The notes beneath the pieces were generated by a model that was not told the origin of the DNA, ran no database searches, and was given only the letters and a program-made list of their open reading frames with translations. Shown here one piece after another: positions 1-35,835 of a DNA stretch of 35,835 bases. The stretch comes from Alcanivoracaceae bacterium. GTDB taxonomy: Bacteria; Pseudomonadota; Gammaproteobacteria; Pseudomonadales; Alcanivoracaceae. Where the stretch lies: positions 82,831-118,665 of the forward strand of contig PAJO01000026.1 of the NCBI GenBank assembly GCA_002706085.1, in the 5' to 3' direction. The position numbers were made by a program, and so were the translations under genes. Positions within the stretch are counted from its first letter, which is position 1. Each line of letters starts with the position of its first letter.

Positions 1-333
1 GCGCTCAAGCAGTACGACCTGAGCGGCCTGCCACACCTGAATGGCCCTGAACAACGGCTGGAGGAAGTCATGGCTTTCTATCACAGCATGGGCAAGATGC
101 TGGCGGATGTGGATCTGGGCATTCGCAGTATGGACGTCAACGCACGACTGACCGCGCGGCTGACGCTGGATAATGACATGCAACTGGTGGTCGACCGTGA
201 GCAGTACACCACCAAACTTCGCCGCTTTGTGCGGCTTTATCGGGGTGTGCTGAGCACGGACAGTCGCCGCGTCACCCGCGTGGATCTGCGTTATGCAGAT
301 GGCATGGCGGTGACCTGGGGCGAGCAGAGTTAG
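1..333 (+). CDS. ftsQ: Cell division protein FtsQ, C-terminal part (5' end cut by window)
   Basis: The reading frame is open from base 1 and ends at TAG 331-333, giving the last 110 residues of a bitopic division protein. FtsQ links the FtsB/FtsL pair to the rest of the divisome in the periplasm. What is visible is the distal beta domain: a LSGLPHLNGPE stretch like the FtsQ 'LP.L.GP' motif near the start, then a stretch ending in RVDLRYADGMAVTW, which matches the family's 'D.R...G.av.W' ending. FtsA begins 12 bases after the stop, the usual ftsQ-ftsA arrangement of the dcw cluster, so the two are almost certainly cotranscribed. The internal ATG at 70 lies inside the domain and is not the start. 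The N-terminal membrane anchor and POTRA domain are outside the window. Confidence 0.88.
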   Translation, partial: ALKQYDLSGLPHLNGPEQRLEEVMAFYHSMGKMLADVDLGIRSMDVNARLTARLTLDNDMQLVVDREQYTTKLRRFVRLYRGVLSTDSRRVTRVDLRYADGMAVTWGEQS

Positions 334-345
334 GAGTTAGGTGAC

Positions 346-1581
346 ATGGCAACAGAAACGGAAAACATGATTGTCGGTCTCGACATTGGCACCTCCAAGG
401 TGGTGGCCATCGTCGGGCAGACATCTGCCGATGGCACCATGGAAATCGTCGGCATTGGCTCACAGCCCTCTCGCGGCATGAAGAAAGGCGTGGTGGTGGA
501 TATCGAGGCCACGGTGCGCTCCATTCAGCGCGCGGTCGAAGAAGCAGAGCTGATGGCGGGCTGTCACATTCACACTGTCTACGCAGGTATTGCCGGCTCT
601 CATGTGCGAAGCCTCAACTCCCACGGCATTGTCGCCATTCGTGATCGTGAGGTCGCCCAGGCTGATATCGACCGGGTCATTGATGCCGCCCAGGCGGTAG
701 CGATTCCGGCCGACCAGAAGACCCTGCATGTGCTGCCACAGGAATATGTGGTGGACAATCAGGAAGGTGTCCGTGAGCCCATTGGCATGAGTGGCGTGCG
801 TCTTGAAGCCAAGGTGCATCTGGTTACCTGTGCGGTTAATGCGGCCCAGAACATCGAGAAGTGTGTGCGTCGCTGCAATCTGGAAGTGGACGACATCATT
901 CTCGAGCAGCTGGCCAGTGCCCATGCGGTGCTGACGGAAGATGAGCGTGAGCTGGGTGTCTGTATTGTGGATATCGGCGGTGGCACCACAGACATTGCCA
1001 TCTTCACCGAAGGGGCGATTCGTCATACCGCCAATATTCCGATTGCCGGTGACCAGGTGACCAACGATATCGCCATGGCCCTGCGTACCCCCAAGCAGCA
1101 TGCCGACGAAATCAAGATCAAGTACGCCTGCGCGCTGACCCAACTGGCCGGTGCCGACGAGACCATCAAGGTGCCCAGCGTTGGCGATCGTCCACCGCGG
1201 ACCCTCAGCCGCCAGAATCTGGCCGAAGTGGTCGAGCCTCGTTACGACGAGTTGTTCACGCTGGTGCAGGCGGAAATTCGCCGCTCCGGTTTTGAGGACC
1301 TGATCCCGGGCGGCATCGTGCTCACCGGTGGCTCTTCCAAGATCGAAGGTGCGGTAGATCTGGCAGAAGAAATTTTCCATATGCCGGTACGCCTGGGGGC
1401 GCCCCAGGGGATCGCCGGGCTCACCGATGTGGTGCGTAACCCGATCTATTCCACGGCGGTGGGCCTGTTGCTGTACGGCCAGCGTATGGAAAAAGACGGT
1501 GGCAGTGCTCGCGCCCAGGCCGGTGGCGGGCAGGTGGACTGGATGGAGCGCTTCAAGAACTGGTTCAAGGGTAACTTTTAG
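346..1581 (+). CDS. ftsA: Cell division protein FtsA
   Basis: This is the actin-like ATPase that tethers FtsZ filaments to the inner membrane and recruits later divisome proteins. The 411-residue length is normal for gammaproteobacteria. The N-terminus carries the phosphate-binding motif GLDIGTSKV (about residues 11-19). A second actin-type signature, VDIGGGTTDIAIF, lies near residue 206, and GGIVLTGGSS marks the C-terminal subdomain. The last 12 residues (MERFKNWFKGNF) form the amphipathic membrane-targeting helix typical of FtsA. The start at 346 is supported by AGGAG at 332-336, 9 bases upstream; the ATG at 367 would remove residues before the first motif. The gene follows ftsQ by 12 bases and precedes ftsZ by 221 bases of repeat-bearing spacer. 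Confidence 0.97.
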   Translation: MATETENMIVGLDIGTSKVVAIVGQTSADGTMEIVGIGSQPSRGMKKGVVVDIEATVRSIQRAVEEAELMAGCHIHTVYAGIAGSHVRSLNSHGIVAIRDREVAQADIDRVIDAAQAVAIPADQKTLHVLPQEYVVDNQEGVREPIGMSGVRLEAKVHLVTCAVNAAQNIEKCVRRCNLEVDDIILEQLASAHAVLTEDERELGVCIVDIGGGTTDIAIFTEGAIRHTANIPIAGDQVTNDIAMALRTPKQHADEIKIKYACALTQLAGADETIKVPSVGDRPPRTLSRQNLAEVVEPRYDELFTLVQAEIRRSGFEDLIPGGIVLTGGSSKIEGAVDLAEEIFHMPVRLGAPQGIAGLTDVVRNPIYSTAVGLLLYGQRMEKDGGSARAQAGGGQVDWMERFKNWFKGNF

Positions 1582-1621
1582 CGCGTCCGGGTGGCGGAAA
1601 GGTTTTCGCGCCTGGAGACGG

Positions 1622-1701
1622 GTCGGACGTCTGAAGTCGGAGGTCTGACGCGGTAGAACAGAACGGTTTTCGCGTCTGACGTCAGACATCCGGCGTCAGA
1701 C
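1622..1701. repeat. Two four-unit GTCNGAC heptanucleotide modules between ftsA and ftsZ
   Basis: In the 221-base ftsA-ftsZ spacer, four consecutive 7-mers run from 1622 to 1649 (GTCGGAC, GTCTGAA, GTCGGAG, GTCTGAC). Four more run from 1674 to 1701 (GTCTGAC, GTCAGAC, ATCCGGC, GTCAGAC). The first two units of the second module form a perfect 14-bp palindrome, GTCTGACGTCAGAC. The same second-module order recurs at 22454-22481. No gene is seen in the spacer. The ftsZ ribosome-binding site (GGGAG, 1792-1796) lies beyond the repeats, so the array probably sits in the ftsZ leader or between separate transcripts. Confidence 0.8.
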
Positions 1702-1802
1702 CTGATGAGCGCAAGCGGCGGTTCCGGGCCGCGGTAACACCACCGGAACATTCGACGTGACGTTATGAAGTAAACAGGGAAGCAACAAACGGGAGATCAA
1801 CC

Positions 1803-2969
1803 ATGCAATTCAAACTGGAAGACAGCGTGCCCCATGGCGCGGTAATCAAAGTGGTAGGTGTCGGTGGTGGCGGCGGTAATGCCGTGGACCACATGGTGCG
1901 CTCCGGTGTTGAGGGGGTGGATTTCATCTGCGCCAACACCGATGCACAGGCCCTGCGTAATGCTCAAGCCAAGACCGTGATTCAGCTGGGAAGCCAGGTG
2001 ACCAAGGGTCTGGGTGCGGGTGCTAACCCCGAAATCGGTCGTCAGTCTGCGCTGGAAGACCGCGATCGCATTGCCGAACTGCTGGACGGTGCCGATATGG
2101 TCTTTGTGACCGCTGGCATGGGCGGCGGTACGGGTACCGGTGCCGCTCCGGTCGTGGCGGAAATCGCCAAGGAGCTGGGTATCCTCACCGTGGCGGTTGT
2201 GACCAAGCCGTTCCCCTTCGAAGGCAAGAAGCGCATGCGCTCTGCGCAGGAAGGGATCGAGGAGCTCAAGGAGCATGTTCACTCCCTGATCACCATCCCC
2301 AACGAAAAACTGCAGTCTGTTCTGGGTGGTTCCACCAGCCTGCTGGATGCCTTCAAGGCGGCCAACGACGTACTCCAGGGTGCGGTGAAAGGGATTGCCG
2401 ATCTGATCGTGCGTCCGGGGATGATCAACGTGGATTTCGCCGACGTTCGCACAGTAATGAGCGAGCTGGGTACGGCGATGATGGGCTCCGGTACCGCCAG
2501 TGGCGAGGAACGTGCAGCCGATGCAGCCCGTGCGGCCATTTCCAGCCCGCTGCTGGAAGATGTGGACCTGCGCGGCGCCCGTGGCATTCTGGTCAACATC
2601 ACCGCTAACGAATCCATCGCGCTGGACGAGTTCTCTGAAGTGGGCGAGATCGTTAGTGAGCTGGCCGGTGAAGATGCCAACGTGATCATCGGTACCGCGA
2701 TCGACCCGGATATGGGCGATAACATCAGTGTGACTGTCGTCGCCACCGGTCTGGGTGCTGCCCAGCAGGAACTAAAAGTGGTGCGTGGCCGTCAGACCCC
2801 TGTCGCCGCTGATGGTCGGGTGGACTACAGTGATCTGGATCGTCCCGCTGTGGAGCGCAAACGCGCCGCTCAGCAGGCAGCCAGCGGGCGTGGCCAGCAG
2901 GCGGTAAACACCGCGGAAGATCTGGATTTCATTGATATTCCGACCTTCCTGCGTCGTCAGGCCGACTAA
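1803..2969 (+). CDS. ftsZ: Cell division protein FtsZ
   Basis: This is the tubulin-like GTPase that assembles the cytokinetic Z ring at midcell. The 388-residue length is typical. The N-terminal nucleotide-binding glycine loop ([14 protein letters not shown]) starts near residue 18, and the tubulin signature [16 protein letters not shown] lies near residue 106. A variable linker rich in Gln, Arg and Ala follows about residue 325. The C-terminal conserved peptide [11 protein letters not shown], which binds FtsA, ZipA and other partners, closes the protein. The ATG is preceded by GGGAG at 1792-1796. It lies downstream of ftsA on the same strand, but the 221-base spacer with heptad repeats is longer than usual, so extra promoter activity there is possible though not demonstrated. 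Confidence 0.98.
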
Positions 2970-2982
2970 CGGTCTGGCGGCA

Positions 2983-3013
2983 TTGGTGCAAAATCAGGGA
3001 GTTGCAGTATAAT
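2983..3013 (+). promoter_or_regulatory. Candidate sigma-70 promoter for lpxC
   Basis: A perfect -10 hexamer TATAAT (3008-3013) lies 65 bases before the lpxC ATG. TTGGTG (2983-2988) is the best -35 candidate, with a long 19-base spacer. It falls in the ftsZ-lpxC gap, where lpxC is often separately transcribed in gammaproteobacteria. The -10 is convincing and the -35 is weak. Confidence 0.5.
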
Positions 3014-3078
3014 TGCGCCCTAATTTTGTGTTGAGGAAAGCGGTATCCCGAGGATACCCGCAGCTGTGTGACAGACAG

Positions 3079-3993
3079 ATGATCAGACAACGAACACTGA
3101 AAAACGTGATCCGCGCGACTGGCGTGGGCCTTCACACCGGCGAAAAGGTTTATATGACCGTGCGCCCGGCACCGGTAGACACCGGTATCGTGTTCCGGCG
3201 TGTGGACCTGGAGCCGGTGGTGGAGATCAAGGCCGCCGCCGATGCGGTGGGCGAAACCACTCTCTCATCCACCCTGGTTCAGGATGGCGTGAAAGTCGGT
3301 ACTGTGGAGCATTTCCTGTCCGCCATGGCGGGCCTGGGCATTGATAATGCCTTTGTGGAACTCTCCGCACCGGAAATGCCGATCATGGATGGCAGTGCCG
3401 GTCCGTTCGTCTTCCTGCTGCAGTCAGCCGGTATCAAGGAACAGGAAGCCGCCAAGAAGTTTATCCGCATCAAGAAGGAAGTGACGGTGCGGGAAGGGGA
3501 CAAAACGGCAACGTTCGTGCCCTTTGATGGCTTCAAGGTGACTTTCTCCATCGAATTCGATCACCCGGTATTTGAAGACCGAAACCAGGTGTCCAGCATC
3601 GATTTCTCCACGACCTCGTTCGTGAAAGAAGTGGCGCGGGCCCGAACGTTCGGTTTCATGCGGGATATCGAGTTCCTGCGCAGCCAGAACCTGGCGCTGG
3701 GCGGCAGCGTAGACAACGCGATTGTGGTGGATGAATACCGGATCCTTAACGAGGACGGCCTGCGTTACGAGGACGAATTCGTCAAGCACAAGATGCTGGA
3801 TGCCATTGGCGATCTGTATCTGCTGGGGCACAGCCTGATTGGCGAGTTCATTGGTCACAAGTCCGGCCATGCCCTCAACAACGCGCTACTGCGGGAAATT
3901 CTCCGTCAGGAGGACTCCTATGAGGTGGTCACTTTCGAAGATGCCACCGACGCACCTGTCTCTTACATGCGACCGGTGCTGGCAGCCGAATAA
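3079..3993 (+). CDS. lpxC: UDP-3-O-acyl-N-acetylglucosamine deacetylase LpxC
   Basis: This cytosolic zinc amidase catalyses the first committed step of lipid A synthesis. The ATG at 3079 gives 304 residues starting [19 protein letters not shown], the conserved family N-terminus. An in-frame TTG 66 bases earlier would add 22 residues unlike the family and overlaps the -10 element. Zinc-site residues are visible: His78 in the VEHF motif and the HxxxD-type segment [21 protein letters not shown] near residues 228-248. The gene is the last plus-strand member before a convergent dciA, and a weak hairpin follows its stop. In enterobacteria LpxC level is set by proteolysis; nothing in this sequence addresses that. 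Confidence 0.97.
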
Positions 3994-4018
3994 GGCCGCC
4001 ACACGTCGAAGCCCTGTG

Positions 4019-4050
4019 ACCAGCCGGCGGTTCTCCCGCCGCTGGCTGGT
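4019..4050 (+). terminator. Imperfect hairpin after lpxC
   Basis: ACCAGC (4019-4024) pairs with GCTGGT (4045-4050), and CGGCGG (4025-4030) with CCGCCG (4036-4041), leaving a 3-base bulge. No T-tract follows, so intrinsic termination is uncertain. The rest of the 200-base gap to dciA shows no gene. Confidence 0.3.
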
Positions 4051-4194
4051 ACCCTTCGGGCCTCTCTCCGGTATGTCGGAGGTTCTTTACCCGCAACGAC
4101 GGGAGCGCGATTTCAGCGCATCGACCCTCACCATTTACACGGTGACAGCATTTTTCAAACGGACGTGAGCCTGGATCGCGAGTTTAATGGCGGT

Positions 4195-4647
4195 TTATTC
4201 GCTTTCTCCGCGGCTGGCCAGGCGCTCCAGTGATGCCTTTAGGCCGTCATCCTCGATATTGTCAGCCAAAGCCTGAATGTGCCGGGCACTTTCCTGGCTA
4301 AGCTTGGGTATGTTGGCACGCGCCTTGCCTGCATAAGCGTTGGCAGAAAGCCCTGGCTGACGTTTGCCACCCACGACGATCTTTACCTGTTCGCCGGGTA
4401 GTGCCTGCTGGAGTCGGGGCAGATGGAAACGCAACAGCTGGGCGGTAGCGCTGGTTTCCACCAGCGCTAGCCAGCGTTGTTGATCCCGGATCAGCGTCAC
4501 CCGCTCGCGCAGGGCGGGGGGCAGGCAATCGAGCGGGTTTTGCTCGGCCTGGGAGGGTGACTTTCTTGCCTCTCGCATCAGTGCTGACAGGGTGGCGTTA
4601 CCGCTGAGCAGTGAGAGGAGGGCTTTGGGCGAAGTTGTCTTGCTCAT
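4195..4647 (-). CDS. dciA: DciA-like (DUF721) DnaB helicase loader
   Basis: This is a 150-residue protein with the DUF721/DciA look: a short N-terminal helix region, then LPPALRERVTLIRDQQRWLALVETSATAQLLRFHLPRLQQAL, which resembles the family's KH-like fold where the nascent domain contacts DnaB. DciA proteins load the replicative helicase in bacteria lacking DnaC or DnaI. The C-terminal third (after about residue 95) is low-complexity and probably disordered. Position is supportive: from memory, a DUF721 gene lies between lpxC and secA in pseudomonads. It is convergent with lpxC and divergent from the M23 peptidase gene. The start is ATG at 4645-4647. The family call rests on pattern similarity and context. 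Confidence 0.75.
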   Translation of the reverse strand: MSKTTSPKALLSLLSGNATLSALMREARKSPSQAEQNPLDCLPPALRERVTLIRDQQRWLALVETSATAQLLRFHLPRLQQALPGEQVKIVVGGKRQPGLSANAYAGKARANIPKLSQESARHIQALADNIEDDGLKASLERLASRGESE

Positions 4648-4759
4648 GGCTTTTACTTAGACTAGCCTGCCAATTGTAAAAAAGATTATAAAGAGTTGGG
4701 CGTAACTATTTGAATTTAGTCGAAATAAGCGGCTTTTTACCGGTGCGTTACACGAATTT
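4648..4759. promoter_or_regulatory. AT-rich divergent spacer, presumed promoters for dciA and the M23 gene
   Basis: This 112-base gap between two divergent genes is clearly more AT-rich than its surroundings. It contains runs such as TTGTAAAAAAGATTATAAAG near 4674-4693, where a TTGTAA and a TATAAA can be seen, though not at ideal spacing. No start site can be fixed by eye. Confidence 0.3.
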
Positions 4760-5692
4760 ATGAATATCATAGTCCTTAACAGCAAGCGCGGCCATTCGCG
4801 TACCCTGCCTGTCCCCCGCCATTGGCCGTGGATGTTGGCTGGGGTGTTTCTGCTGTTACCGGTACTGGTGGCAGTGGGCACTTACCAACTCATCTATCAT
4901 GTCAGCGATCAGCCCGAATTCACCCCGGTGATGACCGAGCGTTTTGCCGAACAGCTCCATGAGCAACAGCTCGCGCTGGCGGATCTGGATCAGCTGAGTC
5001 AGGAGCAGTTTCGCGCCCTGACCCTGAAACTGGCCCAGGCCCAGGCGCGGCTGGTGCGTCTCGATGCGCTGGGCGAGCGGCTTGTAGAAGTGGCCGATGT
5101 GGGCAGCGACGAGTTCGATTTCAGTACCATCCCCGGGCTGGGTGGTCCGGAGTCTGCGGATGAAGGTGCCAGCTATGAGCTGCCTTCCTTTATGGAAGCT
5201 GTGGACCAGATGACGGCCACGCTGGAGCGTCGCGAACGTCAGTTGGAGATCCTGGAAGATCTGCTCGCCGACAAGCAGATTGAGGACCAGACCTGGTTGT
5301 CCGGGCGCCCGCTCAGTAAAGGCTGGATGTCGAGCCGCTTCGGCCGCCGCTCTGATCCGTTCACAGGCCGTGTGGCTTGGCACAAAGGGGTAGACTTTGC
5401 CGGTAAGGAAGGCACGCCGATCATCGCGACGGGTTCCGGGGTGGTGACTTTCTCCGGAGAGCGCTCAGGCTATGGCAAGCTCGTTGAAATCAACCATGGC
5501 AACGGGATTACGACTCGCTATGGACATGCGGTCGAGTTGCTGGTCGAGTCTGGTGACATTGTCAGAACCGGCGATACCATTGCCAAAGTCGGTAATTCCG
5601 GACGCTCTACTGGGCCACATGTGCATTATGAAGTGCTGAAAAACGGTGCCCAGGTGAATCCGCAACCCTACATTTACCGTGCAAGACGCTGA
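4760..5692 (+). CDS. Inner-membrane-anchored M23 (LytM-type) peptidase
   Basis: This 310-residue protein likely acts in the periplasm on peptidoglycan cross-links or regulates amidases. One membrane anchor is visible (about residues 23-47). A coiled-coil-prone region follows (about 58-112 and 143-175), and then a C-terminal LytM domain (about 190-305). The M23 zinc ligands are intact: His208 and Asp212 in the HKGVDFAG motif and His289 in HVHYEV, with His256 (RYGH) and His287 also present. An active enzyme is therefore more likely than a degenerate EnvC/NlpD-type activator. It sits just upstream of secA, with a strong terminator between them. From memory, pseudomonads carry a similar gene at this place; I assign no symbol. 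Confidence 0.88.
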   Translation: MNIIVLNSKRGHSRTLPVPRHWPWMLAGVFLLLPVLVAVGTYQLIYHVSDQPEFTPVMTERFAEQLHEQQLALADLDQLSQEQFRALTLKLAQAQARLVRLDALGERLVEVADVGSDEFDFSTIPGLGGPESADEGASYELPSFMEAVDQMTATLERRERQLEILEDLLADKQIEDQTWLSGRPLSKGWMSSRFGRRSDPFTGRVAWHKGVDFAGKEGTPIIATGSGVVTFSGERSGYGKLVEINHGNGITTRYGHAVELLVESGDIVRTGDTIAKVGNSGRSTGPHVHYEVLKNGAQVNPQPYIYRARR

Positions 5693-5702
5693 AACGACTG
5701 CG

Positions 5703-5729
5703 AAAACGGCCCCATCGGGGCCGTTTTTT
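5703..5729 (+). terminator. Intrinsic terminator after the M23 peptidase gene
   Basis: A perfect 7-bp GC stem CGGCCCC/GGGGCCG (5707-5713, 5717-5723) with an ATC loop is followed by six T residues and preceded by an A-run. It lies 10 bases after the stop codon, so secA is transcribed separately. Confidence 0.92.
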
Positions 5730-5840
5730 GTTGGCAGACCTTGATAACCGTGAATACCACCTTATCTCTCCAAACTATTGTGTTTAGAATGGCTCACCTT
5801 GTGGGTTTCTTTGCCTGAGTCCGTATCGCGCTCGTCTGCT

Positions 5841-5860
5841 GGAGCCATGCTTGCATGGCG
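5841..5860. repeat. Short REP-like hairpin (GCCATG-CTTG-CATGGC) upstream of secA
   Basis: GGAGCCATGCTTGCATGGCG contains a 6-bp stem (5844-5849 with 5854-5859) around a CTTG loop. The same core forms each arm of the 55-bp inverted repeat at 12193-12247. It lies 68 bases before the secA start, within its leader or promoter region. Confidence 0.65.
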
Positions 5861-5927
5861 AATCTTTCCGGCGGCTTTTTCCGGGACGTGACTTTGTGGC
5901 CTGACTGTTTACTGAATCGGACGTTTT

Positions 5928-8648
5928 ATGCTGGGTACCATCGTAAAAAAAATTATCGGCACCAAGAATGATCGCGAACTCAAGCGCATGGCGAAGCTGG
6001 TGGAAGCGATCAACAGTCATGGGGAGGCGTTGGCAAACCTGACCGACGGCGAGTTACAGCACAAAACGACGGAATTCCGTGACGCCTTCCAGCAAGGCAG
6101 GACCCTGGACGAGTTGCTGCCGGAAGCGTTTGCGGTGGTCCGTGAGGCATCGACCCGGGTCATGGGCATGCGTCACTTTGATGTACAGATGATGGGGGGG
6201 ATCTCCCTCCATGAAGGGCGTATTTCCGAAATGCGCACCGGTGAGGGTAAAACCCTGACTGCCACCCTGCCAGCGTATCTGAACGCCTTGTCCGGTGACG
6301 GGGTTCATGTGGTGACGGTGAATGATTACCTCGCCGAGCGGGATGCTAACTGGATGCGTCCTCTCTATGAGTTTTTGGGCCTGTCGGTAGGGGTGATCCT
6401 GTCCCAGCAGCCCTCCGAGCAGAAGCGTGCGGCCTACGGTTCGGATATTACCTACGGCACCAACAACGAATACGGGTTCGATTACCTGCGTGACAATATG
6501 GCTTTCCGGCTGGAAGACCGGGTTCAGCGTGGGTTGAATTACGCCATTGTCGATGAGGTGGATTCCATTCTTATTGATGAAGCGCGTACTCCGCTGATCA
6601 TCTCCGGCCCGGCGTCGGATTCCTCCGAGCTGTACATGGCCATCAACAAGTTGATGCCAAACCTGAAAGGGCAGACCGAGGAAGACGAAGGCGATTATTT
6701 CGTCGATGAGAAACAGCGGCAGGTGGAACTGACCGAAGATGGGCATCAGAAGATCGAAGCCCTGTTGGTCAGCAATGGCCTTTTGGAAGAAGGCGAGAGC
6801 CTTTACGCAGCCCATAATCTGGCCCTGCTGCACCATGTGCATGCGGCACTGAAAGCCCATGCCTTGTTCCATGTCGACCGGGACTACATCGTTCAGGGCG
6901 GCCAGATTGTGATTGTGGACGAGCATACAGGCCGTACCATGCCAGGCCGCCGCTGGTCAGAGGGTATTCATCAGGCGATCGAAGCCAAGGAAGGGGTAAA
7001 CATTCAGCAGGAAAACCAGACGCTGGCGTCCACCACCTTCCAGAACTACTTCCGTTTGTATAACAAGCTGGGCGGCATGACCGGTACGGCAGATACCGAA
7101 GCGCTGGAATTCCGCCAGATTTACGGCATGGATGTGGTGGTTATCCCCACCAACAAGCCGATGGTGCGGGTGGATGCCAATGACCTGGTGTATCTGAGCC
7201 TGCAGGAAAAATTCGACGCCATCGTTGAGGAGATCAAAACGGCGGTAGAGAAAGGTGCACCAGTGCTGGTGGGCACTGCCACGATTGAGGCCTCGGAGTA
7301 TCTCTCCAAGCGGCTCAAGCAGGACAAGATTCATCACGAAGTTCTTAACGCCAAGTTCCACCAGCGTGAAGCCCAGATTATTGCCCAGGCGGGCCGCCCT
7401 GGTGCGGTGACGATCGCCACCAACATGGCTGGCCGGGGTACCGACATCATGCTTGGGGGCAACCCGGAAGAGCAGATCAAGCACATGGATGAGCCGTCCG
7501 AGTCCCAGGCTGAAAAGATCCGTGCAGAGTGGCAGGCCAACCATGACAAGGTGATGGAAGCAGGTGGTCTGCACATCATTGGCACCGAGCGTCATGAATC
7601 CCGCCGTATCGATAATCAGCTGCGCGGGCGTGCTGGCCGTCAGGGTGATCCGGGTTACACCCGTTTCTTCCTGTCCATGGAAGATGACCTGATGCGTATC
7701 TTCGCCTCGGACCGCATCCGCGGCATGATGCGTTCGCTGGGCCTGGAAAACGGTGAAGCCATTGAGCACCGCTGGGTGACGCGTGCAATCGAAAATGCGC
7801 AGCGTAAAGTGGAAGGTCGCAACTTTGACATCCGCAAAAATCTGCTGGAATACGACGATGTGGCCAACGATCAGCGTCAGGTTATTTACAGCCAGCGTGA
7901 CCAGATTCTCGAGACGGATGACCTGACCAACTCCGTGAAAGGCATCCGTTACGATGTGGTTCAGGAAGTGGTGCACAATTATATGGCGCCGGGCTCCGTG
8001 GAGGATCAGTGGGACATCCCTGGTCTCGAAAAAATGCTCGAAGCCGAATTCCAGAGTCATGCACCGGTCGGCCAATGGTTGAATGAGGACAACCAGCTCC
8101 ATATCGATGGGGTGGTCGAGAAGCTGGTGGAGAATCTGGAAGAGGACTATGAACGTAAAGCGGCGGAGATCGGCGTCGAGGACTTGCGTCGTATCGAAAA
8201 GCATCTAATGCTGCAGATTCTGGATCGGCACTGGAAAGAACATCTGGCCAGCATGGATCACTTGCGTCAGGGGATTCATTTGCGCGGTTACGCCCAGAAG
8301 AATCCCAAGCAGGAGTACAAGAAAGAAGCGTTTGAGCTCTTCCAGACCCTGCTAAACCAGATTCAGCACGAGCTGATTCGCGTGTTACACAGTTTCCAGG
8401 TGCGCCGTGATGATGAGCTGGAACGTATGGAGCAGCAGCGCCAGGAAGAGGCCCAGCGTCAGGCAGAAAAAATGAAAATGCAGGCGGTGGCCGAGCCGGG
8501 TACTGATGGAACGGCCGGGGCCGCGGGTGAGGGCGAGGCCCAGCAACCCAAAACCGTCGTCCGTGACGGTCGCAAGGTAGGTCGTAACGAGCCGTGCCCC
8601 TGCGGGTCTGGCAAGAAATACAAGCAGTGTCACGGCAGGATTGAATAA
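5928..8648 (+). CDS. secA: Preprotein translocase ATPase SecA
   Basis: This is the motor ATPase that drives unfolded preproteins through SecYEG. The 906-residue length is normal. The Walker A motif RTGEGKT lies near residue 103. The DEAD-type Walker [22 protein letters not shown] starts near residue 207, and helicase motifs [12 protein letters not shown] and [13 protein letters not shown] mark the second nucleotide-binding fold. The C-terminal tail carries a Gln/Glu-rich linker, then the zinc-binding, SecB-contacting motif [17 protein letters not shown]. The start matches the family ([19 protein letters not shown]). No secM-like gene precedes it; the upstream 235 bases hold only a terminator and a REP-like hairpin, so the E. 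coli SecM arrest mechanism is not seen here. A terminator bracketed by heptad repeats follows. Confidence 0.98.
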
Positions 8649-8651
8649 ATC

Positions 8652-8679
8652 AGCTTCGAGCTATGAGCTTTCAGCTGTG
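8652..8679. repeat. Four AGCTNNN heptads immediately after secA
   Basis: Starting four bases past the secA stop are AGCTTCG, AGCTATG, AGCTTTC and AGCTGTG. The AGCT core and the 7-base period are exact, while the other three positions differ in every unit. The array ends just before the secA terminator. Confidence 0.8.
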
Positions 8680-8688
8680 AGTAAAGAC

Positions 8689-8715
8689 AAAAGCACCGGT
8701 AATGCCGGTGCTTTT
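8689..8715 (+). terminator. Intrinsic terminator of secA
   Basis: A perfect 11-bp stem AAAAGCACCGG/CCGGTGCTTTT (8689-8699, 8705-8715) with a 5-base loop is followed by more T-rich sequence. It separates secA from argJ and can read in both directions because of its A/T arms. Confidence 0.92.
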
Positions 8716-8732
8716 CTTTGTTTTGGTCTGGC

Positions 8733-8760
8733 AGCTGGAGGCTGGTAGCTCGCAGCTGTT
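8733..8760. repeat. Four AGCT-type heptads between the secA terminator and argJ
   Basis: AGCTGGA, GGCTGGT, AGCTCGC and AGCTGTT occur in strict 7-base phase. One unit has a changed core (GGCT). With 8652-8679 this brackets the secA terminator by similar modules on both sides. Confidence 0.65.
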
Positions 8761-8777
8761 TTTTTGAGGAAAGGGTT

Positions 8778-9980
8778 ATGACACAGACTGAGTGGTTACC
8801 TGTTCCCGGTATCCGGCTTGCGGCCGTGGAAGCGGGCATCAAGAAAGCCAACCGTAAGGATCTGGTTGTGCTGGAACTGGCGGAAGGTTCCCGTGTCAGC
8901 GGGGTGTTCACCCTGAATCGTTTCTGCGCCGCACCGGTGCAGGTGGCTAGGCAGCGACTGGCAACAACCACACCACGGTATTTGATGATCAATACGGGCT
9001 ACGCCAATGCGGGCACCGGCCAGAAGGGTATGGAAAACTGCCTGGCCAGCTGTCGATTGCTGGCGCAAGCAGCGGGTTGTGCGGAAGACGAAATCCTGCC
9101 GTACTCCACCGGAGTGATTGGCGAGCAGTTCCCGCTGCCGGCGTTCGAGAAAGGGTTACCAATGGCCTTGGCCGACCTGGATGAACACCATTGGGGCCGA
9201 GCGTCAGAAGGCATCATGACTACCGACACCTACCCGAAAGTGGCCAGCCGCCGGGTGGAGATGGCGGGTGTTCCTGTGACCGTGACCGGCATGTCGAAGG
9301 GGTCTGGCATGATCAAGCCGAATATGGCGACCATGTTGGGCTACATTGCCACAGACGCTCCCATCGCCAAGCCGCTGTTGGACCAGTGGGTAAAGGCATT
9401 GGCGGACAAATCTTTCAATCGGGTCACGGTAGACGGTGATACCTCCACCAACGATGCCTGCATGTTGATCAGCACGGCAAAGGCACAGATGCCGGAAATC
9501 ACCGAGCTGAATGCCAGCAGTCAGTTGTTGTTCAATGCACTGGAAGAGGTCTTCGTCGAGCTTGCCCAGGCGCTGGTACGCGACGGTGAAGGTGCTACCA
9601 AGTTTGTGGCCATTACGGTGGCGGGGGCAGATAGCGAAGCGGATGCCCGTATTGTGGCGGAAACTATCGCCCATTCTCCGCTCGTCAAGACCGCCCTGTT
9701 TGCATCGGACCCTAACTGGGGCAGGATTCTGGCGGCCATTGGCCGCGCTCCCATTGCTGCCTTGGACGTTAGTAAGGTGAGTGTGTGGCTGGGTGATGTG
9801 TTGCTGGTCGAGCAGGGGGGCGTAGCGGAGGACTATCAGGAGGCCAAAGGGGCGGCCGTCATGGCCCAGCCTGACATTTCCATCCGTGCTGAACTCAATG
9901 CCGGTGAGGCCGAATGCACGGTCTGGACCTGTGACTTCAGCTATGACTATGTGAAGATCAACGCGGAATACCGAACCTAG
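8778..9980 (+). CDS. argJ: Bifunctional glutamate N-acetyltransferase / ornithine acetyltransferase ArgJ
   Basis: ArgJ transfers acetyl from N-acetylornithine to glutamate in the cyclic arginine pathway; many versions also use acetyl-CoA. The precursor is 400 residues from ATG 8778, which has GAGGA at 8766-8770 as its ribosome-binding site. An upstream in-frame TTG would add residues encoded by repeat and spacer DNA. The family's autocatalytic cleavage site is intact: KGSGMIKPNMATMLG, with the Ala184-Thr185 bond giving an alpha chain and a beta chain whose N-terminal Thr is the nucleophile. Further family blocks include GYANAGTG and FNRVTVDGDTSTND. Pseudomonads also carry argJ just after secA. 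Whether this enzyme is mono- or bifunctional cannot be told from sequence by eye. Confidence 0.96.
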   Translation: MTQTEWLPVPGIRLAAVEAGIKKANRKDLVVLELAEGSRVSGVFTLNRFCAAPVQVARQRLATTTPRYLMINTGYANAGTGQKGMENCLASCRLLAQAAGCAEDEILPYSTGVIGEQFPLPAFEKGLPMALADLDEHHWGRASEGIMTTDTYPKVASRRVEMAGVPVTVTGMSKGSGMIKPNMATMLGYIATDAPIAKPLLDQWVKALADKSFNRVTVDGDTSTNDACMLISTAKAQMPEITELNASSQLLFNALEEVFVELAQALVRDGEGATKFVAITVAGADSEADARIVAETIAHSPLVKTALFASDPNWGRILAAIGRAPIAALDVSKVSVWLGDVLLVEQGGVAEDYQEAKGAAVMAQPDISIRAELNAGEAECTVWTCDFSYDYVKINAEYRT

Positions 9981-10001
9981 AGGCTGTGGCTTCATCGCCC
10001 T

Positions 10002-10079
10002 GTAGGGGCTTGCTTGCAAGCGAGAGTGAATTTGCCTGGGCCGGCCAGTCCACTGCTTCGCGTGCAAGCACGCTCCGAC
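10002..10079. repeat. REP-like doublet with CTTG/CAAG hairpins between argJ and mutT
   Basis: GCTTG-CTTG-CAAGC (10008-10021) forms a small hairpin preceded by GTAGGG. About 30 bases on, GCTTCGCGTGCAAGCACGCTCCGAC gives a second, inverted, related unit. The arrangement resembles the doublets at 12193-12247 and the hairpin at 21201-21214. It lies directly before the mutT start. Confidence 0.55.
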
Positions 10080-10118
10080 ATTAACCCGGCTGCTGCCAGA
10101 GCGAATGGACCCAGACAA

Positions 10119-11060
10119 ATGAGCATTGAACCTACCCCCGCCATTACCGTTGTTGCCGCCATTATCCGTGGCGAAGATGGGCGTATCTGTCTCAGCAAGC
10201 GTCCGGACCACAAGCATCAGGGCGGCCGCTGGGAATTCCCGGGTGGCAAAGTGGAGCCGGGGGAGCGGCTTGATGAGGCGTTGGCTCGTGAGCTCTATGA
10301 GGAGCTGGGCATGGCGTCGTCCCTCTCTTCTCCTTTTATGACCATTGCGCATCAGTACCCTGATTTGCACGTGACCCTGCATTTTAGGGATGTGACCGGG
10401 TGGCGAGGAGTGCCCACGGGCAAGGAAGGGCAGCAAGTTGCCTGGTTTGCCTTGAGTGACCTGGCAGATCTGTCGTTTCCGGCGGCTAACCAGCCAGTGG
10501 TGACGGCAATTTTGCTCCCCCCGTGCCTTGCCATTGTGCCCGATACTATTGAGCTGAATACGTTGCTGACAGGTATCGAGCGTCTGGACAGTATGCAAAC
10601 CGGCCTCTATTTGCGCGGCTGGAGTCAGCATCCTGCCCGCGAGCGCATTCTGGAGACCTGTCGTCGTGCCGGGGTGCGCGTCTGGTTGCGGGCAGATTCT
10701 CCCCTCGGTATGGCAGGGGGAATGCCGGAGGGTGTGTTCGGTCTGCATCTGCCGGCCAGTGTGCTGATGGATTGCTCCCGCCGTCCCGATTTTTCCGGTG
10801 TGGTCTCGGCGGCTTGCCATGATCAGCAGGCGCTGGATAAAGCGGTCAGCCTGGGTCTGGATAGCGCACTGATTTCACCCGTTAACCCGACAACCACTCA
10901 TCCAGACCAGCCCGCTCTGGGCTGGGAGAGAGCGGGCCAATGGGCCTCCGGGTTACCCCTTGCCTGCTACATGCTGGGAGGGGTGGGGCCGGAGGACATC
11001 TGCCTTGCCCGTGAGCATGGCGCAGTGGGCGTCGCAGGCATCCGCGCCTTTTGGAGTTAA
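10119..11060 (+). CDS. mutT: MutT-like Nudix hydrolase fused to a thiamine-phosphate-synthase-like domain
   Basis: The N-terminal Nudix domain (about residues 6-130) has a perfect Nudix box at 43-65, GKVEPGERLDEALARELYEELGM, as in 8-oxo-dGTP pyrophosphatases that clean the nucleotide pool. The C-terminal half (about 140-313) resembles a TenI/thiamine-phosphate synthase barrel (GVFGLHLPAS, SAACHDQQALDKA, YMLGGVGPED, GVAGIRAFW). From memory this fusion is common in pseudomonads and the second domain's role is unclear. The start is the ATG at 10119; a longer in-frame version would be coded by REP-like DNA. The ribosome-binding site is weak. The stop codon lies inside the first unit of a heptad repeat array. 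The gene converges on yacG. The symbol reflects domain and synteny; the exact substrate is not shown. Confidence 0.88.
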   Translation: MSIEPTPAITVVAAIIRGEDGRICLSKRPDHKHQGGRWEFPGGKVEPGERLDEALARELYEELGMASSLSSPFMTIAHQYPDLHVTLHFRDVTGWRGVPTGKEGQQVAWFALSDLADLSFPAANQPVVTAILLPPCLAIVPDTIELNTLLTGIERLDSMQTGLYLRGWSQHPARERILETCRRAGVRVWLRADSPLGMAGGMPEGVFGLHLPASVLMDCSRRPDFSGVVSAACHDQQALDKAVSLGLDSALISPVNPTTTHPDQPALGWERAGQWASGLPLACYMLGGVGPEDICLAREHGAVGVAGIRAFWS

Positions 11061-11089
11061 CAGTTAACAGTGAATAGTTAACAGTGTCG
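11055..11089. repeat. AGTTAAC heptad array overlapping the mutT stop codon
   Basis: AGTTAAC, AGTTAAC, AGTGAAT, AGTTAAC and AGTGTCG are in strict 7-base phase. The first unit contains the last codon and TAA stop of mutT. The third unit is the divergent one, as in the GTCNGAC modules. The core GTTAAC is palindromic. Confidence 0.75.
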
Positions 11090-11116
11090 CGATAAGCGAC
11101 TGGTTGTGACTTCAGT

Positions 11117-11155
11117 GCATGAGGCCGCGCCCGGATTCCGGGAGCGGCCTCATGC
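11117..11155. terminator. Strong hairpin between convergent mutT and yacG
   Basis: A perfect 12-bp stem GCATGAGGCCGC/GCGGCCTCATGC (11117-11128, 11144-11155) encloses a second short stem CCCGG/CCGGG. There is no T-tract on either side. Its place between convergent genes suggests a bidirectional end-of-transcript structure. Confidence 0.55.
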
Positions 11156-11212
11156 GCTTAAAAACAAGGAAAAACCCGAAAAACTTTACAGGGTATGCTG
11201 CTCGCGCAGCCT

Positions 11213-11401
11213 TCACTGTTCCTCGAAATCCATCCCGGGAGCTTCCGGGTCACCTGGGATGGCATGTCGCTCTGACGCCCAGTCCCCCAAATCAATGAGT
11301 TTGCAGCGTTCGCTGCAGAATGGCCGCCAGGGGTTGTTATCAAAGCGGGTCAGGCTTTTGCATTGCGGACAGGGATAGGTGCGGGTGGTGTTGTCGGACA
11401 T
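11213..11401 (-). CDS. yacG: DNA gyrase inhibitor YacG (zinc-binding)
   Basis: A 62-residue protein with the YacG four-cysteine zinc site: CPQC near residues 11-14 and CSERC near 29-33. It continues into the family sequence [17 protein letters not shown] and ends in an acidic tail. In E. coli YacG binds GyrB and inhibits gyrase. From memory it sits beside coaE in E. coli and pseudomonads, as here, where it lies downstream of coaE on the same strand. No zapD/yacF gene is found between them; the 156-base gap holds only repeats. Confidence 0.94.
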
Positions 11402-11408
11402 AAAGATC

Positions 11409-11480
11409 AGTTGACAGTTGATAGTGGACAGCGAAAGGCTGGATCTTAACGTCTTTGACGTCAGGCGTCAGGCGTCAGCA
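11409..11480. repeat. Two heptad modules (AGTTGAC type and GTCAGGC type) between yacG and coaE
   Basis: From 11409 come AGTTGAC, AGTTGAT and AGTGGAC, decaying after 11429. From 11453 come CTTTGAC, GTCAGGC, GTCAGGC and GTCAGCA. Two different heptad families therefore stand within 75 bases in one intergenic gap. Confidence 0.65.
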
Positions 11481-11486
11481 TCGTAG

Positions 11487-11562
11487 GGCGGAAATCGGAG
11501 TGAGCCGATCTCCGCCGTTGCGAAGTGCTTGCCAGCGAAGCCCGTAGGCGTTTCAGCCTACG
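11487..11562. repeat. Pair of REP-like hairpins downstream of coaE
   Basis: GGCGGA-A-ATCGG pairs with CCGAT-C-TCCGCC (11487-11516), an 11-bp stem with one mismatch. CGTAGGC pairs with GCCTACG (11543-11562), a 7-bp stem. They lie immediately after the coaE stop, reading on the minus strand, and could act as 3'-end structures. Confidence 0.6.
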
Positions 11563-12160
11563 AATGATGGCTGGCCAGATCCAGATAAAGTTTGTGTAGC
11601 ACATCCAACTGGTCATGTAGCCTCTGCAGCGAGCCATGGTTCTCGACGACATCGTCTGCCTGATCCAGCCGTTGGGTCCGTTCCAACTGAGCCTTCATGA
11701 TGGCCGCAACCTGCTCTTCGGGTACCTGGTCCCGGGCCATGGTGCGCTTCACCTGCAGTTCAGCAGGAGCATCAATGACCAGGGTGCGCTGCACCAGGTC
11801 TTTCTGGCTTGTCTCGAACAGCAAGGGAGAAACGAGCACGGTGTAAGGTGACTTGCTGGCGGCAATCTGGTTGCGAAGTTCCTGACCAATGGCCGGGTGG
11901 GTGATGCCTTCCAGTGCCTTGAGTGCGTCCGGGTCGGCAAACACGATTTCGCGCAGCGCGCGTCGATCCAGCGCGCCATCTTTCGCGATCACATGGTTGC
12001 CAAAACGCTCGGCAATCGCCCGCAATGCCGGCTGACCGGGCTCCACCACCACCCGCGAGGCCAGATCCGCATCCACAATGGTAATGCCCAGCTGGGCCAG
12101 ATAATCCGTTGCGGCGGTTTTGCCACTGCCAATGCCGCCGGTGAGCCCTACAACAAACAT
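11558..12160 (-). CDS. coaE: Dephospho-CoA kinase CoaE
   Basis: This enzyme catalyses the last step of coenzyme A synthesis, phosphorylating the ribose 3'-hydroxyl of dephospho-CoA with ATP. The 200-residue length is typical. The P-loop GLTGGIGSGKT is at the N-terminus (residues 5-15). The family's DADLASR motif follows near residue 35, THPAIGQELRNQI lies in the CoA-binding region, and SPLLFE near residue 111. It is on the minus strand downstream of pilD, separated from it by 107 bases with a large inverted repeat, and upstream of yacG. The short overlap of its 3' end with a REP-like hairpin (11558-11562) is noteworthy but does not disturb the frame. Confidence 0.96.
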   Translation of the reverse strand: MFVVGLTGGIGSGKTAATDYLAQLGITIVDADLASRVVVEPGQPALRAIAERFGNHVIAKDGALDRRALREIVFADPDALKALEGITHPAIGQELRNQIAASKSPYTVLVSPLLFETSQKDLVQRTLVIDAPAELQVKRTMARDQVPEEQVAAIMKAQLERTQRLDQADDVVENHGSLQRLHDQLDVLHKLYLDLASHHS

Positions 12161-12192
12161 GACATTTCCTTGGTGTTCTCACTTTTTGTTTT

Positions 12193-12247
12193 GTAGGAGC
12201 CATGCTTGCATGGCATGCCCGGATCGCCATGCAAGCATGGCTCCTAC
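12193..12247. repeat. 55-bp inverted repeat with perfect 22-bp arms between pilD and coaE
   Basis: Arm 12193-12214 is the exact reverse complement of arm 12226-12247, around an 11-base spacer. Each arm begins GTAGGAGCCATG and itself contains the GCCATG-CTTG-CATGGC mini-hairpin also found at 5844-5859. It is a REP doublet (REPIN-like) or cruciform-forming element. Confidence 0.9.
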
Positions 12248-12267
12248 ACGGGGGAGGAGGGCGAGTA

Positions 12268-13143
12268 TCAACCGACCTTAAACATCCCCAGATACGAGCT
12301 GACGATGCTATCGCCCCACAGCAGGGCAATCCAGCCGGCCGTGGCGAGGTAGGGGCCGAAGGGAATCTGGGTGCGTTTCTGGCCAGCAAAGATCATGGCG
12401 CCGACCGCGAAGACAAGACCGACCACCGATGAGAGCAGGATAATCAGCGGCAGGTACTGCCAGCCCACCCAGGCGCCGAGAGCCGCGAGCAGTTTGAAGT
12501 CCCCGTACCCCATGCCTTCCTTCCCGGTTAGCAGTTTGAACAGCCAATACACGCTCCAAAGGGAGAGGTAGCCTGCCATGGCGCCAATCACGGCATCAGG
12601 CAGGGACACGGGCGAGATGCCCAGCAGGGCAGCAAGCAGGCCAGCCCAGAGCAGAGGGTAGTTGAGGTCATCCGGCAACAGGGTCGTGTCGGCATCAATC
12701 ATGGCCGCGGCCAACAGGGTCCACGTCGCCGCAAGGGTGAACACCAGCCACCCACCATAGCCAAACTGCCAGGCGCAGATGCCGGCGAGAAGGCCGCTGA
12801 CTAGCTCGATAAGGGGGTAGCGTTTGCTGATGGGAGTGGCGCACCCGCGACAACGGCCCTTAAGCACTAGCCAGCTGACAACCGGTACGTTTTCGTACCA
12901 GGCAATGGCGTGCTGACACTTGGGGCAGCGCGAACGCGGGGTCACCAGATTGAATATCTCGTTGTCCGGTTCTTCGGGTAATTCGAGAATCTCGCGCGCC
13001 TCATGCCGCCAGCTGCGCATCATCATCTCAGGCAGACGGTAAATCACCACATTCAGAAAACTGCCGACCAGCAGCCCGAAAAAAGCACAAAGCCCAACCA
13101 GCAAGGTTGGGCTTTGCGACAGCAGGTTTAAGGTGTCTTGCAT
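12268..13143 (-). CDS. pilD: Type IV prepilin leader peptidase / N-methyltransferase PilD
   Basis: This membrane aspartyl protease cleaves prepilins after the glycine of the leader and methylates the new N-terminal Phe. It has 291 residues with multiple hydrophobic segments. The cytoplasmic four-cysteine zinc motif is intact (Cys73, Cys76, Cys98, Cys101), as expected for the bifunctional form. Catalytic aspartates are visible: Asp150 in AAAMIDADT and Asp215 in the GMGYGDFK motif. The gene follows pilC by 3 bases on the minus strand, so pilB-pilC-pilD form an operon. Its natural substrate PilA is coded divergently nearby. Confidence 0.96.
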   Translation of the reverse strand: MQDTLNLLSQSPTLLVGLCAFFGLLVGSFLNVVIYRLPEMMMRSWRHEAREILELPEEPDNEIFNLVTPRSRCPKCQHAIAWYENVPVVSWLVLKGRCRGCATPISKRYPLIELVSGLLAGICAWQFGYGGWLVFTLAATWTLLAAAMIDADTTLLPDDLNYPLLWAGLLAALLGISPVSLPDAVIGAMAGYLSLWSVYWLFKLLTGKEGMGYGDFKLLAALGAWVGWQYLPLIILLSSVVGLVFAVGAMIFAGQKRTQIPFGPYLATAGWIALLWGDSIVSSYLGMFKVG

Positions 13144-13146
13144 TCG

Positions 13147-14373
13147 TTAGCCTACAACATTACCCAGCTGGAAGATCGGCAGATACATGGCAACAATCAA
13201 GCCGCCAATAAGGACACCCAGTACCGCCATGATCAAGGGTTCCATCATGCTGGTCAGGCCGTCCACGGCGTTGTCCACCTCATCTTCATAATACACCGCC
13301 ACTTTTTCCAGCATGGCGTCCAGTGCACCGGATTCCTCACCGATGGCTGTCATCTGCAAGGCCATGGCCGGGAACACGCCGGTGGCCCGCATGGCGAACT
13401 GCAACTGCTGGCCGGTGGCCACGTCATCCTTGATCTGGTAGACCGCATTGCGATACACCACGTTGCCGGTGGCGCCAGCACAGGCATCCAATGCTTCGAT
13501 GAGCGGAACACCAGCGGAAAACGTCGTGGACAAGGTTCGTGCATAACGGGCGATGGTGGACTTGAAAGTCAGGTCACCCACGATAGGCAGTTTGAGGTAG
13601 GTCCGGTCCAGCATGTTTCTGAAGGCTTCCGATTTGCGTTTCAGGGTGCTGAAACCCACCACGAAAGCAATAATGGCGACCAGAATGAACAGGAAGTTGT
13701 TACTGAGACCCTTGGACAGGTTAATCACGAACATGGTGAAAGCAGGCAGTTCTGCCCCAAAACCTTCAAACAAGTCCTGGAATACCGGCACAACCTTCAA
13801 TAGAAGAATGGCAGTCACAATTACGGCGGCCACTACCACTGTGGCCGGGTATTTCATGGCCTTCTTGATCTTCTGCTTGAGGGCTTCGCTTTTTTCCTTG
13901 TACAGGGCGACCCGGTCGAGCATGGTTTCCAGGGCACCAGCCTGTTCACCGGCGTCAATCAGGCTGCAGTACAGGTCATCGAAGTAGTCAGGGTGTTTGG
14001 ACAGTGCACCGGCAAAGTTATTACCCCCTTCCACTTCCACCTTGAGCTTGAGCACAAGATCTTTCATGGAGGGGTTGTCCAGGCCATCGGCCACAATCTC
14101 GAAGGCCTGTACCAGCGGTACCCCGGCCTTCATCATGGTGGCCATTTGCCGGGTAAAGATAGCGATATCCATCGGCTTGATTTTCTTTTTGCCGCCAATG
14201 TTGATCTCGCGTTTCTTTACCACCTTTTTGGCATTAATGCCCTGCTTTCGCAGTTCGGCACGGACCAGTGCCGGGCCCTTGCCAGAGGTTTCCCCTTTGA
14301 CTTTCTTCCCCTGCCGGTCAACACCCTCGTAGAGGAAAGTCACATTTTTTTGTTCTGCTGCTTTCGTAGCCAT
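13147..14373 (-). CDS. pilC: Type IV pilus inner-membrane platform protein PilC
   Basis: A polytopic GspF-family protein on which the PilB motor acts to add pilin subunits. It has 408 residues with two repeated GspF-type cytoplasmic domains. The first runs about 70-190 (AIFTRQMATMMKAGVPLVQAFEIV), and the second about 270-390 (IARYARTLSTTFSAGVPLIEALDAC). Membrane segments lie near 175-200, 225-245 and 380-400. It lies 2 bases after pilB and 3 bases before pilD, indicating translational coupling. The length and domain arrangement are standard. Confidence 0.96.
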   Translation of the reverse strand: MATKAAEQKNVTFLYEGVDRQGKKVKGETSGKGPALVRAELRKQGINAKKVVKKREINIGGKKKIKPMDIAIFTRQMATMMKAGVPLVQAFEIVADGLDNPSMKDLVLKLKVEVEGGNNFAGALSKHPDYFDDLYCSLIDAGEQAGALETMLDRVALYKEKSEALKQKIKKAMKYPATVVVAAVIVTAILLLKVVPVFQDLFEGFGAELPAFTMFVINLSKGLSNNFLFILVAIIAFVVGFSTLKRKSEAFRNMLDRTYLKLPIVGDLTFKSTIARYARTLSTTFSAGVPLIEALDACAGATGNVVYRNAVYQIKDDVATGQQLQFAMRATGVFPAMALQMTAIGEESGALDAMLEKVAVYYEDEVDNAVDGLTSMMEPLIMAVLGVLIGGLIVAMYLPIFQLGNVVG

Positions 14374-14375
14374 AG

Positions 14376-16082
14376 TTAATGTCCGCTTGTTACACGGTTA
14401 ATTTCTTCCAGGCTGGTGATCCCCTGCATCACCTTCACCAACCCCGAGCGGTGCAGGTCATTGAAGCCATCTTTTCTGCACTGGTCAGCAATCTCGATGG
14501 AGTTGCCTTCCTGCATGATGATGCGGGCAATACCGTCGGTAATCCTAACGACCTCGTAAACCCCCAGGCGTCCCTTGTAGCCCCCTTTGCACTTTTCGCA
14601 TCCCTTGGGACCATAGACAGTAAAGCTGCTGGCGACATCTTCTTCCGTGAAGCCCATCTCAAGCAGCGACTGTTGCGGGATATCCACGCTTTCCTTGCAG
14701 TGTTCACAGAGCCGCCGGGCCAGACGCTGGGCGATGATCAAAATGACCGAGGTAGCAATATTGAACGAGGGAACACCCATGTTCCGCAGACGGGTTAATG
14801 TCTCCGGCGCACTGTTGGTATGCAGAGTCGACAGCACAAGGTGGCCTGTCTGGGCAGCCTTGATGGCGATGTTGGCCGTTTCCAGATCGCGAATCTCCCC
14901 TACCAGAATAATATCCGGGTCCTGACGCAGGAAGGCGCGCAGGGCAGAGGCAAAGTCCATACCCTGCTTGGGGTTCACGTTAACCTGGTTAATCCCCTCC
15001 AGGTTGATTTCCACCGGGTCTTCCGCCGTGGAGATATTACGCTCCGGCGTATTGAGAATGTTGACCCCGGTATAGAGGGAAACGGTTTTCCCTGACCCTG
15101 TGGGGCCTGTGACCAGAATCATGCCCTGCGGCTTGTGCAACGCATCCAGATACAGCTGCTTTTGGCCCTCTTCGTAGCCAAGCGCATCAATACCCATTTT
15201 GGCGGATTCCGGGTCCAGAATCCGCAGCACGATTTTCTCGCCAAACAGGGTGGGGCAGGTGTTGACCCGAAAATCGATGGCACGGGTCTTGGAAATTTTC
15301 AGCTTGATCCGTCCATCCTGGGGGACGCGTCGCTCGGAAATATCTAGCCGGGACATGACCTTCAGGCGTGCCGCCAGCTTGCTGGCAATATTAATGGGGG
15401 GTTTGGACACGGTCTGCAAAATACCGTCCTGACGAAAGCGAACCCGGTAAGACTTTTCGTAGGGCTCAAAGTGCAGGTCAGAGGCGCCGCCCTTAATAGC
15501 ATCCAGCAGCAATTTGTTGACGAAACGCACAATGGGAGCATCGTCGGAGCCGGATTTGGTCTCGTCGTCCTTTTCTTCCGCTGCACTGATATTAAGGTCG
15601 TCCAGCCCATCATCCAGATCGTCAAAGGCTCCTTCATCCGCTTCGGATTCCAGATGCTCGATCCAGTAAGTGAGTTTGTCTTCCTCAACAATGATGGTTT
15701 CGACATTCAGGCCAGTGTTGAAGCGGATTTCTTCCAGTGCCGGAAGGTTGGTCGGGTCGGCCACGGCCACATACAAACGACTGCCACGGCGGTACAGGGG
15801 CAGCACGTGATGCTTGGTGATCAGCTTGGGGTCGACCAGATCCTTGATCAGGCTGTCACGCTGAAAAGCACTCAGGTCGAGAATGGGGTCGCCAAACTCT
15901 TCGGCAACCGCATTCGCGACTACCTTGGCAGACAGCTTGCCGGATTCCACCAGTTTATGGACCAGGCTGACTCGATCCTGGCGAGCCTGTTGCTGAATTT
16001 CCTGAATGGCATCGGCAGTGAGCAGTTCCTGCTTGAGCAATCGCTGCGGCAAACCGCTGAAAGTGACGTTCTGACTGGCCAT
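14376..16082 (-). CDS. pilB: Type IV pilus extension ATPase PilB
   Basis: This hexameric cytoplasmic ATPase powers pilus assembly. The start chosen is ATG at 16080-16082 (MASQNVTFSG), giving 568 residues, the family's usual length, with an AGGG ribosome-binding site. A longer open frame to 16436 would add 118 residues unlike the family and run across the pilA promoter. The N-terminal MshEN/GspE-N domain covers about 1-140 and is followed by an acidic linker at 147-182. Walker A GPTGSGKT is at 326-333. The Walker B region ILVGEIRD is at 392-399, with an Asp box and His boxes around it. The tetracysteine zinc site is intact (Cys459, Cys462, Cys495, Cys498). Confidence 0.96.
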   Translation of the reverse strand: MASQNVTFSGLPQRLLKQELLTADAIQEIQQQARQDRVSLVHKLVESGKLSAKVVANAVAEEFGDPILDLSAFQRDSLIKDLVDPKLITKHHVLPLYRRGSRLYVAVADPTNLPALEEIRFNTGLNVETIIVEEDKLTYWIEHLESEADEGAFDDLDDGLDDLNISAAEEKDDETKSGSDDAPIVRFVNKLLLDAIKGGASDLHFEPYEKSYRVRFRQDGILQTVSKPPINIASKLAARLKVMSRLDISERRVPQDGRIKLKISKTRAIDFRVNTCPTLFGEKIVLRILDPESAKMGIDALGYEEGQKQLYLDALHKPQGMILVTGPTGSGKTVSLYTGVNILNTPERNISTAEDPVEINLEGINQVNVNPKQGMDFASALRAFLRQDPDIILVGEIRDLETANIAIKAAQTGHLVLSTLHTNSAPETLTRLRNMGVPSFNIATSVILIIAQRLARRLCEHCKESVDIPQQSLLEMGFTEEDVASSFTVYGPKGCEKCKGGYKGRLGVYEVVRITDGIARIIMQEGNSIEIADQCRKDGFNDLHRSGLVKVMQGITSLEEINRVTSGH

Positions 16083-16507
16083 GGCACCCTGCTTGTTATT
16101 GCTTAGAATGGTCGGTATGCCCAACACTTTTTTCGTAACATACCGGTTGTAGGGGGCAGAGGGAAGGCCGGGGGTCGGAAAATCAGCGTCTTGCGAGGGG
16201 TTTCTCAATATGTTTCTCATATCCGCCCCGAACACCGCCTCGGGGTGACCGTGAGCGGCAGAGGTGACACGCAGAGTGACAAAATGGGTCAGCAAGTGAC
16301 GTACTGGGGAGGTTGTGCTGTGCTCAGGATGCCAGGTGAGCGGAACGGGGGCGGGATGTTGGTCTAACGCGAAAGGCCGTGAATCCGGGGCTTGAAACAG
16401 AAAAAAGTCTGAGATACAAAAGTTGGCCCGGTCCATGCATTTGTACCGGTCAGATGCTCGCCAGGGGTGAGCTCAAAAAGAAATTTGCCAAACGTTGGAG
16501 AAACGAC
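16083..16507. other. pilB-pilA divergent intergenic region (425 bases)
   Basis: No gene is supported here. It holds the pilB ribosome-binding site at its left and the sigma-54 promoter of pilA at 16424-16439 on its right. The middle (about 16100-16420) would be the place for PilR-type activator sites, but no clear repeat was recognised. The open frame extending pilB through this stretch is judged fortuitous. Confidence 0.6.
16424..16439 (+). promoter_or_regulatory. Sigma-54 promoter of pilA
   Basis: TGGCCCGGTCCATGCA has the invariant GG and GC doublets exactly 10 bases apart. It matches the consensus TGGCACG-N4-TTGC(A/T) at all but two informative positions. Transcription would start near 16450, leaving a leader of about 58 bases. 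In pseudomonads pilA is driven by RpoN with PilS/PilR, which are not coded in this window. Confidence 0.88.
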
Positions 16508-17008
16508 ATGAAGAAGCAAATGCAACAGGGTTTCACCCTTATCGAACTGATGATCGTGGTTGCCATCATCGGTATTCTGGCTGCCGTAGCGATTCCGCAG
16601 TACCAGAACTATGTAGCCAAATCCCAGGTTAGTCGCGTGATGCAGGAGACTGGTGCTCTCAAAACTGTGATTGAGACTTGTCTGCTGAATGGCCAGACTG
16701 CTGCGGGTGAGTGTGAGCTTGGCTGGACTAACAGCAACTTGATTGGTGCTACTTATAACCCTCAAACCAACCTCACTGTTACCATTGCGGAGGATGCTAC
16801 TTCTGATTCCAGTATCGCCGCTACTTTTGGTGATACTGCGGCAGCAGCCATTGCCTCCCAGACTCTGACTTGGACTCGTACCGGTGCTGGGGTATGGTCT
16901 TGTACTACTAGTGTAGAAGTTAAGTATCAGCCGACTGGCTGTGGCTCTGCCGGTGGTTCTGACGGTGGTTCTGACGGTGGTTCTGACGGTGGTTCTGACG
17001 CAGGCTAA
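16508..17008 (+). CDS. pilA: Type IV major pilin PilA with a repetitive Gly-Gly-Ser-Asp tail
   Basis: This 166-residue prepilin forms the type IV pilus fibre. The short leader MKKQMQQG precedes the cleavage site Gly8/Phe9. The canonical hydrophobic helix [27 protein letters not shown] follows in two parts, with Glu13 (mature Glu5). Two disulfide pairs are likely: Cys58-Cys69 and Cys132-Cys145, the latter closing the C-terminal D-loop ([16 protein letters not shown]). Unusually, 21 residues extend past that last cysteine, mostly four copies of Gly-Gly-Ser-Asp (149-164) ending Ala-Gly. ATG 16508 has GGAG upstream and an appropriate leader. The gene is divergent from pilB and followed by a strong terminator. 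The tail may be surface-exposed and, being Ser-rich, a modification target; that is inference. Confidence 0.95.
16952..16999 (+). repeat. Four perfect 12-bp tandem repeats in the 3' end of pilA
   Basis: GGTGGTTCTGAC occurs four times without a single mismatch, in frame, coding Gly-Gly-Ser-Asp each time. Perfect identity, including wobble bases, suggests recent expansion. Gain or loss of a unit keeps the reading frame, so tail length can vary. Confidence 0.97.
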
Positions 17009-17051
17009 CATGTGGTTATTTTAGCTACAGTTTAGACTGTAGGTACGATCG

Positions 17052-17084
17052 AAAAGCGAACTCCTTTGGGGGTTCGCTTTTTTT
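17052..17084 (+). terminator. Intrinsic terminator of pilA
   Basis: AAAAGCGAACTCC (17052-17064) pairs with GGGGTTCGCTTTT (17069-17081) with one G-T wobble and a short T-rich loop. A longer T-run follows to 17084. It lies 43 bases after the pilA stop and before the next plus-strand gene. Confidence 0.92.
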
Positions 17085-17150
17085 ATTTTGGCGAATGGGT
17101 TTCGGGCTCGGAGCTTTGCAGTTATCCAAAAACTAAAAATGGAGGGGCGA

Positions 17151-18329
17151 ATGAGGTTTTTGCGTATTTTTTCTCTCTTGCTAGGCCTGGGTGGGCCGGT
17201 ATTTTTTGGGGGTTTTTTGTGGATAGGGTACAAGCAAGAAACACTTAAAGCGATTTATCCGGTGGAAGCGTATCTGATTGGACAAAATGTGCGCTGTAGC
17301 GAGAATGCGCCTGTGTGGTTTTCGTCGCTGGCACGGGATGCTTTAAGTGTGCTCAAAGCCCTCTCAACGCAATTGGTGCTCATCGATCGTTATGGAAAAG
17401 TGTCACACTGCGAAACTGGGTGGGTGGGTAAGGGATTTGGGTTGGTTGCCCCTGAAACACGCTTTCGCTATGGGAGTTTAACAAAACCAATAACCTCCGC
17501 TCAGCTATTGGCGTTGGTCTCAAATCATCAACTTAGCTTAAATTCCTCGTTGCGCGCGATGCTTCTAGATGACCAGTCTTGGGGTGGAATCAAGAGGCCC
17601 TCAATCGCAGATGTAACCTTGCAAGAACTTCTTTCGCACCGATCGGGTCTGCTTTCTGATGGTGGGTTATTTTCACGGAAGCCTGGTGGGGCGTGGTGCC
17701 CTAACGACCTGAATAAATTGCTTAAACAAAAAGTGCATTTGCTGGAGAAGGCACGTTACTCTAACTTGGGTTATTGTTTGGCTGGTGCGATTATTGCTGA
17801 ATTGTCCGGTTCTCCGTATCAGAGAGTGGTAGATAAATCTTTCCATTTGCGGGAAAGGGGCATGTTGTTTGCTAAGCGGGGGTACTACGAAGACGAGGTG
17901 AGGTACGATTATCGGTTTAATGATTTTTATGGTGGGCTGGGAAGTGTGGAGTATGACTATGGAGCAATAGCTTCAACTGCTGGGTTAACAGGAAGTGCGT
18001 TAGCATATGCTAGATTGGTAAGGGATATTTTGGATGAGGAGTACGTTTCTTTGTGGTTATCTGGTTATGACTTTGATTCGTGTTCGGTGCAGGAACTAAG
18101 AAGCTGCTATGGGTTGGCTTTTTATTTTTATCATCCAAAAAAAAGGGAGGGGCTCCATGTTAAAGAAGGATACTTACCAGGGGCTGCATCATTTGTTGTT
18201 GTCAATGAAGATCATGAAGTGATGGTTTGGGTCGGCAACTCGGACACGGATAATGCTTATTCGGGTGCAGGGATAAAGAGTGTGCTGAATATGCTGCCTG
18301 CCGGGAGTTGGGCTGACGTTGGCGAATAA
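17151..18329 (+). CDS. Membrane-anchored serine hydrolase, beta-lactamase/DD-peptidase-like
   Basis: A 392-residue protein with an N-terminal hydrophobic segment (about residues 4-27; signal anchor or signal peptide), then a penicillin-binding-protein/class C beta-lactamase-like fold. The active-site motifs are visible: Ser109-x-x-Lys112 (GSLTKP), Tyr203-Ser-Asn205 (ARYSNLGYCLAG) and a KxG-like third motif, Lys338-Glu-Gly340 before YLPGA. It probably acts in the periplasm on a peptide or ester bond; the substrate is unknown. GGAGGGG at 17141-17147 fixes the start at 17151, while an in-frame upstream TTG lies by the pilA terminator and is unlikely. Base composition is more AT-rich than pilA or nadC and codon choice is looser, suggesting acquisition. 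It sits in the pilA-nadC gap, so a link to pilin is possible but not shown. Confidence 0.85.
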   Translation: MRFLRIFSLLLGLGGPVFFGGFLWIGYKQETLKAIYPVEAYLIGQNVRCSENAPVWFSSLARDALSVLKALSTQLVLIDRYGKVSHCETGWVGKGFGLVAPETRFRYGSLTKPITSAQLLALVSNHQLSLNSSLRAMLLDDQSWGGIKRPSIADVTLQELLSHRSGLLSDGGLFSRKPGGAWCPNDLNKLLKQKVHLLEKARYSNLGYCLAGAIIAELSGSPYQRVVDKSFHLRERGMLFAKRGYYEDEVRYDYRFNDFYGGLGSVEYDYGAIASTAGLTGSALAYARLVRDILDEEYVSLWLSGYDFDSCSVQELRSCYGLAFYFYHPKKREGLHVKEGYLPGAASFVVVNEDHEVMVWVGNSDTDNAYSGAGIKSVLNMLPAGSWADVGE

Positions 18330-18381
18330 TTTGGCCTTTTTGCCGCTGCCGTGCCCATCCCCGTGGTGTCGATTTTCGATT

Positions 18382-20166
18382 TTAAGGGCATTTGTGAGTA
18401 GGCAGTTTGATGGTTGTGAATTCGTCTTCTGTTTGCTTTAAAGAGTGATTTTTGTATATCTCAATGGATACCGTGTCGGGTTTTCTAGCGTCTTGACTTT
18501 CTGTGAATTTCCTGCAAACAAAATCAGCGTAGTTGCTAAATATTTTTCCTTTTTTCTCTGGACCGTAAGAAAAAAATACCCGGTTGAAAAGCTTTCTCCA
18601 GCGGTAGTTTTCAAAGTTTTCTCCTTCTTCTGTTGATGATGAGTGAGAAAGCTTATCGAATTTTCGATGTAGGAATTGGTAGTTGTCTCCGTTTGTCGTG
18701 GTCAGCGTGATTATCGGGTGAATGTCAGAAATCATAGGGTGAGGCGCGAACATATTCCAGCGTTGAGCTAGGCCTAGTTGGGACATTGCCCCAGTGGCAT
18801 GCTTTCCGAGAATTGCCCTTTTTTCTGGGGGGTAAAGTTGCTCGATGTTCCAAGTCAAGCATAGTGTGATGATCAGGAAAAGGAAGGCCTTGGTGGTAAG
18901 GTTTAATTTATTTTTTTTATGATGGAAAGGGAGTAGCATGGACGTCAGTCTTCCCAGTTTGTGCCTATTTTTACCAATTGCTTCGTAGGTAGCCTCGCCG
19001 ATTTTGAGCTTTCCTACCAAGTAACAGAGAAGCCATGCCGGTTTCATTAGAGGAGCTTGGCTGGTTATATAGATAAGCGCATCCCACTTCAAGAGAGTCT
19101 CGCCGGAGGGTTTGACGACAATCCAGCTGTTGCTTTCTTCTAGAATTGTTTTTGTGGCTGGATTGTTTTGGGCTGGAGATATCACTACTGCGCTTGGAAG
19201 GAAAAACTCTCTTATTATTAGGCAGGTTTTAAGGCAAAAGCCGCAATCTTTATCGTAGTAAATTTTTATGCTTTCTTGGTTTTTTCTCCAGTAAATTCTA
19301 GACGCTTTTCTCCATGCCTGTGAGGGTATGAATGTCATCAATGAGCTTAGACTTGCAAGCCAGAAGTGGCCGATATTAAGAAACAGCCGAAAACCAATAT
19401 GCATGAGGATAAGTAGAGAAAGGGTGATGCTTCTGACCTTGTTGTTTTTATCTGGGTAAAAAAGCAGAATAGGGGAGAGGAGCTCTATGTAGAATACAAA
19501 AAATGTTAAAAGGCTCAGTAGAGAGGGGAAGTTTCTTAGTATCTCGCCTGGTTTTGTGACAATTGAATCAATGTGGAGAGCCATGCTGACGGCTTGAGCT
19601 TCTGGAATCCAAGCGGGGGATGTTTTGAGTAGTGCGCCAATAAAATAGACATATAGAGTCTGCGCTAGTACTCCGGCTGTGGCGATTGAGAAATGGCTGT
19701 CGCTGGTCGAGCCGGAGTCTCGATTTAAGTTTAATGCTCCGTCAATAGAAAATCTCATACCTATAGGAAGGAATATGGCCCAGAATAGAAGGAGTTGAAG
19801 AAGTGTGTCGCCTCCCTGCAGAACTATGGGGTTGCGTCCAGAGAAAGAGAGGTAAATCAATAAGCAAACTGCTGCAGATAAACGAGATTTGTAGCCGATT
19901 AAAAGAGTTGTTGAGGATGTGATAAGTATTGTCCAAGCAATATATATCCAAGCCGGGTGCGTCAGTAGACTGAAGACCGATAACCGATGATTTGGAAAGT
20001 AATTCTGTAGGTCGGATAGAGGTAGTATCCCTTCTTCTGAATAAAATGCGGGTAAGTCAGGAAAAAATGTGATGGCTGAGTAAAAAATTGTAACGGCCAG
20101 CATTATCCTGAAAGCTGCTAGAGATCGGTAATCAATGGATAATGCGTGTGATATTTTAGGGTTCAC
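18382..20166 (-). CDS. HTTM (gamma-carboxylase-like) membrane protein with an inserted DCC (CxxC) domain
   Basis: A 594-residue polytopic protein. Residues 1 to about 290 resemble the HTTM domain related to vitamin K-dependent gamma-carboxylase: several hydrophobic spans, an early FRI...ITFFPDL segment, and GLAQRWNMFAPHP later near residue 464. Between spans, residues 300-410 form a DCC/DUF393-type thiol-redox domain with YDKDCGFC (Cys308-Gly-Phe-Cys311) and a trailing Cys315. A further span follows (about 426-440), and then a soluble C-terminal region to 594. Start is GTG at 20164-20166 with AGGA upstream. It is AT-rich like its convergent neighbour and probably acquired. Biochemical activity of bacterial HTTM-DCC proteins is not established to my knowledge; the CxxC suggests thiol-disulfide exchange. 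Confidence 0.8.
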   Translation of the reverse strand: MNPKISHALSIDYRSLAAFRIMLAVTIFYSAITFFPDLPAFYSEEGILPLSDLQNYFPNHRLSVFSLLTHPAWIYIAWTILITSSTTLLIGYKSRLSAAVCLLIYLSFSGRNPIVLQGGDTLLQLLLFWAIFLPIGMRFSIDGALNLNRDSGSTSDSHFSIATAGVLAQTLYVYFIGALLKTSPAWIPEAQAVSMALHIDSIVTKPGEILRNFPSLLSLLTFFVFYIELLSPILLFYPDKNNKVRSITLSLLILMHIGFRLFLNIGHFWLASLSSLMTFIPSQAWRKASRIYWRKNQESIKIYYDKDCGFCLKTCLIIREFFLPSAVVISPAQNNPATKTILEESNSWIVVKPSGETLLKWDALIYITSQAPLMKPAWLLCYLVGKLKIGEATYEAIGKNRHKLGRLTSMLLPFHHKKNKLNLTTKAFLFLIITLCLTWNIEQLYPPEKRAILGKHATGAMSQLGLAQRWNMFAPHPMISDIHPIITLTTTNGDNYQFLHRKFDKLSHSSSTEEGENFENYRWRKLFNRVFFSYGPEKKGKIFSNYADFVCRKFTESQDARKPDTVSIEIYKNHSLKQTEDEFTTIKLPTHKCP

Positions 20167-20265
20167 AAAGAAATTTCCTGTTTTTGTAATTTTATTCTAG
20201 GTTAAATGCTCGATATTTAGGTTGCTCTAGGCGCTCGAATGAGAGGGCTGGAGAGTCGAGCACTC

Positions 20266-20685
20266 TCAGCCCGTCTTGGTGGTCTGCAACATCCTTGCGC
20301 TGTACCGCAACAATTCTTCCAGGTGGCGAGTAATGATGCTGGTCACAATCGGCAGTTGTACCTTTTGATATTCATGCACGGCGATATTGCGAAAGCCCAC
20401 CATATTCTTCAGGGTGGTTCCCTGGTTTTCGTCCAGTTTGCCTGCTTGTACCAAAAGTGTGAAAACGTCCCGTGAGCTTTGGGGGACACCCAGCTGTTCA
20501 CGACGAATTATATGGGTGCCCATGTCCAGGGCGGCTTCGCAGGCGCGCTGGATATTGAGAATGGCAGCGTCCTGGCGGGTGAGGTCTGTGGCGAAGGTGG
20601 CAGTGTCTTTTTCGTATTCCTCTTTGGCTCGCTGGACGCAACGCTCGATGGTTGCTGCCTTGTTGACCAGTACATCATCCACCAT
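20266..20685 (-). CDS. hepT: HepT-like toxin (HEPN ribonuclease family, DUF86)
   Basis: A 139-residue, all-helical HEPN-type protein. The catalytic Rx4HxY motif is visible as RNIAVHEY near residues 100-107. In characterised HepT proteins the Arg and His form the RNase site, and the Tyr is the residue that the partner MntA AMPylates to silence the toxin. The gene is coded after mntA on the minus strand and overlaps it by 11 bases, so translation is coupled. The start is ATG at 20683-20685. It lies in the accessory block between pilA and nadC. The system assignment rests on both motif and pairing; activity is untested. Confidence 0.87.
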   Translation of the reverse strand: MVDDVLVNKAATIERCVQRAKEEYEKDTATFATDLTRQDAAILNIQRACEAALDMGTHIIRREQLGVPQSSRDVFTLLVQAGKLDENQGTTLKNMVGFRNIAVHEYQKVQLPIVTSIITRHLEELLRYSARMLQTTKTG

Positions 20686-21106
20686 AAACGGTTCCTCTTG
20701 CCTGGATGTCTTCCAGGATACCTTTTCGGGCTTCGTCCAGATGCAGTTTTTCGGTCAGCATGGCGGCTTCGAACAGATCGGTGTCGGTGCCGTGTGACCA
20801 CCAGCGTGTTCCCTGGGTGAGAATCTGGTGTTGCATGACGGTGCTGGTCGCACGCATGTCGAGCAAGTCCACCGGGCAATGGGTCTGGTCGGCGAGGTGG
20901 CCGGCTTGCTCCCAGAGTTGTACGGGGTCGGTATAGCCAGGGCGCAGGATGGCCAGATCGAGATCACTGTCGGAGCGATGGTGGCCGGCAATGCGACTGC
21001 CAAAGGCATACACGGCCATCAGGTCTGGCCAGCGTTGGCGAAGGGCATCGACAAGGAGGTCCGCTTGCATCTGAAGGCTCGTTGGAAGGTGTGAGGTTGT
21101 TGCCAT
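20675..21106 (-). CDS. mntA: MntA-like nucleotidyltransferase antitoxin
   Basis: A 143-residue minimal nucleotidyltransferase with the GSx10DxD signature (GSRIAGHHRSDSDLDLAI, near residues 38-55) and a third acidic site in CPVDLLD near residue 81. MntA antitoxins neutralise HepT by transferring AMP to its motif tyrosine. It precedes and overlaps hepT by 11 bases, the usual order with the antitoxin first. The start is chosen as ATG at 21104-21106; a GTG at 21116-21118 would add four residues and neither start has a strong ribosome-binding site. Composition is closer to the backbone than that of the two genes next door, so it may have arrived separately. Confidence 0.87.
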   Translation of the reverse strand: MATTSHLPTSLQMQADLLVDALRQRWPDLMAVYAFGSRIAGHHRSDSDLDLAILRPGYTDPVQLWEQAGHLADQTHCPVDLLDMRATSTVMQHQILTQGTRWWSHGTDTDLFEAAMLTEKLHLDEARKGILEDIQARGTVYGG

Positions 21107-21200
21107 TGAGATTACCACACAGTTTGGTGGTGTGCTGGGTCAAAGGGGCCTAATGGGTGACCCCGGGGGTGTTTGGGTAGGGCCGGGCGTTGTCTTGTTC

Positions 21201-21315
21201 GCTTGCAAGCAAGCTCCCACAGGGAACAAGTTCCCACTGCTGGCCAGGAGGGGTGGTTCCACCGCGAATAGAGGGAGGGCGCTGGTAATCGCGGTCGAAC
21301 GGCCGCTCCCACAGG
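21201..21315. repeat. REP-like hairpin and REP doublet between mntA and nadC
   Basis: GCTTG-CAAG-CAAGC (21201-21214) is a hairpin followed by TCCCAC. Then 21252-21315 holds GGTGG-TT-CCACC and, 28 bases on, GCGGTCG-AA-CGGCCGC ending in CTCCCAC. This pairing matches the element at 22371-22435 unit for unit. The 235-base gap has no gene. Confidence 0.7.
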
Positions 21316-21341
21316 GGCAAGGGGCATTGGCGAAGCCAGGG

Positions 21342-22184
21342 TCAGGGCTGTAGCCGCAAAGAGAGATCCACCGCCTGAACATGCTTTGTCAGTGCGCCGG
21401 AGGACAGGAACCAGTCACGGCCGGCGGGCAAGCCCCCGGCGTTCTCCACTGTCAGGTTGCCAGACACTTCCAGTGCAGATGATGTGGCCATTTGGGCTGC
21501 CTGGGCCAGCATCTGGGCACTGAAATTGTCCAGCATGATCTGGTCCGGCTTTAGCTCGGCGGCTTCCTGCAACTCTTCCAGTGTTTCCACTTCTACAATG
21601 ATTTTCTTGTCTGGTGACAGTGCCCGTGCCCGTTCGATGGCAGCGGTGATGCCACCGCAGGCGGTGACGTGGTTTTCCTTGATCAGAAAGGCGTCATACA
21701 GGCCAATGCGGTGGTTATCGCAGCCGCCGCACAGCACGGCGTACTTCTGGGCGGCGCGAAGACCGGGAAGGGTCTTGCGGGTGTCCAGAATGGTGACCCG
21801 GGTGCCAGCGACGGCATCCGCGTAGCGGCGTGCGGCGGTGGCGGTGCCCATCAGGGTCTGCAGGAAATTCAGGGCGGTGCGCTCACCGGTAAGGATCTGG
21901 CGGGTATTGCCGCTGAGAGTGCACAGGGCGGTGTCAGGAGTGAGACGGTCACCGTCGGTCACGTGCCATTGGATTTGAACGTCACCCAGTTGGCGGAACA
22001 CCTCATCAGCCCAGGCGGAGCCACACATGACGGCGCTTTCTCGTGTGATGATGGTGGCTTCACTGGTGCTGTCATCGTCGATCAGTTGGGCGGTGATGTC
22101 CCCTTCGCGAATGTCTTCTTCCAGCGCAAAGGCCACATTTCGGGCGATGTCATCACGGAGGTATTCGGGCAGGGGTTGGGTCAT
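21342..22184 (-). CDS. nadC: Nicotinate-nucleotide pyrophosphorylase (carboxylating), NadC
   Basis: This enzyme converts quinolinate and PRPP to nicotinate mononucleotide in de novo NAD synthesis. The start at 22182-22184 (MTQPLPEYL) gives 280 residues, the usual length; a longer open frame upstream is coded by repeats. Family signatures include LEEDIREGDIT near residue 21, LNFLQTLMGTATAARRYADAV around 105-125, ILDTRKTLPGLRAAQKYAVLCGGCDNHRIGL near 132 and ENHVTACGGI near 168. EVETLEELQEA and LDNFSA follow. The gene is flanked on both sides by REP doublets of the same family. Its position beyond the pilin locus matches E. coli (ppdD-nadC) and pseudomonads (pilA-nadC). Confidence 0.96.
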   Translation of the reverse strand: MTQPLPEYLRDDIARNVAFALEEDIREGDITAQLIDDDSTSEATIITRESAVMCGSAWADEVFRQLGDVQIQWHVTDGDRLTPDTALCTLSGNTRQILTGERTALNFLQTLMGTATAARRYADAVAGTRVTILDTRKTLPGLRAAQKYAVLCGGCDNHRIGLYDAFLIKENHVTACGGITAAIERARALSPDKKIIVEVETLEELQEAAELKPDQIMLDNFSAQMLAQAAQMATSSALEVSGNLTVENAGGLPAGRDWFLSSGALTKHVQAVDLSLRLQP

Positions 22185-22218
22185 GGCGGCGTGTCTCTCG
22201 GGGTTGGCATAAAAAGCG

Positions 22219-22256
22219 GCCCTCTCCCTGTCCCTCTTCAGTACACCGGAGAGGGG
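22219..22256. repeat. Solo CCCTCTCCC/GGGAGAGGG-type repeat upstream of nadC
   Basis: Bases 22219-22237 (GCCCTCTCCCTGTCCCTCT) are identical over 19 bases to 30611-30629 at the aceE-DUF559 junction. They are followed by a diverged loop and GGAGAGGGG. It is a single, decayed copy of the repeat that forms a doublet beside the DUF559 gene. It lies within the 308-base nadC-symporter gap, which otherwise holds only repeats. Confidence 0.8.
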
Positions 22257-22370
22257 CCCTCCAGCAAGCAAGGGCGTGTTCGTTGCTGGGGGCAAGGGCG
22301 CGGCGGTGAGGATACCAGTGACGGGCGCGGGTGTTAATCGGCTTTGTCTGGTGGTGTGTCTGAGCTGTTG

Positions 22371-22481
22371 TGGTAGCGGTGGTTTCACCGCGAAGAGCGC
22401 CAAGCGTATCGTGGTCGAACGACCACTCCCACAGGAGCGAGGGGCGATTTAGCGTCGGACGTCCGACTTCAGGCGTCCGAC
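22371..22481. repeat. REP doublet plus four-unit GTCNGAC heptad module, upstream of nadC
   Basis: Hairpins GCGGTG-GTTT-CACCGC (22376-22391) and GTGGTCG-AA-CGACCAC (22411-22426) form a doublet related to 21252-21315. Immediately beyond, 22454-22481 reads GTCGGAC, GTCCGAC, TTCAGGC, GTCCGAC. This is the same four-unit order as 1674-1701, with a perfect 14-bp palindrome at its start. Confidence 0.8.
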
Positions 22482-22492
22482 GGGGCCTGCTC

Positions 22493-23824
22493 TTACCGTT
22501 TGGCAAAGAACTCCCGGCTGAGCTGAACCACAATGGGGGACAGTAACAGCAGTGCGATCAGGTTGGGGATCGCCATCAGGATATTCATGATGTCGGCCAG
22601 CGCCCAGACGAAGTTGAGGCTGACCATGGCGCCAAGCGGCACGGCGATAACCCAGACGACCCGGAACGGCATAACGGCCTTGGGGCCGAACAGGAACTGG
22701 GTGCAGCGCTCACTATAAAGACTCCAGCCCAACAGGGTGGTGAAGGCAAAGATGGCAAGGCTGCAGGCCACAATGGCATTGCCAACATCGCCAAAGGTGG
22801 CAGAAAACGCCATGGCCGAGAGTGGAGCCCCCTCTGCACCACTGGTCCATACCCCGGTGGAGACGATGGCGAGGCCGGTGATAGAACAGACGATGATGGT
22901 ATCGATAAAGGTGCCCAGCATGGCGATGGAGCCTTGGCGGGCCGGGTGATCGGTGTTGGCAGAGGCGTGGGCGATGGGCGCGCTGCCAAGGCCGGCTTCA
23001 TTGGAGAAAATACCCCGGGCAACTCCGAAGCGAATCGCTTCTTTCACCAGTGCACCGGCGAACCCGCCTGCCGCGGCTGTCCCGGTAAATGCGCTTTCGA
23101 AGCAGAGCGCCAGGGCATCAGGGATGGCGCTGGCGTGGTCCACCAGCACGATCAGGCCTGCCAGCAGGTAGGCCAGTGCCATGAAAGGCACGATGAAGGT
23201 GGCCACCGTGGCGATCCGTTTCATGCCGCCCAGGACGACCAAGCCGACCAGCACGGCCAGAGTGACACCGGTGACCCAGGTGGGCAGGCCAAAGCTGTCA
23301 CTTAACCCGTGTGCCACCGAGTTCGCTTGCACACTGTTGCCAATGCCGAAGCCTGCCAGCATGCCGAACACCGCAAAGGCCAGGGCCATCCAGCGCCAGT
23401 TTCGGCCGAGACCATTCTGAATGTAGTACATGGGGCCGCCGACATATTGGCCGGCAGCGTCTTTTTCGCGGTAATGCACGGCCAGTACGGCTTCCGCGTA
23501 TTTGGTGGCCATGCCGACCAGGGCGATCAGCCACATCCAGACCAGTGCGCCCGGGCCGCCAGAGTGGATAGCGGTGGCAACCCCGACAATATTGCCGGTG
23601 CCGATGGTGGCAGAGAGAGAGGTGGCCAGTGCGGCACTGGCACCAATGGTGCCAACCCCTGTCTGGGGGCCAAACATCTGGCGAAAACCAAAGCCCAGCT
23701 GGCGCAGGGGAAGGAAGCGAAGAACCAGTGTCAGGTAGATGCCGGTGCCGGCGATGAGGATGAGTGCCGGCCATCCCCACAAAATACCACTTATCTGTTT
23801 GAGAATTGTAACTGCTGCATCCAT
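22493..23824 (-). CDS. Alanine/glycine:cation symporter family (AGCS) transporter
   Basis: A 443-residue inner-membrane protein with about ten or eleven hydrophobic segments. The AGCS signature region is clear: SLSATIGTGNIVGVATAIHSGGPGALVWMW near residues 70-100 in two stretches, followed by KYAEAVLAVHYR and GGPMYYIQNGLG. The central FSNEAGLGSAPIAHA motif near residue 271 is also typical. Members take up alanine or glycine with sodium (or protons). Substrate cannot be fixed by eye, so I give no symbol. No glycine riboswitch was recognised upstream. It lies between nadC and DUF1631, transcribed away from the latter. Confidence 0.93.
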   Translation of the reverse strand: MDAAVTILKQISGILWGWPALILIAGTGIYLTLVLRFLPLRQLGFGFRQMFGPQTGVGTIGASAALATSLSATIGTGNIVGVATAIHSGGPGALVWMWLIALVGMATKYAEAVLAVHYREKDAAGQYVGGPMYYIQNGLGRNWRWMALAFAVFGMLAGFGIGNSVQANSVAHGLSDSFGLPTWVTGVTLAVLVGLVVLGGMKRIATVATFIVPFMALAYLLAGLIVLVDHASAIPDALALCFESAFTGTAAAGGFAGALVKEAIRFGVARGIFSNEAGLGSAPIAHASANTDHPARQGSIAMLGTFIDTIIVCSITGLAIVSTGVWTSGAEGAPLSAMAFSATFGDVGNAIVACSLAIFAFTTLLGWSLYSERCTQFLFGPKAVMPFRVVWVIAVPLGAMVSLNFVWALADIMNILMAIPNLIALLLLSPIVVQLSREFFAKR

Positions 23825-24021
23825 GGCTATCGTCCAGAACCCCTGAAAAGCTTTAGGCTAGGGGAATTCGACGGGCATGGAAAGCGTTGGCAGACCAGGA
23901 TGTCAGACCTATACTTTGGGATAGGTGCCAACTAGTTCAAAATTCGTATGCATGTTTGTGTGATACGGTATAAATATCAAAACAATCGTCCCAATGAAGC
24001 GGGTTCATCGCTGGGGGTTCC

Positions 24022-26256
24022 ATGTCCAATGTCACCAAACTCACGCCTGTGACCGGTAAGGCGGCGCCAAGCCAGCTGCCGCGTCCGCTGGAAAAGGTCC
24101 GTGATAGCTACCTGAAGCTGGTGTGTGCCTATCTGAGTGACATGCTGGATGGCGCTGATGATGCGCTCTATGACCTGGCGGAAAAAGAAACCGACAGCGA
24201 GCGCGAGCGTTATTTCGAGGCCATGCGCGAGCTGCGTATTCAGAGGGCGGGGCTGGAAACCGGATTTCGTCAGTCCCTGGCCAACCAGTTTCAGAACCTC
24301 AAGAAACAGCCGGATACGCCTTCAGCACTGGATACCCCGGTGGATCTGGATTCGCTCAGTCTGGTGAATGAAGACGAACTGGAAACCTCGGTCGCGTTGG
24401 ACAACATGGCGCGCCGTGCCCGTAATGGCTGCGATGAGCAGATGCGAGTGCTTACTCACCGCATGGAGTACATGCTGGAAGGTAAGCTATCTCTTTCTGA
24501 AAAGAATAATCCCCTAGAACCCCGCCAGTTGGTATCGGCCTTTAACGAGGGTCTGGAAAAACTCTCTATTGATATCAAGGCGCGCCTGATCGTGCTCAAG
24601 CTGTTTGAGCGTGAAGTGATGGCGGAAACCGGCTATATGGTGTCTGAGGCAAACAAGGTGCTGATTGATGCGGGTGTTCTGCCTGACATGAAATCTGCGC
24701 CCATTGCCCCTGCCCGTAAACCGGGAGCCCGCTCGTTGGGGCGTTCTGCTGAGCCCGGCGAAAATGCCACCCTGGGTGGTGGTCAGATGAACGACCAGAT
24801 GTTTGGCTTGCTGCAAGAGCTGCTGGTCACCATGCGTGGCATGCAGGGCGGTGTTGCCCCTTCTGGCGGTGGCCCGGGTAACGCCGCAGCCGTGAATGCG
24901 CCCATGGCGGTGATGCAAAATGGCGTTCCCTACCTGAACGGTGCGCCAGTCGCCAACCCTGCCTCGGTTCACCAGGTCAGTTCTGATGACCTGCTGGGGG
25001 TGTTAAACCGCTTGCAGCGGGTAGAGCGTAGCTTGGATGAACAGGATGGTGAGCGGGTCACCCTGAAAGAAGACCTGTCCGAGATGCTCGACACCGAGCA
25101 TGGCGAAGCCATTCATGCGCTGGATCAAGCGGATGATGATGTCATTAATCTGGTGTCCATGCTGTTTGACTTCATTCTGGATGACGATGGCTTGCCGTCG
25201 GATATCAAGGCATTGTTGGGGCGCTTGCAGATTCCGCTGCTGAAAGTGGCCATCACCGACAAGTCGTTTTTCAGCAATGACAATCACGAAGCGCGGCAGC
25301 TGCTCAACATGCTTGCCCGGGCGGGCTGTCAGTGGGATCCCCAGCAAGGGATCCAGGATGATTTGTATCAGCGGATTAATCAGGCAGTTCATCGAATCAT
25401 TGACGACTTCGAGGACGATGCCAGCCTGTTTTCCTCCCTTTTGCAGGAATTTCAGCAATTTTTCGATGGGCAGAAGTCTCGCTCTGAAAAGGTGGAGCAG
25501 CGTGTTCGCGAAGCGGAAGAAGGCAAGGCCCGCGCAGAGCAGGCCCGCCATGAAGTGGTCGCCGTGCTGGACAAGCGCATGGCGGGCCGCAAGTTGCCGG
25601 ATGTGGTGGTGCGATTGCTCCGCCAGGGCTGGCAGCAGGTGTTGTACCTGACCTGGCTGCGCGAGGGGGATGACAGCAGCGAATGGCAGCAGCAGGTGAA
25701 GGTGGTGGATGCGGTGGTCTGGAGTGTGTTGGAACACCGTGATCAGGCGGCACTGGAAAAGCTCAAGGCGCTCAGCCCGAAACTGTTGAAAACCCTGCAC
25801 GCCGGGCTGGTCCGCATCAGCTACGACGAAGCCGAAACCCGCCAGTTGCTGGTGTCCTTCCGCGATGTGCACCAGCAGTTGTTGAAAGGGCTCCAGACAG
25901 AACGGGTAGCGGTGGCCCCCGAGGTCGTTGCCGAGCCTGAGCCGGAAAAGGCCAGCCTGCCCGAGAATCATTTCCTGGTGAAAAAGGCCTCCCAGCTGGC
26001 CCCTGGTCAGTGGATCGAGCTGCTGGAGGGGAATGAGCCCCGGCGCGCCAAGCTGGCCGCCAATATCCGTTCTGGCGTGAAACTGGTCTTCACTAACCGC
26101 AGGGGGATCAAGGTGCAGGAATTCTCTGCTTACAGCCTTGCCGTTGCCCTGCATGAAGGGACTGCTAAACTCATTGAGGAAGGCGCCCTGTTTGACCGGG
26201 CCCTGGAAGCTGTCATCGGTGATTTGCGCAAGATGCAGGCAGGCATGCAACACTAA
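24022..26256 (+). CDS. DUF1631 family protein
   Basis: A 744-residue soluble protein of the DUF1631 family, function unknown. The family look comes from the N-terminal region (LPRPLEKVRDSYLKLVCAYLSDMLDGADDALYDLAEKE in consecutive pieces, residues 20-60) and from helical stretches ending with DFILDDDGLPSDIKALLGRLQIPLLKVAI near residue 380. A Gly/Pro-rich linker (about 225-310) separates the two parts, and a charged helix near 485-525 looks coiled-coil-prone. The C-terminal 100 residues resemble a PilZ-like beta domain (PGQWIELLEGNEPRRAKLAANI), which could bind cyclic di-GMP, but I see no clear RxxxR motif. From memory, pseudomonads carry such a gene near nadC/ampD. A TATAAA lies about 48 bases upstream. 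Confidence 0.82.
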   Translation: MSNVTKLTPVTGKAAPSQLPRPLEKVRDSYLKLVCAYLSDMLDGADDALYDLAEKETDSERERYFEAMRELRIQRAGLETGFRQSLANQFQNLKKQPDTPSALDTPVDLDSLSLVNEDELETSVALDNMARRARNGCDEQMRVLTHRMEYMLEGKLSLSEKNNPLEPRQLVSAFNEGLEKLSIDIKARLIVLKLFEREVMAETGYMVSEANKVLIDAGVLPDMKSAPIAPARKPGARSLGRSAEPGENATLGGGQMNDQMFGLLQELLVTMRGMQGGVAPSGGGPGNAAAVNAPMAVMQNGVPYLNGAPVANPASVHQVSSDDLLGVLNRLQRVERSLDEQDGERVTLKEDLSEMLDTEHGEAIHALDQADDDVINLVSMLFDFILDDDGLPSDIKALLGRLQIPLLKVAITDKSFFSNDNHEARQLLNMLARAGCQWDPQQGIQDDLYQRINQAVHRIIDDFEDDASLFSSLLQEFQQFFDGQKSRSEKVEQRVREAEEGKARAEQARHEVVAVLDKRMAGRKLPDVVVRLLRQGWQQVLYLTWLREGDDSSEWQQQVKVVDAVVWSVLEHRDQAALEKLKALSPKLLKTLHAGLVRISYDEAETRQLLVSFRDVHQQLLKGLQTERVAVAPEVVAEPEPEKASLPENHFLVKKASQLAPGQWIELLEGNEPRRAKLAANIRSGVKLVFTNRRGIKVQEFSAYSLAVALHEGTAKLIEEGALFDRALEAVIGDLRKMQAGMQH

Positions 26257-26324
26257 CCGGGAGTGCCTGCCTGGGTTCCCGCACGCCGCTGACACCCGTC
26301 ATTGCAGACAAGGAGTTGGCGCGG

Positions 26325-26891
26325 GTGCTTACCCTCACCGGACATCGACTGGATCAGGCACATTGGTGCCCCTCTCCCAATTTTAACGATCGTCCCGACC
26401 CCGACGATATCTCCCTGCTGGTGATCCACAACATCAGTCTGCCCCCGGGGCAGTTCGGTGGCCCCTGGATTCCGGCGCTTTTCAACAACGCGTTGGACCC
26501 GGATGCGCACCCCTATTTTCGGGAAATCCATGAGCTGCGGGTGTCCTCCCATTTCCTTATTCGTCGCGATGGCAGCCTGTTGCAGTTTGTCCCTTGTGAC
26601 AAACGCGCCTGGCATGCGGGAGTGTCGCAGTTTGAACAGCGCGACAACTGCAATGATTACTCTATTGGGGTGGAGCTCGAAGGGGCGGATACGGTCCCCT
26701 ATGAAGCCGCGCAGTACCGCTCGCTGGCCGCGCTCACCGTGTTGCTCCAGCAACACTATCCGGCGATCACTGACCCGCGCATCACAGGCCATGAACATAT
26801 CGCGCCGGGGCGAAAAACTGATCCAGGCCCGGCATTTCAATGGGCCCGTTACCGTGACGATCTGGTCCGTTTCAGGGAGGAAATGGCATGA
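26325..26891 (+). CDS. ampD: 1,6-anhydro-N-acetylmuramyl-L-alanine amidase AmpD
   Basis: This cytoplasmic zinc amidase removes the peptide from anhydro-muropeptides during cell-wall recycling. In species with AmpR/AmpC its loss raises beta-lactamase. Start is set to GTG 26325: AAGGAG at 26310-26315 is 9 bases before it, while an in-frame TTG at 26316 abuts the ribosome-binding site. The protein has 188 residues. Zinc ligands are His35 (LLVIHNIS), His156 (TGHEHIAPGRKTDPG) and Asp166. Catalytic residues Glu117 (GVELEG) and Lys164 are present. It overlaps ampE by 4 bases (ATGA), so the two are translationally coupled. Confidence 0.95.
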   Translation: MLTLTGHRLDQAHWCPSPNFNDRPDPDDISLLVIHNISLPPGQFGGPWIPALFNNALDPDAHPYFREIHELRVSSHFLIRRDGSLLQFVPCDKRAWHAGVSQFEQRDNCNDYSIGVELEGADTVPYEAAQYRSLAALTVLLQQHYPAITDPRITGHEHIAPGRKTDPGPAFQWARYRDDLVRFREEMA

Positions 26892-27730
26892 AGTTTCTGG
26901 TGTTGATTCTGGTGCTGGGATTGCGTCGTCTGGAAGTCAGTTGGCCTCAGTGGCTTACGCTGCGAAGCCGTCACCAGACATGGCTTCAGAGTCTGGGTAA
27001 CCGGTTGGGTAATGGGCCCTTGCTCTATCTACTGGCGGTGTTGCTGCCGGCAGTGTTATTGGCGTTGCTGGGGTGTGCGTTACAGGGGTTCTGGGCGCAG
27101 TGGCTGTGGTTGTTGATAGCTCTGCTGGTGCTTGTCTGGTTAATGGGCGGGCAAAGTGAGTTTCGGCATGTGGATGAGCTTCTGGTGCGTGGACGCATGA
27201 ATGACCCGGAAGGGTTCGCTGCCTTGGCCAGTGAAGAATTTGGTGTGACAGGCGATCCCACCGAGACGGCCTATCAAGAGCAATTATCCGAGCGTGCCCT
27301 GGCGCGTGAGTTTCGTGTCTTTGCGGTGATCTTCTGGTTGATGGTGCTGGGTTTGCCCGGGGCCTTTCTGTGGGTGATGAATCAGGCCTGGTTGCAACGG
27401 GTTGGGGTGGAGTCCTCTGCGATCGCGACCCTGCATCGCTGGATGAGCTGGCCAGTGCAACGGTTACTGGTGCTTAGCATGGCGCTGGCGGGGGATTTTG
27501 CCGCTGTCATGGATAGCATGCGGCATCGCTGGTTTTCTCTGGCCAATAGCGACGAGGCTGCTGCCAGCCTGCTGCTGGATGCTGCCAGGGCCGCATCGGA
27601 CCTCAGTCCCATTGACGAACAGAGTTCATTGCTTGAGCGCATGCAGCCGATGGAAGAATTACAGGGCCTGGTGTTGCGCTGCGTGGCGATCTGGTTGATC
27701 GCCTGCGCGCTCTGGGTATTGCTGGCCTGA
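26888..27730 (+). CDS. ampE: AmpE-like inner-membrane protein
   Basis: A 280-residue membrane protein of the AmpE/CobD-like family, coded with ampD and overlapping it by 4 bases. Hydrophobic segments lie near residues 2-11, 42-60, 67-85, 142-165 and 262-279. The N-terminal half contains the family-like LLLALLVL...GQSEF..HVDELL region. AmpE was first described as a sensory or signalling partner in beta-lactamase induction, but its molecular role is still unclear. The next gene is aceE, as in E. coli where aroP and pdhR lie between; neither is found here. Confidence 0.9.
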   Translation: MKFLVLILVLGLRRLEVSWPQWLTLRSRHQTWLQSLGNRLGNGPLLYLLAVLLPAVLLALLGCALQGFWAQWLWLLIALLVLVWLMGGQSEFRHVDELLVRGRMNDPEGFAALASEEFGVTGDPTETAYQEQLSERALAREFRVFAVIFWLMVLGLPGAFLWVMNQAWLQRVGVESSAIATLHRWMSWPVQRLLVLSMALAGDFAAVMDSMRHRWFSLANSDEAAASLLLDAARAASDLSPIDEQSSLLERMQPMEELQGLVLRCVAIWLIACALWVLLA

Positions 27731-27800
27731 CTTTGGTCGCATGGTGGAGCAGTGACGCTCGCGCTAGTCTAACGCCATGAAAACTGATGCTTTTCGTCAT

Positions 27801-27831
27801 TTGACCCGCCGGTCACCCCGGCTAGTATAAA
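27801..27831 (+). promoter_or_regulatory. Candidate sigma-70 promoter for aceE
   Basis: TTGACC (27801-27806) stands as -35. TAGTAT (16-base spacer, 27823-27828) or TATAAA (19-base spacer, 27826-27831) serves as -10, about 100 bases before the aceE ATG. No PdhR-type palindrome was recognised around it. Confidence 0.55.
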
Positions 27832-27932
27832 TGACAACGAGTGATCCGCTCGGCCCAGACACCCTTGGGTTTTTTGCGGTTTTGCAGTGATCCTGCAAGG
27901 CCGCCTGGCTACGCGAAAAAGGACGCACGCCC

Positions 27933-30605
27933 ATGCAGAAACGCAGTTTTTTTGATGATATGGATCCCGCTGAAACACGGGAATGGCTGGACGCACTGGA
28001 ATCAGTGGTCGAGCGGGAAGGCCCGGAACGGGCTGCCTGGCTTCTCGACGTCATTGCCAACGAAGCCCAGGAACAGGGCATCCACCGTACCCATCTCAAC
28101 ACCCCCTACCTCAACACCATTTCCCCGCAAGACGAAGCCTCCATTCCCGGTGATGTATTCATGGAACGCCGTATCCGTTCCCTGGTGCGCTGGAATGCGC
28201 TTGCCATGGTGATGCGGGCAAACATGAACAACGACGATGAACTGGGTGGCCATATTGCTTCCTTCGCTTCGTCGGCCACCCTGTATGACGTGGGGTTCAA
28301 CCATTTCTTCCGGGCCCCCAGCGATGAAAACGAAGGGGATCTGGTGTTCTTTCAGGGTCACTCGGCGCCGGGCGTGTATGCGCGGGCCTACCTGGAAGGC
28401 CGTATCAATGAAGATCAGCTGGATAACTTCCGTCGGGAAGTGGACGGTCAGGGCCTGTCGTCCTATCCGCATCCCTGGCTGATGCCGGACTTCTGGCAAT
28501 TCCCCACCGTGTCCATGGGGCTTGGGCCGATCCAGGCCATCTATCAGGCCCACATTATGAAGTACCTGCAGAACCGCGAGCTGATCCAGAAGGACAACCG
28601 CAAGGTGTGGGCCTTCATGGGCGATGGCGAGATGGACGAGCCGGAATCCCTCGGTGCGCTGGCTTTGGCCGGCCGCGAGAAGCTGGATAACCTGGTGTTT
28701 GTGGTCAACTGTAACCTGCAACGTCTGGATGGCCCGGTACGGGGTAACGGCAAGATCATTCAGGAACTGGAAGGCGTGTTCCGTGGTGCCGGCTGGAATG
28801 TGATCAAGGTGGTCTGGGGGCGTTTGTGGGATCCCCTGCTTGAAAAAGATAACCAGGGCCTGCTGCGCCGCCGTATGGAAGAGTGCGTGGATGGTGAGTA
28901 TCAGGCCTACAAGAAGAACGGCGGCGCCTACACCCGCGAGCATTTCTTCGGCGCCTATCCGGAGCTGAAGGAATTGGTGGCGCACATGTCCGACGAGGAC
29001 ATCTATCGCCTCAACCGTGGTGGCCATGACCCGTTCAAGGTGTACGCGGCTTACCATGAGGCCACCAAGCACACCGGGCGTCCCACCGTGATTCTGGCCA
29101 AGACCGTAAAAGGCTATGCCACCGGTGCTGGTGAGGCGGTGAACAAGACCCACCAGATGAAGAAGCTGGATCTGGAAAGTCTCAAGGAATTCCGCGACCG
29201 GTTCGACATGCCTTTTACCGACGAGCAACTCAAGGACGTGCCTTACTACCGGCCGGACCCTGAGTCAGCGGAACTGCGCTACATGAATGAACAGCGCAAC
29301 AAGCTGGGTGGATACATGCCAGTGCGTCGTCAGCAGGCCAGTCAGGCGCTGACCATTCCGGGCCTTGATGTGTTTGCCAGTTTTCTGGAAGGCAGTGGTG
29401 ATCGCGAAATCTCCACCACCATGGCCTTTGTTCGCATGATGAGTGCGCTGATCAAGGACAAGCAGATTGGCGACCGGGTGGTGCCGATTGTGCCCGATGA
29501 GGCCCGCACCTTCGGGATGGAAGGGCTGTTCCGTCAGCTGGGGATCTATTCTTCCGGCGGTCAGAAGTACGAGCCGGAAGATGCTGGCCAGGTGATGTAT
29601 TACCGCGAAGACAAAAAGGGTCGCATCCTGGAAGAGGGCATCAACGAAGCGGGGGCCATGTCCGGCTGGCTGGCAGCGGCCACCAGCTACAGCGTGCACA
29701 ACTTTGCCCTGATTCCGTTCTACATCTACTACTCCATGTTCGGCTTCCAGCGTATCGGCGATCTGGCCTGGGCGGCAGGTGACAGCCAAGCCCGAGGCTT
29801 CCTGCTGGGTGCCACCGCTGGCCGTACCACGCTCAACGGCGAAGGCCTGCAACATCAGGATGGCCACAGCCATATTCTGGCGGGCACCATCCCCAACTGT
29901 GTCAGCTACGATCCGACCTACAGCTACGAGCTGGCGGTGATCCTGCACGATGGCCTCAAGCGCATGTACGAAGACAACGAAAAAGTCTTCTACTACCTGA
30001 CACTGATGAACGAGAACTACGTGCATGGCGCCATGCCGGAAGGGGCCGAAGAAGGCATCCGCCGCGGCATGTACCTGCTGCGCGAAGGCAAGGGCAAGAC
30101 CAAGAAGTCGCCACGGGTTCAGCTGCTGGGCAGTGGCACCATCCTGCGAGAAGTGGAGGCTGCCGCCGAGCTGCTGCGCGAGGACTTTGGTATCGCGGCG
30201 GACGTGTGGAGCGTCACCAGCTTCAATGAACTGCGTCGTGAAGGTATCCAGAAAGACCGTGATGAGCTGCTCCATCCGGACAGCGAGCGCGAGCAGAACT
30301 GGGTCGAGAAATGCCTGGATGGCCGCGAAGGCCCGGTGATCGCATCGACCGATTACATGCGCAGCTTTGCCGACCAGATTCGTCCCTGGGTGAAATCCCC
30401 TTACTCCGTGTTGGGCACCGACGGCTTCGGCCGCAGTGACTCGCGCCAGAAGTTGCGTCACTTCTTTGAGGTGGACCGTCACTTCGTGGTGCTGGCGGCG
30501 CTGAACGCGCTGCGCAAGGAAGGCAAGGTGGATGCGGCTACCGTGAAGCAGGCCATCGAAAAATACGGCATCGATACGGATAAACCGTATCCGGTGATGC
30601 ATTAA
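27933..30605 (+). CDS. aceE: Pyruvate dehydrogenase E1 component AceE (homodimeric)
   Basis: This thiamine-diphosphate enzyme decarboxylates pyruvate and acetylates the lipoyl groups of AceF. The 890-residue length is typical of the single-chain E1 of gammaproteobacteria. The ThDP motif GDGEMDEPESLGALALAGRE starts near residue 230 and ends in VVNCNLQRLDGPVRGN. Family blocks include HSAPGVYARAYLEGR and LMPDFWQFPTVSMGLGP in the first half, PDEARTFGMEGLFRQLGIYSSGGQ near residue 520, and GRTTLNGEGLQHQDGHSH near 635. The N-terminal AceF-contact region (MQKRSFFDDMDPAETREW) is intact. AAGGA precedes the ATG. A sigma-70-like promoter is upstream, and the downstream partner aceF is displaced by a DUF559 gene and repeats. 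Confidence 0.98.
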   Translation: MQKRSFFDDMDPAETREWLDALESVVEREGPERAAWLLDVIANEAQEQGIHRTHLNTPYLNTISPQDEASIPGDVFMERRIRSLVRWNALAMVMRANMNNDDELGGHIASFASSATLYDVGFNHFFRAPSDENEGDLVFFQGHSAPGVYARAYLEGRINEDQLDNFRREVDGQGLSSYPHPWLMPDFWQFPTVSMGLGPIQAIYQAHIMKYLQNRELIQKDNRKVWAFMGDGEMDEPESLGALALAGREKLDNLVFVVNCNLQRLDGPVRGNGKIIQELEGVFRGAGWNVIKVVWGRLWDPLLEKDNQGLLRRRMEECVDGEYQAYKKNGGAYTREHFFGAYPELKELVAHMSDEDIYRLNRGGHDPFKVYAAYHEATKHTGRPTVILAKTVKGYATGAGEAVNKTHQMKKLDLESLKEFRDRFDMPFTDEQLKDVPYYRPDPESAELRYMNEQRNKLGGYMPVRRQQASQALTIPGLDVFASFLEGSGDREISTTMAFVRMMSALIKDKQIGDRVVPIVPDEARTFGMEGLFRQLGIYSSGGQKYEPEDAGQVMYYREDKKGRILEEGINEAGAMSGWLAAATSYSVHNFALIPFYIYYSMFGFQRIGDLAWAAGDSQARGFLLGATAGRTTLNGEGLQHQDGHSHILAGTIPNCVSYDPTYSYELAVILHDGLKRMYEDNEKVFYYLTLMNENYVHGAMPEGAEEGIRRGMYLLREGKGKTKKSPRVQLLGSGTILREVEAAAELLREDFGIAADVWSVTSFNELRREGIQKDRDELLHPDSEREQNWVEKCLDGREGPVIASTDYMRSFADQIRPWVKSPYSVLGTDGFGRSDSRQKLRHFFEVDRHFVVLAALNALRKEGKVDAATVKQAIEKYGIDTDKPYPVMH

Positions 30606-30610
30606 AAACA

Positions 30611-30731
30611 GCCCTCTCCCTGTCCCTCTCCCGCAAGCGGGAGAGGGGACCTTTCAGTAAGGCAAGGGACATGCCTTCAGGTTGGTTTGCTCCCCTCTCC
30701 CACTTGTGGGAGAGGGGCTGGGGGAGAGGGC
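30611..30731. repeat. REPIN-like doublet of CCCTCTCCC/GGGAGAGGG repeats between aceE and the DUF559 gene
   Basis: The first copy (30611-30650) contains an 11-bp stem CCCTCTCCCGC/GCGGGAGAGGG (30624-30634, 30637-30647). The second (30690-30731) is the same repeat in opposite orientation, with a 12-bp stem CCCCTCTCCCAC/GTGGGAGAGGGG (30692-30703, 30706-30717). Head-to-head copies about 40 bases apart mimic REPINs. The doublet begins six bases past the aceE stop. Confidence 0.92.
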
Positions 30732-30759
30732 GCTTTTCATTCGATCAAGGACGATTGCA

Positions 30760-31191
30760 ATGGAAGAAACAAAACGGAAGCAAGGGGCTTCCCGTTCTTT
30801 AACAGCACGAGCACGAGATTTACGAAGCCGGCAAACAGAAGCCGAGCAAAGGCTCTGGTATCACCTGCGTGCAGGCCGCTTTATGGGAATCAAGTTCAAG
30901 AGACAAAAACCCATAGGCAATTACATCGTAGATTTTGTGTCGTCTTCGCATCGCTTGATCATCGAACTGGATGGAGGTCAGCATGCGGAGCAGCAGGAGT
31001 ACGATCGTCGCAGGGATGCTTGGTTACGCTCCCAGGGCTACGAGGTCGTACGTTTCTGGAATCATCAGGTACTGACTGAGACCCAGTCAGTACTGGAAGC
31101 GGTTCGGCAGACAATTCAGGCGCTGTCGACTGTTTCCTCTGACTCCGTTCCCCCATGCGGGAAGGGAGAAATAACCAGTAAGGGTTCGTGA
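30760..31191 (+). CDS. DUF559 (Vsr/PD-(D/E)xK-like) endonuclease-domain protein inserted in the pdh operon
   Basis: A 143-residue protein with the full DUF559 pattern: [45 protein letters not shown], then an aspartate-rich stretch and [13 protein letters not shown]. Asp58, Glu69, Asp71 and His75 are candidates for a Vsr-like nuclease centre. The family is predicted to cleave DNA, but its biological role is not established. The start is ATG 30760 with AAGGA at 30748-30752; a longer frame would translate the upstream palindrome. The last 19 or so residues are coded by what looks like a decayed repeat copy, so the gene is flanked by the same repeat at both ends. It ends one base before aceF and keeps operon orientation. 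Transfer together with its repeat is likely. Confidence 0.88.
31148..31168. repeat. Decayed palindrome at the DUF559 3' end
   Basis: TTCCC (31148-31152) and GGGAA (31159-31163), followed by GGGAG, resemble a degraded copy of the CCCTCTCCC-type repeat. It lies inside the last codons of the DUF559 gene, about 25 bases before aceF. Similarity is suggestive only. Confidence 0.4.
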
Positions 31192-31192
31192 T

Positions 31193-32854
31193 ATGGCTAA
31201 AAGCATGATTCAGGTTCCCGATGTGGGCAGCAGTGATCCTGTTGACGTCATCGAGATCAGCGTAAAAGTCGGCGATACCATCGCTGCGGAAGATACCATT
31301 GTGGTGCTGGAATCCGACAAGGCCACAGTGGAAGTCCCGGCTCCGAAAGCCGGCAAGGTCACTGCCATCAACGTGAAGGTGGGGGACCGGGTCAAGGAAG
31401 GGGATGACCTGCTGGAGGTCGAGGCCGATTCAGGGGCGGACGACAACGCCCCGTCGCAGGAAGAAGCAACAACTGACACGCCAACCGAGCAGGAAACCGC
31501 TCCTCAGGCAGAGACTGAGGAGGCACCAGCCAGGTCAGCCAGCCGCACGGAATCGCGCACGGAAACCGTGACGGTGCCGGACCTGGGTGATATCGATGGT
31601 GCCGAGATCATCGAAGTGAGTGTGGCGGCAGGGGATGTGCTGGAGGCCGAGCAGGTGATCGCGGTGCTGGAATCCGACAAGGCATCGCTGGAAATCCCGG
31701 CGCCCCAGGCGGGCACCGTGGAGTCCGTGATCATCAAGGTGGGTGACAAGGTCAGTACCGGTGATCCCTTGCTGACGCTGGCGGTATCCGGTGGTGATGT
31801 GGCGCCCGAGGCGAAAGAAAACACCGCAATGTCGTCTGCTTCTGTATCGCAGACCAGTGCCTCCGATAAACAGGAACAGAACAAGCAGGAGCAGGCCAAA
31901 CCCGCGCAGACCTCCACCGCTATTCCCGCAGCGGCAAACTCTCCCGGCAAGGCGGTTCATGCCGGGCCGGCGGTGCGCAAGCTGGCCCGGGAAATGGGCG
32001 TGGATCTGGGGCAGGTTCCGGGAACAGGTCCCAAGGACCGTATCCTCAAAGAGGATGTGCATGCCTGGGTCAAACAGCGTCTGGAATCACAGAGCGCGCA
32101 GGCAACCGGCAGTGGTGGAATGTCGCTGGATCTGCCGGACATCGATTTCAGCCAGTTTGGGGATGTCGAGCGCGAAGAGCTGAACAAATTGCGCAAGGTG
32201 TCTGCCCAGAATCTGCACCGCTCCTGGTTGACCATTCCCCATGTGACCCAGCATGACAATGCGGATATCACTGACCTGGAAGCCTTCCGCAAGCAGCAGA
32301 ACAAGGCGCTGGAACGGGAAGGCGTCAAGCTCACCATGCTGGCGTTTCTGGTGGCCGCTTGTGCCAAGGCGCTGAAGGAGTTTCCACGCTTCAATAGTTC
32401 TCTTGAGAACAGTGGCGAAGCCCTGATTCACAAGCACTACATCAACATCGGTATTGCGGTGGATACCCCCAATGGTCTGGTGGTGCCGGTGATCAAGGAT
32501 GCGGACAAGAAAACCCTGAAAGAAATCGCCCAAGAAATGGGCGAGCTGGCGGAGAAGGCGCGCAATCGCAAACTGACCCCGGCGGACATGAAGGGAGGTA
32601 CGTTCAGTATCTCGTCGCTGGGCGGTATTGGTGGCACGGCGTTTACGCCCATTGTGAACTGGCCTGAAGTGGCCATCCTCGGGGTGAGCCGTTCGGACAT
32701 GCAACCGGTGTGGGATGGCAATCAGTTTGTCCCGCGGCTGACCTTGCCGTTGAGTTTGTCCTATGACCACCGTGTCATTGATGGGGCAGATGCGGCACGG
32801 TTTACCACTTATCTGAGCCAGTTGTTGTCAGATATGCGGCGGGTGTTGTTGTAG
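31193..32854 (+). CDS. aceF: Pyruvate dehydrogenase E2, dihydrolipoyl acetyltransferase AceF
   Basis: This core subunit of the pyruvate dehydrogenase complex carries acetyl groups from AceE to CoA. It has 553 residues. Two lipoyl domains are visible, with modified lysines Lys43 and Lys163, each in an ESDKA motif, separated by a Glu/Ala/Thr-rich swinging linker. The peripheral-subunit-binding domain lies around 258-293 ([20 protein letters not shown]). The catalytic domain follows, ending in the signature [12 protein letters not shown] with His526 and the DG pair near 530. E. coli has three lipoyl domains and pseudomonads two. The ribosome-binding site AAGGG is at 31180-31184. No lpd follows; a long hairpin ends the unit. 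Confidence 0.97.
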
Positions 32855-32861
32855 GGGTACC

Positions 32862-32907
32862 CCCAGAACGAAGAAAGCCGGCAAGCGCCGGCTTTCTTCG
32901 TTCTGGG
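32862..32907 (+). terminator. Perfect 21-bp hairpin terminator after aceF
   Basis: Bases 32862-32882 are exactly complementary to 32887-32907 around an AAGC loop. The inner part (AAAGCCGGC/GCCGGCTTT followed by CTTC) looks like an ordinary terminator; the outer 12 bp extend it. It starts 7 bases past the stop. Confidence 0.85.
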
Positions 32908-32910
32908 CGG

Positions 32911-32987
32911 GTCTGACGTCGGGCGACAAACCCGTCACCTCAAATTGATCCTTAAAGCTTTTCAGGTTTTAGCGTCAGACGTCCGAC
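32911..32987. repeat. Two short GTCNGAC heptad pairs between aceF and the spy-like gene
   Basis: GTCTGAC-GTCGGGC (32911-32924) and GTCAGAC-GTCCGAC (32974-32987) are two-unit versions of the heptad family. The second is a near-palindrome, 14 bp with one mismatched pair. Confidence 0.65.
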
Positions 32988-32996
32988 CACACCCTG

Positions 32997-33329
32997 TTAC
33001 TCACCGCGCTTCTCTCGTTTCTCCTTGCGCTTGTCCTTGCGATCCTCCATGCGGTCTTTACGCTTTTCCTTCATCTCCGCCATTTTTTCCTGCTGTTCGG
33101 GGGTCAGGATAGCGTTGATCTTTTCCTGGGTTTCATCGTGCAAGGCTTTCATTTTTTCACCCTGCTCATCGAACACGGCTTGCAGTTGCGTACTTTGCGC
33201 TTCGCTCAGTTCCAGCTTCTTGGTCATGTGCTCAACCATGCGTTCGCCACCCCGGTGATCCGGGCCATAAGCAAACGCGGTGCCAGCGATAGCGAAAACA
33301 GCAACAGCAACGATAGCGATTTTTTTCAT
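32997..33329 (-). CDS. spy: Spy/CpxP-like periplasmic chaperone
   Basis: A 110-residue secreted protein. The signal peptide ends AGTAFA (cleavage about 20/21). The mature part is strongly helical, with LTxxQ-type motifs: LELSEAQSTQL near 38-48 and ILTPEQQEKM near 74-83. Its end is extremely rich in Lys, Arg and Glu. Spy and CpxP are small ATP-independent chaperones that stop aggregation in the periplasm under envelope stress. In E. coli spy is a BaeR and CpxR target, and here a BaeSR-like pair is coded directly upstream on the same strand, supporting a functional link. AAGGAG precedes the ATG. The exact family (Spy vs CpxP) cannot be decided by eye. Confidence 0.78.
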   Translation of the reverse strand: MKKIAIVAVAVFAIAGTAFAYGPDHRGGERMVEHMTKKLELSEAQSTQLQAVFDEQGEKMKALHDETQEKINAILTPEQQEKMAEMKEKRKDRMEDRKDKRKEKREKRGE

Positions 33330-33434
33330 GGTGCTCTCCTTCTGGACATGAGTCCCTGTGTTTTGATGGAGTCAGTATCACTGTAAAGATTGCAAGGAAT
33401 ATGCAGGGAATGTGGAAGCGGAGGAGCAGGGGCG

Positions 33435-33573
33435 AGCTTCTAGCTTCTAGCTACGAGAAAAGATAAAAGAAACAGGCAGTTTGAGCTTGCCTATGGGGTT
33501 AACTACCGTCTTAAACTGAAAGCTCGAAGCTCGAAGCTCGAAGCTCGAAGCTCGAAGCTCGAAGCTCGAAGCT
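33435..33573. repeat. AGCTNNN heptad arrays between spy-like gene and baeR
   Basis: 33435-33455 reads AGCTTCT, AGCTTCT, AGCTACG. Then 33521-33569 holds seven identical AGCTCGA units, followed by AGCT. The second array ends five bases from the baeR stop codon on the minus strand. The rest of the 249-base gap (33330-33578) shows no gene. Confidence 0.95.
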
Positions 33574-33578
33574 GGCCT

Positions 33579-34253
33579 TTATGGCGTTTCCAGCCGGTAG
33601 CCCACCCCGTACACACTGCCGATCCAGTCGTGGGCATCGGGGCTGTGTTCGGTGAGTTTTTTGCGCAGTTTGCGGATGTGGCTGTCGATGGTGCGGTCGG
33701 ATACCACGCGATGATCATTGTAGATTTCATCCATCAACTGGTCCCGGGACCAGATGCGGCCGGGGTGGCGTGCCAGGGTGTTGAGCAACGCAAATTCGAT
33801 GGCGGTAAGGGCGATGGACTGGCCGGCAATGCGCGCTTCAAAACGGTCGTCATCCAACACCAGTGCGGGTTGTGCTTCTTCTGCCGGTTGCGGGTTGGCG
33901 CGGCGCAGCACGGCTTTCACCCGGGCTACTACCTCGCGGGGGCTGAAGGGTTTGCAGATATAGTCGTCGGCACCCAATTCCAGCCCCAGCAGCCGGTCCA
34001 CCTCGTCCACTCGTGCGGTAATCATCAGGATGGGGACCTGGCTGTGCTGGCGGATGGATTTGCACACGTCCATGCCATCGCCATCGGGCAGCATCAGATC
34101 GAGCAAAATGGCATCAAAGCCACCGTCCCGTGCCAGTGCCATGGCGGTTTGAGCACTGTCGGTCTGCTCGGTGTCGTAGCGGGCGTGTTGCAGGTAGTCG
34201 GCCACCAGCTGGGACAGGCGAGGTTCGTCTTCCACGATCAGGATACGGCTCAT
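33579..34253 (-). CDS. baeR: BaeR-like OmpR-family response regulator
   Basis: A 224-residue two-domain regulator. The receiver domain (1-118) has the acidic pocket IVEDEPRLSQL, phospho-acceptor Asp52 (ILLDLMLPDGDGM) and GADDYICKPFSPREVVARVKAVLRR, which closely recalls E. coli BaeR. A linker leads to a winged-helix OmpR-type DNA-binding domain (about 128-222; LTAIEFALLNTLARHPGRIWSRDQL and VSDRTIDSHIRKLRKKL). It overlaps baeS by four bases. BaeR governs envelope-stress genes including spy and drug efflux in E. coli; the neighbouring Spy-like gene fits this. A heptad array of 7 copies lies just past its stop. Confidence 0.85.
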   Translation of the reverse strand: MSRILIVEDEPRLSQLVADYLQHARYDTEQTDSAQTAMALARDGGFDAILLDLMLPDGDGMDVCKSIRQHSQVPILMITARVDEVDRLLGLELGADDYICKPFSPREVVARVKAVLRRANPQPAEEAQPALVLDDDRFEARIAGQSIALTAIEFALLNTLARHPGRIWSRDQLMDEIYNDHRVVSDRTIDSHIRKLRKKLTEHSPDAHDWIGSVYGVGYRLETP

Positions 34254-35602
34254 ACGGACTCTCCCGGCAGGGTCAGGGTAATGCGTACACCGCCCAGGGG
34301 GCTGTGTTCAGCGCGGATACTGCCACCGTGGGCTTCGGCAATACGCTGGCAGATGGCCAGCCCCAGCCCGGCCCCGCCAGTGCGTCGGTTGCGCGAGCTT
34401 TCGACCCGGTAGAGGTGATCAAACAGATGGGGAAGGGAGGCGTCCGGGACGCCGGGGGCGCTGTCTTCCAGAATCAGGGTCCACTGTTTGCCGGTGCAAT
34501 CCAGGCTGACACGCAGTTGACCGCCGTCGTGGGTGTATTTGAGGCTGTTCTGCAGCAGGTTATCCAGCAGCTGGCGAATGCGTACCGGGTCCATCAATAG
34601 CCAGGCGGACTCCGGTAGCCAGCGGTCGACGGTGAATTGTTTCTCGTCGAACAGGTGTCGATAGCTGTCCAGCACGTCGCGAGTTAGTTGCGCCAGATCT
34701 TCCTCAACCAGCTGGTAGCGCAGGTTGCCGCCATCTGCCAGCGCTAGGTCGTGGAGGTCATTCACCAGATGGGTGAGCTGTCGCGTTTCGGTTTCCAGCG
34801 CCTTGATGGCGTCGAGCGTCAGTGGGCGAATGCCGTCGCTGAGGGCTTCCAGTTCCCCTTGCAGAATGGCCAGCGGGGTGCGCAGCTCGTGGGCAATGTC
34901 AGAGAACCAGCGCTGGCGGGCTTGCTGCCCTTGCTCAAGGCGCAGGGACAGCTGGTCGAGCTGGTGCCCCAGACGGCCCAGTTCGTCACGCCGTGGGCTG
35001 TTCAGACGGCCGCTGTAATCGCCTTCCTGCAGGGCTCGGGTGTGGTGGGTCAGGGCCAGAATCGGGGCGACCAGATGCCGGGCCAGCAACCAGGAGACCA
35101 GCAACGACAGTACGATCCCCACCGCGAGCATCCACAGGACAAACCGCAGTTGGCGCTCCAGAAAGCGGTCGTCCAGCTTGTCACGGATCGCCTCCTGATT
35201 AGGGTAGGTAAGATAGCCGGCCAGTTGATCGTTTGCCAGAATCGGAACCTCCAGCCGTAAGCGGGGCGGGGCAGGCGGGCCCATCAGCAGCGTTTTGTCG
35301 GTGTCGAGCAGTTGCAGGTGGCGGTGATCATCGTTTTTGCCGCGGTGACGGTCTTCGTCGCCCGCCAGCCGATACAAGCGCTTGAGGCGGCGGGGGTCTT
35401 CGAGCAGGAAGTCCCAGCTGCCTGTTTGCTGGTACAGGGTGCCCAGGTGTTCGGCGAGGCGTTCCACCTGTTCCTGCTGACGTTCGTCCAGGTAGGTATT
35501 GAGGCTGCGCACAAACGACAGGTAATAGAATCCGCTGGCCGCCAGGATCAGGACCAGAAAGGTGCCAAGAAAAATCAGGAACAACTTGTTGCGAATGCCC
35601 AT
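34250..35602 (-). CDS. baeS: BaeS-like sensor histidine kinase
   Basis: A 450-residue inner-membrane sensor kinase. Transmembrane segments lie near 7-29 and 155-175 with a periplasmic sensor loop of about 120 residues between. A HAMP linker (about 176-228) follows, then the phosphorylated His238 in SDIAHELRTPLAILQGELEAL. The ATPase domain has N-box NLLQNSLKYT, and G-boxes near EDSAPGVPDASL and GGAGLGLAI. This sequence, especially the H-box and the SRNRRTGGAGLGLAICQRI region, resembles E. coli BaeS, including its SAPGV segment. The gene is transcribed ahead of baeR and overlaps it by four bases (ATGA). Confidence 0.87.
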   Translation of the reverse strand: MGIRNKLFLIFLGTFLVLILAASGFYYLSFVRSLNTYLDERQQEQVERLAEHLGTLYQQTGSWDFLLEDPRRLKRLYRLAGDEDRHRGKNDDHRHLQLLDTDKTLLMGPPAPPRLRLEVPILANDQLAGYLTYPNQEAIRDKLDDRFLERQLRFVLWMLAVGIVLSLLVSWLLARHLVAPILALTHHTRALQEGDYSGRLNSPRRDELGRLGHQLDQLSLRLEQGQQARQRWFSDIAHELRTPLAILQGELEALSDGIRPLTLDAIKALETETRQLTHLVNDLHDLALADGGNLRYQLVEEDLAQLTRDVLDSYRHLFDEKQFTVDRWLPESAWLLMDPVRIRQLLDNLLQNSLKYTHDGGQLRVSLDCTGKQWTLILEDSAPGVPDASLPHLFDHLYRVESSRNRRTGGAGLGLAICQRIAEAHGGSIRAEHSPLGGVRITLTLPGESV

Positions 35603-35701
35603 GGCGACGGTTCAACGGTTTTGGAGCACCCAGTGTACCGCGCCGCCGTGGACGGGGGAGCATTTGCACAATGTTTTCATAAAGCGGGGATCATGACTGT
35701 G

Positions 35702-35835
35702 AGCTGTGAGCTGTGAGCTATGAGCTATGAGCTATGAGCTATGAGCTATGAGCTATGAGCTACAAGCTACAAGCTACAAGCTACAAGCTACAAGCTACAA
35801 GCTACAAGCTACAAGCTACAAGCTACAAGCTACAA
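35702..35835. repeat. Long AGCTNNN heptad array at the right end of the window
   Basis: Two AGCTGTG units, six AGCTATG units, and eleven AGCTACA units follow in unbroken 7-base phase; the array continues past the window. A degenerate unit (GACTGTG) lies just before it at 35695-35701. Units are uniform within blocks and change between blocks, which suggests separate expansion events. It lies about 100 bases upstream of baeS (the array is 5' of the minus-strand gene). Confidence 0.97.

Follow-up and report, generated by a model that had tools for sequence, protein, structure and literature searches.

The period-7 arrays of the Alcanivorax genome studied here (the source genome) probably belong, with a likelihood that we put at about 0.7, to a dispersed family of intergenic hairpins with arms made of heptads, in which most arrays are one of two arms and long arrays are an arm expanded by slippage. 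The window, i.e. the whole stretch of 35,835 bp that was analysed, had been described in an initial annotation as carrying arrays with an exact period of seven bases, and every site on that list shows this period when read out in heptads. Tandem Repeats Finder recovered the stronger sites, while 32911–32987, with two units per side, is weak when taken alone (Table 1).

Table 1 Arrays, arms and enclosed features in the window
Feature	Position	Strand	Units or basis
ftsA–ftsZ intergenic element, left arm	1622..1649		GTCNGAC-type, 4 units
ftsA–ftsZ element, right arm	1674..1701		inverted partner of 1622..1649
secA–argJ element, left arm	8652..8679		AGCTNNN-type, 4 units
secA–argJ intrinsic-terminator-like hairpin, enclosed by the arms	8687..8720 (approximate)		folding
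secA–argJ element, right arm	8733..8760		inverted partner of 8652..8679
Left arm, AGTKAAY-type	11055..11089	+	heptad read-out
Core with palindrome GAGGCCGCGCCC..GGAGCGGCCTC	11102..11175		nhmmer, 38.0 bits
Vestigial right arm TTCACTGTTC	11212..11221	-	~1.5 units
AGTTGAC-type array	11408..11431	+	3 units
GTCAGGC-type array	11453..11480		one unit more in G015
Single GTCNGAC-type array	22453..22482		Tandem Repeats Finder
Short GTCNGAC-type left array	32911..32924		2 units
Short right array	32974..32987		2 units
Left arm, AGCTNNN-type	33435..33455		3 units, partner score 15–19
Right arm, AGCTCGA x7.6–7.7	33520..33573		inverted partner of 33435..33455
Long AGCTNNN array	35697..35835		~20 units, Tandem Repeats Finder

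Period-7 arrays are in excess and share no common unit

Across 21 stretches of the source genome (427,123 b, ~11% of the genome; array score at least 11), we counted 43 arrays of period 7 against 8, 0 and 4 at periods 6, 8 and 9, the contrast fixed beforehand as decisive for the initial annotation, and 0 at period 5; period 14, a multiple of 7, gave 21 arrays. Enrichment over shuffled sequence was likewise confirmed, as one order-1 shuffle per stretch left no period-7 array, and AGCTNNN in four copies matched 226 times genome-wide (overlapping matches counted singly) versus 8 times for the reversed pattern. Together, the period contrast, the shuffles and the reversed-pattern count rule out a chance origin of the arrays, and on this sample the initial annotation withstood its own refuting condition. 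The excess recurred in genome G008 (67 arrays vs 6, 1 and 7 at periods 6, 8 and 9 in 400 kb) and in G006 (38 vs 0, 0 and 5 in 200 kb); G016 showed no such contrast in 200 kb (2 vs 1, 0 and 4). Among the 17 genus genomes, G006, G008 and G012 are rich in these repeats, G005 is poor in the AGCT and AGTKAAY types, and G016 is poor in every type.

The 148 arrays of the source genome, G008 and G006 (unit statistics leave out G016) comprise 39 distinct consensus units, the most frequent being, after rotation, AACAGTT, AAAGTTG, AAGCTAC and AACAGTG, none of which is a G-rich, quadruplex-capable unit. A class sharing period 7 without one common sequence is therefore real in these three genomes, and the three core sequences to which it had been confined are ruled out by the 39 units. 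Self-complementarity of the distinct units averaged 4.10 of 7 positions, compared with 4.06 for letter-shuffled units and 3.47 for random genomic heptamers, so that palindromic cores, once thought general, are no general property of the class and a palindromic unit was rejected as its driver. Four units is the mode (71 of 150 arrays), in agreement with the proposed module size, which the arrays at 33520–33573 (7.7 units) and 35697–35835 exceed.

Short arrays are mostly arms of an inverted pair

An inverted partner was found for 104 of 188 short arrays compared with 5 of 188 in the null (arrays longer than 60 bp or containing N are left out), and the loop measured 85–126 bp in 63 of the 104; no partner of score 12 was present for 84 arrays. 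Within the window, 6 of the 13 arrays tested had a partner score of at least 15 (null maxima 9–19). The ftsA–ftsZ arms scored 15–16 (null mean 7.8, null maximum 15 of 40), the vestigial arm at 11212..11221 only 9, equal to its null maximum, and the array at 32911..32924 scored 8, within the null. For 22453..22482 (score 7) no partner was found in the window, nor was one above the null found there for the arrays at 11408..11431 and 11453..11480.

A core palindrome accompanies these arms. We located 35 cores in 1.23 Mb, flanked by about seven arm unit types, both flanks showing an arm motif in 18 of 35, the arm labels being loose motifs and several labelled sides having no scored array; one core palindrome thus bears arms of about seven unit types. 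The elements have terminal inverted repeats, as MITEs do, and form an inverted doublet able to fold into a hairpin, as REPINs and REP doublets do. Since more than half of the short arrays occur in inverted pairs and one core occurs with different arms, the period comes with a common element design, and the bare seven-step generator offered by the initial annotation is not supported as its explanation.

Arm matches within elements were slightly higher than those across elements in three classes (20.7 vs 19.0, 23.5 vs 22.2 and 16.4 vs 14.0), which suggests that the pairing may reflect common ancestry more than selection; selection for arm matching within elements was rejected for the main classes on this small difference. 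A register test by 7-base slides, in which the in-register position was best in 51 of 67 cases, was given no weight because the register had been chosen beforehand as the best.

Terminator-like hairpins (a GC hairpin followed by a U tract) occurred in 22 of 59 loops, including 5 of 18 loops of at most 75 bp, compared with 32 of 300 array-free intergenic segments (G016 left out). By the same rule the other 37 loops contained none, which speaks against a general terminator function. At the RNA level, the elements may terminate transcription or stabilise 3' ends. Rfam searches at the gathering score gave 0 matches in the window and only a tRNA in four element-rich loci, so the sequences searched contain no known RNA family.

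A typical gene-end element runs from a stop codon through an arm of about four heptads (28–30 bp) and a core to the inverted arm. The core is most often ~100 bp long, and CGCG boxes then frequently adjoin the arms while a palindrome lies at its centre; other cores are shorter, and some, long or short, hold a terminator-like hairpin. Elements of this kind, with arms in many unit sequences, are dispersed through the genome, and different species have elements with different arms at one site; a long uniform array would be one arm expanded by seven-base slippage.

Arms of the secA–argJ element remain largely complementary in 16 genus genomes

At the secA–argJ site, where SecA and ArgJ were assigned by Pfam, the arms are largely complementary in 16 genus genomes while their letters vary. 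In the alignment 84.4% of cells were paired versus 82.2% after shuffling (reached in 0 of 500 shuffles), and covariation was 0.165 versus 0.138 (1 of 500), statistics that the relatedness of the genomes can inflate, according to the tool's own warning. Sliding the alignment by 1–3 columns lowered pairing to 30–45%, and further pair types were not above the shuffles (184 of 500). The 11-bp hairpin stem was paired in 99.4% of cells and the outer stem in 78.6%, the latter looking degraded in G014 and G016.

Elements often lie behind stop codons and are dispersed

The intergenic location claimed for the arrays was upheld, with 8 of 148 inside called genes versus 77–85% of random positions. Gene calls came from a home-made ORF scorer, and the position counts leave out G016. 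Divergent gaps were rare (8 of 122 placed arrays vs ~24 expected from null fractions), and convergent gaps were over-represented in the source genome (14 of 32, null 0.17) and G008 (21 of 56, null 0.20), an excess that G006 lacked (9 of 34, null 0.28); these orientation counts leave out 18 of the 148 arrays at stretch ends. Array-to-stop distances had a first peak at about -17 to +14 (19 of 43 distances in the source genome, 15 of 40 in G006), consistent with the earlier remark that arrays often begin near a stop codon, and a second peak near 100–140; for G008 only the 60 smallest distances were considered. In the window, the first unit of the arm at 11055..11089 contains the TAA stop of the upstream ORF (ending at 11060), and the arm at 33435..33455 lies upstream of the 3' end of a minus-strand response-regulator ORF (Pfam).

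Other matches of at least 100 bp elsewhere were found for 8 of 20 elements in G006, 5 of 32 in G008 and 2 of 17 in the source genome (G016 left out), some of those in G008 and the source genome stemming from longer composite elements. Full-length copies in G006 occupy unlinked places, with identities of 74–81% among the matches listed. We infer that the elements spread by copying, in a REPIN- or MITE-like manner.

Elements differ between species in whole and by seven-base steps

At orthologous sites in the close species G015, elements of the source genome were replaced by others, missing, or altered by steps of 7 or 14 bp; for 7 of the 38 source array clusters no G015 orthologue was placed. 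An AGTTNAA-like element replaces the one at 33520..33573, and no array was present in G015 at L083 1957, 5518 and 15254, L084 14458 and ftsA–ftsZ, where its sequence differs and leaves no clean empty site. The orthologous ftsA–ftsZ site had scored arrays of GTC-type in G002 and G013 and of GCC-type in G007, G008, G012 and G014, and none in G001, G003, G005, G006, G009, G011, G015 and G016 (G004 and G010 are left out of this comparison). The arm at 11055..11089 is the same in G015 and nearly so in G009 and G012.

Exact 7- or 14-bp differences from G015 were found at four sites (L090 2363, L096 9723, L099 7373 and window 11408), and the G015 orthologue of 32974..32987 has 4 units and an interval 14 bp longer. 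G012 has TTCACTG x18 where the source genome retains ~1.5 units at 11212..11221. Long uniform arrays exist: the one at 35697..35835 is truncated where contig and window both end, and of 8 contig ends sampled in the draft genome, 6 lie in AGCT arrays. Such changes are what ordinary microsatellites would yield if seven-base slippage made and kept the arrays and their position after stop codons were merely where such DNA is tolerated. As the sole cause this explanation fails on the pairing result, and it gives no reason to expect inverted partners, a mode of four units, a favoured loop length or several arm types around a single core; moreover, 77 ftsZ-region loci of other bacteria had no period-7 excess (20 vs 119, 15 and 110 at periods 6, 8 and 9; score 9). 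We consider it unlikely.

Less likely readings: regulator sites and RAYT-mobilised elements

A regulator or nucleoid protein might instead read the heptads cooperatively on DNA, with paired sites looping. In Geobacter, four or five tandem hepta- or octanucleotides, mostly paired on opposite strands, are filed as putative global regulator sites (PMC2700814); tandem units and opposite-strand pairing resemble those of Alcanivorax by description only, and the units are others. Also in favour of this reading, the variant AGTGAAT commonly occupies the third position of the 5' AGTKAAY arm in our alignment. However, 39 units and different arms at one site ill suit a single sequence-specific reader, and the first distance peak falls at stop codons, which makes such a protein a rather improbable explanation.

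Ordinary REP/REPIN elements mobilised by RAYT transposases share the inverted, hairpin-forming, dispersed intergenic doublets (PMC3116915, PMC3733652), and the source genome has 7 Y1_Tnp matches. Against this very improbable origin, the arms showed no GTAG/CGTC-tagged short palindrome, and the 7 Y1_Tnp loci (3.2–3.3 kb each) had GTAGGAGC motifs in 4, a single AGCT-like array in 2 (L185 and L186) and the core motif in 0. The search, made for Y1_Tnp only in the source genome, found no transposase tied to the arms, and RAYT mobilisation was rejected on the lack of association at these loci.

Relation to known heptad repeats

The STRR repeats of cyanobacteria are heptanucleotide tandem arrays, an arrangement in common with the Alcanivorax arrays, the likeness being by description only. 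Contrary to the initial annotation, heptamers are in print for gammaproteobacteria, namely Xanthomonas (PMC4692102) and Beggiatoaceae (PMC4679880). A literature search joining Alcanivorax with "tandem repeat" or "repetitive extragenic palindrom" gave, by title and start of abstract, nothing on such repeats in Alcanivorax.

The GGGAATC heptamers of Xanthomonas are, like those of Alcanivorax, mostly four-unit, intergenic (89–93%) and arranged in inverted pairs, two nearby opposite-strand arrays being reported in 70 (Xcc) and 75 (Xac) cases; they lie near the upstream ORF (the mean distance to the ORF on their 5' side being 28 nt) and more often in convergent (16%) than in divergent gaps (7–8%) (PMC4692102). 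A polymerase-footprint idea for heptamers is already mentioned there, citing other work. Xanthomonas has one G-rich unit, discussed as quadruplex-forming, whereas Alcanivorax has many, mostly not G-rich, and a common core with many arm types is not described in the accessible part of that report. Only G422 among 369 genomes searched had GGGAATC-type repeats; 6 of its 7 such arrays were inverted pairs (loops 47, 75 and ~170), and its stretches, which included places of repeat matches, showed no overall period-7 excess (21 vs 85 and 79 at periods 6 and 9). Because a similar anatomy exists in Alcanivorax without G-rich units, explaining the xanthomonad repeats by quadruplexes alone becomes less convincing.

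The TAACTGA repeats of Beggiatoaceae are intergenic heptads of two to six units, one base from the Alcanivorax AGTTAAC read on the other strand as TAACTGT; unlike the Alcanivorax arms, they lie mostly upstream of start codons and are unpaired except for one inverted repeat (PMC4679880). In BrickBuilt of Porphyromonas, a MITE-like intergenic element likewise contains tandem repeats, of a 23-nt unit inside the element (PMC4596501) rather than heptads in both arms.

Implications

There is a small chance that heptad-armed hairpins of Alcanivorax, xanthomonads and perhaps Geobacter form a single class of small mobile DNA that is widespread but has gone unrecognised, copied by a putative enzyme that reads the four-step, seven-base geometry of the arms and not their letters. 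One machinery would then spread elements with unrelated arms and exchange one for another at a given gene end. On the preferred reading, a dispersed family of heptad-armed hairpins, close species whose elements at corresponding gene ends are exchanged, missing or shifted by whole units provide a testable system. What would be filed as heptamer microsatellites becomes one recognisable element design, which accounts for a common period without a common sequence and suggests that scattered-looking seven-base repeats share one design though their letters differ.

Heptad arrays centre on the genus Alcanivorax

All sites listed in the initial annotation were present when printed in heptads, and its emphasis on a seven-base period was borne out: 43 period-7 arrays scoring at least 11 were found in the sampled own genome, versus 8, 0 and 4 for periods 6, 8 and 9. 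The sample comprised about a tenth of this 3.78-Mb draft of 67 contigs and 200-400 kb from each of three congeners; the excess was also seen in G008 and G006, while period 7 did not stand out in the 200 kb sampled from G016. AGCT arrays lie at six of the eight sampled own contig ends, so the sample probably contains too few of the long arrays. The FtsZ encoded in the window matches its counterpart in Alcanivorax sp. S6407 (L001) at 99% identity (best segment) and the Alloalcanivorax gelatiniphagus protein at 94%.

The three core sequences first proposed gave way to 39 consensus units in 148 arrays (own, G008 and G006); catalogued types are AGCTNNN, GTCNGAC, GCCNGAC, AGTKAAY, AGTTGAC, AGTTNAA, AATTGAT, AATTAAT and GCATCAC/GCGTGAT. 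Palindromy did not prove general among the units, self-complementarity being above that of random genomic heptamers but not above shuffled letters. Four units was the commonest array size (71/150). In pattern searches, AGCTNNN x4 matched all 16 other genus genomes (1 to 583 matches each), 6/19 genomes of other family genera and 0/21 from other families. AGTKAAY x3 and GTCNGAC x3 each occurred in 15/17 genus genomes (own included), in 2/19 and 4/19 of the other family genera, respectively, and in 0/21 from other families. This distribution shows that the class is centred on Alcanivorax. TCGANNN, the AGCT pattern reversed, was frequent (116 in G004, 338 in G009, 75 in G012) and is a further unit type.

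Many arrays of different sequence form inverted pairs

Inverted pairing is the feature common to arrays of differing unit sequence. A partner scoring at least 12 within about 400 bp was found for 104 of 188 short arrays from own, G008, G006 and G016 (one pair may contribute both arms), against 5/188 in random flanks; only three strong pairs lie inside the window. Loop length was 85-126 bp in 63 of the 104. One element form carries a loop of about 100 bp between its arms, many such loops having CGCG boxes next to the arms and a palindrome, GGCCGCGCCC-N-GGGCGCGGCC, at their centre; a second form has a shorter loop. The palindrome occurred in 17/17 genus genomes, 2/19 family genomes (one copy each) and 0/21 others. 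A core profile search returned 35 places in 1.23 Mb, around which loose motif rules placed an arm motif on both sides at 18, one side at 13 and neither at 4, with about seven unit types overall and unlike left and right arms at two; the five G016 cores had no scored array. AGTKAAY elements in G006 align over their full length at 74-81% identity.

Elements lie at gene ends and differ between relatives

With a home-made gene caller, 8/148 arrays fell inside genes, versus 77-85% of random positions. The 122 placeable arrays occupied 44 convergent, 70 tandem and 8 divergent gaps; divergent gaps were below the null in own, G008 and G006, and convergent gaps above it in own and G008, not in G006. 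Measured from neighbouring stop codons, array distances peaked at about -17 to +14 and again near 100-140, the second peak being the far arm.

We placed 31 of 38 own array clusters in the close relative G015, with flanks 86-99% identical (Table). Interval length differed by exactly 7 or 14 bp at four sites, and G015 has no array at ftsA-ftsZ (these genes, secA and argJ were named by Pfam). In L001 and G012, which here appear to be one contig, an arm that is only vestigial in the window counts 18 units.

At secA-argJ, a nested hairpin aligned in 16 of the 17 genus genomes compared, the exception being G005; its outer stem appears degraded in G014 and G016. Paired cells amounted to 78.6% in the outer and 99.4% in the inner stem. 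Small excesses over shuffles were found for pairing (84.4 vs 82.2% of cells) and covariation (0.165 vs 0.138), with none for further pair types; pairing dropped to 30-45% when the arms were slid.

Table. Coordinates of arrays and other repeats (the window is G000:C26:82831-118665)
Location	Feature	G015
Window 11055	Stop codon of upstream ORF within first unit	Same or almost same
L085 7862; L097 11504 (among sites)		Same or almost same
L082 6490; L085 16565; L084 3600-3935; window 33435; L081 15312		Other-armed element or repeat
L083 1957, 5518, 15254; L084 14458		No array
Window 16941-17000	12-bp unit GTGGTTCTGACG x5, score 106; overlaps ORFs of both strands	
L084:9000-9150 (own C6 ~68-69 kb)	Dispersed repeat, ~150 bp	>15 matches of at least 120 bp outside orthologous locus
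L084:6330-6560	GTAGGAGC palindromic repeats (REP type), nested in heptad-armed element	Element without them
L181, L184, L185, L186	GTAGGAGC repeats; some, across loci, adjoin Y1_Tnp (RAYT-like) genes	
L082:2359-2647; L090:12967-13247 (unlinked, own)	AGCT array plus flanking intergenic DNA repeated, ~290 bp, 91% identity	
G006 L156 ~778, 7214, 12986	Same heptad arrays again every ~6 kb, suggesting tandem duplication of a larger segment	
C1 start; C6, C9, C11 ends; C26 both ends	Draft assembly broken inside AGCTNNN arrays	

Proposed working and precedents

The seven-base period is the step of the element arms. We infer that elements probably spread by copying; arm similarity would be maintained by common descent, perhaps also by pairing, and single arms may afterwards lengthen or shorten through seven-base slippage. 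RNA of a whole element would form a long stem downstream of the coding sequence, which would fit termination or 3' end protection. Judged by terminator-like hairpins, termination is not general to the elements: such hairpins were found in 22/59 loops (5/18 up to 75 bp, 17/41 longer) versus 32/300 array-free intergenic segments.

Xanthomonad GGGAATC repeats share unit number and layout with the Alcanivorax arrays (PMC4692102), and in sampled stretches of a GGGAATC-bearing genome 6/7 such arrays were inverted pairs. Geobacter sites (PMC2700814) have a similar outline. Given these precedents, the Alcanivorax elements vary an already known layout; within the literature searched, what seems new in Alcanivorax is the use of many unit types on one core and the presence of differing elements at fixed gene ends.
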